Positions 1 to 64,000 of a stretch of 64,000 bases of DNA are shown here, one piece after another. The notes beneath the pieces are model-generated. The model worked only from the letters and a program-made list of their open reading frames with translations, ran no database searches and was not told the origin of the DNA. A program made the position numbers and the translations under genes. Source of the stretch: Limnomonas spitsbergensis (taxonomy: Eukaryota; Chlorophyta; Chlorophyceae; Chlamydomonadales); NCBI GenBank assembly GCA_037349105.1, contig JAYJMM010000039.1, forward strand, positions 3,957,001-4,021,000, written 5' to 3'. Position 1 is the first letter of the stretch. Every line of letters starts with the position of its first letter.

Positions 1-1876
1 TGACAAGGTGGGGAACTCCTGCCCCAACTGCCGTCTTGGAAACATGGCCGCGTTCTTTCAGCATGGTTATCAACCAGGCTATCTATGCTACACTAAAATG
101 ACGGGAGACTTTGTGTCTGGGCAGAAGGAGCCTAGCAAGCATGACTCGATAAGCTCCAAGGCATGAGTACGGCGACCCCGATCTGAGGCCAGCTGGGCCA
201 AACGGCGAGGGCGCAGGGTTCCGTAGCGTTGCCCGAAGCCCCAAACCCTCCCACAAACCCTGGGGACAATCAGGGCCACATTGGCCAGCCATCCCACCAC
301 AAATTGTTTCAGTCTCGTAAAATGTTCGCAAAGCAAGCCTCACTACGCAAGGGAGCCTCTTCAGGTGCGGCTCGCATGATACCTGCCTGCTAGCATGAGG
401 CGCCCGAGGGAGGGCGGGTCCGCGCCAGCCAAAACGGAAGATCGGGGGTTCGGATCCTGACAGTTCACTCAGCAAGTGGCAGCAGTGGAAGCGGCTCGAA
501 TCGACTGACGGGGGTCCCGTGCTGCACCGCAAATGCATTTCGAGAACGTGTTCCCTCCGGTTGATCGTCGGTTGTTAATGCTCCGCACCTCTCGCCCGCA
601 CACTCGCTCCCACAACCGGCGGGTCGGTTAACAGAGACGTAACTCGTGCACAAATATCCTATGTTTGCCTCCATGGCATGGCTCGTACCATGTGTATCAC
701 GCATATGCCTATGCACGGCTCCCTTTCAAGGCATCTATCCATGCGAGGGGAGCCATGCTCCTTCTGATGCATCCCATGTATGTGCATGTCGCCAGCTTGG
801 CTGCTGGCCAGCAAAGCCCTGGCTACCCCCAGATATATCCTCATACCCGATGCGTGTCTTTGGTGTCTGCATGCCACCCTGGCTGCAAGGGAACACAGCC
901 TTGGCTACTGTACTGAACCGCCTCCTCCCCCATGCTGCAAATCGGCAAAGCCTCAGCTTCTGGACTGTACCGCCCCCCGACCCCCCATGCTGCTTCAGAT
1001 GCTTCCCAATATTCAGTGTGCATCCTTGGTGCGTGCAGGCCAGCATGGCTGCAAGCTGACACAGCTTTGACTGCAGCACTGACCCCCCCCATGCACACAC
1101 CACCACTCATGCACCCCCAATGGATCAGACAGAGTAACCCGTTGAAAGCCTGCTTAGCAATTCTATAAATGATCTTGCTTGCGAACCTGTTCATGAAAAA
1201 ACATTGATAAAGGGAGGCAACAACTACGTATTTAGGTTCTTAAAGCTAAACTACAACTCAGCGAAATGAAGGGTGCCTGGCGCAACAAGCCCTGCTGCTT
1301 GGGCCGCCCGCTGCTCAGCTCAGATTTTGTCCAATGGTCCGGTAATGGCGCAAAATTGACCAGTCAATGAGCCAAATGTGGCATGGTGTGCACTACAATG
1401 AGTGCTAGCAAAGGAGGTCCGGTCTGCTGAACCCTGAGCTACGACATGCCTCCCACTCTTGTCCCTCTCTTAGCGGGGTAGGCAGCTTTGCTTCTTCTTG
1501 ATAACCGCTGCAGACAAAGCCTGCCATATAAAGCCCTACCTCCGTCCCGCTTCCCGCATGCGCAGCACTATCATGCCCAGCGGGACAGAGAACAGCGCCG
1601 CGGGCCCCGAGGAGTGCCCGCAGCCCCGTCCTGAATGCAGCTGCTCATGAGAACACCACCGTCGCAAGCACAGGGTGGGTGAAATAACTTGCACAAAACA
1701 ACTAAATGTGACCATGCACCCCAGCCATAAATTTCCATGAAGCAATTTCATGTGGCTATGCACACCTGCTGTGAAGTAACTTGCACAAAGCAACTTCATG
1801 TGACCATGCAACCTCTGCTGCTACCATACCACCCTACCAACTACCTACATGATTCGTAGTGTGTGCCCAACCCTAA
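1..1876. other. Upstream non-coding region with weak tandem repeats
   Basis: I see no convincing gene here. Short ORFs occur on both strands but none has a family signature or a splice-compatible partner. Around 740-1130 there are three to four degenerate copies of a C-rich segment containing a CTGGCTGCAAG-like core. Around 1680-1815 a roughly 60-base segment with the words AACTTGCACAAA and TGTGACCATGCA is repeated two to three times. The last part probably holds the 5' UTR and promoter of the PsbP-type gene that follows. Confidence 0.5.
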
Positions 1877-4800
1877 ATGATTGTCGCCCCAAAACCCAGT
1901 CCTGCCAATGCAAGGCCGCCTCTGCACGCATTCATACGAACCACGCCAAATCGGCAGAGCAGTGTAGCCGCCAAGGTGGCCATCAATACTTCAGCTGCAC
2001 TTCAGCTACAACCTGACCTACAACCGGCAGGGCTGGGTGCAACAAGGTGCCTGTTGACTGGGCCACCGGCCCTGGGCAGATCAAGCTTTGGCCCCCATTA
2101 ATCAAATGGTGGTGGCTCTGCGGCCCCCAAATGTGGTTTGGTGCAAACTGAGGTAACCAGTGATGGTGATGCATGCAGGTTTGAGGCGTCCAGACGGGAG
2201 CTGATGCTCGGAGGCGTCTCGTTTGCCGCCATCGTCGCGGCCGGCGTTGCAAGCCCAGCATATGCAGGTGGGTTGCTGGTACAGCCGGCCTGGTACAGCT
2301 GGTCCGGTATAAACAAGTCAATCAGTGGCATACTGCTGGCCCATTGGCCTAGCATGTTGTTCCTGCTGCCCTAGCCTACACAGGTGGTCTAGTGGTGCTT
2401 CAGGTAATGAGATGCCCACCAGGCGCCCCCACCCTGTCGCCCTAACGCCTTCAAAAGCCTGCACAAAGCGGGTTTTGTGCATGTATGCTGGAAAGGGGAA
2501 GGCAGTACAGCCTAGGCTGCATGCAGGACAGCCCAGGCTGCATGCAGTACAGCCTGGGAGTGAGTGGAGTAGTGGACCCATGCTTCCCCATGTTGTTGTC
2601 AGTGCCTCAAGACCTGTGCAATGCTTAAATGGTGCACGGCAAGACTGAAATAATAGTTAAGGCTGTCCAGCGTATGAGGAGCTTCCTTTCCATCACGCAG
2701 CGCTCCGATTTGCTGTTATTCGCCTCACACTGTTTATGTCGGTGTGCGTCTTCTGTCTACAATTCAGATACATCACGCTGCCACAGTCTGCGATTCAGGT
2801 ACATCACAGTTAACAGCCGGGACCCTAGCGAAACATTCCCCGTTGCTTAAGCCACTGGCCGCTGGCCGGTCAAGGTTTGGTTCTCCTTGTCTCAGAGTTG
2901 CTGAACAGTGCCCCCCACATATTGTATGCTGTGCACTGAGACAAGCGCCAATGCCCCCCAGCAGGTTCTGAAGCGTTTGTTTATGAGGACCCTGTGGACA
3001 AGTAAGTGGGGAGCAGGGTAGTGTGTGGGGAGAAGGGTGGGGGACTAGGACAGAATACCTGATGGGCACTTCAGTGGGGAGCAGGTTTTTGAGTGGGGAG
3101 GAGGGCATGAGGCAAGTGCGAAGAAAGTGGTGGACAAGGGAGTGAAGGGCAGGTTCGTGAGTGGGGAGGAAGGCATGAGGCAAGTGCGGAGAAAGTGGTG
3201 GACACGTGAGTGAAGGGCAGGTTCGTGAGTGGGGAGGAGGGCATGAGGCAAGTGCAAAGAAAGTGGTGGACAAGTGAGTGAAGGGCAGGTTCGTGAGTGG
3301 GGAGGAGGGCATGAGGCAAGTGCGGAGAAAGTGGTGGACAAGTGAGTGAAGGGCAGGTTTGTGAGTGGGGAGGAGGGCATGAGGCAAGTGCGGAAAAAGT
3401 GGCGGACAAGTGAGTGAAGGGCAGGTTCGTGAGTGGGGAGGAGGGCATGAGGCAAGTGCGGATAGAGTGGTGGACAAGTGAATGAAGGGCAGGTTCGTGA
3501 GTGGGGAGGAGGGCATGAGGCAAGTGCAAAGAAAGTAGTGGACAAGTGAGTGAAGGGCAGGTTCGTGAGTGGGGAGGAGGGCATGAGGCAAGTGCGGAGA
3601 AAGTGGTGGACAAGTGAGTGAAGGGCAGGTTCGTGAGTGGGGAGGAGGGCATGAGGCAAGTGCGGAGAAAGTGGTGGACAAGTGAATGAAGGGCAGGTTC
3701 GTGAGTGGGGAGGAGGGCATGAGGCAAGTGCGGAGAAAGTAGTGGACAAGTGAGTGAAGGGCAGGTTCGTGAGTGGGGAGGAGGGCATAAGGCAAGTGCG
3801 GAGAAAGTGGTGGACAAGTGAGTGAAGGGCAGGTTCGTGAGTGGGGAAGAGGACATGAGGCAAGTGCGGATAAAGTGGTGGTCAAGTGAATTAAGGGCAG
3901 GTTCTTGAGTGGGGAGGAGGGCATGAGGCAAGTGCGGAGAAAGTGGTGGACAAGTGAGTGAAGGGCAGGTTTGTGAGTGGGGAGGAGGCCATGAGGCAAG
4001 TGCAGAGAAAGTGGTGGACAAGTGAGTGAAGGGCAGGTTCGTGAGTGGGGGAGGGCATGAGGCAAGTGCGGAGAAAGTAGGGGACAAGTGAGTGAAGGGC
4101 AGGTTCGTGAGTGGGGAGGAGGGCATGAGGCAAGTGCGGAGAAAGTGGTGGACAAGTGAGTGAAGGGCAGGTTCGTGAGTGGGGAGGAGGGCATGAGGCA
4201 AGTGCGGAGAATATAGTGGACAAGTGAGTGAAAGGCAGGTTCGTGAGTGGGGAGGAGGGCATGAGGCAAATGCGGAGAAAGTGGTGGACAAGTGAGTGAA
4301 GGGCAGGTTCGTGAGTGGGGAGGAGGGCATGGAACCCAGTGGACAAGTCAGTAGGGAGCAGGGTAGTGAGTCGTGATGAGGTAAGGGGTTAGGGTCGAAG
4401 GTTCCAGTCGACACGCAAGTGAGGAGCAAGGCAGTGTAGCATTGTATTCAGCTATCATCTAGGTGCTTTGTTAGCATGCTTTTATTCCAGAGATCTGTTT
4501 TCCATTTCTGGCTCAGCTATGATTCCTCCTCAAGCAAAAGCCAGTTTGCTGTCGGCTAAGCAGTCTCTTCTGTGGCAAAGTTTTGACCCGCCGGCAAATG
4601 CAGGCCTAGACAGCATGTTTGTGTTCCACGGATCCATTCACAGGTTATTTGTACGGAAATTATTCCTCCTTGAGCGAGTGGCCTCTTCGCCGCCTGAAAA
4701 AGCCCAAAAGGGGCCAAATCCTGATTTGCCAAAGGACGCAGGTTCAGGCAGCATGCCTAGCCGCGGATGGGGCCTCTGGCATGAGGCCAAGAGGTAGCTG

Positions 4801-7800
4801 AAATGTTTCCTGGCTACGACAAACGAAACTCTGATTCTAGTCCATTTATTCTGTGTCTGTGGCCTTACTGACGCTTCCTGCTGGTTGGAGTTGCGCAAAG
4901 ACGCTTTTGCCGGGTTGTAGCTGAAGTGTAGCAGAAGGACCCTGAAGTAAACTTTGTCCATGACTTGCAGGTTGATGCTGATGATTCCTGCCAGCTGACT
5001 TCTGCTTGACGGTGCTTTCCACGATTGTAGCTGAAGTGTAGCTGACACACCCTGAAGTAAACTGTGCTTATGGCTTGCAGGTTCAAGCTGACGGTTCCTG
5101 CTGGGTGGGTGTCGGGTGAAGGCGCGATCCCCGGGGCAATCGCCGGACCGTCAGGTGGGAATCATGAAGGGTCACATGGGGTTGGTGGGGGAAAGTGGGG
5201 GGGAGGGTTGGGGTATAGTGGGGGTCAATGCGCTATTCTCAGGGCACTTGCCCTCCCATCAATTGGTGTTCTGATTTGGCCCGAATGGTGTCAAGTGGGG
5301 GTCAATGGGGGCCACAAGGCTCCGTTCCCGGAACAAATGCTTGACCCTATGGGGGTCAGGGGGGGGGTGACGGCGCTTTCCTGGAGCAATGACCCTATGG
5401 GGGTCAGGGGGGGGGTGACGGCGCTTTCCTGGAGCAATGACCCTATGGGGGTCAGGGGGGGGTGACGGCGCTTTCCTGGAGCAATGACCCTATGGGGGTC
5501 AGGGGGGGGTGACGGCGCTTTCCTGGAGCAATGACCCTATGGGGGTCAGGGGGGGGGTGACGGCGCTTTCCTGGAGCAATGACCCTATGGGGGTCAGGGG
5601 GGGGTGACGGCGCTTTCCTGGAGCAATGACCCTATGGGGGTCAGGGGGGGGGTGAAGGCGCTTTCCTGGAGCAATGACCCTATGGGGGTCAGGGGGGGGT
5701 GACGGCGCTTTCCTGGAGCAATGACCCTATGGGGGTCAGGGGGGGGGTGAAGGCGCTTTCCTGGAGCAATGACCCTATGGGGGTCAGGGGGGGGGTGAAG
5801 GCGCTTTCCTGGAGCAATGACCCTATGGGGGTCAGGGGGGGGGTGAAGGCGCTTTCCTGGAGCAATGACCCTATGGGGGTCAGGGGGGGGTGAAGGCGCT
5901 TTCCTGGAGCAATGACCCTATGGGGGTCAGGGGGGGGTGAAGGCGCTTTCCTGGAGCAATGACCCTATGGGGGTCAGGGGGGGGTGACGGCGCTTTCCTG
6001 GAGCAATGACCCTATGGGGGTCAGGGGGGGGGTGAAGGCGCTTTCCTGGAGCAATGACCCTATGGGGGTCAGGGGGGGGGTGAAGGCGCTTTCCTGGAGC
6101 AATGACCCTATGGGGGTCAGGGGGGGGTGAAGGCGCTTTCCTGGAGCAATGACCCTATGGGGGTCAGGGGGGGGTGACGGCGCTTTCCTGGAGCAATGAC
6201 CCTATGGGGGTCAGGGGGGGGTGACGGCGCTTTCCTGGAGCAATGACCCTATGGGGGTCAGGGGGGGGGTGACGGCGCTTTCCTGGAGCAATGACCCTAT
6301 GGGGGTCAGGGGGGGGTGACGGCGCTTTCCTGGAGCAATGACCCTATGGGGGTCAGGGGGGGGGTGAAGGCGCTTTCCTGGAGCAATGACCCTATGGGGG
6401 TCAGGGGGGGGTGACGGCGCTTTCCTGGAGCAATGACCCTATGGGGGTCAGGGGGGGGGTGAAGGCGCTTTCCTGGAGCAATGACCCTATGGGGGTCAGG
6501 GGGGGGGTGAAGGCGCTTTCCTGGAGCAATGACCCTATGGGGGTCAGGGGGGGGGTGAAGGCGCTTTCCTGGAGCAATGACCCTATGGGGGTCAGGGGGG
6601 GGTGAAGGCGCTTTCCTGGAGCAATGACCCTATGGGGGTCAGGGGGGGGTGAAGGCGCTTTCCTGGAGCAATGACCCTATGGGGGTCAGGGGGGGGTGAC
6701 GGCGCTTTCCTGGAGCAATGACCCTATGGGGGTCAGGGGGGGGGTGAAGGCGCTTTCCTGGAGCAATGACCCTATGGGGGTCAGGGGGGGGGTGAAGGCG
6801 CTTTCCTGGAGCAATGACCCTATGGGGGTCAGGGGGGGGTGAAGGCGCTTTCCTGGAGCAATGACCCTATGGGGGTCAGGGGGGGGTGACGGCGCTTTCC
6901 TGGAGCAATGACCCTATGGGGGTCAGGGGGGGGTGACGGCGCTTTCCTGGAGCAATGACCCTATGGGGGTCAGGGGGGGGGTGAAGGCGCTTTCCTGGAG
7001 CAATGACCCTATGGGGGTCAGGGGGGGGGTGACGGCGCTTTCCTGGAGCAATGACCCTATGGGGGTCAGGGGGGGGGTGAAGGCGCTTTCCTGGAGCAAT
7101 GACCATACCGTCAGGTGGGGGCAGAGTGAGGTGACGGTGGGGTTCAGGTGAGGGTCAAGTCGATCAAGGCACTGCTTCGATGATATGGAGAAGGTGAGGG
7201 TGGCGTGAAGGTAAGGGTGCGGTACTGCGGTGGTGTAACAGTGGAGGTGAAGATGGGAATGAAGTTAAGGGTTGCAAACTAGGGTCGATACCCCTACCAT
7301 CATATGCCCCATGTGTGGCTGCTGTTGCTGATCACATGAAATGCTCCCCTCCCATGGCACATCCAGCTGTCCATCGCACCGTTGCCCTCCACTTTCATTT
7401 AGCTGAATTGCAGCTCAAGCACCTACACACCTTCAGGTGTCCCACTGATCTATCAGGTGCATGCATTACCATCGCCTCCTTCCCAGACAACCTGATGGTG
7501 AATACTTGTTTGCCACTTTTGCTGCTGTTGCTGTCGTTCCTGATGCTGATGCTGCTGATCCTGCTTCTGCTGATCTTGCTGTTGCTGATCCTGATGTTGC
7601 TGATCCTGATGCTACTGATCCTGCTGATCCTGCTGGCTGCTGATCCTGCTGCTGCTTATCCCACTGCTGCTGACCCTGCTGCTGTTGATCCTGCTGCTGC
7701 TGATCCTGCTGCTGCTGACCCTACTGTTGCCAATCCTGCTGTTGCTGATCCTGCTGTTGCTGATCCTGCTGCTGCTGATCCTGCTACTGCTGACCCTGCT

Positions 7801-9051
7801 GTTGCTGATCCTGCTGCTGCTGATCCTGCTGCTGCTGATCCTGCTGTTGCTGTTGATCCTACTGTTGCTGATCCTGCTGTTGCTGATCCTGCTGCTGCTG
7901 ATCCTGCTGCTGCTGATCCTGCTGCCGCTGACCTTTCTGTTGCTGATCCTGCTGCTGCTGCTGCTGCTGCTGCTGATCCTGCTGCTGCTGATCCTGCTGT
8001 TGCTGTTGATCCTACTGTTGCTGATCCTGCTGTTGCTGATCCTGTCGCTGCTGATCCTGCTGCTGCTGATCCCGCTGCTGTTGATCCTGATGCTGCTGAT
8101 CCTGCTGTTGCTGATCCCGCTGTTCCTGCTGCTGCTGCTGCTGATCCTGCTGATCCTGCTGCTGCTGATCGTGATCCTGCTGATCCTGCTACTGCTGATC
8201 CTGATCCTGCTGCTGCTGCTGCTGCTGATCCTGCTGCTGCTGATCCTGATCCTGTTGCTGTTGCTGCTGCTGCTGCTGCTACTGCTCCTGATACTGTTGT
8301 TGCTGATACTGCTGCTGTTGCTGATCTTGATGCTGCAGCTGATCCTGCTACTGCTGATCCTGATTCTGCTCATCCTGCTGCTGTTGATCCTGCTGCTGCC
8401 GATCTTGCTGCTGCTAATCCTGCTGCTGCTGATCGTGCTGCTGCTGATCCTGCTGCTGCTGTTACCCTGCTGCAGTTCCTGATCCTGCTGCTGCTGCTGC
8501 TGATCCTACTGCTGCTAATCCTGCTGCTGCTGATCCTGCTGCTGCTGATCCTGCTGTTGCTGATCTTGCTGCTGCTGATCCTGCTGCTGCTGATCCTGTT
8601 GCTGCTGATCCTGATGCTGCTGATCTTGATGCTGCAGAAACTGATGTTGCTGATGCTGCTGGTGCTGATGCTGCTGGTTCTGATCCTGCTGATCCTGCTG
8701 CTGCTGATGTTGCTGCTGCAGATACTGATGCTGCTGATCCTGCTGATGCTCATCCTGCTGCTGCTTATCCTGCTGCTGCTTATCCTGCTGCTGCTGATCA
8801 TGCTACTATTGATCCGGTTGCTGTTGATCTTGATGCTGCAGATACTGATGATGTTGACCCTGCTGTTGCTGATCCTGCTTTACTGATCCTGCTGTTGCTG
8901 ATCCTGGTGCTGCTGATCTTGATGCTGCACAAACTGCTGCTGCTGATCCTGCTGCTGCTGATCCTGCTGTTGCTGATCTTGATGCTGCAGATACTGATGC
9001 TGCTGATCCTGCTGCTGCTGATCCTGCTGCTGCTGCTGCTGATGATGATGA

Positions 9052-9101
<50 letters not shown>

Positions 9102-12100
9102 ATCCTGCTGCTGTTGATCCTGATACTGCTGATACTGCTGCTGCTGATCATGCTACTGCTGATCCTGTTGCTGCTGATCTTGCTGTTGCTGAAACTGCTG
9201 CTGCTGATCCTGCTGTTGCTCATCCTGATCCTGCTGCTGCTGATCCTGCTGCTGTTGATCTGGCTGCTGCTGATCCTCATGCTGCTGATCCTGATGCTGC
9301 TGATCCTGGTGCTGTTGATCCTGCTGCTGCTGATCCTGCTGTTGCTGATCCTGCTGTTGCTGATCTTGCTGCTGCTTATCTTGATGCTGCAGATACTGAT
9401 GATGCTGATCCTGATGCTGCTGATCCTGCTGCTGCGGATCCTGCTGCTGCTGATCCTGGTGCTGTTGATCTTAATGCTGCTGACCCTGCTGCTGCTGATA
9501 TTGCTGCTGCTGATCCTGCTGCTGCTGCTGATCCTGGTGCTGTTGATCCTGATGCTGCTGATCTTGATGCTGCTAATCCTGATGCTGCTGATCCTGCTGC
9601 TGCTGGTCTTGATGCTGCTGATCCTGTTGCTGCTGATCTTGCTGCTGCTGATCCTGATCCTGCTGATCCTGATCCTGCTGCTGCTGCTGATCCTGATGCT
9701 GCTGATCCTGATGCTTCTGATCCTGATGCTGCTGATCCTGATCCTGTTGATCCTGATGCTGCTGATCCTGCTGCTGCTGATCCTGCTGTTGTTGATCCTG
9801 ATGCTGCTGATCATGATCCTGATGCTTCTTCTGCTGATGATATGATGACCCTCCATCCAGGTGCCCGTCGCACCATCGCCTTCTTTCCGGACGACCCGGC
9901 AGTGAATGATGTGAGCGTTACGGTACTGGTCACCAATGTCAGCCAAGAGTTCACCAAGCTTAGCTCCTTTGGCAACATCGACTCCTTCGCAGGTGCGCTA
10001 GGGGTGAAAGTAGAGCATGTTATGGGGTGAGGGTTCACGATTTACCTGAACCAAGAGTTCACCAAGCCGAGTTGCTTCAGCAAGATCGACTTACTCGCAG
10101 GTGTGCCGGGGATGACAGAACACAATGTTTACGGTTTAGGGGTTAGCAGCTGACCTGAACTGTGAGTTCATCAAGCTGAGTTCCTTCAGCGTCATGAATC
10201 CATTCTCAGGTTAGTGCTCCATGGGTGAAGCAGGGAATGTTTAGGGAGGCAATGCTCGAGTTATCTGAAGAATGGAGGGTGCTTTGACCTGTACTCCTTC
10301 AGCAAAACCAACTTGTTGGCAGTGAGGCCTGTGAGAGGGTTAATGTGAAAGGTCCAGGGTGGGTTAGGGGTCAGTGTTCCAGCATGCAAGATTTGGGGGT
10401 TATGTACTACTTAAGAAAACGAAGCCCTAAAACATGCAGGCATTCGAAATTCTATATCATTTATGTATCATGCAGATTCAGCAGCAAGTAAGTACTTGCA
10501 TGGTCTTAACATTTCTACAAACTCAAAATTTGTAAATAAGCCATAATGTTTTCTGCTGGAACACCGTCTGCCACCCGATCTCCGCCTCGCATGTGGTCAG
10601 AAAGAATGAATGAAAATGCCAATGTGTGTCTTACTGTCTTGTGGAATCAGCAGTTGAATTGCCTTACACCTGTTGTGCATGTCCTTCCACCCTTGTCTTG
10701 TCTCCCGCCCATTTACACTTATTTATGCCCTTTCTTACGGTAGATTTGATTTGCCTTCCTTCGGGTTTGAACACAAGTTTTCTTTCGTTGCTGCCCTTAA
10801 TGCAAACTTTCGACCAAAACTCCTAATTTCTGACTGAAAACTGGCGTTGACAATATGAGAACTAGTCTATTCATGCATCCCGCAGCCCCTAACAACGTTG
10901 ATTTGTGGGAAGGTAGTGCAACTCTGCAGTATGTGTTACTCTTCAATATGTGTTGGTTCTCTCTGATTCCATGTTCCATGCCCCTGACCCAGGCAACCTG
11001 GTCGCAAGCCAGGACCAATCGATGATGTTGAATCAGAAGTATGGCAAGAGGCCTGACGTCATACAGGCAGGTTGCTTGGGAAAAAAAGGGCGGGCTGCTC
11101 GGCACAGGTTGCCTGGGAAGAAAAGGGCTCTGGTGACGAAGAGCTTGAGGGGGCAGCAAAGGTTAGCTCTGGCACATAGTATGAGTCGATGCTGTTGTGC
11201 CAGGCCTTGTTGGCCGAGAAGCTGAACGCCATACCGGCAGGTTGAAGGTTTGTGGTCATAAGACCCCTGAGCTCAGGACTTTGATCCCCAGACTCTGAAC
11301 CCTTGTGGCTAGAGAGGTTGGACGCCATACCTGCATGTTGGTATGTAAACAGGTTTCGAGGCAGAAAGGGTGTGAGGATTGGCCTGGTACGCAAAGTGAC
11401 AGATGCGCAAAGGAGCTGGATTGAAGCTGGGGCACCCTAAACCGTAAAACCCTAAACCCAGAGGAGCTGGATTGAAGCTGGGGCACCCTTGCGCCTCTCA
11501 ATGCATTATCCGCAGTTGTCCAGCCTGGCACACGAAGTACTGGTATTAAGTTGTAACGAAAGCTCCCTGAAGTTAATGCGTCTCGCTGCATCGCCCGCAG
11601 CTCGTGTCTCTGGTCAACAGCAAGGACACAGGCGAGAAGTATAATGTGGAGTACACCATCGAAAAAAGGCCCGGACCGTTCCGCCACCTGATCTCATCAG
11701 TCATTTTGGGATCAAACGGAAGGTGGGTACTGCCTGAAATGTTGGGCAGGTACTGCTTCACATGGTGGACTGGTCCTGCCTCAAATGGAAGGTTGGCTCT
11801 CCCACCTAGACCGTACTGCCTCAAAAGGGACCGTACCGCCCAATTTCGAAGGTGGGCTCCCCTGGCAGGACCGACTCGGCACGGTGGGCTTGAGGCAGTA
11901 CCCACCCTCAATTTGACCCCATCGATTATCCTGGGATCAATTGGAGGTTGGGTACCGCTCAAGCCGACCATGCCGCCTTAAATGGTAGGTTAAGGGCTAA
12001 CCCATTAGGTGCGTGTGGACTGCCTCAATGTCCTGATATGGTGGCTGCCGCCTAAAATGGAGGGTGGGACATTGGGATCGCCTCATATGGATGGTGTGTA

Positions 12101-13605
12101 TTGCTTTGAATGGGAGTTGGGCTCTCCCGCCCAGTCTGTTTTGCCTCAAACGGAAGGTTGACTTGACCACAAGTACTTTGCCGCCGCCTCATCTCTTCTG
12201 TCATCTTGGTTTGAACGGAGGGTGGGTTCCCACTTACTTCAATTTAGGACTGTAAGGCCATCTGACCTCTTTGCTTGCCTTGGTATGAAAGTATGAACAG
12301 AAGGTCAGATGCCCCTCTCCCCACACTGTTTTGTGGAGGAGAGGTTCAGCCGCAATTCAGCCAAGTCAACGGCTCAAGGCTGGGGTTGCTGGGTACATTG
12401 AGCCCTGTTGCTGGGCCACCGGCTGCAGGCCAACCAAGACTTGGTCCCCATCAGTCCAATCGTGGATGCCCAGCGGCCTGCCAAAAGTGGTGTGGTGTGG
12501 TGTGCATACAGCTAAGCTATGTCAACTATAATCAAACGCTGTGCAGCACCAAACGGTTGTTCGGCTCGCACTGCTTCCCTGGCCCATGCTGAACTGTTAT
12601 TTTGACCCTCCAGCACAGCTGCTTGGGCCACCGGCCGTGGGCCGGTCAAGGTTTAATCCTCATTATAACTTGAGGGTGACAACAACTTCCAATGCAAACG
12701 ACGCAAAGGGACATCATTGGGTGCTTGGGGCAGAGGCTCAGGCCCCAGGTCCTCATATATGATATTGACATACCAAGTAAGTGTATGAATTGTGCAACTT
12801 TGCAGGCCCCAACTCCTCACATGAAGGTTATACAGCCTAGTAGGGCATCACGGTTGCCCATTACCCCGTTTGGGTACTAAATGAACCAGGGAGGACGGAA
12901 AGCCAGCGACCCCCCTGGGCAAGCAGCCCATAATCACAAGTCAGTGGCGTGGGAATGAAACCCAGAGGGGGGGAAATTAGCCCCAATCATAGAACGCGAC
13001 TCAGAAATACCGAGGTTTGAATTATGCAGTGCGTGAGGAGGGGCGAGTGGGTAGGTGGGTGAGAGGGCGGGGGGGCACTCGTCATGGTCGTCAGTCAGCC
13101 ACTGCAGCCAGATGAAACTTCAGATTGAGGGTTAAGGCCTCAGGGCTCCCAGTGCAGGATGGTAAAGGCCTCACATCCCTTGAATACATGAGGCAGAAGA
13201 CAGCAGGTGACGGGGAAAGTAGGAAAAACTAAGCCCCAGCAGGCACCTGGACCTGCTGGCCGAAGAGATTGCTACAACTCACCGCACCGGTTGGAGATAA
13301 AGTGTACCTGGAGCACTAAATGAAATAAACACGAAAGTGGTTTGAGTCGCCCCACGCTCCCATTGGGATTCTTAGCTTGTCAAATGTCTCTCATAACATA
13401 AAAATGAAAGAAGGAACACTAACTAGAAGATTGATGGGGGGATTTCTGATGAAAAAATGTGCTGCTGGTGTCGTGTTGGTACTGCAGGTACAACCGGCTG
13501 TATACCGTCACGGGCCAGTGCCTGGAGCGGGATCTCCCCAAGTACGACAAATTGTTGAAGTCGATGGTTTACTCCCTGACAGCCGAGTTTATGCCCAGCG
13601 CTTGA
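1877..13605 (+). CDS. PsbP-domain thylakoid lumen protein (PPD/PsbP-like), spliced
   Basis: Multi-exon gene for a lumenal PsbP-family protein, a family of photosystem assembly/oxygen-evolution factors. Proposed exons: 1877-1975 (transit peptide, least certain), 2179 or 2186-2267, 2965-3001, 5081-5154, 9861-9992, 10993-11066, 11601-11722, 13488-13605. From the second exon on, all junctions agree in phase. If exon 2 starts at 2186 the product is about 245 residues, normal for the family. Exon 2 encodes SRRELMLGG, a hydrophobic stretch and ASPAYA, a Tat-like lumen targeting signal with a cleavage site. The mature part reads FVYEDPVDKF, LTVPAGWV, then RRTIAFFPDD, EFTKLSSFG, YNVEYTI and finally NGRYNRLYTVTGQC, the usual order of PsbP-domain blocks. 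The intron after 11066 has a GC donor. Four introns hold large arrays derived from neighbouring exon ends. The family call is strong; which PPD subgroup is not settled. Confidence 0.85.
1990..2130 (+). repeat. Dispersed CAGCTACA/GGCCACCGGCC element, copy
   Basis: One member of a dispersed family of about 130-170 bases. A member starts with one or two TTCAGCTACA words, continues with a GCAGGGCTGGTGCA-like part, then GGGCCACCGGCC, then a stretch like AAGCTTTGGCCCCCAT, and ends in GTGGTGCGGC-type sequence. This copy lies in the first intron of the PsbP-type gene. Order and spacing of the blocks match the other copies in the window. Confidence 0.7.
3055..4335 (+). repeat. 68-bp minisatellite, about 19 copies, from exon-donor junction
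   Basis: Tandem array with a period of 68 bases measured between successive GGGCATGAGG words. Each unit contains GTGGACAAGTGAGTG. The real exon just upstream ends in GTGGACAA followed by the donor GTAAGTGG, so the unit looks like an amplified exon end plus donor. The sequence just before the array (GGGGAGCAGGGTAGTG) reappears at its end near 4350. The long minus-strand ORFs over this interval are only the repeat read through, because 68 is not a multiple of 3 and several frames stay open. Confidence 0.95.
4840..5076 (+). repeat. Degenerate tandem copies of acceptor and start of the exon at 5081
   Basis: Two decayed copies precede the real exon. Each has the words TGTAGCTGAAGTGTAG and CCTGAAGTAAAC, then a GACTTGCAGGTT-like acceptor followed by GATTCCTGCC-type sequence resembling the start of the exon at 5081 (GTTCAAGCTGACGGTTCCTG). 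Only the last copy keeps a reading frame that continues from the upstream exon. Confidence 0.75.
5335..7110 (+). repeat. 46-48 bp minisatellite, about 37 copies, from exon 5081-5154
   Basis: Very homogeneous array; units differ mainly by GTGACGG versus GTGAAGG and by the number of Gs. A unit reads GTGAAGGCGCTTTCCTGGAG, CAATGACCCTATGGGGGTCA, then a G run. The upstream exon ends GTGAAGGCGC, GATCCCCGGGGCAATCGCC, GGACCGTCAG followed by GTGGGA, which aligns over its whole length with the unit. The final unit, near 7082-7115, reverts to CATACCGTCAGGTGGGGG, closer to the true exon end. The array is inside one intron; ORFs across it are artefacts. Confidence 0.95.
7457..7505 (+). pseudogene. Pseudo-exon: decayed copy of exon 9861-9992 start
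   Basis: This stretch reads CITIASFPDNLMVN in one frame. It corresponds base by base to the start of the real exon at 9861, which reads RRTIAFFPDDPAVND. It is followed at once by the triplet-rich array, so the array is bracketed by a decayed and an intact copy of the same exon start. Confidence 0.75.
7506..9840 (+). repeat. 2.3-kb GCTGCTGATCCT-type compound triplet array
   Basis: A long array of CTG/GAT/CCT triplets, mostly units of 12 or 15 bases such as GCTGCTGATCCT, with many single-base variants (GTTGCTGATCCT, GATGCTGATCTT). Because the units are multiples of three, all three frames stay open for hundreds of codons on both strands, giving apparent poly-Ala-Asp-Pro, poly-Leu-Ile and poly-Ser-Arg-Ile proteins. 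None has a plausible start or function. The array ends within 30 bases of the acceptor of the exon at 9861. Confidence 0.95.
10030..10325 (+). repeat. Three decayed copies of the 3' end of exon 9861-9992
   Basis: The exon ends in GAGTTCACCAAGCTTAGC, TCCTTTGGCAACATCGAC, TCCTTCGCAG and a donor. Similar segments recur at about 10050-10110 (GAGTTCACCAAGCCGAGT and GCAAGATCGAC), 10160-10210 (GAGTTCATCAAGCTGAGT) and 10280-10320 (TCCTTCAGCAAAACCAAC). They become less similar with distance from the exon. Confidence 0.8.
10740..10950 (+). repeat. Dispersed repeat, copy 1 of 3
   Basis: Contains AACTCCTAATTTCTGACTGA, AAACTGGCGTTGACA, and later TGTGGGAAGGTAGTGCAA. Related sequence, in the same order, occurs at about 34500-34615 and 58270-58490. 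No coding potential is evident. It may be a short non-autonomous element. Confidence 0.55.
11085..11345 (+). repeat. Decayed copies of the end of exon 10993-11066
   Basis: The exon ends CCTGACGTCATACAG followed by GCAGGTTG. Similar pieces occur at about 11226-11245 (GCCATACCGGCAGGTTG) and 11323-11345 (GACGCCATACCTGCATGTTG), with further weak matches to GGTTGCCTGGGAAGAAAAGG near 11107. The pattern is again tandem copies of an exon-donor junction. Confidence 0.65.
11723..12235 (+). repeat. About ten decayed copies of the end of exon 11601-11722
   Basis: The exon ends with a segment like TCAAACGGAAG followed by GTGGGTAC. Variants such as TCAAATGGAAGGTTGG, CAATTTCGAAGGTGGGC, ATCAATTGGAGGTTGGGTAC, CAAACGGAAGGTTG and TTTGAACGGAGGGTGGGTTCC recur every 30 to 60 bases up to about 12235. 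The last copy even includes the preceding CATCTCTTCTGTCATCTTGG, matching the exon further upstream. Confidence 0.8.
12350..12515 (+). repeat. Dispersed CAGCTACA/GGCCACCGGCC element, copy
   Basis: Shows the family order: CAATTCAGCCAAG at the start, then GGGCCACCGGCTGCAGGC, CAAGACTTGGTCCCCATC and AAAGTGGTGTGGTGTGG at the end. A partial second copy follows at 12560-12660 with GGGCCACCGGCCGTGGGCC. Both are in the last intron of the PsbP-type gene. Confidence 0.7.
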
Positions 13606-13890
13606 AAACCAAGTAGTTGCTACATTTGCCGAATGCTTTAGAAATACACTTTTGCTAGCCTGCTGTTTCTCAACTCTTTAAAATGTTGATTCCCTCTTAG
13701 GGACCACCCTCGGACAACTTGATTGCCTCAATTGCTTTGTATACCATCCTGGTCGTGGCTGAGGACTGCACTGACCGAATCACCGTTCACAAATCTTGAG
13801 TCAGTCGTTATGACATCATGCTACGGAGTAATGAGACCTTCAAATTGAGAGCTTGGGTACCGGTATGTCAATCATATCACACCTAGAAGG
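13545..13890 (+). repeat. Segmental duplication, source copy (3' end of PsbP-type gene)
   Basis: From within the last exon through about 280 bases of 3' flank, this segment recurs inverted at 40393-40757 with only scattered differences. It starts at AAATTGTTGAAGTCGATGG and ends at CACACCTAGAAGGAGAAT. It includes the stop codon and the probable 3' UTR. Confidence 0.85.
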
Positions 13891-15499
13891 AGAATGTAAC
13901 CATGATTTGAGTGACATGACACATTTTGTACCTGCACAAACAAGCTCGGCGAAGTGGCCGCTTGACTATCTGGTTCGAACAAAAAGGAAACTAATGGCAA
14001 GAGGAAAGAAAGAGAGGAGGACAAAAGAGAAAGTGAACACCCCCCTTCATTAGGAAATGCAGTCCAAAAATTTCCCACCCCATTTAGACTTCAGAGTCTA
14101 GCCTGAGACAAGCCAAATACTCGGTTCTAAAGAAGGGGGGAAATATTGCTGAGCGGGCCAGGTAGCTCTCACTCCTGGCCAGAGCACCGAAGCCGCCCTC
14201 CTGAACACTTCTCCCCAACGCTCCCACCAGCATCGCTGGGGGGATCCCAGGCATCGGCCAGCGCTACTACCCAGCAAGTAATGCCACTTGCCACCTTTAT
14301 CCGCCAGGCGGCGTGTGGTGCGGCCATGCACCTCCTCCTGCACCGCTTCTGGCATGCCAAGACGCTCCAGATGGTACAAGATGCGTCTGAGCGGTCTGAC
14401 TCCATAGAAAGCTGCCACACGAACACGACCAAAGACGGAGAGGCAAGGGCGCGAGATGCGCTCATATCAGGCCCGGCCTTAAGCCGTGCCAGGATCTGCT
14501 CCTATGCCTCTGGGCCCAGTGAGGCTTGTTGCTGAATGGAATCACAAGCGAAGCCTGGTTCCTGCCTTGATCCAGCTCCCGTGGCTTCCCCTGGTACGAC
14601 ACTCAGTTTTCTCTGGTAAAGACGTGTCATTGTCATGGGGGGTGTCAGTAAACCAACCGGGATTCACTCGGGAAACCAGTTTCCCATAGGTTTTACGATG
14701 ATTTCGTACTGAGCTCTGCATTTGCTAGGTCCGCACCACAATTAAACTGATGCTTGCGTTATATGTTACTTGCGTGTTGCATAAACGATAGACACTGGCG
14801 GAACTGCATGGGAATGTGTGTTGCATGTTACCCTTCATGCACTGCATAAGATTTTATTTTAGTACTTTAGGCTGTGATCTTGAATGGTGGCGTTTTATGG
14901 TGAATGCCGTTGCTCGCAGACTCCCGCGTGGTGCGAGGGCATACATGCTGCCATGGCTGCCGCATTCCTTGCTGACAACCCGGCACGGGTCCCCTGATCG
15001 AGAAGGCGCCCTACAAGGACATTTACACGACAGCAACCAAGATCGCTAAAGGCGAGAAGGGACAAGCGTAAGTTGTTGGTGCATGTATCATGGCTGCATG
15101 GTGGTGCATGTATCATGGCTGCACATATACTGGTGCAAGTATCATGGCTGCATGCTAGTTGCTCATCATTTTTATATATGTCCCCCATGCCATCACTTGG
15201 TAACATTTTTTCGTGTCCACAAATTACAGCAACGCATTGACATGGTGCTGATAGTGCTGGTCGTCTGCTGTTTTATGTTTGCTGGCCCCGAGGAGCAGTT
15301 TGGGAAGCCGCGACCTAGTTCCCGGTTGAGCAAAGCGGTTGCCTCCAACCGACATCAAATTTTCGCACTCTGGCTTCGGAGTTCGGCCTCGCAGCGAGTC
15401 CTGCGCAAGCCGATGGGTTCGCGCGTCACCGAGGTTTAGCGCGTGTAGATAGCGGTGTACATGCAAGTCACACCTGTCAAACCCAGAGGTGTAATGTCA
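13891..15499. other. Intergenic stretch with unassigned fragments
   Basis: No complete gene is visible. At 14898-15069 an exon-like segment has an acceptor-like TTGCTCGCAG and a GTAAGT donor. It reads AAMAAAFLADNPAR and then, after a one-base frame change, PLIEKAPYKDIYTTATKIA, so it may be a broken exon. At 15239 an ORF opens with a hydrophobic leader (MVLIVLVVCCFMFAGPEE), and the leader is also present inverted near 38590. ORFs at 14100-14540 on both strands have no recognisable family. A TATCATGGCTGCA-type 23-base unit is repeated three times near 15085-15155. Confidence 0.4.
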
Positions 15500-17310
15500 G
15501 CAACCTGTCAATCTCACCCGACGCGCACTCCTGACGTGTCCCCTGAGCCCTCTGCTGGCTTTAGCCTATACAGTGACCTGCCGGCCATGCTCGCAGCCAA
15601 GTGACCGGCAGAGGGAATTGAGCTGCAGGCGGGGCGACGGCTACGCTGTCTGCTGTATGCGGACGACCTCTCCCTGCTAGCCCGCACCCAGCAGGGCTGC
15701 AACGCATGCTTGATGCCATGCATGAGTATGCGTCACATAAACAGCTTCAGGTCAATGTCAGTAAGACAGAGGTCATGGAGTTTGGCAGCCGCTTAGCAGC
15801 GCAGCACCGACAGCCAGCCCATGTGTGCGAATACGGCCCTGACCGTGCCGTGTTGAAGTGTGTCCAAGAATTCAAGGTTTTGGGCATCATACAGCACGAA
15901 AGTGGCGGCCTGAAGAGGGCCATGGAGGGTAGACAGGCGCCTGTAGCTGCTGCGCTGCACCGCGTTCGCCGCATGGCAGCCAAGGTGGGCCTAAGGCGCC
16001 ATCTTCCAACCCGCATCAGGTTGGCAGCTGTGTACGTGGCGCCTGCGGCCAACTACGGCGACGTGGTGTAAGCCACCAGCCACCTTCGGCCGCGGATATG
16101 CCTCTCCAGCAAACTGCAGTCCAGCTTGCTTCAGCACCTACGCCAGGCTGCGGGGCTACGTGCATCAGCCGCCTGTTAGGGAGTCCTGAGAGAGCTGCAG
16201 CTCCAGCCACTGCAGCGAGACTGGTGGACCCATATCGTCCGCTTCTACAATGCAGCGGTGGCACCGGCGGCACAGCAATACAGCCCTCTCATGGCTCAAG
16301 CCATGGCAGTAGATATGCAGCTTGCAGTCAGCCAGGGCACTGACGGCCGCACCTGGTGCTCTGATCTGTTGGGTGCATCAGAGGAGCTGGAGCGGGGGGC
16401 AGCCACCCCCACCTTGCGCGAGGCAGCAGCTGCCCTGCAGCGCCTACCCGTCACAGAGGTGTTGGCACTCGTTGATGCAGCCTACGAGCAGGCACAGCTG
16501 GATGCAAGCGGCGGTTGGGACCCCAGGGACCTTACCACCGAGCACAGATCTACGATGACCTACCGCGCCTGGTTCCAGTCCACGGCGGGTGCCGTGCTGG
16601 CGCAATCCAGGAGCCGCATTAGCCAGAGGGAGTGTGCTTGTGTGCGCACCAATTTGCGACTGCGGCTCGGCGCGATCAGCAATGCTGATACCAGAGGATG
16701 GCGCAACGGTCAGCGGCGAGAGGCACGCTGCTGCCAGCGGTGTTGGGCACGGGGGGCCAGCGAGCAGGTGGAGGATGCGCTACATGTATGCTTCCAGTGC
16801 CCTAGTGTCAGGGAGCAGTTACGGGAGCGGGGGTGGGCAGGTCCTCCGGGCGCTGCCACTAACTTCCACCAGTTGTACCAGGCTGAGCATGGGTGGGACG
16901 CACTTGCTTTTGTGGACTGTGCTGTGGGCATCGTTGAGGACTAGTCTCCAGGGTTTCTGAGGCCGATGTCGTTGGCTTTTCCGGCCTTCTCTTTCGGTCA
17001 TTTTTTGTTGTTGTTGTTGTTTGCCCCCTTTTTTCGTTTCTTCTCTTCTCCCTTCTGATCAGTGGGGCGCCCTCGCGGCCAAGCAGGGGTGGGATACGCT
17101 TGCTTTCCTGGACTTTTCTTTTCTTAGAGGCTTTGTTGAGGGCTAGTCTCTAGTGGAACTCAGGTGTTCGACTTGGCCTCCTCTGCCTTCCCGGCCTCTC
17201 CTTTTGTTCCTTTCTCCCTCTCTTCCTTTTAGTTCCTTCTTTACTTCCTTCTGAACAGTTGGGCGCCCACGCGGCCGAGCTTTGAGCTGGCCCAGAGGTG
17301 TAACGTTATT
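15500..17310 (+). mobile_element. Non-LTR (LINE) retrotransposon, 5'-truncated and decayed
   Basis: The element keeps the last part of a reverse transcriptase ORF and its 3' UTR. Two RT blocks can be seen: CPLSPLL followed by LYSDLP near 15535-15580, then LLYADDLSLLA near 15650-15680. Downstream is a long C-terminal region ending at 16944 and a pyrimidine-rich 3' UTR with GTT repeats. Near 17260-17310 comes an end module with GGGCGCCCACGCGGCCGAGC and CCCAGAGGTGTAACGTTATT. Similar end modules at 20450, 37060 and 47970 show this is a family. No poly(A) tail is seen. The 5' end, including any endonuclease domain, is missing. Confidence 0.85.
15535..16944 (+). pseudogene. LINE reverse transcriptase, C-terminal part, frameshifted
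   Basis: Remains of an RT ORF. The catalytic YADD motif is intact, but the frame is interrupted by a probable one-base loss between CPLSPLL and the following FSLYSDLP, by an in-frame TGA soon after (near 15601), and by another one-base change just after LLARTQQG (about 15695). Downstream the frame runs through NVSKTEVMEFG and FKVLGI, typical of the palm/thumb side of LINE RTs, and stops near 16070. A further shift leads into the open frame 16258-16944, which carries a C-x2-C...H-x4-C-type cysteine/histidine cluster (CCQRCWARG ... HVCFQCPS) like the C-terminal zinc-binding end of LINE ORFs. It cannot make an active enzyme. Confidence 0.85.
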
Positions 17311-20215
17311 GACAGGTTTAGGAGAAGATTTTTTGGGGAATTCTTTAATCGGGAAATAAACTTGGTTAGGCCTTCACGGACTGTTGAAGGCATAGGATTG
17401 GTTGCACCATACAGGCATACACTTTGGGTGTTTCAGCTACATCAAGACTTCCGGCCGTCAAAGCCTGGTGCAGCAAGCCATGTTGCTTGGGCCCAACATG
17501 CGAAAATTTACACAGAGCTTCGTTTTCAATTTAACCTCACTCTCCATACTTTTGTAGTGGACGAGGATTCGGCCCTGGAACGGCACACAAATGGAGTGTG
17601 GGGGCAAGCTAAATGCAGAGATTTCAGCATCTGCATTTGGAAGAAATGGGTTTATTGATCTTCCAGTGAGCTGTAAGATGAAACGGAGTTCATCTCAAAA
17701 CTCTGCTTAATATTCCGTCTCCCTCAAAATTTACTAGGCGGTGCTCAATTGAACTCTCTTGCCCCCGCGTAATGTTTATGAGACTGGGGTTTATCTTCTG
17801 CATCGGCGGCCATTCCTATGCCAGTTGTGTGTTGGATGCTTGCCCATGGGGGCCACTGGCACTTATCCTCTGTCCTGGCGTATGAAGTGCTTGTACCGGT
17901 CATTTTATGGTGAGTGCACGGTAGTTGACTCAAGTAAAATCCCCATCGGAAGTCCTCTCCGTCCCCATGAACCTGCTTTAGGTTTGTCTGCACCATATCA
18001 AGTAAATGAATTCATGTGGTTTTCCTTGCTGCACGCCTCAGTCACTCAGCTCGTGCGTGTCAAAAATCAGCATCACCCAGCCCTTCTTCTGGCAGGGGCA
18101 GGGATTTTGGGCAAGTCTCGGAACCTTGCATAAACATACTTAGCAAGGCCCAAAAGTGTAGCGTCATTACCGGAAATCCCTAGCAAAGAGGACAATGTAT
18201 GAATCCACCACGATTGAGCACTCCTAGGGCTGGGAAATATTTGTTTGGGGTGTGAACCTCATGGTAGAAACCAAAGGAAGGAAATAGTTTAGAAGGAGGA
18301 CAACTTGGTTTGGATTGGTTACAAAAGCGGCGTCTTGTTAGCTAGCTTGGTTGGAAACAATTAAAAGCGACATCTCATTTGTGTTGTCGCCGTAAAATGG
18401 CAGGGTGTGCCGACAAAGCGGTTGCCACATGGTCTGGGAAGCCAAGGGAAGTGGGCAACGGCCCCGAATTTTAGGACCTCGACCCAGGCCTCGTCGGTCA
18501 ATCAGGTGGGGTCCGTGTTATGTCCCATGGCCATATCCATATGTACGAGCTTCAGAGCCCGTGTTCTGTGGACGTGTCGCACACCATCGCTGCCCCGCCA
18601 CAAACCTCCTTGGGCGAGTGCTATATGTCATGCTCATGCTTGGGCCCCCCGCAGCTGAGGCTGCGCACGATCGTTTTCGGCTGGGGGTCCATCTTTGGCC
18701 AACCAGCAGCCGCCAAAGGCTCCCGATCCGGCAGCCGAGAGCGGTCAGCTCGCAGCATGCAGTTAAGAGGGGCCAAAGTGGCCCCCTGCCTCCCCATCGT
18801 ATCCAGCTCCCTCTGTCCTCTCTCCCATAGCTCCCTCTCAGGAAACGAGCATCTATCCCAGATAAGAGATACCGTAAGAATGAAAACAAATTGACAGAAA
18901 ACAATGTGGGTGACAGAGTGTGATAGCAGTCTGAGTGCAAATTAAAAACTCTTGAGATACCGGGATTTTTATGTGAACTAAAGCTGTGTCAATTGCTGTG
19001 TCTAGCACTAGCTGACTGTTATGAAAAATCTTGTACTCCATCCTATTCCAATTTGCAATGTTGTCCCTGAAGTAGCGGCGGCAAGAGCGGCGGCATCAAA
19101 GTTGGGACATCCTTCATGTGAACGGGTGGTAGCTTCCGCACTATCCCCTGCCGGGCGTAGAATACTGTGCCTCCTTGTGTGAGGTAATAGCTTGCGTCTG
19201 CAACAGAGAGGGAGGAGGAGGCAGCAAGGGTCGTTAGGTCCTGAAGGAGGGAGGGGGCTCCATGCAGAATGAGTAACGGTAAGCAGTGAGCATGTCTTCA
19301 TTACCACAATTCCTCATCAATGCCATGTTAAGAGCTGAAAGTGGGACCCATATTTGATTTGCTCTTTTGCAAACAAGGTAATCATTACGTAACGGTATAC
19401 CGAACTGGAGATAAAATTTCTTTAAGATGAAGCGAAGATGCAAGTGACCTACAATTTCATCAAGCACACATGCGTTCTCTTGCATGAGGCATGAACGCTG
19501 CATGGATATGTCATGCCACTAGTTCGCATAGTCAGGGACCTGTCTACAACGTGTTCGCCCGTGTCAGCGATGCCCGCAGTGCTGTGTGAGCTGAGTACTG
19601 GCAGTGGGAGGATGCGCAAGGGAGGACCTGGCAATGTCGCAGCCTAGCAGCCTGCCCCAATTAGGGAATTGTAAGGACTTGTAGTCAAGTTATAGTGCTG
19701 TGTGCTTGGTGCCCTCTAAGAACCCTCTCAAAAACTATGGGCAAATGGCTTGACAGCTTTGGAACATGGAGCTAGCTGGCCGTTGCATCCGCCTTGCATG
19801 GGCCCGCGAGGGCCATATTTGAAAAGCCCGACCACACACAACAAACTTGTGCCAAGAAATATTCAACCCCAAATCCATATGCTGGCGAGTGGCATGAAGC
19901 CAAGCTGTTAGGTTATCATGAATAAAAGCAAGAACTCAGAAAACATAGTACGCAGAAAGTCGACACCCCAACATCACCAGCCACCCATCCATGCTAGCCC
20001 CGATGGCAGGTGGCTGCCCACCAGTTCATATCTAAAACTTGATATGTCTCTAGCATGAAGCTGGACAGCAGGGGTGAAGGCCCAATAGGTCTTAAGACTG
20101 CTAAACCAGCCATGAAGAAACTGTTACTAACGTTCGGGTTCATTTTGCTCACCCCTAGCGCCAAACCAAGCCTCGCACCCTTTCTGCCCCAAGTCCTCTT
20201 TACATAGCAACATGT
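17311..20215. other. Intergenic stretch, no supported gene
   Basis: Contains a partial dispersed CAGCTACA-family copy at about 17435-17500. A possible old LINE end is at 18145-18170 (GGCCCAAAAGTGTAGCGTCATTA resembles the LINE end). ORFs on both strands in 18400-18940 have no family pattern. On the minus strand, 19234-19503 is open for 89 codons and reads protein-like (for example NDYLVCKRANQIWVPLSALN), but I do not recognise it and see no splice partners. Confidence 0.4.
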
Positions 20216-20382
20216 ATGGTGCCCGACCTCTTCAGAAACGAGGGTTCAGGTCCGGGTCTGGGGTTCAGGTATTGTATGTCCACAAACCCTGGACCTGCCT
20301 ACACGGTGTTTGGCTTCTCGACCCACAATTGCTGGCTCAACAGCATCGTCCCGTACCAGGAGCCAATCGCTAACTTTGTGTT

Positions 20383-20496
20383 CTTCTCCTTCTTTCCCCC
20401 TTACCTTCAGTTTCTTTTCTTTTCTTCCAACGGGACAGTTGGGCGCCCACGCGGCCGAGCCTTTTTGAGCAGGGCCCAGAGGTGTTATGTCATTGA
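20383..20496 (+). mobile_element. Short LINE 3' tail flanked by apparent target-site duplication
   Basis: The segment has the pyrimidine-rich piece, GGGCGCCCACGCGGCCGAGC and CCCAGAGGTGTTATGTCATT of the LINE 3' end. It is bracketed by near-identical 20-base sequences: ACCAGGAGCCAATCGCTAAC at about 20356 and ACCAGGAGCCAGTCGCTAAC at about 20496. That is what a heavily 5'-truncated LINE insertion with a target-site duplication looks like. Confidence 0.75.
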
Positions 20497-21123
20497 CCAG
20501 GAGCCAGTCGCTAACTCGTTCTGCCCCCCTTAAGCAGTTAAGCTCAACCCAAGCCCTACCTTTTCGTCCCATGCAACCTTATGACTGTATGGCATCAGGC
20601 CTCTTGCCATATTTCTGATTGAGCATCATCAATTGGTCTTGGCTCATGACCAGGCTGCCTGGGACAGGGACTCAGAGGCATGGATCTGGGGCATCGGGCC
20701 AGGGCCTGGATCCGGGGCTTGGATCCGGGGAATGGATCTGGGGCCTGGAACTGGGTTGAACCCAAGTTGAATGAAATTTGCTAGGTTTGCGTAGTGGCTG
20801 GTTCCCCTGACGTACCGTAATCCTTAGGACGCTTTGTGTGCTTCCTGTTGCGTTGCGCTCCATCCTGCAGGCCTCGGCCTTCATTGATCCGTCTGTACTC
20901 CCGTTGCTTCTTTCAATCCTGACTTCTTGATGGTGTACAGTGCGTGCACAAGCGTCTTCCTTAAGACACGCCCAGGCGTTTTGACAAACAGCGCCTCAAA
21001 AACCAGCTGACGTTTACCTCTGGTACTCGTGTAAAAACCGCTGGCAACGCATGGCCTGCAATGTCGCCCGGAAGGGCTGCACACAAATTTCCTGCATGGT
21101 GAGCCGGATCGGAGCAGTATTGC

Positions 21124-21160
21124 CGTATCCGGAGCGGAGCAGCGATCCGCTCCGGATACG
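21124..21160. repeat. Perfect 15-bp inverted repeat with 7-base loop
   Basis: CGTATCCGGAGCGGA at 21124-21138 is followed after GCAGCGA by its exact reverse complement at 21146-21160. GGATCGGAGCAGTATTGCCGT just upstream and GATACGAAACAGGTTTTGCC just downstream share words with it. It would form a strong hairpin. No gene lies next to it that would make a terminator call safe. Confidence 0.8.
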
Positions 21161-21757
21161 AAACAGGTTTTGCCGTATTGTGCAACCTTGGTTTCAGCGT
21201 GCGTGATGGCCCTCAAAGCCCGCATCACAGCAATCAGCAGGAGCGAGCGATTTGGAAGTATCTGAAGATGCGAAGCAGGTTCTGAAGAAGCAAACCGTGT
21301 TCTGAACTTCTAATGGCTGATTATGTCCATGTTGCTGCTGGCTGAACCTTTGGTCTCCTGCATTTCCTTAGTTGGGGCGGGGTCCCATGAGCTTCAGCAA
21401 TACAGTATTTCTTCTTGGCTTTGGGTCTGCTATTTCCCCCTAGACTGAGACAATATGTTTAACCTGTTTACTAATTTTAATTTAATTTAAAGGGCTTTTA
21501 AACACTGAATAATTAAACAGAATCATCAGTCACCCCCTCTGACTGCGTCTTCCATGCCCTTGACGCCCCCACCATGAACGATATCGGGATCAGTGACCAT
21601 GAAAACCATACATGAAACCTCAAGCAGAAGCAGCAGGGGCAAAATAAGAATGAAAAGTCGCAAAGTCAGCCGTGATGAAGGCAGACCATGTCAGCGGAAG
21701 GTACTTTGCAGCCCATCATAGCACCCACATGCTCTTTAGTATTTGTTTAGCATTCCT

Positions 21758-21870
21758 TAGCTACAATTCAGCTGCATCCGGGTTTGGTGCAGCAAGCTCC
21801 ACTCCTTGGGCCACCGGCCGTTGCCTCGTCGAGCATTGTCCCAACCGGCCTAGTGGTGGTTCCCAAAGGC
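21758..21870 (+). repeat. Dispersed CAGCTACA/GGCCACCGGCC element, copy
   Basis: Begins TAGCTACAATTCAGCTGCAT, then GTGCAGCAAGCTCC, GGGCCACCGGCCGTTGCC and CGAGCATTGTCCC. It lies just beyond the 3' end of the minus-strand LRR gene and could contribute to its 3' UTR. Confidence 0.65.
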
Positions 21871-21956
21871 TAAATAATAAAGGTATGTTGGAGAAACAGC
21901 ATGGGACACACAACATTACTTCACTTCCAGGACGGTGCCTCCATCATGATTTTCCG

Positions 21957-24900
21957 CTACTCGGCTTGGCCAGGCTGTCCACTAGGCGCCGGGCCGCCAG
22001 CAGTGTACTCTGCGACCTGCCTCATGCACGGCAGCTGCTCGATAGCTTCCGGGACCACCAACTCCTTGTTGCCCTCGACGTTGAGCTTGCGCAGCTTGGT
22101 AAGGGCGGTCAGGTCGCTGGGCAGGCTCTTGAGTTGGTTGTTATTCAGGTAAAGCTCCTACGGGCATACGGGGAGGTGGAGGTTTGCATAAGATTCTTTT
22201 ATTTGCCTGAGGTGTTTGCCTCTAGTGGCTCCGAAAATCATCAAGGAGCCAGTTTCCTTGCCTGCAGGTTTTCGAGGCTCCCGAAAAGGCCCTTGGGTAG
22301 CTCCTGGAACTGGTTGGTGTCTAGCCACAGCTTCTTCAGCGAGCTCAGTAGCCCCAGCTCCAACGGCAGGGTCGTGAGACAGTTATCAAACAGCCACCTG
22401 AGGATGACAAGGAATGGAAAGTATGAACAGGTTGGCCACTCCAGAGCACAAAGGGCAGGCGCGTGGCCTCGTGAGACAATAAACAAACTGTCAACTGATC
22501 GCGATCATAAATCAGAAATGCAAAGGTCCAGAGAAGTATGAATGGTTTTTGATAAGGCGAGCAGTGAATGGTTTTTGATAAGGCGAGCAGCCCAAACTTC
22601 AAAAGCAGGGGGGTGAGACGGTTTTCGAATAGCCACCTGATTGCAAGTGCAAATCAAAACGGTGTTAAGTGTTGAAAGGTATGAAAAAATACGGAAAGGC
22701 AAGAAGCCCCATCTCCAACAGCAGCCGTGTGCAGCAACCAAGCAACCACCAGATCATAGCCACGTTCACACCCCTGTTCACACCTGTCTGCATAATGGTA
22801 TTTTAGCTGCAATTCAGCTACCTCACAGCCTACACTGGGGGGGGAGGGCTGGTGCAGCCAGCCCTGCAGGTTGGGCCACCGGCCGTAGGCTGGTCGAGCA
22901 TTGGTCAATATCAGACCCCAGGCATGGGTGCCCGCCAGCCTAACAAACGTGGTGTGGTGCAGTGGTGCACAGTAAAAGAAACACTGGTGCACACATCTCA
23001 GGACGTAAATACAAAAAGTGTTAGGTGCTCAACCCTCAACCCTTGCACTGACAGCTCTACTAGACCTACCATGTTGCCTAGCACACGGTTTTAACCCTGA
23101 ACCCTGAACCCCCTTGCACGGCCCGCACAACTAGGCCAATCACCTTGCTTAGCTTGCGGTTTGAACCTAAAGACTGTAATCCTTGCGCTACCCGCTCCCC
23201 CAGTATTGCCATGTCCCCAAACATATGATTAAAAATCCTTAACCCTAAACCCTTGCACTCACAGTTCAACTAGGCCAGCCATGTTGCCTAGCTCAGGTGG
23301 CACCTCTGCAATGTGGTTTTCGTACAGAGACAGTCGAGGCAAGGAGGTCAGTCGACCCATCTCGGGGGGGATGTGAGTGATCTTGTTCTTAAATAGAGAG
23401 CTGGCGAAGGAGGGAGGAGGCAGTGGGTGAGTGCATGGGTCAGGAAAAGGGGTCAGGTGTCAATTTTCCGGCGCTTCAGCTACATTTCAGCTTGGCTGGC
23501 GGCGGAGGGTCTAGGCACAGCACCATAATCTTGTGCTTGAACAGAGAGATAGCGAGAGGGAAAAGGGGTAGCCAGAAGGAGCGGAGGCATGCCCATCAGC
23601 CCACAATGGTGGCCGCCCAGAGACCCTCCCAACGTTGGTCAAGGCGCACGCACAACATAAACACTAAACCCTCAACACTTACCAACGTTGGTCAAGGCGC
23701 ACGCACAACATAAACACTAAACCCTCAACACTTACCAACGTTGGTCAAGGCGCACGCACAACATAAACACTAAACCCTCAACACTTACCAACGTTGGTCA
23801 AGGCGCACGCACAACATAAACACTAGACCCTCAACACTTACCAACGTTGGTCAAGGCGCACGCACAACATAAACACTAAACCCTTAACACTTACCAACGA
23901 GGGGTAAGGCGCACGCTCAACAGAAACCCTAAACCCTGAACCCTTGCCAGCGTGGGGTTCAGATGCTTAACAGAAACGCTGAGCCCTTCCCAACCTAGGG
24001 TTAGGATTTCGACATTAACCCTGAACCCTTCCCAATGTGGGGTTTGGTGCACACCTGACAGAAACACCGATGGGGGTGGGAGCAGTATGGGAGCTGTCAG
24101 GATGGGAATATAGAGATATTTCCAGCATCCTGTCCTTCCCCCTCAGGTGAAGGAGGCATACCAGGGCAATTAAAGAGTATGCACACGCGTGGCATCCCTA
24201 GTACGTGTGACATAACTGCTGCGTGAAGAGCGCGCACACAACACTGTTTATTTTAGGGTTTCCAATTTGAAGTCTCAGACCCTAAACCTTAAAACCCTGT
24301 TCAATTTGGGGCGCCTCGGCTGCAGTTCATGTAAGAGCTGGCCTGCGTCTGGCAGGGCTGGGTGTAGAAAACCGCCTGTCGCTCGGGCCACGGCCGTGGG
24401 CCGGCCAAGCTTTGGTCCAATCGGCTCAGCGCTGGCAGCCTGTCAGCCCAGCCCATTAAAGCAAATTCAGTGCACACTTCAGTACACACTGTCAGGCAAG
24501 CCCATAAGCCTGCGCGAGAACCAGGCCCTGCAGAGACCTGGCCCTAAACTCTTAACCCTGCGAGGACCTGACCCTAAACCCTAAACCCTGCGAGGACCTG
24601 ACTCTAAACCGTAACCCTGCGAGGACCTGACCCTGTAAGGGTCTGACCCTAAACCCTCCAACCTCAACCCTTGGCCTCGATCCCCATCACTCACAGGGCC
24701 TCTAGTTTGACGAGGTTGCTGATGGAGGCTGGAATCGAGTCGAGCTCGTTGATGTGCTGCATGAGGTGTGAAAGGGCAGATGGATTCAGATGGGGCATTG
24801 GGGTTCTTCAGAGCGCTGGCCTCGATGGCCCGCCTCTTTTGTATCCCAAGCTAAGCTAGATTCTATAAAAAAAAAGACAAAGGCGACATTCTGTCCCGCT

Positions 24901-27900
24901 CACGACTCATCATCAGAACCAGGTTTGAGAGCAGCTCCCAGGCTTATTGGCAGCCTCCTGAGCTGAAAACATGGGATCGAAGTCCCCTGCCCCCCTCACC
25001 AGTCCTAAACTGACCAATAAAACGCCTTCCTTCTTTTATTTATATGGACCTTAATCCAGCGGCATGTTTCTCCGTTGCTGCTGCATGCTTACATGGTGGG
25101 CAGCCCTGATATGAGGGTTAAGGCTCTGAGGCAGCCTCCTAAGCTATAAACATGGGATCATATTCCCCTGCACCCCTCACCGCATCTGGTCTGACCAGGT
25201 TGGTGAGGAGCCGAAGGCGCTCCGGCAACCGTTTGAGCTGAAACCCTGAAATCAACCCGTCCTGGCCCTCTTAACGCTCCGATTTGAAACAAATTGGTGG
25301 GCAGTCTAAACCTGTAACCCTCAGTTCAAACCTGTAACCCTCAGTTCAAACCTGTAACCCTCAGTTCAAACCTGTGACCCTCAGTTCAAACCTGTAAGCC
25401 TCAGTTCAAACCTGTGACCCTCAGTTCAAACCTGTAACCCTCATTTCAAACCTGTAACCCTCAGTTCAAACCTGTGACCCTCAGTTCAAACCTGCAAACC
25501 CTCAGTTCAAACCTGTAACCCTCAGTTCAAACCTGCAACCCTCAGTTCAAACCTGTAACCCTCAGTTCAAACCTGTAACCCTCAGTTCAAACCTGTAACC
25601 CTCAGTATAAACCTGTAACCCTCAGTTCAAACCTGCAACCCTCAGTTCAAACCTGTAACCCTCAGTTCGGACCTGTAACCCTCAATCTAAACCTGTAAGC
25701 CTCAATCTAAACCTGTAACCCTCAATCTAAACCTGTAAGCCTCAATCTAAACCAGTAACCCTCAGTCAAACCTGTAACCCTCAGTTCAAACCTGTAACCC
25801 TCAGTCCAAACTAAACCCCTCTGTCCGGCAGCTCACCGCTCCTAGTCGGACCAGGTTGGTGAGCAGCCCGAGGCTCTCCGGCAACCGCTTGAGCTGGTTG
25901 CAGTTGAGCGACAGCCAGGTGAGGTCCGTCATGCAGCCCAGCTCCTCAGGCAGAGACACCAGGCGGTTGCTGTGTAGTGACCTGCAGACGAGGGTGTGGG
26001 GCGTGTAAGGTATGCCAATATGCCATACAGCCCAGCTCCTCAGGCAGAGAAACCAAGCGTTTGCTGACCTAGTGACCTGCAGATGGGGGTGTGGGGCAGG
26101 TGAGGGTGTGAAGCAGTGACACCAGTCGGTTGCTGGGCAGAGACTTGCATGAGTTGAGGGTGCGGTGTACGTCAGGTGGGATATTTTGATGGTCCAAACC
26201 AGTGACAAAGGTGACATGTGAGGCAGGGGAATGGCAGGGGCATAAGATGGTTGTTGTGAAGCATCTTGTGAATCTGCAGATGCCGAGACATGCAGGTGAA
26301 GTGTGAGGTGCGAAGAGGGGGTCAGGTGTGAGGCAGGAAGGATAAGCATTGAAGCACTTCATAAATACTTTCGCAAGATCGAAACCATTTATGGGGGTGA
26401 GGTGGGAGGCAGGGACACAAGTCATTAGCTGGGCAGAAACCATGAATACGGTTTAGGGGACATATACGGAATATAGTACCCGTATAAATGGTATATACAC
26501 GTACATCTCAACCATATATTGGGTTCAGGGTACATAAACCCTAACCCTAAACCCTAACTATATAAGGGTGCAACCACCCCTAGGTATGAGGCAGGTGGGG
26601 GTGCACTGACAAGGTGCAAAACGGGAATTAGCTTTAGGGGGCAGGGAGAGGGTTGATAGGGGGCAGGCAGGCAAGGGACAAGTCACTACCTCCCAAACTG
26701 TCCAGGTTGTATGATTCACAAACCTAACACCCTCACATCTGCCTCATCATTGGGGTTGATGGTACAGGATGTATGGTTCACAAACCCTACACCCTCACAT
26801 CTGCCTCATCAGTGGGCTGTAGGTCAAGGTTTTAGAGCTCCAAACCCTCAATCCTGACATCAGCCTCACCTGTGACAGCTGACATAGCCACCTTATATGC
26901 TTTATCAGTGACAGATGACAGATCCCTGGTTACAAAGTTAGGTGGAGCTGGACAACCGCCTCATCTCTCCCTGACACTCACACCTGCCTCGTCAGTGACA
27001 GCTGACACACTTACATCTGCTTCATAAGTGGCAGCTGGAATAGCTCTGGAGGTACTGTCTTGAGCTCGTTGCTGTGAAGGTCGATGCGAGTGAGGCTTCG
27101 CATGCCCAGCAGGGAACCTGCACACACCTCCTCCAGCTTGTTCTCGCTTAGGTCCCTGTGAAAGCAGTGGGGACGTGATTTCATATACAGTTCAGCTACA
27201 TCAATGCTGACGAGGCTGCGCATGCCCAGCAGGGAGCCTGTACACACCTCCTCCAGCTCATTGTCGCTTAAATTCCTGTGAAAACACGTCAGTATGTACG
27301 GTACTGCTTTAGCCACATTTCAGCTGCTGAGGCCGTGCATGCCCTGCAACAAACCTGTACAAGCCATTTTTTTTTAGTGAGTGGTATACCACTATCAGCT
27401 ACAGTTCAGCTAGTCCCGGCCACAAGCCCCTGGTTCGGACAGCCCTGCTGCTTGGTCCCTGAGAAACACACAGAAGCATTCAGATAAACAATATGTGGCT
27501 GCACCTGCCCTGCAAGGAACTTGTACACACGCCTCCTCCAGCTTGTCCTCGCTTCGGTCCCTGAGAAACACACATACACGTTTAGCTGCAACGATGTGAG
27601 TCAGGCTGCGCATGCCCAGCGGGGAACCTCTACACATCTCCTCCAGCTTGATCTCACTCAGATCCCTGAAACACATGGAAGACAAACTGTCTCAGCCACA
27701 GTTCAGCTAGTCTGGCTGCACAACCCCAGCTTGATGCGAGTGAGGTTACACCGACACAACAGGGCTGGGTCTTACTCGCTTCCATGTGAAAACAGAGGAA
27801 AAGGAGCTACATCAATTTCAGCTAAAAAAACAAGAAAATCAGCTTAAAATTCCGGGAACTTTGCAGCAAAAATCCACCAACATCAATGCTGTTAGTGAGG

Positions 27901-30900
27901 CTGGGCCTGATCTGCAAGGAATGTCTATACACCTCCTCCGGCTTATTTTCAATCGGGTACCTGTACAAACAACCAGAAAATCATTTCAGCTACATTTCAG
28001 CTACATCCATGCTGGTGGGGCTGTGCATGCCCAACAAGGACCTGTTAAACACCCCCCCCCCCCCCCCAGCTTGATCTTCCTTGGTTCCCTGAAAGCAATG
28101 CATCGGGGACCAGCCGCTCGGCTACAATTCAGCTACAGGGGGGCCTGCAACACACCTCCACCATGTAGCTCTCACTTCAGTCCCGGTGAAACAATGCAGC
28201 ACGAGCCTTGTTCTTTTTGAAGTTGCTTCAGCTACAATTCAGCCACATCACGGCCTATGGCCGAGTGGAGGAGGTGCAGCAAGCCCAACCGCTTGCCCTC
28301 CCTTGGTCCCAGAAAGAAAGAAAGAAAGCAACGCCCCGTGGGGGGCGTGAGAGTTAAGGAAACAGCGCAGCCTGGGCCGAAGCCACATCCGCACCGTTAC
28401 CCTCAGGTCTCAGAAAGGTATGGGAAGGTACCCCTGTCCATGTTATGGAGGTTCAGCTGTAGTCCAGACTAAGGCTTTAGGGAAATGGCGTAAGGGAGTG
28501 TTAGCTGCAGTCTAGCCATAGGGTTCAGGGTTAGGGGACTTCTAGCTACACTTCAACCAAATGTCCAAGGTTAAGGAAGTTTCAGCTCCAGTCCAGCCAA
28601 GGGGCCAAGGCAAAGGATTTATGGAATTTCAGCTACAGCCCGATCCTATCGCGGCCTATAGCCACAAGCCATGCTGCTTGTACTCGCACACGCCCTGATT
28701 CAAATCGAATGGGAGCACCCGCTTGGCTGAGCAAGAAGATAACGGAACGGGAGCTGACCCAGCCACTAGGAATGACGTGCACTACCACAAAATAGATAAC
28801 ATTATCATTGCACATAAAATAATTACATGCCGATCCCTAGGTATGGGAAGGGGCCTGTCACTTAGGGGGTATGGGTATCACCACCCAGGATGCCAGCCGC
28901 TGTTTATTTTTAGGCACCTCAGCTACAATTCAGCTACAAACCAGCCAAAGCCAACAGGCCTGCGGGTCGTGTTGCAGCGAGTCCAGCTGCCTTGGCCACC
29001 AGCTGTAGGCTGCTCAAAAAATGTTCTGTATCGGCCCCCAGTGGTGGCCGCCCGGCAGCCCCTCTAAAGTGATTTGGCGAGCCCTAAAATAAGAACCGCC
29101 GGCGTCTTCTTGAGGAAATTGTAGAAATAACACGCCATAGTATCCTTAACAATACCCCTTTGCATACCCTCATTATCACCTAATTACTTAGACCCGCTCA
29201 GACCCATTTCAACTTGCATCCCCACTCACAGCCACTCCAACATGTCCAGACACGACAGCTCCAAAGGCGTCTTCTTGAGCAGGTTCGAGGACATCTCCAG
29301 CTTCTTCAGATTCACTAGCTTGGACACTTCTGCGGGCAACTCCCGCAACAGGTTTTGCCCTAAAGACCTGGTGTGGGGTGGGGGGGGGGTCAGGGTCAAG
29401 TGGAGGGCTGCAAGATCCAGGTTGGAAGCTGGTTGGAAGGTATTGCCAGCATCTTCATTTGCACGAACTTGGACATTTCTGCAGGTCATTCTCGCAGCAG
29501 CTTACACCCTTGAGAGATGGTGGTGGTGGTGTGTGAGGGGGGGGCAGGGTCCAGGTGAGGGCTGGAGGGTGCAGGTATGAGAGTATTTTCTTCAACCGCA
29601 CCAGTGGGGACACTTCTACAGACTATACACACAACAGATCCTGGCCTCGAAACCAGACGAGAGAGTGGTGAGTGGAGAGGCAGGGGCAGGGCGGCGACAC
29701 GCTGGCGATTGCTTTACGGAGCAATATGGTCAACGGGGAGACACGAGGCGAGGGGCCTCCTTACGGCGTCGTTCACATCCGAACCACAGCTATTTGTTGT
29801 TAAAGGCACCATAACAGGTTGGGTGTTTTAAAGCGCACCAAAACATTGTGGGTGAAGGTTGCCTACGGCAGAAGATCCGGGGAGCAGGGCGCCAGGGCTT
29901 GTAGCTATCTTTGTTCAAATGTGATGGTAACGGCGCGGATGTGGCTACGGCCCCAAGCCACGCTGTTTGCTTAACCTCCACGCCCTAATAGGGCGTAGCT
30001 TTCTTCCTTTCTTTGTTCAAATGTGCAAACAAAAAACTGACTCACAAAGCTTCAAGGGAGGTCAGCAGCCCGATCTCGGCCGGAAGCTTCCGGATTCCAT
30101 TGTTTGACAGCCACCTGTGAGACGCAGGGATGACACCGCAATGAGATGTTTGTTTGCCGCAATGCCATCCAGGAACATCGCCTCAACGCCTTGCTTTCCA
30201 ACATCGCCTCGACGCTTTGCTTCAGCAAAGCTAGAGCGCCTGACAGCAGGTCTATGGGGCCCCCACCATTTTTTGATCAAGGCCGCAACCCTTGATGCCC
30301 CCAACATGGGCGGCTCCCATACCCAGTGAGACACGTCGCAGAGGGTCACAGGCGAGCCATGACCCCATGACCCCTGCTTTGGCCTGATCAGTGGGCTCCC
30401 AAAGTCTATGAGACGCGGCGCAGAGGATCACTAGGCGGCCACAAGCCCTGCTTTGACCACTGTGGTTATTGACCCCCTTTATATGTGAGACGCGCCACAG
30501 AAGATCACTTTGTGGCCATGAACTATGTTGGACAGCCACCAGGGACAGAGCACGGCAGAGGATCACAGCACGTGCTGCTTTCAGGGAGGTCCAGCTACAT
30601 CTCAGCTACATCTCAGCTACATCTCAGCGTATGGATGTACGGGACTCCTGCAGCCAGGCGCCTGCTGCTTGGATCAGTGCTTATTTTTTCTACGAATCCA
30701 CCTTTGACGGGCCGCCACCTGGCCGCCATAGGCCCCGATTATGTCCAAACCTGGACCGGCCTACGACTGGTGGCCAGAGCAGCAACGCTGGCCACACACA
30801 GGGCCTCCAGCCAGCGGCCTGTGTTAAGCTGACATGTACCGGTAGCTAAATCACGAAAAAGGAAACACTGACTGGCATGGACCGCCGACCAAAGCCATAC

Positions 30901-31678
30901 AAATGTGGTCCCCATCAGCCCAGTGACAAGGCTTCATGAGAAGGAGTTTAGGTTACGGTTCAGGGTTCAGGGTTCACACTTACAGGTGTGCCAGCATGGG
31001 GAAGGATTCACAGAAGACCACTGGGATGCATGGCAGGACGCATGATTCAACCATCCTAGGACGAGGAGGAGGAGGAGGAGCAGTTGTTAATTCAGTTGAT
31101 GTAGCAGGTACGGTATGGTCACTGATACAGTCCAGGGGAAATTGGCAGCCAGAAGTTCAATTGGCTGGTTGGTACAGCCTTCAGGCAAACTCCTAAAACC
31201 TTGATTCGAAAGGACCAGGCAGGCCAGGCTTTGGTCTCTACGAGATGCAGCAGTCAGGCAGGCACACAGGCATTATGTTTGCCAGACCTCTGGGAAATGG
31301 CGGGGAAATGGTAGGATGAGAGAACAAATTGAAGAGCGGCATCAAATGTTTAAAATACAGCACCAGATGTTGTAAGCGTGACAGGTGAGATGGTGCCTAA
31401 CCTCTGATTGCCTGTTTCAGAGTTCTGCAGCCATGTGAGAAGAAGCTGACGAGAAGGTTCATGTGTGGATGGCATCTAGCAGGATGCCTAGGAGTCAACC
31501 CTCTTGAGCTTTTCAGCAAGATTTGAACCTACAGCTCTGTCAGGTGCCCGTCTTGGCCGAGTGTAATTCTGCTCCACGCTTGTGGATCGTCTCCCAGCCA
31601 TTCCTCCTCAAGCAATGGGCTCCTGGGGTTCGCCTCCCGCAGAGACAGCAGCCCCGTGAAGAGCTGCATACCCGACAT
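21957..31678 (-). CDS. Leucine-rich-repeat protein, 10 exons
   Basis: Minus-strand gene, exons 31678-31533, 31055-30984, 30114-30046, 29367-29230, 27155-27015, 25981-25837, 24756-24695, 23400-23263, 22397-22262, 22157-21957. The phases agree at every junction and the sum is 1248 nt, 415 residues plus stop. The N-terminus (about 50 residues, ending WSRITLGQDGHLTEL) looks like an LRR cap. The rest is about 14 repeats of the 23-residue LxxLxLxxNxLxxLPxxLxxL type, for example LFKNKITHIPPEMGRLTSL, and the tail is short and Gly/Pro-rich. Exon sizes of 69, 138, 141, 138 and 136 nt show one or two repeats per exon. Intron 9 uses a GC donor (CAG then GCAAGG). No kinase, membrane or NB-ARC domain is seen; probably a soluble protein-binding scaffold (SHOC2/PIRL-like in pattern). 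Its introns are full of decayed exon copies. The exact start is less sure. Confidence 0.85.
22540..22760 (-). pseudogene. Two decayed copies of LRR exon 22397-22262
   Basis: Reading the minus strand, 22637-22540 gives WLFENRLTPLLLKFGLLALS after an AATCAG acceptor, matching the real exon's WLFDNCLTTLPLELGLLSSL. About 22740-22690 gives a weaker third version ending LLLEMGLLAF. The pair lies upstream of the exon in the gene's direction. The GATAAGGCGAGCAG word is itself repeated. Confidence 0.75.
22806..22975 (+). repeat. Dispersed CAGCTACA/GGCCACCGGCC element, copy
   Basis: One of the cleanest copies: TTTTAGCTGCAATTCAGCTA, CTGGTGCAGCCAGCCCTGC, GGGCCACCGGCCGTAGGCTG, GTCGAGCATTGGTC, then CGTGGTGTGGTGCAGTGG. 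It is in an intron of the minus-strand LRR gene and oriented opposite to it. Confidence 0.75.
23625..23900 (+). repeat. 53-bp minisatellite, about 5 copies
   Basis: Unit begins ACCAACGTTGGTCAAGGCGC and ends AAACACTAAACCCTCAACACTT, nearly identical in the central copies and decaying towards 24060. It includes a CTAAACCCT telomere-like word. It lies in an intron of the LRR gene; I could not derive it from an adjacent exon. Confidence 0.9.
24305..24450 (+). repeat. Dispersed CAGCTACA/GGCCACCGGCC element, copy
   Basis: Contains CGGCTGCAGTTCATGTAAGA at the start, GGCAGGGCTGGGTGTAG, GGGCCACGGCCGTGGGCCGG and CCAAGCTTTGGTCCAATCGG, in family order. Intron of the LRR gene. Confidence 0.6.
24510..24680 (+). 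repeat. Telomere-like CCCTAAACCCTGCGAGGACCTGA tandem segment
   Basis: About five units of CCTGACCCTAAACCCTAAAC/CCTGCGAGGA type. The CCCTAAA words equal the plant/green-algal telomere heptamer. Such words are sprinkled through many introns in the window (26530, 51900, 61430-61820), so this is not a telomere end. Confidence 0.7.
25190..25246 (-). pseudogene. Pseudo-exon copy of the end of LRR exon 25981-25837
   Basis: Minus-strand reading LKRLPERLRLLTNLVRPDA with an acceptor and a GTGAGG donor, against LKRLPESLGLLTNLVRLGA in the real exon. It is 57 nt, phase neutral and still potentially spliceable. Including it would repeat half an LRR, so I left it out of the main model; an alternative transcript is possible. 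Confidence 0.7.
25290..25810 (+). repeat. 20-bp CTCAGTTCAAACCTGTAACC minisatellite, about 25 copies
   Basis: Highly regular array with variants GTGACC, GTAAGC and CTCAATCTAAACC. It sits between the pseudo-exon at 25190-25246 and the real exon at 25837, that is, between two copies of the same exon end. On the minus strand the unit has a weak resemblance to the pseudo-exon's acceptor (CAGGGTTTCAGCTCAAAC). Confidence 0.95.
25990..26435 (-). pseudogene. Decayed copies of LRR exon 25981-25837
   Basis: Fragments matching the exon start recur upstream in the gene's direction: about 26030-26085 (CCCAGCTCCTCAGGCAGAGA on the plus strand), 26115-26160 (minus reading SLPSNRLVSL) and 26400-26430. Between them is a GGGGTGAGG-rich spacer. 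Similarity falls with distance from the intact exon. Confidence 0.7.
27156..28200 (-). pseudogene. Array of seven or more decayed copies of LRR exon 27155-27015
   Basis: Minus-strand readings include NLSDNELEEVCTGSLLGMRS at about 27275-27200, DRSEDKLEEACVQVPCR near 27560-27500 and DLSEIKLEEMCRGSPLGMRS near 27665-27590. Weaker copies lie near 27350, 27740, 27930, 28050 and 28150. The intact exon reads DLSENKLEEVCAGSLLGMRS. The unit is a partial exon plus intron sequence containing TTTCAGCTACA words, so the dispersed repeat word appears to have been amplified together with the exon. A C run of about 17 bases is at 28055. Confidence 0.85.
28915..29065 (+). repeat. Dispersed CAGCTACA/GGCCACCGGCC element, copy
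   Basis: Shows CTCAGCTACAATTCAGCTAC, GTGTTGCAGCGAGTCCAGC, TGGCCACCAGCTGTAGGCTG, then CGGCCCCCAGTGGTGGCCGC, the full family order, inside an intron of the LRR gene. Confidence 0.7.
29400..29640 (-). pseudogene. Two decayed copies of LRR exon 29367-29230
   Basis: The plus strand at 29445-29510 (CATTTGCACGAACTTGGACA, TTTCTGCAGG) repeats the exon's ATTCACTAGCTTGGACACTT, CTGCGGGCAAC. A shorter piece, GGGGACACTTCTACAG, is at 29605. Both lie upstream of the exon in the gene's direction. Confidence 0.65.
30120..30580 (-). repeat. Tandem GAGACGCGGCGCAGAGGATCAC segments next to LRR exon 30114-30046
   Basis: Four loose copies (about 30330, 30408, 30487 and 30548) share GAGAC, GCAGAGGATCAC and GGCCAC words. 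They follow GCCACCTGTGAGACGC at the intact exon's acceptor, so they are likely copies of the acceptor region. Confidence 0.55.
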
Positions 31679-31963
31679 GTTTCGAGCGCAAGCTATTCGA
31701 CTGTTTCAACGGATCAAAGATTTGATGGCCGGCATTGGCTCTGTCCCACGCAGCAACTGATCCGCAAGTTCGTCTGTTGCTGCCGACGTGGATGGGTTTC
31801 GAATCCCGAATCTGGAAGACGCTATCTTCGCCGTACTCTGCCACACTTCGAAAGCATGCGCATGCGTGTGTGCCACCAGGCTTAAACATCAGGTCATACA
31901 AATGGCTACATATCCTTCTACATCATAATTTACGCAGTATACATAGCATCGTACATAGAAATA
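31679..31963. promoter_or_regulatory. Divergent intergenic spacer (putative bidirectional promoter)
   Basis: The LRR gene's proposed start codon (minus, 31678) and the monooxygenase start (plus, 31964) are only 285 bases apart. An AT-rich stretch with TTACGCAGTATACATAGC lies about 25-45 bases before the plus-strand ATG and could be a TATA-like element. If the LRR start codon is further upstream the spacer is shorter still. Confidence 0.45.
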
Positions 31964-34900
31964 ATGACTGTCACAGCTCCCCCCAAGGTTGTCGTGATAG
32001 GGGGCGGGCCAGCCGGGCTTGTCGCTGCGGCCAGTTTCGCTGCCGCTGGTTACCACGTTGAGGTGCACGAGAAGCGGCCGGGTCCACCAGATCCCTCCGC
32101 AGATCATCGGCACTCCTTCACCGTGGTCCTGAACCCCAAGGGCATCGACGCGATCACCTCTGTCGGCTCTCCGACAGTCGACCGAAGCCTGCCGCTGCAT
32201 GCATGCATGCGGCACTCCGCTGACGGACGCTGGCACCAAGCCTTTCTGGAGCCGAAACCGGGGATGGTCATGGCAGTTGAGCGCAGCGAGCTGACGCAGA
32301 GCCTGTACCAGGCCGTACTCCGGAACCATCCGAAAACAGTCAAATTCTTCTTCGACAGCTACTGCAAGGGCCTCGATCTCGGGCGGAAGCAGGTGCTCGT
32401 GGGCCCGCAGCCCAGCCAGCTGGAGGATTCCGTCAGCAGCAGCAGCACAAGCAGCATAAGCAGCAGGGAGGAGGACACAGGAATTGACGTCAGCGGGCAG
32501 AGGTCCACGGCCAAGGGGGCCGTCATCTCCGGCGCTGTTAGGTGATAGGGTTACTTATGCAACCTGGGCATGAGAGCCATGCACACGCGCATGCCAGCAG
32601 TGCACGAGCCCACGCACGAGCCCCGCGTGCCCGCCCATCGGAGCTGTGCGCCTAGGCATGTGGCTGTGAACCCTCGAGAGCGGTCCGCGCAGCCGCAGCA
32701 TCGTGCGCAAAATTTTACCCGTGCCCCCTGGGATGAGTGGAATCGATGTGCGTTAGTTACATAATTAATATCAACCTCCACTGGCCTTTGCTGAGGGCCA
32801 GATAGAGCAACCTGGGGAGAAAATAAAATGCAACCTACCGGAAGAAACAGTCTGCAGGGGGAAATACTCGGGGTCAGAGAAAAGGAACGTGCACTGAAAA
32901 TAAGTAAGCTGTGTCAGAAAAAATTGTCAGAAAAAATACTTGGGGTCAGAGAAAAGGAACGTGCACTGAAAATGAGTAAGCTGTGTCAGCTACCGGTACA
33001 TGTACAACCTGTAGGTGGCTACTGACGACGCCAGCAGTCAGGTCCGACTCCTTTCCCTTTCCGCCTCTCCCGCACGACAACCTTTCACCCCTCTCAACCT
33101 CCCCCCCGTTAGCAACCCCTAACCCTACAGCAATGACCCTCTGGCGGCTGCTGACGGCGTTAACAGAGAGATCCGCCCCTCATGCTCTCAGGAAATAACC
33201 CACGTGCCCCTTTCCCTTCCTGCTCCTTACGCTCCTCCTCCTTACGCCTCGCCACCCCTGCCCTAACAGCTACGACCTTTTGGTGGCTGCTGACGGCGCC
33301 AACAGTGAGGTCCGCCGCCACCTCGGCGCCCTGCTGCCCGGGCAGTTTGTGTTCAACCGGCGGTTGGCACCCATGGTGTACAAGCGCTTCAGGGAGCTGC
33401 CCTGCCCTGATGACTTCACAGGTAAGAATCGATGACAAAGGTATGAATCAATGACTCCACAGGTGTGATCAATGGCTCCGTATCTCTCATGTTTACAGGG
33501 AAGTATGGCCCGGGAGGTTCTGTGTTGCATTTCTACAGTCTCCCACCATGCTGCATTTCCCATCTCATGCGTGCTCCCATGCATACATTCTCCAAAGCAT
33601 GCTCCCATGCATGAATACTCCCATGCTTACAGGGAAGTATGGCCCGGGAGGTTCCGTACTGCATTTCTACGGGGCGAAACTCCCCAAAGTCAAGGCTGAA
33701 ACTGCCATCATGATGAAGAGCCTTCCTGAAGCAAGCAACATGCAGCAGCCGGCCGGTACCGCCGCCCCCCCCGCTGCTGCTGCTTCTCAAGCTTCCGCTG
33801 GGGTCCCCATCAGCGGCGCCCCGTTTATCACCAGCAGGACCAGCAGCGCGGCAACGGCTGATGGAGCTGCATCTGCCGATTGCGAGGATGCCCCGTCTCG
33901 AGCAGCGCGCTCTGGTACCAGGGAGAAGGAGCACCGGGATCTCAAGGATGCACCGACGAGCGCAGCCGCAGGGACCAAGCGGCCCGCAAGCGCCAAGCCG
34001 CCTGCTGCGCCGCCGAGTGGCCCCAGGGGCTGGGGCTTCCTCAGCCTCATCAACTGCGCCGACGGAACGTGCTCCGGCGGTCTGTCCATTTCCTCACACG
34101 ACCAGGAGAGAATGCAAAACGAGGAAGTAAGGGGGTGTCCGCTCGCTGTCCTAGTACCAGTAAAGGGTCTAGGTTTTCCGGGGATGCCAGGAAAGGGTTT
34201 GGGCGAATAAGGTTAAGGGTTTAGGACCTAGTTTAGGGTTTCTGGCTGTCTGTTTAATATTATGTTTGCTTGTACCGGTTTGCAAGCACCACCTGTCCCA
34301 TGCATGAAATGTGCTGCTCCGCTGGACTGTAAAAAACGCTAAGGGGGAGGGGTGGAGGGGTGGCTGAGCGGGGGGAGGAATTTGCCCCGTAGTTTTGGTT
34401 TGCTGCTCCGTAGGAATGAAGTAGTTATTAACTGTATGGTAATATTGGTACCAGGGTACCCCTCCACACCACCCCTGCCGGTGCTGTGCTCTTGAGGGGG
34501 GGAGGATTCCGATCAGAACTCTTAATTTCTGACTGCAAACTGGCATCAAAGATCGATCACTAGTATGCCTCCCTCACCGCCAGACAACATGGATTATGAG
34601 GGAAGGCAAATCACATGAATCCAGAAGCTTGCGACCAGGAGGTGAAGAGTGAGAGGGAATGATATCCACATCCCACACCACGACCGGGGCAGGACGCAGG
34701 CCGAAGAGGAGTAGAATTCCCAGCAGGTTTAAAATAAATAAATAATCTAACTTGCAGAAGACTTAATTACTTTGTTTTGAGGACAGGGTTATGAGGGGTG
34801 AGGGATCAAGGGGACACAATGTGACATCATAAACTACATTGCCTCTCTCTGTCCCCTGAACCCTGCCCAGCCGCCCGCTCCCTGCTCCCTGCTCCTGAGC

Positions 34901-37900
34901 CCTTTCTCCCCGCTTCCCACTGCTCCAGGATTACGAGGTGACGCTGCAGTCGCTGCCGTTCCCGCCCTCCACCCTCCGCAACCTCGTCCGGCAGCTGGCC
35001 GCTGCTTCCTGGACCTGGGCAGGGGCTTGGGTCCGCTGCTCGCGACTGCACGGGCCGGGGGTCGTCGTGATTGGTGATGCGGCGCACGCAGTGAGCCCGT
35101 CGCTGGGTCAGGGCTGCAATGCGGCGCTAGAGGATGTCACGGTGAGGGGGGAGCGGGAGTAGTGGATAGCAGGAGGGCAGTGGAATGGTAGGTCCGCTGC
35201 TGGCGATCGCTCTGTCGTGGGGATGCGGCGCACGCGGTCAGCCCGTCGCTGGGTCAGGGCTGCAATGCGGCGCTAGAGGATGTGACGGTGATGGGGAAGC
35301 GGGAGTAGTGGGGAGCAGGAGGGCAGTGGGATGGTAGGTGCGCTGCTCGCGATCGCACTGTTTGGGCGCCGTTTTGGCGATGCGGCGCACGCGGTCAGCC
35401 CGTCGCTGGGCCAGGGCTGCAATGCGGCGCTACAGGATGTCACGGTGAGGGGGGAGCCGGAAGCGGGAGTAGGGGGGAGTGGGAGAAGGGGGGAGCAGGA
35501 GAAGTTGGGAGGGGGAGGTCCGTGGAAGGGTGGGTGCGCTGTTCGTCGCTGCACAGGTCAGGCATCTTTTCTTTTGCGACACGGTGCACGCGGTGAGCTT
35601 GTCGCTGAGCCAGGGCTGCAATGCGGCGCTGGTGGGTGTGACGGTGAGACAGGATTAGTGGGGATCGGGAGGGCACTGGAAGGGTGGGTACATTGCTCAC
35701 GGTTTTCACTGGCCGGCCGTCGAATACAGGTGAGGTGGGTATGGGCGATGCGGCGCACGCGGTCAGCCCGTCGCTAGGCCAGGGCTGCAATGCGGCGTCG
35801 GAGGATGTCACGGTGAGAGGGGGTGTAATGGGGATTGGGAGGGCACTGTAAGTTAGGGACGCTGCTCGCCACTTCACGGGCCGGGCGTCGGTGTTATTGG
35901 AGATGCGGCGCACGCGGTCAGCACGTCGCTGGGCCAAGGCTGCGAATTACCCATAGTCCCAAACCGGTGCTGATTTTTTACACTTCTCTGACTCCGCCAG
36001 TCGGGCTGCTTGTATTCCATTTCCTCAATTGCGATACAGGCAGCCTTCAACTGACGTTCGCCCGAAACAACCATTTTAGCCTGAGGCCTTCCTTTTCTGC
36101 CGCTACCTTCCATCTTGAACCACGCCCTTTTCCCTTGCCACCGCCTCAACACACCTACACACCTGCACACCACCCATTTATTTAGAGTCCTAGATAGATA
36201 AATGGATTGATAGAGTCCCTAAACCATGAACCCATTTGTTTAGAGTCCTAGATACATAGAGGCCCTTAACCCTAAACCCACGCGCACGCTGCCCCTCCTT
36301 CCCGCCAGGTGCTTCAGCAGATCCTGCGCGAGCTGCTGCTGCAAGGAGCCCCCGGGCCTGCCGGGGGAGACGCCCGCCGCCCGCCTACCAGTGGCCTCGG
36401 CATCAAAGGCCCTGCTGCCGCCCCCGTCACCACCTCCTTTCCCGCCACAGCTGCTGCCGCCGCCGACGCCGCCATTGTTACCACGTCCTCCCCCGCCGCT
36501 GCTGCCACCAATGTGAGCACCTCTCCTGCCGCCGCTGCTACCGCCGACTTCAGCATCTCTCCTGCTGCCCCTGCCGCCGCCCATGTCAGCATCTCTTCTG
36601 CCGCTGCCCAAGGCTGTACCTCCTCCCCCTCTTTGTTGGCTGCCGCGCTGGAGGAGCTCCCCGAGGCATTCACGGCGCGCCGGCTGCCCGACGTGCACGC
36701 GCTGGTGTGGTTGGACGAGAACGCAAGAGCCTTCCGAGGGCAGATGGTGCGTGGGGGAACAGGGATAGGGCTTGCGGCAGATGGTGCATGGCAATTGAAG
36801 TGTATAGCGCAATCGCTTGCGGCTGTGAGACCGCAATAGTCTCTTGCCTCTTTTATTGACGTAAGGGATTTTTACTCTTCAGGGGCTGGAAACAACGCCA
36901 AAGGTTGAGGGATCAAACCTGCCAAACAACCCTCTCTATTTCCCTGTCTATATCGTCGGTTTCCATGTTCCTGCCCCCCTTACATAGGAGGATGGCATGG
37001 CTGCACCTAGGCCCAGGCTTTGCACGGTAGCCGGGATTGAGGTTATTCATTTCCCGCCAGCCCTACGCGGCCGAGCATTCAGCAGGGCCCAGCGGGTACC
37101 GTTCTAAATAATGTCGTAGCCTCCCCTCTGCTTCACTGGCTCCTCTATCTCTTCACCTGTCAGATAGATACATTGAACCTTCAAGGACCACAGCCCACCC
37201 CTTTTAATGGTATGAGGGTTCAGGGAGACCCCTGTGATCACTGCTTCGCATCCTCCCTGCCTGCTGCTGCCGGTCCATGGGGGTTAAATCATGTACTGAG
37301 GTCAGGCACTGCAGTCTCCCCGCCCCGTCTGCCTCTCCCGTCATGGACTCATGGTCCATCGTTCCTTCCACAGTGCGTGCAAAACGGCCTTTTGTTACGC
37401 ACCGGTACGTCTCTGTCAGGACATCAGCAAGCCTCGAGGATTGTGCTCATGTCCTGACCTCATAACATAACTGGTAACATATTTCCACCTTCAGGAGCTG
37501 TCGGGCGCCACGACTGGCCAAATGCGGACACTGGCTTAACCGGCTACCGGCCAGTGGTCCATGCAACCGGGCTTGCTGCACCAAGCCCTCGCGGCTGCAA
37601 GCCATGATGTAGCTGAATTTGTAGCTGAAATCAGAGGCTCTGGCTGAAACTGATACAAGTACTGCCACTGTCCCAAGCGCAGGGCGTGTTCAACACCTGC
37701 TTCGTAATGTACCTCGCACACATGTACTTCCGCGGGGCACTACACCGCGCCATGCCGCGTCTGGTTGCAAAGCCAAAGCTGCAGGAGGTCTGGGAGTCAT
37801 CTATTCCGTACACAGTCATCGTGAAGCAGCTCAAGCGCGACGGGGCGGTGCTGATACTGTCCGGGGCCACTGTGGCCGCCGCGGGCGTGGCCGCCCTGGC

Positions 37901-37943
37901 TTTGGCAGTTTTGGTCCCCCGGAAGAGGTGCTTGTGTCGCTAG
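31964..37943 (+). CDS. FAD-dependent monooxygenase, kynurenine 3-monooxygenase-like
   Basis: Exons 31964-32541, 33270-33421, 33633-34126, 34929-35141, 36309-36746 and 37683-37943. All phases agree; 2136 nt, 711 residues plus stop. Motifs are those of flavoprotein aromatic hydroxylases: GGGPAG at residues 13-18 with an acidic residue after the second strand (VEVHEK), the DG motif ADGANSEVR at about 200-208, and GDAAHAVSPSLGQG at about 457-470. The sequence is closest in pattern to kynurenine 3-monooxygenase (NADPH-dependent hydroxylation in tryptophan breakdown). It ends with a hydrophobic helix (about 683-703) and a basic Cys-containing tail, which fits a membrane-anchored enzyme. Two Ala/Pro/Ser-rich insertions (about 265-380 and 505-590) are unusual and make it longer than typical family members. 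Decayed copies surround exons 2, 3, 4 and 6. Substrate is inferred. Confidence 0.85.
33010..33190 (+). pseudogene. Two decayed copies of monooxygenase exon 33270-33421
   Basis: GGTGGCTACTGACGACGCC followed by AGCAGTCAGGTCCG at about 33014-33046, and TGGCGGCTGCTGACGGCG followed by TTAACAGAGAGATCCGCC at 33133-33178, both match the real exon's GGTGGCTGCTGACGGCGCC followed by AACAGTGAGGTCCGCC. A CCCTAACAGCTACGACC-like acceptor also recurs. Only the third copy is in phase. Confidence 0.8.
33490..33545 (+). pseudogene. Decayed copy of start of monooxygenase exon 33633-34126
   Basis: TTTACAGGGAAGTATGGCCC, GGGAGGTTCTGTGTTGCATT, TCTACAG is nearly identical to the acceptor and first 40 bases of the exon at 33633. 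CCATGC-rich sequence is repeated between the two. Confidence 0.85.
34500..34615 (+). repeat. Dispersed repeat, copy 2 of 3
   Basis: Contains AACTCTTAATTTCTGACTGC, AAACTGGCATCAAAGATCG, CCTCCCTCACCGCCAGACAA and TTATGAGGGAAGGCAAAT, in the same order as at 58370-58470 and partly as at 10815-10915. It lies in intron 3 of the monooxygenase gene. Confidence 0.6.
35142..35945 (+). pseudogene. Five decayed tandem copies of monooxygenase exon 34929-35141 (3' half)
   Basis: The GATGCGGCGCACGC, GGTCAGCCCGTCGCTGGG, CAGGGCTGCAATGCGGCGCT block, which encodes the flavin-binding GDAAHAVSPSLGQG segment, recurs at about 35220-35290, 35377-35445, 35577-35645, 35746-35815 and 35890-35945. Each of the first four is followed by a copy of the donor and GGGAGCGGGAGTAGTGGG-type intron sequence. 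Units are roughly 150-190 bases. None extends the reading frame from exon to exon. Confidence 0.9.
37055..37115 (+). mobile_element. LINE 3' end fragment
   Basis: CCTACGCGGCCGAGCATTCAGCAGGGCCCAG followed by CGGGTACCG resembles the end module of the LINE at 17260-17310. It lies in the last intron of the monooxygenase gene. Confidence 0.5.
37520..37640 (-). repeat. Dispersed CAGCTACA/GGCCACCGGCC element, inverted copy
   Basis: On the minus strand it reads TTCAGCTACAAATTCAGCTA, CATCATGGCTTGCAGCC, GGTGCAGCAAGCCCGG, then CCACTGGCCGGTAGCCGG, the usual order. It ends about 40 bases before the last exon of the monooxygenase. Confidence 0.65.
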
Positions 37944-37974
37944 TGTTCCCCTTCCCCAGAACGAACGAACGAAC

Positions 37975-38165
37975 GAACGGAGCATTGATTGTCACAAGGG
38001 GGTGCGATGGGGTTGGAGATGTCGCCTCCTCGGAGGAGGTAGTGTTGCTAGGGGTCCCCTTCCCCCTGTTGTGCTGATGTGGAACGTCTTCATCATCAGT
38101 GGGCATGATAGGGATGTTGGCTCCCCGGAGGCGGTAGCGTTAGTAGTGGTCCCTGTATCCTCACA
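37975..38165 (+). repeat. Decayed copies of the monooxygenase 3' end
   Basis: The end of the gene has CCGGAAGAGGTGCTTGTGTC, GCTAGTGTTCCCCTTCCCC. Related segments follow at about 38028-38070 (GGAGGAGGTAGTGTTGCTAG, GGGTCCCCTTCCCC) and 38125-38155 (GGAGGCGGTAGCGTTAGTAG, TGGTCCCTG). A GAAC tetranucleotide repeat is at 37962-37980. Confidence 0.7.
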
Positions 38166-38344
38166 AGCACTCACTTAGTTATCAGGATGAAATAGCATTG
38201 TCTTGCTTCCTCTAACGTGCGTCTTAGCCAGCAGATTAATGCATGTGCCCTGAGTTACTGCAAGCCACCGTAGCTTATTTCACTTTCTTCTTGTTATAAT
38301 GTTCTGGTCTGTTTGCCACCTGTCAGATTTGAAACTTACGAGCA

Positions 38345-38598
38345 TTGAATGCTTCTTGGAGGTCCGTGATGGCCAAAGCCTTCAGGCGTGTGCAGTTTTC
38401 AATTTGCGATAGTTGTGACGTAGTCGACGTTAACTGATCCTTGGAGCTTGAGTGCGTGGTGTTCAGATGCTCAATATATTCCTGAAGACCTGAACATGCT
38501 TCACACGGCCCTGTGTATCCTCGGGGGCAGCAGGCATAAAACAGAAGACGACCAGCACTATCAGCACCATGTCGATGCGTTGCTGTTATTGTGGGCAC
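38345..38598 (-). CDS. Unassigned minus-strand exon-like ORF
   Basis: An open frame on the minus strand ends at a GTAAGT donor near 38340. It reads RGYTGPCEACSGLQEYIEHL and then a polar, possibly coiled segment (TSTTSQLSQIENCTRLKALA). The beginning overlaps a segment shared, inverted, with 15232-15298, where the hydrophobic leader MVLIVLVV is encoded in another frame. I do not recognise a family and found no downstream exon. It could be the first exon of a small secreted protein or a relic. Confidence 0.35.
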
Positions 38599-38635
38599 GA
38601 AAATTGTTCCCGAGTGAATACCGGTTAACTTACTA

Positions 38636-38695
38636 CGGTCCCCCTCAGTACGGTCCCCCTAAGTACGGTCCCCCCCCGAAAAGAAAGTACGCCCC
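38636..38695 (+). repeat. 14-bp GTACGGTCCCCCTAA repeat, about 4 copies
   Basis: Short array of AGTACGGTCCCCCT units, decaying into GTACGCCCCCCG and a final AGTACGGTAA near 38705. No coding significance. Confidence 0.8.
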
Positions 38696-39555
38696 CCGAA
38701 ACAAAGAAGTACGGTAATCCTGCTGCTTTGGCGACGTGCGGTACTTATTGACAGTTTGTGGATTTCCGTGGTAGGCTTTAGATAGACTGTGACAGTGGGT
38801 ATCCGGCAGCAATGATAAGGTATAGCTGAATGTACAGGCAATGCTCCGTGCGTCGGATCTGAATTCTCGTAAGGGTACTTATAGCGCCTCTATTCTACCG
38901 TCAGGGACCCAAATTGAACTCGAGGGGGGCGCCAAAAATGCTCCCCCACTTCGTTACCCTCCGCGAACCGTACAATCGTCCAGTATGAGCGTATCCGTAT
39001 AGAGGCGGGCGAACGGCTCCTTGCTTGTTGGGCGAAGCGAAAGTTGGTTGTCAGCGGTTGGGAAGTTGACGAGGCTGGGTTGACGTCATTTTTTCCTAAG
39101 TCGGTCATCTTAGAAGAGGAGCGCATGCCATTAAATACATGCATTACTTGTTATTTATCGATCTCGATTCCGATCGTACCAAGTACCCAGAGGGCCTCCA
39201 TGGAAGCGGGAGTGTTGCATGCGAGGGTGGACTATTCGCTGCTTTGCCTGCTAAAAGAGCATTCACTGCATATTGGTGTGCCGTTTCAGCCCACATGCAC
39301 AGCATTGAGTCAACGAACACAGCATCCCACCCTTTTGGGCAACATCTTTTAAGCATGCGCAGCTTCCACCAATACTGACAGCCCCCGAATGCATGCCCAG
39401 CCCCCCGCATGCATGCACATTACCCCGCCCGCTTGCGCACCGCTTGCATGCACAGCCCCCACCGTGGCGAGCCGTATCTGGTTTGGCGGACCGTATCTGG
39501 TTGGCGAACCTTCTTACAGCCGACCCCCTCTTGCGGCGTAATCGCCTAACTCTGG

Positions 39556-39790
39556 GTGGGACGCACTTGCTTTTGTGGACAGTGCTCTGGGCATTATTGA
39601 GGGTAGTCTCCAGAGTTTCTGAGGCCGGTGTCGTTGGCCTTTCCGGCCTTCTCTTCTGGTCCTTTTTTTGTTGTTGTTGTTTGCCCCCTTTTTAGTTTCT
39701 TCTCTTCTCCCTTCTGATCAGTGGGGCGCCCTCGCGACCAAGCAGGGGTGTGATACGTTTGCTTTTTGGACTTATCTTTTCTCTCTCATG
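39556..39790 (+). mobile_element. LINE copy B, 3' part (inverted relative to rest of copy)
   Basis: Matches 16889-17125 of the LINE at about 90 percent by eye: GGGTGGGACGCACTTGCTTT, the stop region, TTGTTGTTGTTGTTTGCCCC and GTGGGGCGCCCTCGCG. Its 5' edge is exactly the word GGGTGGGAC, the same word at which the other half (39896-40398, minus strand) ends. Confidence 0.85.
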
Positions 39791-39895
39791 ACTGTAAATG
39801 AACCGTAACAAAATTAGTGTAATTACGCCGTTATTGACATCTGGCCTGTAATTTACACCGTAAAAGAAAACTGTAATTACACCGCAACAGTAAAT

Positions 39896-40398
39896 CGCGC
39901 AACACTGGTCCCACCCATGCTCAGCCTGGTTCAACTAGTGGAAGTTAGTGGCAGCGCCCGGAGGACCTGCCCACCCCCGCTCCCGTACCTAATCCCTGAC
40001 ACTAGGGCACTGGAAGCACACATGCAACGCATCCTCTACCTGCTCGCTATCCCGCTCTGCCCAACACCGCTGGCAGCAGCGTGCTTGTCGCTGCTAACTG
40101 TTGTGCCGTCCTCAGGTATCAGCAGTGCTGATCGCGCCAAGCCGTAGTCGCAAATTGATGCGCACACAAGCACACTCCCTCTGACTAGTGCGGCTCTTGG
40201 CTTGCGCCAGCACGGCACCCGCCGTGGACTGGAAACAGGCGTGGTAGGTCGCCGCAGATCTGTGCTCGGTGGTAGGGTCCCTGGGGTCCCCACCGCCGCT
40301 TGCATCCAGCCGTGCTTGCTCCTAGGCTGTGTCAACGAGTGCCAACACCTCTGGGACGGGTAGGCGCTGTAGGGCAGTTGCTGCCTTGCGCAATTCTC
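39896..40398 (-). mobile_element. LINE copy B, C-terminal ORF part
   Basis: Read on the minus strand this corresponds to LINE positions about 16416-16900, including the CQRCW cluster region and the CGCAACAGGG-like end of the ORF. It begins at CCTTCTATGT, directly against the inverted copy of the PsbP 3' flank, and ends at GGGTGGGAC. Several substitutions and frame changes make it non-functional. Confidence 0.85.
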
Positions 40399-40757
40399 CT
40401 TCTATGTGTGATATGATTGACATACCGGTACCCAAACTCACAATTTTACCAAGAAGGTCTCCATACTCCGTAGCATGATGTCATAACGAATGACTCACGA
40501 TTTTAGGACGGTGATTCGGCCAGTGCAGTCTTCAGCCACGACCAGGATGGTATACGGTACAAAGCAATTGAGGCAATCAAGTTGTCCAAGCGAGGGTGGT
40601 CCCGAAAAGGGAAACAACATTTTAAAGAGTTGAGAAACAGCAGGCTAGCGAAAACTGTATTTCTAAAGCATTCGGCAAATGTAGCAACAACTTGGTTTTC
40701 AAGCGGTGGGCGAAAACTCGGCTGTCAGGGAGTAAACCATCGACTTCAACAATTTGA
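40393..40757 (-). pseudogene. Inverted duplicate of PsbP-type gene 3' end
   Basis: On the minus strand it reproduces the last coding part (KSMVYSLTAEF), the stop and about 280 bases of 3' flank of the gene ending at 13605, with scattered substitutions. The coding part before AAATTGTTGAAG does not match. The fragment ends at GGAGAAT, where LINE sequence begins. It cannot encode a PsbP protein. Confidence 0.85.
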
Positions 40758-42591
40758 GGGGGCGAAGCCTCTTGGGCGCTGTACTTGTAGTTTTTGAGAG
40801 GGTTCTGAAAAGGCACCAAGCACAGCACCGTAACTTGACTTCAATACCTTACAATTCCCTGATTGGGGCAGGCTGCTACGCTGCGGCATCGCCATGTCTT
40901 GGATCCTCCCAGAGGCTAGCTAACTCCAGTTTGTCCCCATGGAGTGGGGCATGGCAGGGAGCACGAGGGCAACATGCTTGCGATCTTCCTCCATGAGCAC
41001 ATATCTCCATTCTCCACTTTCTCCATGAGCACATACCGGTATGCTACAGCTAGATCAAGCAGCTGGAGGGCTTCTCGACCATTGAGATTCATGAGTGCAG
41101 CCTCAGTCATGCGCGAGGACACCTCATGCCAACCACCATCCATCACCCAAGCAGTGCAACTGGAGGCCCTTCACCCATAAAATCCTCCCCAAATTCCATG
41201 CTCATGTGCGTTGCAACTTATGGGACACAGTTTTAGAGGATGGGACATAGCTGCCGGTGCGAGAGGAGTGCAAGGCACCATACCCCTTCAATTGTTCAGG
41301 TGAATCCACCTGAGCATTCCAGCCCCGATTTGCTGGCAGGCCTTCCCAGCCTCACACTAAGCTCAATGCCAGTTGACTCTCATGGCCTCCCAGTGTAGTC
41401 GTGCAGTACTACCTGCCTCCTCCGGAAAGGCAGACGATGAGACGAGATGGGCTACCACAATTGCTACCACTGCTGATAGCGGACTGCTGGTCACATAGTC
41501 GACTGCAGTAAGCTACATGCAAGCAATTCCATTTGTTGCTGTTTTTGGTAGTGGAACCCCCTGGTGGCAATGCCGGTAGTCATGCCGGTAGTGAAGGCAA
41601 CATTAATTCATCGCGCCTTACCCTGAGGGTTTTGACCATAAGTTATTAAGTTCCCATTGTATATTTGTATCCGATAGCGTTGTATCACGTCAGATTCCGA
41701 AGTATCCTGAATCTTTCATTCTACGAATTCCTCGAGAGCCACACTCAAATTCGTTGTAATTGTATGAGTATTACTTTCACCACCCACACTTTGCTTCTTT
41801 TTCTCTTTCTCCAATGTCTCTCCTCAACTGGCTCTTCTGTCCACTCGCTGATTCTGGAGCCTCGACTGAGCAGCGGAAGGAGCGAGGGAGAGTGCAACCT
41901 CTAGGACGAGCCATTGTCCGAAGCTGACCGAGCAGACCTTGTTAGGATTTGGCTCAGCCATCTCAATAGCTCTGTGAAAGCGGTTCACGCCTTGGGATCG
42001 GTGTTGAGGGAGGAGGGCTTCTACACCCATTGGCTGTACTGGGCTGAAGCAACGCAACTGCAATTCAGCGGCTGAGTAATAATCATGGTGGACGCTTAGA
42101 AGTTAGAACCCGTCACCTTCATCATTTGGTTACCTTGAATAATCAATTGAGTATCCTCTCAAATATTCGGATTATATGAACTGCAGGTGAGAGTAATGAG
42201 GCGAAATATACCGGTAGCCAATATCCGCCTATCCCTGCCCCCGATCATCACGATCGCCCGGTCGCCCCATTCCTGATTACTGATTCCTGAACCCCGGACC
42301 CTGAGCCGGAGATTAACTGGCGGACCACCAGTTGCCGATTTCGAGCTAGCTCCTCTCAGCGTACAGCTCTTACATGCCCCTATTTGTATCACATTGAGGG
42401 TGGACTCTCTCGGCAGGCGTTCACGACAAACGACCAACGCTCCGAGACCCACTCGCAGATCACGCACTATGGCACTTCCTGCCAAGCACCGGTGTACGGC
42501 ATTTAAAATCCCGTATTCCTCAAGCCACGCTCAGGCGTTTTCTTTCTTTCATTCACTCCCTCGAAACTAACAAGGCGGCGTATTGGAAGCG
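40758..42591. other. Intergenic stretch, no supported gene
   Basis: A minus-strand ORF at 41146-40916 reads protein-like (EAALMNLNGREALQLLDLAV) but has no family signature or partner exon. A GTGCTGTGCTTGGTGCC plus AACCCTCTCAAAAACTA segment at 40790-40830 (minus) is shared with 19697-19740. The remainder is AT-richer single-copy sequence with ACCGGTA words, ending in the probable promoter of the gene at 42592. Confidence 0.4.
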
Positions 42592-45500
42592 ATGGGGACA
42601 GTTTGGGAGCGCCTGACCTCCAGCCGGGGGGCCTCCACTGCCGCTCCCACGAACCACGTTCCCACCCCGGGTGACCGAGAGGGCGTGTACCTGTATGCCG
42701 ACTTCACGGAGTGTCTCGAGGGTCACAAGGGGCACGTGTTTGCAGGTGAGAGGCGCGGAGATGGCCACGTAGCAGCGGCGGCGGGAATAGCGCGGTGCGC
42801 GCATGGGGCGCATGGGCAGAGGGGCAAGTGGACCATGCAAAAAGTATGGTCCGTGTTATTTGTATCGTGCAACACCTAAAATCTGCTTAGATTATAGCAT
42901 GTGGCTAGGGGGAGCTGGTGAAGAAAGCGCCATAGGTACCAATATTGGCCGCCCAGCAGCCCTGCAAGGCCGCAACTGAGGTCTGATGCCACAGGGTATG
43001 GCTATGAACGCAGACGATCATGCGCCATACGCATGTGTGTGCATACATCTCTATGTCTTGGCAGCAGAGTGGCAAAGGATTGCAGAGCGCATATCATCTT
43101 GGGCTGCCGAGGGGCTAGGGAGAGCACCACTGTAATCTTGTGATTTCTTTACTAGTCCAGCAGAGTATCGCAATTGATGCATGAGACAAATGCCAGCAAA
43201 CTGTTCAGGCACTAAATTAATAACCGGTAAGACAACAAGCATACACAAATTGTAGAGCATGCTAAAATCAACACTGCACGCACCCTTATTATATTCAGCA
43301 AATATACATGTCCTCTGCACAAATTTTGAATTTCCTCCAAAACTCCTGAGTCCCATGATCAGGCTGTGATTTCTTTGAAACCTGTAATCTGAGAGCTGCT
43401 TTCTGAAAAGCATGAGATCAAAGACCTTGAAAAGTGAAAAAAATTGGAAAAGTTGGAAATTGACAAAATTGAAAATACTGAAATCCCTTCACAGGCATAG
43501 CTCTGGTGGCAGGCCCTATCAGCATTTACAAGAAGGTGGGTCTGGTGCAGTCCGAGTCCCTGGGGTATTACTCTCCTCCCCTCTTTGAACCTGCCCCCCT
43601 CTCCTGAACCTGAAACCTGACATCTCATGCCTGGAAAAAAATTAGGAAAATCCAATATTTGACATGTTCAGATCCGGAAATGCCGCTAGGTCGGTCCCAG
43701 AGTGCACCCATCTGTTTTTCTTTAACATACGCCAAACCACATTTGGGGGGCTGCCGGGCGGCCATCACTGGGCCAATGGGGACCAACCTCCGGCTTTCAG
43801 ATTAAGTAGAGCAGGTCTTGCAGCACATGGCCCCCACGGTCATTGGCCATAATATAGCTTAATTGTAGCTGAAGCTTGTTAAAGGAGACACTGGCAGCCG
43901 TATGTCCCACTTAAGCTGTACTGTCTGCACATGGGTCATGAGTGCCCTACCGGTGTCGGTCGGGAAATGTAAAGATTGCCGTACACTGTTACTGCCACTG
44001 ACATCAATTTATTACTGTTACTGTTGCTTTTACTGTTACTGTTACTGTTGCTTTTACTGTTACTGTTACTGTTACTGTTACTGTTACTGTTACTGTTACT
44101 GTTACTGCTACTGCTACTGCTACTGCTACTGCTACTGCTACTGTACCCTTCCTGTTACTGTACGGTTACTATTACTGTAACTGTTACAGTTACTGTTGCT
44201 TTTACTGTTACTGTTACTATTACTGTTACTGTAACTGTTACAGTTACTGTTACTGTAACTGTTACAGTTACTGTTACTGTATGGTTCCTGTTATGGTTCC
44301 TGTTCCTGTTACTGGTGCCCCACCTTTCTCGAACCAGAGCACGCCCGCGACTCCCACTGCTGCCCTATTCATCCGATGTATTTCTCGCACTTCAGCCGCC
44401 TTTCAGCTACATCAGGGCCTATCGTCGAGGGGAACTGGTGTATTAAGCGCTGCTGCTTGGGCCATAGGCCGGAGGAGGGTCAATGTTTGGTCCCTATCGG
44501 CCCAGTCTTGGCTGCTTGGCTGCCCGCTGAAGACGGTCTGGCACGCACTAATATAAACACTGAATTTGTATGTTCATGCGCAAGAGGACCGCCGCGCCTG
44601 CCCCATCTCCTTGCCCATAAAGCATCTCTGAGCATCATGAACTCGACCAGCTCATGTATTGGGACCGTTAAACCCTTTGTTTACTTCACACCGGAAGTAC
44701 ACTTTCTATCATGGACCCTCTTGATGTTGCTCCTTGCCCATGATGGCTTTATCAGTGTCCATGGACACCCATGGGGGGAGTGTGCCCCTCATCTATCTGT
44801 ACCTGACATGATGTAGATGAAGCGTGTAGCTGAAGATGGTAGCTGAGTGTGCCCCCCATCTATCTGTACCTGGCATGATGTAGATGAAGCTTGTAGCTGA
44901 AGATGGTAGCTGAGTGTGCCCGCCATCTATCTGTACCTGGCATGATGTAGATGAAGCTTGTAGCTGAATATGGTAGCTGAGTGTGCCCCCCATCTTCTTG
45001 CTGTACATGATCTCTTCCGTCAAGTTCATCACGTGGTTGAAATGCAGCTGACATGTGATAAAATATAGTGTGCTGCTGCTGCTGTTGCTTGCCCGTGCTT
45101 GTCTCAAGAGCGTGCTACCCATCTTCTGCCGCAAATGACCCCTGCCGCCAAGATCCTCATTTAGCTTAATTTTAGCTTTAGTGTGATGCAATAAAGTGTG
45201 CTGCTGCTGCTTCCCCGTGCTTTTCCTTAAGTGCCTGCTCCCCATCGTCTTGATGCACATGACCCTGGCCGCCAAGGTCCTGATTTAGCTGAGTTCCTGT
45301 GATTTTGTGTGACCATAATATAAATGAGAAATGCTAATATAAATGATAAATGCCGCTCGAGTGCGGTACAACAAAGTGTGATGCTGCTGTTGCTTGCCTG
45401 GCTTTGACTCAGAGTGTGACCCCCATCTTCTTGCTGCACCTGACATGATGTAGCTGAAGTGTGATACGATAAAGTGTGGCGCTACTGCTGCTACTTGCCC

Positions 45501-46753
45501 ATGCTTTGCCGCAGAGTGTGACCCCATCTTCTCGCTGCACCTGACATCATGTAGCTGAATTGTCACTGAAGTCTGAGACAAAAAAAAGTGTGACGCTGCT
45601 GCTGCTGCTTGCCCATATTTTGACTCGGAGTGTGCCCCCCATCTTCTCGCTGCACCTGACATGATGTAGCTGAAGTGTGATACAACAAGGTGTGACGCTG
45701 CTGCTGCTACTTGCCCATGCTTCGCCACAGAGTGTGACCCCCATCTTCGTAGGGACGCTGCTGGGCTTCGTCCCTGACATAATTTACGGTATGAGTGGGA
45801 GGGATGATGGGGGGGAGGAGGATGACTCTTTCCATCTTTTGAGGTATTTTTTGAAGTGCCATGGCCACACACTTTGGACCCCGACATTATATACGGTATA
45901 AGTGGAGGGAGATGATGAGAGGAGGGCATGATCAGGGGGGGGTGAGGTGGGACGGAAGGGCAGGAGGATGACCCTTTTGAGGTCGTTTTGGAAGTGCCAT
46001 GGCCACACTCCATTGACCCCAACACAATTTACGGGTAAGTGGGAGGGGTGATGAGGGAAGGGACAAAGGGCATGATCAGGGGAGCGATGGCGAGGAAGGG
46101 CAGGAGGGTGATTCATTACAGGGCTTTTCTTGAGTGCCACGGCCACACTCCCTCGTCCCTAGGAGCAATATCGCCATGCATGGCCATCTGCACCTCTCAT
46201 CCTACATGTTCGTCTGCACCTGTCACCTTGCATGGCCATCTGCACCTCTCACTGAACAGGGAGAATCACTCAGTGTCATCAGGAGGCATTGTTTATTTTC
46301 ATGTGCGCCAGACCATGGGGAGCTGCTAGGCATCCGCCACGGAGGAAACATGGACTGAACCTTGACCAGCCTACGAGCCTTGGCACTAGCAGACGGGATT
46401 GCGCAACCAGGCCCTCTCGGCTTAAGGCCGTGACGTAGCTTTATGATAGCTGTGGCGAGCGGAGAGAAACAGCGGGGAGCGCTCGGTGTTATCAGAAGGC
46501 CCTTCCTTCAACTGCTTCTGACCCACACTCACGCTTGCCCTTGAAAATGCAACTGAAATTCAGACTAACTCAGCTTTGTGTCCCCCCCCACCCCTGCTCC
46601 TCTGCTTCCCACGTTTTAGCCAACTGGCGTTGCGATGCAAAGTACAAGCTCTTCACGCAACACATGGCTACCCGGATGGAACTGCAGGCCGCCTCTGAAG
46701 CAGGAGCAGCTGCTGCCAGTCAAGGCAAGCCCGAGACCAAGCAGTGGCGGTAG
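42592..46753 (+). CDS. Unrecognised small membrane-type protein gene, at least 4 exons (one probably missing)
   Basis: Supported exons: 42592-42745 (ATG; MGTVWERLTSSRG ... VYLYADFTECLEGHKGHVFA), 43495-43535 (GIALVAGPISIYKK), 45753-45788 (TLLGFVPDIIY) and 46620-46753 (ANWRCDAKYKLFTQHM ... KQWR stop). Phases agree between exons 1 and 2 and between the last two. An exon of 3n+1 bases must lie between 43536 and 45750, and I could not identify it. The middle exons are hydrophobic, suggesting one or two membrane segments, while the C-terminus is Ala/Gln-rich and soluble. I do not recognise the family. The region before the exon at 45753 and after it is full of decayed copies of that exon's ends. 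Confidence 0.5.
43745..43880 (-). repeat. Dispersed CAGCTACA/GGCCACCGGCC element, inverted copy
   Basis: Minus strand: GCTTCAGCTACAATTAAGCT, ATGGCCAATGACCGTGG, GTGCTGCAAGACCTGCTC, then GGTTGGTCCCCATTGGCCCA and GTGATGGCCGCCCGGCAGCC. A clean full-length copy. Confidence 0.75.
44014..44285 (+). repeat. CTGTTA/CTGCTA hexanucleotide array
   Basis: Runs of ACTGTT and ACTGCT with short inverted words (ACTGTAACTGTTACAGTTACTG repeated near 44170-44270). Open in several frames as poly-Leu or Tyr-Cys repeats; not coding. Confidence 0.9.
44390..44540 (+). repeat. Dispersed CAGCTACA/GGCCACCGGCC element, copy
   Basis: CTTTCAGCTACATCAGGGCC, GGGGAACTGGTGTATTAAGC, TGCTGCTTGGGCCATAGGCC, TTTGGTCCCTATCGGCCCAG. 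Intron of the unrecognised gene. Confidence 0.65.
44770..45745 (+). repeat. About ten tandem units resembling the acceptor region of exon 45753
   Basis: Units of about 65 to 130 bases share GAGTGTGACCCCCATCTTCT, CGCTGCACCTGACATGATGT, AGCTGAAGTGTGATAC and GTGTGACGCTGCTGCTGCT. The real exon is preceded by GAGTGTGACCCCCATCTTCG and TAG, and then reads GGACGCTGCTGGGCTTCG, TCCCTGACATAAT, so the unit seems to be a stretched copy of acceptor plus exon. Confidence 0.75.
45789..46160 (+). pseudogene. Three decayed copies of exon 45753-45788 and its donor
   Basis: TGGACCCCGACATTATATAC plus GGTATAAGTGG (about 45875-45905), TTGACCCCAACACAATTTAC plus GGGTAAGTGGG (about 46012-46042) and a last partial copy near 46145 follow the intact TCCCTGACATAATTTACGGT. 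The spacer (GGAGGATGAC, TTTTGAGGT, GAAGTGCCATGGCCACAC) is repeated with them, about 140 bases per unit. Confidence 0.8.
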
Positions 46754-47125
46754 CAGGGAGCGGCGCCATACTGCAGGTGGAGCCAATGTACTGCAGGCAG
46801 CAGTACTGTCCTGCAGGCGGCAGCTACGTACTACAGATGGAGGCGCTGTCCGGTCACAGCAGGTGGTGCGCTAGGCAGCGGCATTTAATGCAGGCATCAG
46901 AGTTGTACTACAGACAGCGGCAATACACTGCAGACAGCAGCGCTGTACTGCAGGCAGCAACAGTGTACTGCAGACAGCAGGGCTGGAATGCAGGCAGCAG
47001 TACTCTACTACATGCAGCGACGTTGTACTGAAGGGAGCGTCGCTGTACTGCAAGTCGCGGCACAGCATTGCAGATGACGACACTGTTCCGCATGAAGTGG
47101 CGCTGTACTGCAACGTAACGAGTGA
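46740..47125 (+). repeat. About 21-24 bp TACTGCAGGCAGCAG-type minisatellite
   Basis: Loose tandem units of GTACTGCAGGCAGCAGTACT type, some 15 copies. It starts at the end of the last exon of the preceding gene (GCAGTGGCGGTAG), and variants of CAGCGG and GTAC suggest it may derive from that 3' end. Confidence 0.8.
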
Positions 47126-48480
47126 ATGTCCACATCGCACACGATCCTGCCTGGGGCTGGAGTGGGCTGAGAACAGTGGGAGGACTAGAGGAGGAGGTAA
47201 AGAGGAGGTTGGCATGGAGAGGAGCTTGTCCCATGTATGCATGCTAAAAGGAGAGGAGCTTGTCCCCGCAATCCCCTGCATGCTAAAATGCAGCATTTTA
47301 TGATGGCTGGTCCAGGAGATGTGTTCATGCTGGCTTGGGCCTGTCACGGTCGCCTCTAAGAGGAGTACTCCTGGGAGTCTTGGCAGGACATTTCTCGGCG
47401 TTGGGCATTTTTTTACCCATGCGCCCACATCAAATGGATTTTTTCTTCGACTGAAGTATGGGTTCATTCTTTTCACACAGCATGCATGTTTGATAGGAGG
47501 CCCATGAAGGGCACAGGTGTATCATATTCATTTATTGATGGAGCCGGTTTGTGGGGGCCTGTCCCAAGCATCAAAATTTGACGCTCCACTGACGTCCGGG
47601 ATTTGCACACTATTTCTGACCAGCCACACATCATGGCGTATCGCGCGAGAGATGGTGGGATAATTTTGATTATCTTGTTTTCCAGGGCATTTGAAGAAAG
47701 GTGGGATGCTTTTCACCGTCTTTAAACTACTGCTGAGGGGGGGGACCTGAACGAGCCCTCTCCATTTTTTGTCTTGGATTTTTTCAGACTTTTTTGCGTT
47801 TGCTTGCTGAATCAAGTGTTCATGAGCACCCACAGTTTACGCATCAGCCAAATGATTGGCAACTATGCAGAGATGATTAACCCGTAAATAATCCAGAGAG
47901 TTTTGCCGATTTTGCTATTCCGTGGCATTTGAGATGCAAGTCTTAAGCCATCCGTTACCCTGCTGTCCTCCAGACAGTTAAGCGCCCACGCTGCCGAGCC
48001 TTTTGAGCTGGGCCAAGAGGTGTACCCACTTTGAACATGCTAACAAATATATGCCTGTCGCTGCTTTTGCAGGGTGCCTCGGCTCCAGCTGCAGTTTCAC
48101 TTCATTTCGGCCTGCAACTGGCAGGGCCTAGCACTTACCGGTAATACCGGTAATTCATCACTAGTCGATCCACTGGCCCTAGGCAAGTCGTGTCCCTGAT
48201 CGACCCTATTTTTATTGCCTGGCTGTGTCAATGTTTGCTGAGCACAACGAGCAAGACCCGTGAGGCTTCCTCAAGGGAGCGCGTTTACCTCAACACGACT
48301 GCCCTCATAACCGCAGATGATCGGCATAAGATCTCGAAATCCGCCCAATACCGTATCTCGAATGAAACAACAACCCTACAAATATCACGTCAAGATCTGG
48401 AGCTAGTATCGCCTCCCCCCCTCTGTCGACTGGTGGTGTCGACTCGACCTGCAAGATCTCGTTGCCTCTGTCCGGACTGA
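47126..48480. other. Intergenic stretch with LINE tail and dispersed repeat
   Basis: A LINE end module (ACAGTTAAGCGCCCACGCTG, CCGAGCCTTTTGAGCTGGGC, CAAGAGGTGTACC) is at about 47965-48025, and a partial CAGCTACA-family copy at 48068-48190. A minus-strand ORF at 47833-47528 has no recognisable family. The last 200 bases before 48481 are probably the promoter and 5' UTR of the next gene. Confidence 0.5.
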
Positions 48481-49275
48481 ATGATGCTTGAAGATGAAAG
48501 CATCGACAACGGCAGTCAGGACGAGAGCACGCTGCTGTCGCTGCCGCGCTCCGTCATCGGCAATATCATCGAACGGCTCGGCGACGTGGCAGAACAGCTG
48601 ATCGTCGCGACCGTCAGCCCGCTGCTACGCTTAGTCGTCAATGAGGTGACTGCAGCAATTCAAAACGCCACTGCATAGATGTGCTACGATACGTCGGACG
48701 TTGAGGCGCAGCGGTAACGTCGGGATATTCGAAGGGTGTATGTGGGAGGGGTGTCAGTTCAAGAGTCAAAAAGGCAGTGGCAAGGGCTCACCCGCACTGC
48801 TTTTAAGATTTTCCCTGCACGCCAGCAGTGATGCAGCAGTCCACCCTGCATGCCACTATGAAGGAATGGAACAGCACATGTGATGAGCCTGCATGGAGGA
48901 CCCCGCATGCATGCAGCAACCCTCAATCGTTGTGGACTTGTGGTCCAAACAGCTCTGCAGCATACCACCCTGCAAAGGACAGGATCAGCGTAGAGACCCT
49001 GCGTGCATGGAGTAGCGCATGCAAGGAGGACCCTGCATGCATGGCTCATGGAGTAGCACAGCATCATCGCGACATGCATGCAGCACACAGATAGAGGAAG
49101 GTCTATGCGACCTCAAATGACCAGGCCTTTTTGAAAAAACTGAACACGACATGCACAATTGTGCACAGCTGACCCCATCCTTTAGACAGTGCAACCTTCT
49201 GGCACCACATCAAGTCATCAACAGTACATATATATATCACACATGCACCCACCCACACCCGCCCACATGCACACG

Positions 49276-49312
<37 letters not shown>

Positions 49313-52300
49313 CCATGCCTGCGCCCACCCACCTACCCACATGCTCACTTCTCCCCCCCCAACACACACACGCATACCCCCCCCACTCACAAACACTTGT
49401 GTGCTCAGCCATGCTGTTTTGAGGACTACCTACCCTGTCTTGAGTCCCTTGACCTTTCATGTAGCTCCGACCAGCACATACCCCATACAAAAAAACACCT
49501 TCGCCTAAACACACAAATGTGTGCACGCCCACACGTACACATCACCACGCTGTCCCCACGAATGTCTACCTAGCATGAACGGTGAAGTCTCTCAGTCTGC
49601 TGGGCACTGCAGGCCAACTGATCGTTCAGGACCTGCACCTCTAACCCATCCATCCACCCACTCAACCACAAATACACAGCTTCAAGGAATGCCTGGCATA
49701 GTGTCATGTACCTCACACCCACACACAAACACCCATACTCCATGCGCACCCACCCACCCACTCACACCCACCCATACGACCTCACGATGCCCAGGAATGC
49801 CTCCCACACCCCCACACTCACACCCACCCATACCCACCCATACTCACACCCATATTCACACCCACTCACTCACACCCACTTACACCCACCCTCACGGCCT
49901 CACGGCTACCAGGAGTGCCTCCCACGCCTGGAGTCCCTTGACCTGTTAGGCAGCTCGGGCCAGCGCACCTCCCACGCACTGGCATGGCTCTCTACATGCC
50001 CCTCGGTTGGCGACCGGCTGTGCCGTCTAGCTGTGCAGGGAGCGGCCTGCGGCGAGGCGTCGGGTGCGCTGTCGGACAGCGTGCTAGGGTGCCGCCGTCT
50101 GGGCTTACTGCACACGCTCCAGATCCAGACCTGGAAGAAACTCAACGGTGACACGTGAGACAAGGGAGGTGTGCTGGAATGCTGGGACCCCCCTGTTTGC
50201 GGTAGCGCCCCTCAGCTACACTTCAGCTACATCACGGCCCACGGCCATTGGGGCCTGGTGAAGTAAGCCTTGCTGCCCGGGCGTACCCGCCTGGGGTCAC
50301 TATCTCGGCGCATGGGGTCACAGTACACGCTGTATATGCAGATATTGACGACACTCAACGGGGACGGGTGAGGTGGAGAAGCGTAGCCGGAGTGTAGCTG
50401 AAGTGAGGCTGAAGTATGGCTGTTGTGTAGATGAAATGTGGTTGATGTGTGGTTGGAGTGTAGCTGATGTTTAGCTGAAGTGTAGACGCAGCGTATCTGG
50501 AGTGTAGCTGAAATTAGCCAGGGGGGGCAGGTGCGAGCGAGGGAAGCAGCTGGGATGTGCATGGTCATCTCCATGTGTGGTTCTGGTTGCTTTACTGCTG
50601 GTTGACCCTGTTGCACTGGGCAGCCCTACCGTACCGGTTATAAAACATGGAAGCAGCTGGGATGTGCATGGTCATCTCCATGTGTGGTTCTGGTTGCCTT
50701 ACTGCTGGTTGACCCTGTTGCACTGGGCAGCCCTACCGTATCGGTTATAAAACATGGAAGCAGCTGGGATGTGCATGGTCATTTCCATGTGTGGTTCTGG
50801 TTGCTTTACTGCTGGTTGACCCTGTTGCACTGGGCAGCCCTACCGTACCGGTTATAAAACATGGAAGCAGCTGGGATGTGCATGGTCATCTCCATGTGTC
50901 TGTCCCTGAGTTATTTTGTCAGACACCGGTCACTCAAGGTTTTGCCATGTGGCCGTTACACTAATCCACTACCTGCCTGCCTGCCTGCCTGCTTCCTCTC
51001 ACTGTAGGCTGTCGGCCTTGTAAGTCGACTGCCGTACCCTGCCGTAACCTCCCCTGCCCTAACGTACCCTGTCGTACCCTGCTCTACCCTGCCCTGCCCT
51101 GCTGTACCCTGCCCTACCCTGCCGTGCCCTACCCTGCTCTGCCGTACCCTGCCTTGCCCTGCCATGCCTTACCTTACCTTATCCTGCCCTGCTGCCTTGC
51201 GGCTTTCACACCCTGCCTGCCTGTACACTCCCTCCTGCTGCAAGCTGTCGACCCTGCTGGTCCAATACCCTGCCCTGCCCTGTCCTGCCCTACCCTACCC
51301 TGCCCTACCCTGCCCTGACCTTCCCTACCCTACCCTATCCTGCCCTGCTGCCTGGTGGCTGTCACACCCTGTCTGTCTGTAGTCTGCACTTACCCTCTTG
51401 CTGCAGGCTGTCGGCCCTGCTGGTCCACTGTCACAATCTCCAGTCCTTGGAGTTCAATGACTGCCAGGTGGGTTTGGCACTGCTAAGCTAAGGAGGGCAC
51501 GGGGCCTTGTCAGGTTATCAGGACACACTGGGAAGCAGGCAGGGCAAGTCAGCAGTATTTTCTAGTGTTTTCAGTGTTTCAGTTTTTCAGCTACGTCTCA
51601 GCTAAAACCCTGCCTACGTCCAGCAAGCCCTGACGTTTAAGCTGCCGGCCGGTTTAGGTCTGGCCCCTATCGGCCCAGTGGTGGCCGCCCGGCAAGCCTC
51701 CAAAGCTGGTCTTTTATGTGCACTTCAAGAGTTGATTATGCAAGGCGTTACGGCATCATGGCTGTCTATACTGGCAGGCATACCTGGCAGCTCGCACCCC
51801 ACTGCTCCATCCTCTGAATTGTGCGCCTGGATGCCAAAATGCTAACGGCGTCCAGGATGGGACCTTTTGAACCCTAAGACCTTCACCCTAATCCCTAAAT
51901 TATTAAAAACCCTGAATTATTCACCCTAGACCCTGCACCCTTTTATCCTGAACTCTAAACCCTACTCGTTTCCATCAGTCCATGCCGCATCGCCAGTTCT
52001 TCCACTGCCCGAGTCCTTCTTGATGCTCACACCTTGGTAACTAAGAAGTGAACTACAGCCTTAAACCTTTCACCTTCAACCTTAATCCCTGTACCCTAAA
52101 CCCTGCTGCCTCCCGCGCCAGGTGGGCGATGACGGCCTGGGCACCATCGCTGCACTGTGTCCGGGCCTGCTCCACCTCAACTGCAGCCACTGCAGGAAGG
52201 TGACGGACGGCGGAGTGTCCAAGATCGCTTTGGGATGCAAGAAGCTCAAGGTGCGTCCACGCAGTTGGGTGTAGCTGCATGAAGCTCGGTGGCAGCTGCA

Positions 52301-55300
52301 TGAAGCTGAATAGCAGCTGTATGAAGCTGGGTGGCAGCTGCAGGAGGTGATCTAAGACGGAGTGTCCAAGATCGCTTTGGGATGCAAGAAGCTCAAGGTG
52401 CGTCCGCGCAGTTGGGTGTAGCTGCATGAAGCTGGGTGGCAGCTGCATGAAGCTGAATAGCAGCTTTATGAAGCTGGGAGGCAGCTGCATGAAGCTGAAT
52501 AGCAGCTGTATGAAGCTGGGTGGCAGCTGCAGGAGATGACCGACGACGGAGTGTCCAACTTCGCTTTGGGATGCAAGAAGCTCAAGGTGTGTCCGCGCAG
52601 TTGGGTGTAGCTGCATGAAGCTGGGTGACAGCTGCAGGAAGGTGATGGACGACGGAATGTCAAAGATCGCTTTGGGATGCAAGAAGCTCAAGGTGCGTCC
52701 GCGCAGTTGGGTGTAGCTGCATGAAGCTGGGTGGCAGCTGCAGGAAGGTGATGGACGACGGAGTGTCAAAGATCGCTTTGGGATGCAAGAAGCTCATGGT
52801 GCGTCCGCGCAGTTGGGTGTAGCTGCATGAAGCTGGGTGGCAGCTGCATGAAGCTGAGCGGCAACTGCTGGAAGGTGACCGACAACGGAGTGTCCAAGAT
52901 CGCTTTGGGATGCAAGAAGCTCAAGGTGCGTCCGCGCAGTTGGGTGTAGCTGCATGACGCTGGGTGGCAGCTGCATGCAGCTAAGCAGTAGCTGCATGAA
53001 GCTGGGTGGCAGCTGCAGGAAGGTGACAGGCGACAGTGTGTTGAAGATCGCTTTGGGCTGCATGAATCTGAAGGTGTATCCACGCAGTTGGGTGGCAGCT
53101 GCATGAAGCTGGGTGGCAGCTGCAGGAAGGTGACTGGCGACAGTGTGTTCAAGATCGCGTTGGGCTGCATGAACCCTAAGGTGCATCCACGCAGATGGGT
53201 GGTGGCTGCATGAAGCTGGGTGGCATCAATTATAACCCTTGAACCCTAAACATACCTTCTGAACCCCGCAGGGCATCGTGCTAGACGGGTGTGTGCAGTG
53301 CACCTCGCAGTCTATTGCCATGCTGGCAACCTCCTGTCCGGATCTGGAGGCAGTGTCCGTTGCAAAGTGAGAAAGCCAGGGATGGTTAAGGCCATCCGTA
53401 CCCATCCATAGTTCCATACCCATCCATACCCATCCATACTATCCGTACCCATCCATACCCATCCATACCCATCCTCTCCCGGCCACCTTCTGCCGGGATC
53501 TGGATGCAGATTCCGTTGCCAAGTGAAGGGACCAGTTCAATTTCATGCCACACATGCCACATCCCCACATGTCCCGTCCTCTACTGACCGCCTTCATTCT
53601 TAATCTGGACGCGGTGTCTGTAGCCACATGTGTGGGACGGGGTTGTTTTATACCAACTGTACCGGCGTACCCTGTTGGCCACCTTGTGTTCAGATCTGGA
53701 TACGGTGTCTATTGAGAAATGAGCATGCTAGACTTTTTGAGGGAGGGAACTGGACCACGTGTGGGCTCCTGTAAGGCATCAACCACTGTTGACACACCCT
53801 CCAATGGGCGCTGACAGCCGCCCCTGGGTTGACAAAAACACACCATCATGGCCCCTTATCACCAGGTGCTTCCGCATGGGGAACGCAGCTGTGGCCGCGC
53901 TGGGCCCGCATCCCAACTGGGGCTCGCTGCAGCATCCGAATCAGCATCCGAATCAGCAACGGCAGCATCCCACTGCCTCCGCGCTGCTGCTGCCTCCTAG
54001 GATTCCGTTGCGATCTGTTTGCCTCACGATCTGCCATCGTGTCTCGGTTCTGGAGCCGCTGGCGGACCTGACCACGTTGGAGAGCATGGACCTGACAGGC
54101 TGTGTGCAGGTGGGCGTGGAGGGGGGGGCCTTTCAGCTACAAATCGGCTTGAGATTTAGCTACATTTGGGGTACCTGTCAGCTACCTATCAGCTACAATT
54201 TGGCTTAAGTCTGGCTATATAAGCCTTGCCTACGGTTGTAGGGGACCTGGTGCAGCAAACCCTGATGCTTGGGTGGTCTGGTGCACGCATCTATGTACAC
54301 TGGGGGGAAGAGGGGAGTTGGGGGGGGGGGGGGGGGGGGGGAGGAGGGGAGTGTAAAAAGGGGGGAAGAGGGGGGACGGGAGTGGGAAGAGAGGAGAAGG
54401 GGGGGAGGAGGGGAGGACGGGAATGGGAAAGAGGGGGAGTAGGGTAGTGGGGAAAGTGGGGGGAAAGGGGAGGACGTGAAGGGGCACTACATCCCTGACC
54501 CTCTCTGCCCCTCCCTTGCTCCCCAGCTTTCGGATGCCCAGCTGTTGAGAGCTGTCACTGGATCTGCCCGGGGCATACACACCCTGCGGCTTAACAACTG
54601 CATGCAGCTCTCAGGACAGGTGCGCGGTATCCCACCCCTACCTGTACTGCACGCTGCGTACTGCATGACACGGTGGCCATGGCACAGGCATGCCCACCCC
54701 TACCCACTGTACTGCACACTGCGTACTGCATGACACGGTGGCCATGGCGCAGGCATGCCCATCCCTACCCACTGTACTGCACGCTGCGTACTGCATGACA
54801 CGGTGGCCATGGCGCAGGCATGCCCACCCCTACCCACTGTACTGCAAGCTGCGTACTGCATGACACGGGTGCCATGGCGCAGGCATGCCCACCCCTACCC
54901 ACTGTACTGCACGCTGCGTACTGCATGACACGGTGGCCATGGCGCAGGCATGACCACCCCTACCCACTGCACTGCACGCTGCGTACTGTATGACATGGTG
55001 GCCATGGCGCAGGCATGCCCACCCCTACCCACTGTACTGCACGCTGCGTACTGCATGACACGGTGGCCATGGCGCAGGCATGCCCACCCCTACCCACTGT
55101 ACTGCACGCTGCGTACTGCACGTCATTGTGGCCATGACACAAGCATGCCCATCCCTACCCACTATACTGCACGCTGCGTACTGCACATCATTGTGGCAAT
55201 GGTGCAGGCATGCCCACCCCTACCCACTGCACTGCACGCTGCGTACTGCATGACACGGTGGCCATGGCGCAGGCATGACCACCCCTACCCACTGCACTGC

Positions 55301-57599
55301 ACGCTGCGTACTGCATGACACGGTGGCCATGGCGCAGGCATGCCCACCCCTACCCACTGTACTGCACGCTGCGTACTGCATGACACGGTGGCCATGGCGC
55401 AGGCATGCCCACCCCTACCCACTGTACTGCACGCTGCGTACTGCACGTTGTTGTGGCCATGACACAGGCATGCCCATCCCTACCCACTGTACTGCACGCT
55501 GCGTACTGCACGTCATTGTGGCCATGGCACAGACATGCCCACCCCTAACCCCTGTACTGCACGCTGCGTACTGCACGTCATTGTGGCCATAGCACAGACA
55601 TGCCCACCCCTACCCACTGTACTGCACGTCATTGTGGCCATGGCACAGGCATGCCCACCCCTACCCACTGTACTGCACGTCATTTTGGCCATGGCACAGG
55701 CATGCCCACCTCTACCCCCTGTACTGCACGTCATTGTGGCCATGACACAGGCATGCCCACTCCTACCCACTGTACTGCACACTGCTTTATCAGCGTCATT
55801 GTGGCCATTGCACAGGCATGCCCACCCCTACCCCCTGTATTGTACGCTGTGTACTGCACGTAATTGTTGCGAGGGCACTGGCATGCCCACCCCTACCTCC
55901 TGTACTGCACGCTGCGTAATGCACTCATTGTGGCCATGGCACAGGCATGCCCACCCCTACCTCCTGTACTGCACGCTGCGTACTGCACGTCATTGTGGCC
56001 ATAGCACAGACATGCCCACCCCTACCCACTGTACTGCACGTCATTGTGGCCATGGCACAGGCATGCCCACCCCTACCCACTGTACTGCACGTCATTTTGG
56101 CCATGGCACAGGCATGCCCACCTCTACCCCCTGTACTGCACGTCATTGTGGCCATGACACAGGCATGCCCACTCCTACCCACTGTACTGCACACTGCTTT
56201 ATCAGCGTCATTGTGGCCATTGCACAGGCATGCCCACCCCTACCCCCTGTATTGTACGCTGTGTACTGCACGTAATTGTTGCGAGGGCACTGGCATGCCC
56301 ACCCCTACCTCCTGTACTGCACGCTGCGTAATGCACTCATTGTGGCCATGGCACAGGCATGCCCACCCCTACCTCCTGTACTGCACATTGCGTACTGCAG
56401 GGCATTGTTGCCGTGGCGCAGGCATGCCAGCGTCTGGAGGTGTTGTGTGTGCGTGGGGTGAGCGTGGCTGACACGCACCTGCGGGCACTGTCCTGCCACA
56501 CGAGCTGCTTGGTGGAGCTGGACCTCAGCCAGGTGACAGATCAGGAGGGGGGTCAGGGTCAAGTGTCAAGTTTAGTCTGATCTTTGAACACTTCACCCTA
56601 AAAAAGGGATACAAAACCCAGGGATACATTAGGAGTGTATCAGGGTTCAGGATAAATAATTCAGCTGTTTAGAGCTGAATCACAGCTGTTGTTCCCAACC
56701 CTACAATCTAAATATTGTGATTCGATGAGGCATGAACTGTTAGGGGTCCAGGTTGCAGTTTGCATCCATACCCACTCCATGCTGTGCCGCTTCGTGCTGC
56801 AGTGTCACGCTTTGACCGACCTTGGCTTGTTGCCCATGCTGGCATCCAACCCAAGGCTGGAGAGGTTGGAGGTACGTCTTGGGTGTTGCCAGATCGCGGC
56901 TGTGGGTATGAAATCGGAGGCGGCTGTAATGCAGTTGATTGCTGGTATGAAATCAAAGGCTAGAGGCATGAGGAGGCCTCAGGAATGGACCCGCCATCAC
57001 CATGACCACCATCACCATCAGGTGCCTCTGCTGCGTAGTTGGAGGGCCTTTACCGCATGAGTGACCACGTGGTGTCCCTGCTGCCACGCTTCACTCCACG
57101 ACTGGCCGCTCTCAATATCCGCATGTGTAACTGCATCAGCGCGGAGGCGTTGCTGGCCATTGTGGCGGGGGGCGCTGAGGAGGATGTGGAGCAGCAGGCG
57201 TGGGACGAGCGGGCCTGGGACGAGCGGACGTGGGAGGAAGGGGAGCGGGATGGACCTGCAGGCTGCAACGTTGGTACCCACCGAGGTTCACCAGTTGCAG
57301 GTGTAAAGGGGGTAGACGTGGAATCAAGCAGAGGCTGTGTCGACCGGGGCTGTGACAGTGGTGGCGGCAGCTTGTATTTGAAGGATGTGTTGCAGGCCCC
57401 ATGCTCCCTGTCTGCCGTGCCTGGGGTCATCACAAGCGATCAACCCAGTGGGAAGTCCACAGCTGTGCACAAAGCGAGGCGGCGTTGTTGCTTGAGGCTG
57501 CGCACCATACAACTGGGTGGTGTCCTGGGGGATACGGACACCACACGACTGGTCAGGGAGATGAAGGCTGTGGTCCCTGATATCCTGCTTAGGGCATGA
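48481..57599 (+). CDS. F-box-like / leucine-rich-repeat protein (AMN1 type), 10 exons
   Basis: Exons 48481-48645, 49913-50154, 51407-51467, 52122-52250, 53272-53366, 53866-54109, 54527-54619, 56401-56532, 56803-56871 and 57039-57599. All phases agree; 1791 nt, 596 residues plus stop. Residues about 17-53 (LLSLPRSVIGNIIERLGDVA...) match an F-box pattern (LP..V...I...L), with moderate certainty. The rest is cysteine-containing LRRs of the SKP2/AMN1 type: LESLDLLGSS, LHLNCSHCRKVTDGGVSKIA, LESMDLTGCVQ, LRLNNCMQLSG, LVELDLSQ, LAALNIRMCNCIS. Such proteins usually choose substrates for SCF ubiquitin ligases. The last exon adds a long variable tail after the final LRR. The acceptor of the last exon could be six bases further on (TTGGAG is duplicated across the junction). 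Almost every intron carries copies of the flanking exon ends. Confidence 0.85.
49146..49425 (+). repeat. Inverted duplication, copy 1 (partner at 63745-64000)
   Basis: From CACGACATGCACAATTGTGC through a CA-rich stretch (ACACAC run at about 49276-49310) to TTGTGTGCTCAGCCATGCT. The reverse complement recurs at the right edge of the window with very few differences; the CA run differs in length. It lies in intron 1 of the F-box/LRR gene. Confidence 0.9.
49430..49912 (+). repeat. Decayed copies of the start of exon 49913 with CACCCA-rich spacers
   Basis: The exon begins GAGTGCCTCCCACGCCTGGA, GTCCCTTGACCTGTTAGGCA. At 49425-49465 a copy reads GACTACCTACCCTGTCTTGA, GTCCCTTGACCTTTCATG. Shorter ones, GAATGTCTACC (49560), GGAATGCCTGGC (49686) and GGAATGCCTCCCACAC (49794), precede the exon, each with CACACCCACCCA spacers. 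Confidence 0.75.
50285..50380 (+). pseudogene. Decayed copy of the end of exon 49913-50154
   Basis: GGGGTCACAGTACACGCTGT, ATATGCAGATATTGACGACA, CTCAACGGGGACGGGTGAG matches the exon end CTTACTGCACACGCTCCAGA, TCCAGACCTGGAAGAAACTC, AACGGTGACACGTGAGA. TGTAGCTGAAGTG words follow in tandem. Confidence 0.7.
50542..50905 (+). repeat. 107-bp tandem repeat, 3.4 copies
   Basis: Unit starts GGAAGCAGCTGGGATGTGCA and ends TACCGTACCGGTTATAAAACAT. Copies start at 50542, 50649, 50756 and 50863 and are almost identical. The last is cut short. It is in intron 2 of the F-box/LRR gene and has no visible relation to an exon. Confidence 0.95.
50975..51400 (+). repeat. CCCTGCCCTA array with two pseudo-copies of exon 51407 start
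   Basis: CACTGTAGGCTGTCGGCCTTG at about 51000 and GCTGCAAGCTGTCGACCCTG, CTGGTCCAA at 51236 copy the acceptor and start of the real exon (GCTGCAGGCTGTCGGCCCTG, CTGGTCCAC). Each is followed by an array of 5-base CCCTG/CCCTA units. Confidence 0.85.
51583..51712 (+). repeat. Dispersed CAGCTACA/GGCCACCGGCC element, copy
   Basis: TTTCAGCTACGTCTCAGCTA, CGTCCAGCAAGCCCTGA, TAAGCTGCCGGCCGGTTTAGG, GGCCCCTATCGGCCCAGTGG, TGGCCGCCCGGCAAGCC. Intron 3 of the F-box/LRR gene. Confidence 0.75.
52251..53225 (+). pseudogene. Seven tandem copies of the end of exon 52122-52250
   Basis: The exon ends GACGGCGGAGTGTCCAAGAT, CGCTTTGGGATGCAAGAAGC, TCAAG with donor GTGCGT. Copies of this 45-base end plus about 60-100 bases of intron (GCGCAGTTGGGTGTAGCTGC, ATGAAGCTGGGTGGCAGCTG) recur at about 52353, 52546, 52652, 52757, 52887, 53034 and 53142. 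The last two have diverged to GGGCTGCATGAA. The antisense ORFs (52769-52053, 53170-52766 and others) are artefacts of this array. Confidence 0.9.
53440..53725 (+). pseudogene. Three decayed copies of the end of exon 53272-53366
   Basis: The exon end (CAACCTCCTGTCCGGATCTG, GAGGCAGTGTCCGTTGCAAA, GTGAG) recurs as GGCCACCTTCTGCCGGGATC, TGGATGCAGATTCCGTTGCC, AAGTGA (about 53480-53525), as AATCTGGACGCGGTGTCTGT (53600) and as CACCTTGTGTTCAGATCTGG, ATACGGTGTCTATTGAGAAA (53680-53720). CCATCCATAC repeats lie before the first copy. Confidence 0.8.
54128..54275 (+). repeat. Dispersed CAGCTACA/GGCCACCGGCC element, copy (diverged), with G run
   Basis: CTTTCAGCTACAAATCGGCT, CAGCTACCTATCAGCTACAA, GCCTACGGTTGTAGGGGACC, TGGTGCAGCAAACCCTGATG. 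A G run of about 20 bases and GGGGAAGAG repeats follow at 54318-54470. Confidence 0.6.
54635..56400 (+). repeat. About 62-bp and 45-bp array (some 30 units) derived from acceptor and start of exon 56401
   Basis: Typical unit: CACGCTGCGTACTGCACGTC, ATTGTGGCCATGGCACAGGC, ATGCCCACCCCTACCCACTGT. The real exon is preceded by CACATTGCGTACTGCAG and begins GGCATTGTTGCCGTGGCGCA, GGCATGCCAGCGTCTGG, so the unit is the acceptor plus the first 30 bases of the exon. Units near the exon (CGTCATTGTGGCC) match it better than the distant TGACACGGTGGCC units. A 412-base higher-order duplication is included (55535-55946 repeated at 55947-56358). Long ORFs over this region are artefacts. Confidence 0.95.
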
Positions 57600-58269
57600 C
57601 AGGGGCATTGGTTGTGTTCATGGGTGGAGTACAAGCTTGTACTAAATGCGGCTGTGCTCCTATGTTGTGACTTGAGCCTACGGTATGTGGCACGTGCACT
57701 GTATGCGATGCCAGTTTGCAGGTACCGGTATGTTTGTTTATTTGTAGGAATTGATGTGGTAGTGTGACATAATTATAATTTCCAAGTACAGGTACCGGTA
57801 CTCGGTGTGGTTGTGTGACGTGATTATAATATTCAGATGAGGTCGCGTGACATTTTAAATTAAGTTTTCAGATGCGGTGGTGCGGCATCATTGTAATTTC
57901 CAGGTGCGGTAGATGCGACAGCGGGAAACTGGTACATGAATATATGTGTTATCGTTGAAGCATGTTCGCAGGTCAGGCTATTGCATGTACAAACTACTAC
58001 GGCAATGCATGCAACCATATAGATAGCCACGTAGTTGCATCTGCTCTGGGTCAGACTTATTGGATGTACCCAATATCAGGTCTAGCTGTTGGATATCTTT
58101 GTACTTTGAAACTCTCTAACCCACCTGCCACGCCCACCCCTTGGCAGGCCATAGGCATCGTAGCTTCTTATTATCAATGGGCATTTTTTGTTTTCTGCTA
58201 GACGGCCATTTCGCGACCGATTTGATATCCCAAAATTGAAATTAATAATCCGATTAAACTGCTTCCTGG

Positions 58270-58490
58270 ATTGCCAATAACCCGTAGATTTGAATCGCCT
58301 TCCAGGGCTCAGGTATGACTTTTGTTCATTTAATGCTTCCCTCAAGCCAAAATATGAACAAAAACTCTTGATTTCGACTGAGACTGGCGTTGACATGGCG
58401 AAAATTAGTATTTTACTGAATCCCTCACCCCCAAAGATCGTTAATTATGAGGGAAGGCAATTCGAATATACTGTATTGGCACACAATATT
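58270..58490 (+). repeat. Dispersed repeat, copy 3 of 3
   Basis: AAAACTCTTGATTTCGACTG, AGACTGGCGTTGACATGGCG, AATCCCTCACCCCCAAAGAT, TAATTATGAGGGAAGGCAAT. It shares blocks in order with 34515-34610 and 10815-10915. Confidence 0.6.
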
Positions 58491-59120
58491 TAACTTTTGA
58501 ATGCAGCCGGCTTATATCTTATTATTGGAGCGCCGGCCCTTGATGCCAACCAATTAAAAAATGGTAACAGTGAGAAAATATCTCGTCATTTGAGTGCAGG
58601 CCACCAATATTCACACCGAAACAAAAATGTGCCGGTAAATATGGGGCCATGAGTAAAGTACTGGTACCTGTCATGATACCAAGAAATAAATGAGCTTGTC
58701 AGCAGGCTGAATCTCAGTACTTCTGGAAACTGACATTGGCAAGCTAATTGCTGCTTTTTGGCTGCACAGGTATGTATGCTCCCAGAAACTGGGATTAGCT
58801 GCGTTGATGACGGAGAGTTGGTTGTGATTGCGGGGACTGACAAGATGCATGCTCGTCACAATCAATTGCTAACCAGTACGTAAAAATATGCATTTATTTA
58901 CGAATAGCTTGCTGTTGTGCCAGCCAGTTTGTGAATTGCAGATCGAGGTGCGAACTGCACCTTATTTTGAAATACGCACCCGAGACCGGGAGGAATGACG
59001 AGACGTGTTCCACATGCCATGCATAAAGGCATGCGCTGCTGAAAGAGTGGCGGGTCTGGTTAAACATCGGGCAAGACGAGTATAGGAAGGGTCAGAATCG
59101 AAAGCAACGATCAAGGTATA

Positions 59121-59251
59121 TGAGCATGAGCATGAGCATGAGCATGAGCATGAGCATGAGCATGAGCATGAGCATGAGCATGAGCATGAGCATGAGCATG
59201 AGCATGAGCATGAGCATGAGCATGAGCATGAGCATGAGCATGAGCATGAGC
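59121..59251 (+). repeat. (GAGCAT)n hexanucleotide repeat, about 21 copies
   Basis: Perfect TGAGCA repeat. It is open in several frames (Met-Ser, Ala-His, Met-Leu), but the ORFs have no other content. A related GAGCACGATCATGAGCACGA cluster with ATGATCATG palindromes is at 59380-59450. Confidence 0.95.
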
Positions 59252-59576
59252 ACTACAGATGTACAACAAGTTGTAATGATCAACGATCATGCTCAAACCC
59301 ATGGGCTCAAACCAATATGATAATAATTATGTTGTATAAAGTAGCATTTATCTTGTATATGAATATTATATTACATATATCGAATGAGCACGATCATGAG
59401 CACGATGATCATGTGCTCATCCAGCTGTCATGATCATGTTCATACAGGCATGAGCTGCTGAAAGAGTGATGTAAGGCATCTGCCACGAATCCGTATCTCC
59501 CCGTTTTTGCCAAGTCGAAACATCAGATTACCAATCTTCCTAAATTTCCCTCGTCCTTAACGACCCATCCTAAGCC

Positions 59577-62575
59577 ATGTCTGCCGCAAACTTAAGAGCA
59601 GCCGCTCAAAAGGGTGACGCCGTCGCGGTAGAGCAGGCGCTGACGACGGGCGCCGATATCAACGCCGTGGATAAGTCAGGTCGCACCGCGATGCATCTCG
59701 CGGCCGCCGGCAACCACGAGGAGGCCGTTCGAGCGCTGCTCAAAGCCGAAGCAGACGTCGACCTGGAGACGAAGGACGGCGACACAGCACTGTGAGGCCT
59801 GCTATTGCCATGTCAGCCGAAATGATGGATACAGTGGATCCCTTGGATCAATGTATAATTCAAATTTGAGGAGCCCTCTCTGTGCCATTCATGGGGCTGT
59901 TACGCATGGGGCTGCCATGCAACTGGCTGTCCTGCATGGGGCTGTCCTGCATAGGGCTGCCATGCCTGCGGCTGTCGTGCATGGGGCTGTCATGCATGGG
60001 AATGCCAAGCGTGGGTCTATCATGCATCTGGCTGTCATGCATGGTCCTGTCATGCATGTGGCTTCCGTGCATGCAGCTGTCATGCGTGCAGCTGCCATGC
60101 CTGTGGGTTTCATGCATGCAGCTGCCCAGCATGCGACTGTCATGCGTGGGGCTGTCATATACAGGTCTGTTATGTGTGGGGCTATCATACATGGATCCGT
60201 CATGCATGGGGCTGCCATGCATGAGGCTTTGATGTAAGAGGCTGCCTTGCATGTGGCAGTTGAGTATTCCACTGTCATGCATGGGATTGTCATGCATTCG
60301 GTTGCCATACATTCATGCCTGTGCCTGCCTTTGATGCATGTCGGCTGATTGTGCCAAGTTCCACAGCCAGGCTCATAGGCATGACCTTGGATGCAATCAT
60401 GGCGATTGCCTAGCTTGGCCGTTCACCCTCTCACTTGTCCGCCACTGCTTTTTTTTGTGAGAAGTATACCACTATCAGCTACAGTTCAGCTACACTATGG
60501 CCCTCGGCCACAAGCCCCTGCTTCGGCTAGCCCTGCTGCTTGGGCCACCGGCCGGAGGCTGGTCCTAGTTTGGAGGGAATCAGCCCAGCAAAGGTGGTCC
60601 GGTACCCACTAAGAGAAACACAGTTGTCCGCATGTCCATCCAGGGCCCCTCCCTTCTCAGGAGGCGCTGCTCATCAGCTAGATGTGTTCCAATCAAACAT
60701 GTGATGGAAAAACAAACACGGCTGCTAAAGGCGTTCTTCATTTGCAGAGTCTAATGGTTCAGAGCGAGGCCGCCCCGCTTTTCCTGGCAACCCAGCCTTC
60801 CCCTCTATGACCTGTGGCCTTTGCAACCCCTACGTGCCCTTGGCTCTTAAGATAGACCAATATTCACTGACTTAGGGCAAGGGCATTGTAGTGCGAGGAT
60901 ATCCTGCTGTTCCCACGCAATCCAGCATGAGACAAATGGCTTCTGAAGGAGGTCATTGCTTGCATTCTTGTGAACTGTGGTGCGAGGATAACCTGCTGTT
61001 CACGTCCATCCAGCCTGCCCTTTTTTAACCGCCTGTGCCTCCCTTGACTGCCCATCGCTGTTGAAGGATATCATTATTTCAAAGTGCATCGTAGAACAGG
61101 GACAAGGTAGTACAATGCTATTTTAGTACGAGGACATCGTTGTATGAGGGAACTGTACAGTGGTGACATTGACACGGAGATTGTAGTACAAGGATACCTC
61201 GCTGTCTCAAAGCTATGCAGCCCGCCATTCATTTTAAAGAGGAGCCACGCTCTGAACAGGGATGGAACATATTCCACGCTCTGATGATCACTTCATGGTC
61301 ATGGGCTCAGTGGCTCACTGGTGTGCCGTGCTGCCTGTCAGGGGTCCTCACGGTACACAGGATGTAAGTAAACCATTTGATTAAATTTCTAAGTCTGCCC
61401 TGTCTGCCCAGGGTCCTGGCCGCTGCCTTACCAAACCCTAAACCCTTCACCCTAAACATGCTGCTGGTGCCACCCTAAATCCCTAAACCCTTGACCCTAA
61501 GCAGGCTTTTGGTCTATGCCTTTCCAACCCCTTAACCCTAAGCAGGGTCCTGGTCGCTGCCACCCTAACCCTTAAACCCTTGAATCTAACAGGCTCCTGC
61601 TTTTTGCTGTTCTAAACCCTTAACCCTAATCAGGGTCCTGGTCGCTGCCACTCTAACCCTTAAACCCTTGACCCTAAACAGGCTCCTGGTTTCTGCCGTT
61701 CTGAACCCCTAAAAAAGGTTGACCCTAAACAGGAACCTGGTCGCTGCTATCCTAACATCTGAACCCTGCACTGGAACTTGGCTGCTGCCGACCGAAACCC
61801 CTAACCCTGAATTATAAACAGGCACTTGGCCGCTGCTGCGGGACACACGGAGTGCATCCAGCTACTTTTGGAAAAGAGCGACGAGGACGCGGAGAACAGC
61901 GAGACAGGCAACACACCACTGTGGGTAAAAGATGCCCCATGCCCCTAATGCCACATGCTGTGATGTAGCTGAACTGTAGCTGAATTGTAGCTGAATTGTA
62001 GCTGCATGACCCTGGGTACACCCATGTGCGGCCCACCATCTCTGTGGCATCGTATCTGGGGTCCCTTAATCCGTCTTCCTTTACCGTGTCAGTGCACCCA
62101 ACCAGTTGCCGCTTTTCTGAAGGCCAACATGGACATGTCTGTTGTTTGCCACACATGATCCGACATATCACATCGTTTATGTCATTTCTGTCTGCTAAAA
62201 ACTTGTAACCCCATGTGTCCCCGTTTCCATTTCTGTCACATGTCATTCCTGCCCTTTTACGAAATCCCGATTCCCGAATCCCGCCACACCTGATTTGACG
62301 AAATTAAGCAGGAACTTAATGCTCTGCAGTAGGAGGGAATATTTTCTGTCCTAGGGTCTGTCATGAGCTAGCTCCTTTATGCCCCTTGCAGGGGTTTAGG
62401 ATGTTGACCGAGTATTTCCACTCTTGGCCCCCAAATCCTTCAGGTTAGTGCATTGCTATGCCCAAACCTTGCTCCTTCTCTCTGCTCCTCAAATTCAGCT
62501 GGGCTGCTGTATCCGGAGGCCACCCCGAGGCTGCGGCTGCGTTGATAGAGGCTGGCTGCGACGTCAACCTGGCAT
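59577..62575 (+). CDS. Ankyrin-repeat protein, first three exons seen (3' incomplete)
   Basis: Exons 59577-59791, 61822-61920 and 62499-62575, with compatible phases, give 130 residues and four ankyrin repeats: LRAAAQKGDAVAVEQALTTG (first), TAMHLAAAGNHEEAVRALL (second), HLAAAAGHTECIQLLLEK (third, completed across the splice) and WAAVSGGHPEAAAALIEAG (fourth). The TALHLAAxxGHxExxxLLL consensus is clear. Introns fall at the same place in successive repeats (within the DTAL/NTPL turn), so repeat and exon units coincide. The donor after 62575 (GTGAGA) is good, but I found no further exon before the window ends; the rest may lie beyond it. Function unknown beyond protein binding. Confidence 0.8.
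59880..60310 (+). repeat. 15-bp GGGGCTGTCATGCAT minisatellite, about 28 copies
   Basis: Units of 15 bases with the core CATGCATGGGGCTGT and many point variants. Because 15 is a multiple of three, ORFs stay open on both strands; these are artefacts. It is in intron 1 of the ankyrin gene. Confidence 0.95.
60473..60605 (+). repeat. Dispersed CAGCTACA/GGCCACCGGCC element, copy
   Basis: TATCAGCTACAGTTCAGCTA, CGGCCACAAGCCCCTGC, TGCTGCTTGGGCCACCGGCC, GGAGGCTGGTCCTAGTTTGG, then CAGCAAAGGTGGTCCGGT. A closely similar start, TTTTTTTAGTGAGTGGTATACC followed by ACTATCAGCTACAG, is found at 27365-27410, so these two copies share flanking sequence as well. Confidence 0.8.
60880..61215 (+). repeat. Loose tandem GTAGTGCGAGGATATCCTGCTG units, about 4 copies
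   Basis: Units at about 60888, 60976, 61118 and 61170 share GTGCGAGGATA and CCTGCTGTTC or CCTCGCTGTC words, with 50-90 base spacing. No coding meaning is seen. Confidence 0.55.
61395..61821 (+). repeat. Eight or so copies of the acceptor and start of exon 61822
   Basis: The real exon is preceded by CCCTGAATTATAAACAG and begins GCACTTGGCCGCTGCTGC. Upstream, units such as CCCTAAGCAGGGTCCTGGTC, GCTGCCACCC and CCCTAAACAGGCTCCTGGTT, TCTGCCGTTC recur every 40-60 bases. Each has a CAGG(G/C)TCCTGGTCGCTGCC core mixed with AACCCTTAAACCCTTGACC telomere-like words. Confidence 0.85.
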
Positions 62576-62689
62576 GTGAGATATGAGTATATGACGCGAG
62601 GACTCTGAATACCAAACCATAACGCCAAACCGTAACCCAAAACCATAACCCAAAACCTTAACCCAAACCATAACCCAAAAGCATAACCC

Positions 62690-62765
62690 CAAAACCATTT
62701 GCCTCCAAACCATGATCGTTTGACTGATGCCGGCTGCGACGTCGCCCTCGCATGCAAGATCACGC
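62690..62765 (+). pseudogene. Decayed copy of the end of exon 62499-62575
   Basis: TTGACTGATGCCGGCTGCGA, CGTCGCCCTCGCATGCAAGA matches the exon's TTGATAGAGGCTGGCTGCGA, CGTCAACCTGGCAT plus donor GTGAGA. Between them is an array of about six AACCATAACCCAAAA units. Confidence 0.8.
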
Positions 62766-63018
62766 GACATCGCTTGGTGGGGCAGCGCGTAGACTGTTTC
62801 AGAGAGGCCTGACCCACCGGGTCTGACTGTCGTAATGCAAATCGTGCATTTGGGAGAATGTCAAGCACGATAGTTTCATGCCATTGGAAATATTTGTGAA
62901 GGGGATTTCCTGAATGGAACTGAAAAGGGCTGTTCCCACACCACAGAGCCTCCCAGGGGTTGCAATTAGCAGTGCAACGCATTCGTTTTTGTATTTTAGT
63001 GTGCGCTTTGCCACTGTT

Positions 63019-63165
63019 GGGGGTCACCAGGCGGCCACCACTGGGCCGCCAGGAACCAAACTTTGACCAGCCTACAGCTGGTGGCCCGAGCAGGAGGGCC
63101 TGATGCGCTATGCCCCCTCGGCCGAAGTAGTCATGCAGCTCATGTGTAGCTAAAGCACGTCAAAA
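63019..63165 (-). repeat. Dispersed CAGCTACA/GGCCACCGGCC element, inverted copy
   Basis: Minus strand: GCTTTAGCTACACATGAGCT, GAGGGGGCATAGCGCATC, CGGGCCACCAGCTGTAGGCT, GGTCAAAGTTTGGTTCCTGG, CGGCCCAGTGGTGGCCGCC. A full-length copy in inverse orientation. Confidence 0.75.
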
Positions 63166-63744
63166 TAAGCAGGACAGCACGTGAGCTGTAGGGGAGTGTG
63201 AAGGCATGTGTGGAACATGACTGCATGAGACTCGTCAGAAAGTAACATGTTTCTTATCAGGATGTATATCGGTTTTAAAACTGCCTAGCATGGAAGGGAG
63301 CCCTTGCACTTGGGTTTTTAAATGCATGGAATGGAATGGATCCCATGCATACCGGTGTTGGTTTTAAACCGCCTTGCATGGAATGAAGCCCAGGCTTGCA
63401 AGAGGTTATGAAACCTCTTGTTCATTGTGTGCTATGGTGTGGAAACCAGGGTCCCCCCTTATCAAAAGCTCAACATGCGTTTAGGCGAGGGGGGAGCCAC
63501 GGCTTGGCATGCATGCATGGGCATGTATCTCCCACCCACGACGACGACAATATCCACCATCTACCTCAATGGTAATCATGGTGGCGCAATACTGCAGGAT
63601 ATAGCACCGTTTCGCTCGAATTGTGCCACCAAGGTAGCACGATGCTGCACGATACGGTGCAATGTGGCACACGATATGCCTGCCTGTGCTGCCGTGATGG
63701 GCTCTGGTGTAGATGTGGCTCCGGCCCCGAACTACGCTGTTACC
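63166..63744. other. Non-coding stretch near right edge
   Basis: A GGTTTTAAACTGCCTAGCATGG and GGTTTTAAACCGCCTTGCATGG pair (63270 and 63361) marks a roughly 90-base tandem duplication. The ORF at 63418-63765 shows no family pattern. I see no gene. Confidence 0.45.
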
Positions 63745-64000
63745 CTAACCTGCAAGCATGGCTGAGCACACAAGTGTTTGTGAGTGGGGGAGGTATGCGT
63801 GTGTGTTTTGGGGGGGGAGAAGTGAGCATGTGGGTAGGTGGGTGGGCGCAGGCATGGATGTCTGTGTGTGTGCGTGTGCATGTGGGCGGGTGTGGGTGGG
63901 TGCATGTGTGACATATATATGTACTGTTGATGACTTGATGTGGTGCCAGAAGGTTGCACTGTCTAAAGGATGGGGTCAGCTGTGCACAATTGTGCATGTT
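63745..64000 (-). repeat. Inverted duplication, copy 2 (partner at 49146-49425), cut by window edge
   Basis: The reverse complement of this segment matches the intron 1 segment of the F-box/LRR gene, from AATTGTGCACAGCTGACCCC through CATGCCTGCGCCCACCCACC to TGTGCTCAGCCATGCTTG. Since the match runs to the last base of the window it may extend further. Confidence 0.9.

Follow-up and report, generated by a model that had tools for sequence, protein, structure and literature searches.

Introns of the green alga Limnomonas spitsbergensis carry local copies of their own exon-intron junctions

Introduction

Why should an intron contain the end of its neighbouring exon many times over? The question is raised by a 64,000-nucleotide stretch of contig JAYJMM010000039.1 of Limnomonas spitsbergensis, referred to here as the window. 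The initial annotation proposed that the intron arrays in its genes are built from copies of their own splice junctions. Here we describe these copies, ask whether duplication is aimed at splice sites, and compare the pattern with systems already known.

Results

Gene models

Six gene models with 38 exons and 32 introns were built in the window, five on the plus strand and one on the minus strand (Table 1). All six rest on an open frame and splice signals, and the PsbP gene also on homology; its top protein match is a Chlamydomonas eustigma PsbP (60% identity; Pfam PF01789). The modelled introns are GT-AG, two GC donors excepted. The joined exons keep one open frame in five of the six genes; for gene B this covers the first seven exons only, the last being a later addition outside the frame check, and in gene D the frame is broken between exons 2 and 3. 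The model of gene A probably lacks one 5' exon, and that of gene B may lack upstream or intermediate exons. The window exons were picked after the repeats had already been seen. In a chaperonin set from outside the window, junctions were placed by a script from Pfam exon hits, frame and splice signals.

Table 1. Gene models and junction-derived repeats in the window. A slash marks the exon border; 0/200, number of shuffles scoring as well; TRF, Tandem Repeats Finder.
Gene	Feature	Position	Strand	Evidence
A	PsbP-domain protein (PPD type), 7 modelled exons	2179..13605	+	open spliced frame
A	exons	2179-2267, 2965-3001, 5081-5154, 9861-9992, 10993-11066, 11601-11722, 13488-13605	+	
A	array, 21 copies, ~68-nt units with GTGGACAA/GTGAGTG = exon 2965-3001 end + donor	3058..4356	+	TRF; 0/200
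A	two copies, exon 5081-5154 start; nearer copy has acceptor	4868..4991	+	0/200
A	array, 47/48-nt units, weak match to exon 5081-5154 end; last copy retains ACCGTCAG/GTGGG	5223..7119	+	TRF; 0/200
A	two decayed copies, acceptor + exon 9861-9992 start	7360..7495	+	0/200
A	ladder, exon 9861-9992 end + donor (CAAGAGTTCACCAAG..TCGCAG/GT), spacing ~110 nt	10061..10240	+	0/200
A	copies, exon 10993-11066 end + GC donor	11105..11345	+	0/200
A	copies, exon 11601-11722 end + donor (AATGGAAG/GTGGG type)	11914..12227	+	0/200
B	leucine-rich-repeat protein, 8 modelled exons	21948..30114	-	first 7 exons: open spliced frame with LRR pattern
B	exons	30114-30046, 29367-29257, 27155-27015, 25981-25837, 24756-24695, 23400-23263, 22397-22262, last from 22157 down (end approximate)	-	
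B	two copies, acceptor + exon 29367-29257 start	29480..29690	-	0/200
B	ladder, six decaying copies, acceptor + exon 27155-27015 start	27210..28200	-	0/200
B	three copies, exon 27155-27015 end + donor	26700..26930	-	0/200
B	three copies, acceptor + exon 25981-25837 start	26036..26470	-	0/200
B	copies, exon 25981-25837 end + donor	24890..25304	-	0/200
B	one copy, acceptor + exon 23400-23263 start	23526..23566	-	0/200
B	two copies, exon 23400-23263 end + donor	23030..23154	-	0/200
B	copies, acceptor + exon 22397-22262 start	22480..22753	-	0/200
C	FAD-dependent monooxygenase-like protein, 6 exons	31964..37943	+	open spliced frame; family read from translation
C	exons	31964-32541, 33270-33421, 33633-34126, 34929-35141, 36309-36746, 37683-37943	+	
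C	two copies, acceptor region + exon 33270-33421 start	32998..33170	+	0/200
C	close copy, acceptor + exon 33633-34126 start	33484..33536	+	0/200, z 23
C	tandem copies (initially 146-nt unit), exon 34929-35141 end + donor	35195..35960	+	TRF; 0/200
C	short copy, exon 36309-36746 end + donor	36776..36791	+	0/200
D	unrecognised protein, 4 modelled exons	42592..46753	+	
D	donor copies	from 45874 and from 46017	+	junction 45788: 0/200
E	F-box/LRR-like protein, 10 modelled exons	48481..57599	+	open spliced frame; family read from translation
E	copies, acceptor + exon 49913-50154 start	49422, 49765 (within 49422..51264)	+	0/200
E	copy, exon 49913-50154 end + donor	50328	+	0/200
E	copies, acceptor + exon 51407-51467 start	50995, 51221	+	0/200
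E	array, exon 52122-52250 end + donor (AAGCTCAAG/GTGCG), 7 good copies + 3 weak	52282..53220	+	TRF; 0/200
E	three copies, exon 53272-53366 end + donor	53485..53730	+	0/200
E	array, 28 copies, 65/51-nt units, acceptor + exon 56401-56532 start	54631..56400	+	TRF; 0/200
F	ankyrin-type protein, 3 modelled exons	59577..62575	+	open spliced frame
F	acceptor copies of exon 61822-61920	61450-61790	+	0/200

Junctions are copied in their own introns

Each junction, represented by up to 30 exon and 10 intron nucleotides, was searched by alignment against the intron it borders, and the score was compared with those from 200 dinucleotide-shuffled versions of that intron. In the window 31 of 64 junctions (17 donors and 14 acceptors, counted by eye) are copied in their own intron with at most 2/200 shuffles as good, a cut at which about one of the 64 would be expected by chance. 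At least one copied junction is present at this cut in each of the six genes and in 24/32 introns, also counted by eye; the stricter cut of at most 1/200 leaves 28/64 junctions and 21/32 introns. The shuffle test found no junction copies in introns A0, C2, D0, D1, E2, E5, E8 and F1. Exon ends with their donors, or acceptors with exon starts, lie within repeat units in each of the six modelled genes, on both strands and far above chance, and this part of the initial annotation is confirmed.

The pattern recurs elsewhere in the same genome, where the annotation had proposed to look. At ten chaperonin loci 19 of 62 junctions are copied, one acceptor having a copy identical at 36/37 positions. Heat-shock genes, whose introns are mostly short, have merely 2/38. 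Across the three gene sets about half of the tested introns hold junction copies (39/82): 36/58 of those of at least 300 nt and 3/24 of the shorter ones.

With window and chaperonin set combined, 44/126 junctions in direct orientation scored above every one of 100 shuffles, and 2/126 did so in the reverse-complement control. None of the 126 did when intron ends were set against one randomly chosen junction from another locus, a comparison that also gave no sign of introner elements (the same sequence at the introns of many genes). Chance, low complexity or assembly error is barely credible as the source of the copies. Some arrays are indeed simple (7540-9841), but the shuffled, inverted and foreign controls do not reproduce the copies. 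These are decayed and irregular, unlike a collapsed or expanded assembly, and the available part of the genome report describes the published assembly as long-read and polished (PMC11228838).

The arrays were said to reach nearly 40 copies, and a consistent origin at splice junctions was suggested for them. Tandem Repeats Finder bears out sizes up to about 37 copies, although the 37-copy array (5342-7104) resembles the exon end weakly. A junction origin does not extend to all arrays: as we read them, four arrays (7540-9841, 23629-23953, 25308-25811, 50542-50899) are free of exon sequence, and in a fifth (44778-44995) the similarity is limited to the intron upstream of an acceptor. The reported fall of similarity with distance holds as a trend only, ladders of 2-8 copies falling in 20 of 29 cases and rising in nine (p = 0.06). 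The LRR and ankyrin exons are repeat-sized and the ladder at 27210-28200 includes about 75 nt of exon, as might be the case if the copies were decayed whole exons left by exon duplication in repeat-domain genes. This origin is highly improbable and was disfavoured, given that the pattern is also present in PsbP, monooxygenase-like and chaperonin genes and that nearest copies contain 8-88 nt of exon (23 cases).

Duplication is not confined to splice junctions

The intron interior is comparably repetitive. Copied 30-mers in the window number 32/77 in intron interiors, 26/62 at junctions and 0/35 in exon interiors. The corresponding counts for the chaperonin genes are 70/165, 15/62 and, at 75 nt into the exon, 1/61; in the heat-shock set 24/46 intron interiors are copied. 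Over 49 introns of at least 400 nt from the three gene sets, the junction-to-interior ratio is 1.09 (95% interval 0.83-1.48). How much exon the nearest copy holds varies, so the ends of the duplications are not anchored on a splice motif. Aligned exon and intron parts make up the full spacing in 10/23 nearest copies (by eye), as tandem duplication requires. Exon sequence makes up less of the unit than uniformity predicts (KS p = 0.006), for which decay may or may not be the reason. Within copies GT and AG match about as often as neighbouring positions and are neither clearly kept nor purged.

Simulated uniform duplication with frozen exons gave a profile of similar shape. The simulated ratio is 0.57-0.90 with no junction preference, below the observed value although the observed interval overlaps, and 0.74-1.37 with a twofold preference, which includes it. 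An earlier simulation without preference produced relatively more interior repeats than observed. A modest preference of about twofold is compatible with these simulations.

A junction-directed process was the mechanism first proposed; it might involve, for instance, breakage or re-copying at splice sites in connection with splicing or transcription. The high significance of the junction copies, the fit of the twofold preference and the narrow range of nearest-copy distances (89-170 nt in 18/27, window, by eye) speak for it, as does the position of intron tandem repeats closer to intron ends in Chlamydomonas and Volvox, according to the available part of a survey (PMC3887541). It is nevertheless unlikely, with interiors copied about as often as junctions, exon parts scattered without an anchor, and a threefold preference overshooting in simulation, though the observed interval at its upper limit extends that far. 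What is supported of the proposal is the presence of junctions within units in all six genes; a consistent origin at splice junctions with a mechanism of its own is not supported.

Introns, intergenic DNA and paralogues

Of intron bases 54% lie in local repeats, versus 11% of the window's intergenic bases and 15.8% of exon bases at least 40 nt from a junction. Arrays number 2.89 per kb in the introns of the window and 2.15 in those of the chaperonin genes, against 1.03 in window intergenic DNA and 1.42 in 20 mixed stretches. A comparison of 38 genic with 19 intergenic chunks of 1 kb, which are not independent, gives p = 6e-7. These differences are in the direction predicted if transcribed noncoding DNA duplicates more, placing arrays in introns and not in intergenic DNA. 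Such transcription-linked instability is possible though doubtful, and it could form the basis of the explanation preferred below rather than replace it. The intergenic DNA of the window holds LINE-like sequence. Young insertions there may have lacked time for arrays, which weakens the comparison.

Paralogues have intron positions in common (4/4 compared in L031/L033 and 3/3 in L036/L037), yet intron lengths and ladders differ between them. One HSP90 intron is 232-240 nt shorter, about one 233-nt unit, in one of three near-identical gene copies. The introns might have arisen through tandem duplication of AGGT-bearing exon pieces, with the arrays as remains. AG/GT is present at many sites and the mechanism is known (PMC3443670, available part), but the shared positions with differing lengths, and the intron sequence that the units hold besides exon sequence, disfavour this as the source of the arrays and make it very unlikely.

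Discussion

The arrays are probably the product of recurrent local tandem duplication along whole introns, tolerated up to the exon edge and not aimed at splice sites. Introns would grow and turn over through repeated duplication at places spread intron-wide, with units mostly of 20-60 and 100-140 nt, the two size modes. A duplicated segment that crosses a splice junction would take as much as about 90 nt of exon with it. This would be tolerated because continued use of the outer, exon-proximal splice site leaves the protein intact; duplications entirely inside coding exons would alter the protein and be lost. With each further event the older copies would move further from the exon and decay within the intron, giving rise to the ladders. 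Judged from sequence only, frames with the outer sites remain open in five of the six genes. The copies are direct, locally spaced and fade into the exon. The selective filter and the neutral status of the copies are inferences, as is the duplication process, for which slippage, end-joining and Okazaki-fragment errors are all candidates.

Several observations fit local duplication with a filter less well. Uniform duplication alone leaves the excess of intron over intergenic coverage unaccounted for, and the observed ratio exceeds the simulated range without preference, though its interval overlaps. Units contain too little exon for uniformity, deep exon bases hold more repeats than a strict filter would leave, and the heat-shock set has few copied junctions yet many copied interiors. 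Duplication tied to introns, or to transcription or splicing, might instead rewrite introns from their edges in units of about 100-140 nt, lengthening them through serial copies of splice junctions, with the ladders giving the order of events; we regard this as rather unlikely.

Internal gene duplication across a splice boundary was reportedly described by Gao and Lynch in 2009. As in such internal tandem duplication, the copies here are direct and nearby and hold both exon and intron sequence. The initial annotation knew of no named system, but tandem duplication over an intron-exon boundary is already described for a potato RdRp gene (PMC4974935). In the available part of that report a single event gave a new intron, whereas in the alga events are repeated, in 39/82 tested introns, and leave ladders of unused-looking junction copies. 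Intron birth by tandem duplication, the potato case included, shares local tandem duplication around AG/GT; it differs in that existing introns lengthen in the alga. In Chlamydomonas reinhardtii and Volvox carteri repeat density is highest in introns and biased to intron-exon junctions (PMC3887541), and in the alga repeats are likewise densest in introns, with a possible bias towards junctions. The available part of that survey does not state that exon ends lie in units, and L. spitsbergensis is outside its two green algae.

The arrays resemble minisatellites (units of roughly 10-100 nt or longer, repeated in tandem and variable in copy number) in their tandem units, and copy number differs between near-identical gene copies in one HSP90 intron only. 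Unlike in minisatellites, the units frequently run across a functional boundary, and many families consist of a few copies in a worn ladder. Junction-crossing duplication and intron-biased repeats are known; what is new here is the scale, the iteration and the decaying ladders.

Long introns are often attributed to transposons. In this alga much of the intron sequence appears to consist of local tandem copies. Some remain recognisable because selection would keep their source, the exon edge, constant. The fixed edge would serve as an internal clock for intron growth and show its direction. It also offers a natural test of splice-site choice, in which the spliceosome must select the true site among near-identical copies.

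Gene models and genome

Limnomonas spitsbergensis (PMC11228838) is a snow alga from the Arctic and belongs to the Chlamydomonadales. The assembly searched has 260,226,709 bases in 124 contigs, and the window corresponds to C39:3957001-4021000. Six genes of the window (A to F) were modelled from open frames and splice signals. Gene A was additionally modelled from homology; its best match is a Chlamydomonas eustigma protein (60% identity). Database support for family assignment is limited to gene A, and the names of the other genes are putative readings of their translations. The joined exons stay open in five of the six genes (the check covered gene B without its last exon), and the frame of gene D breaks between exons 2 and 3. 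Apparent GC donors occur in two genes in which the remaining modelled donors are GT.

Features of the window
Feature	Position	Strand	Remarks
Gene A			PsbP; family from database result
Gene B		-	LRR; name from translation
Gene C			FAD monooxygenase-like; name from translation
Gene D	starts 42592		unrecognised
Gene E			F-box/LRR-like; name from translation
Gene F			ankyrin-type; name from translation
Apparent GC donor, gene A	11066		ATACAG/GCAGG (slash, splice boundary)
Apparent GC donor, gene B	22262	-	CTGCAG/GCAAGG
68-nt array	behind exon 2965-3001		units carry ~9 terminal exon nt + donor
Array	52282-53220		unit carries AAGCTCAAG/GTGCG
Array	54631-56400		~28 copies of acceptor + ~28 starting nt of exon 56401-56532
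36-nt repeat, 3.1 copies	36493-36604		within exon of monooxygenase-like gene; 36 is a multiple of three
Dispersed element	~2845, 12621, 21804, 22869, 60538, 63065		TTCAGCTACAATTCAGCTACA-like starts, core GCTTGGGCCACCGGCCGTGGGCCGGTC; also elsewhere in window by eye
LINE-like reverse-transcriptase remains (by eye)	15600-16950	+	TTGTTGTTGTT tails
LINE-like reverse-transcriptase remains (by eye)	39900-40400	-	TTGTTGTTGTT tails
Inverted partial copy of PsbP last exon + 3' flank (by eye)	~40500-40770	-	counterpart at 13560-13800 (+)

Junction copies in the window

A junction was counted as copied if no more than 2 of 200 dinucleotide shuffles matched the exon edge and splice site as well as the true intron; approximately one such junction is expected. 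By this measure 17 donors and 14 acceptors, together 31 of 64 junctions, have copies of their own, and 24 of the 32 introns hold at least one. A recount at a stricter cut gave 28/64 junctions and 21/32 introns. Examples include the three intron arrays of the table and the LRR gene, where one acceptor and exon start recurs in six decaying copies spread over 1 kb. The junction copies that the initial annotation reported in these introns are real, and they recur elsewhere in the genome. The reported decay of similarity with distance is seen in 20 of 29 ladders (series of decaying copies); in the other nine similarity rises.

Junction copies elsewhere in the genome

Ten of the chaperonin loci among the 72 genome-wide exon matches to Pfam PF00118 were used. 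Among 50 neighbouring exon matches, in 16 an exon was missing or an intron was absent in between, and 34 received scripted junctions (all three counts by eye). Three were then excluded (frame deviation >9 nt, or intron <120 nt), leaving 31 introns. Own copies were present at 19/62 junctions (6 donors, 13 acceptors; 17/62 at the stricter cut) and in 15 of the introns. For the acceptor at 7434 of one locus (L031), 36 of 37 nt of the copy are identical, and older copies lie behind. The heat-shock loci (HSP90/HSP70 genes L036, L037, L040 and L041, the near-copies L038 and L039 being excluded) have mostly short introns, with copies at 2/38 junctions (3/38 in a recount).

With all sets pooled, 39 of 82 introns hold at least one junction copy. 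Copies occur in 36/58 introns of at least 300 nt versus 3/24 shorter ones (p = 6e-5), although short introns give less room. The copies are direct and local: among the window and chaperonin junctions, direct copies were found at 44/126, inverted at 2/126 and foreign at 0/126, which argues against chance. A reading as exon duplication was also disfavoured.

An ab initio coding-segment test over 200 kb (a non-random sample of 20 stretches, chosen around matches of one repeat and in the window flanks) gave 12/100 for segment edges, 3/100 for interiors and 23/100 for flank interiors. This supports the pattern with limited precision, a slightly lower cut recovering 24 of 38 window exons together with 13 non-exon calls.

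Is the junction the origin?

The initial annotation placed the origin of the arrays at the splice junctions. Recurrence within the same intron was scored for 30-mers at fixed distances from the junction; for the window, introns of at least 150 nt were used and donor and acceptor rows were summed. Window 30-mers recur in 26/62 cases at the junction and 32/77 in the intron interior; into the exon, recurrence is 20/62 at 15 nt, 9/56 at 45 nt, 3/43 at 75 nt and 0/35 in the exon interior. The chaperonin values are 15/62 at the junction, 70/165 in the intron interior, and 12/62, 4/62 and 1/61 at the same three exon distances. Averaged per intron over 49 introns of at least 400 nt, the junction/interior ratio is 1.09 (interval 0.83-1.48).

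Introns were also simulated as growing by uniform tandem duplication with exons protected, with four settings per preference level; absolute levels vary with the settings. The simulated ratio was 0.57-0.90 with no junction preference, 0.74-1.37 with a twofold and 1.30-1.42 with a threefold preference. The window ratio measured as in the simulation script is 0.99 (0.67-1.50). Among ten earlier runs, those without preference gave relatively more interior repeats than observed. Because of where the observed ratios fall relative to the simulated ranges, strong junction targeting is unnecessary, and a mild preference is compatible with the data and even gives a marginally better fit. If other elements have inserted into intron interiors, recurrence there would be reduced and the ratio would come out too high.

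Anatomy of the duplications

The nearest copy lies 89-170 nt off in 18 of 27 window cases (by eye). In the 23 nearest copies spaced by at most 300 nt, exon parts are scattered over 8-88 nt (median 38) instead of having one fixed length, which speaks against breakpoints anchored at the junction. Their exon share of the unit is below uniform (KS p = 0.006), and the aligned exon and intron parts attain the full spacing in 10/23 (by eye). Many of the exact two-copy duplications examined for microhomology lie within larger arrays.

Local alignments favour matches, and with this bias the donor G and T of the copies match at 0.81 and 0.88 (15 junctions) and the acceptor A and G at 0.93 and 0.75 (13 junctions). 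Since neighbouring positions give similar rates (0.76-0.80), the splice dinucleotides of the copies look neither maintained nor purged.

Repeat load and other elements

In the window, 54% of intron bases and 11% of intergenic bases lie in local repeats, where "intergenic" takes in gene flanks and probably unmodelled exons; two long intergenic stretches have 6%. Exon coverage is 31% within 40 nt of an end and 16% deeper. In the chaperonin loci the values are 40% for introns and 9% for bases in exon matches. Arrays per kb number 2.89 in window introns, 2.15 in chaperonin introns, 1.03 in window intergenic DNA and 1.42 in 20 mixed stretches. Units of 80-159 nt are denser per kb in introns than in intergenic DNA, with no significant excess in their share of arrays (52/153 vs 5/20, p = 0.61). 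Tandem repeats of Chlamydomonas and Volvox are biased to introns and towards intron ends (PMC3887541). Part of the intron/intergenic contrast may be due to young transposon sequence between genes, and transcription-linked duplication is an alternative explanation of it.

The core of the dispersed element has six window matches at up to 3 mismatches, versus none by chance, and a 351-nt probe matches at least 41 places in the genome, itself included. Scans of viral collections with two stretches of the element gave no match, and scanning the window for Rfam families and tRNAs found nothing.

Probable intron growth in paralogues

The chaperonin paralogues L031 and L033 have common intron positions in 4/4 compared and differing intron lengths (255/641, 778/588, 329/227 and 445/756 nt); in the 329/227 pair the ladders differ. 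The HSP90 genes L036 and L037 have 3/3 intron positions in common, and their four blastn matches (86-93%) all lie at exons. Among three tandem HSP90 copies (L037, L038 and L039; G000:C32:466000-498700), approximately 97% alike, one intron differs by 232-240 nt, about one unit of its 233-nt array. L039 has approximately 1.16 kb additional in another intron. Common positions with differing lengths in paralogues suggest intron growth, and intron birth is disfavoured. HSP70 genes form what appear to be paralogue pairs (C119/C36, C21/C124 and C4/C123), which match in exon structure and would be of use in dating intron changes.

Discussion

Duplication across a splice boundary is already known as a single event (PMC4974935). 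The titles and abstract openings listed in a literature search, mostly outside subscription journals, include single boundary-crossing duplications and repeat surveys, and none describes introns built up from repeated copies of their own junctions. For the iteration and extent of junction duplication we found no earlier report in this literature. The observations are most simply explained by dense tandem duplication within introns, which selection on the protein would trim at exon edges.
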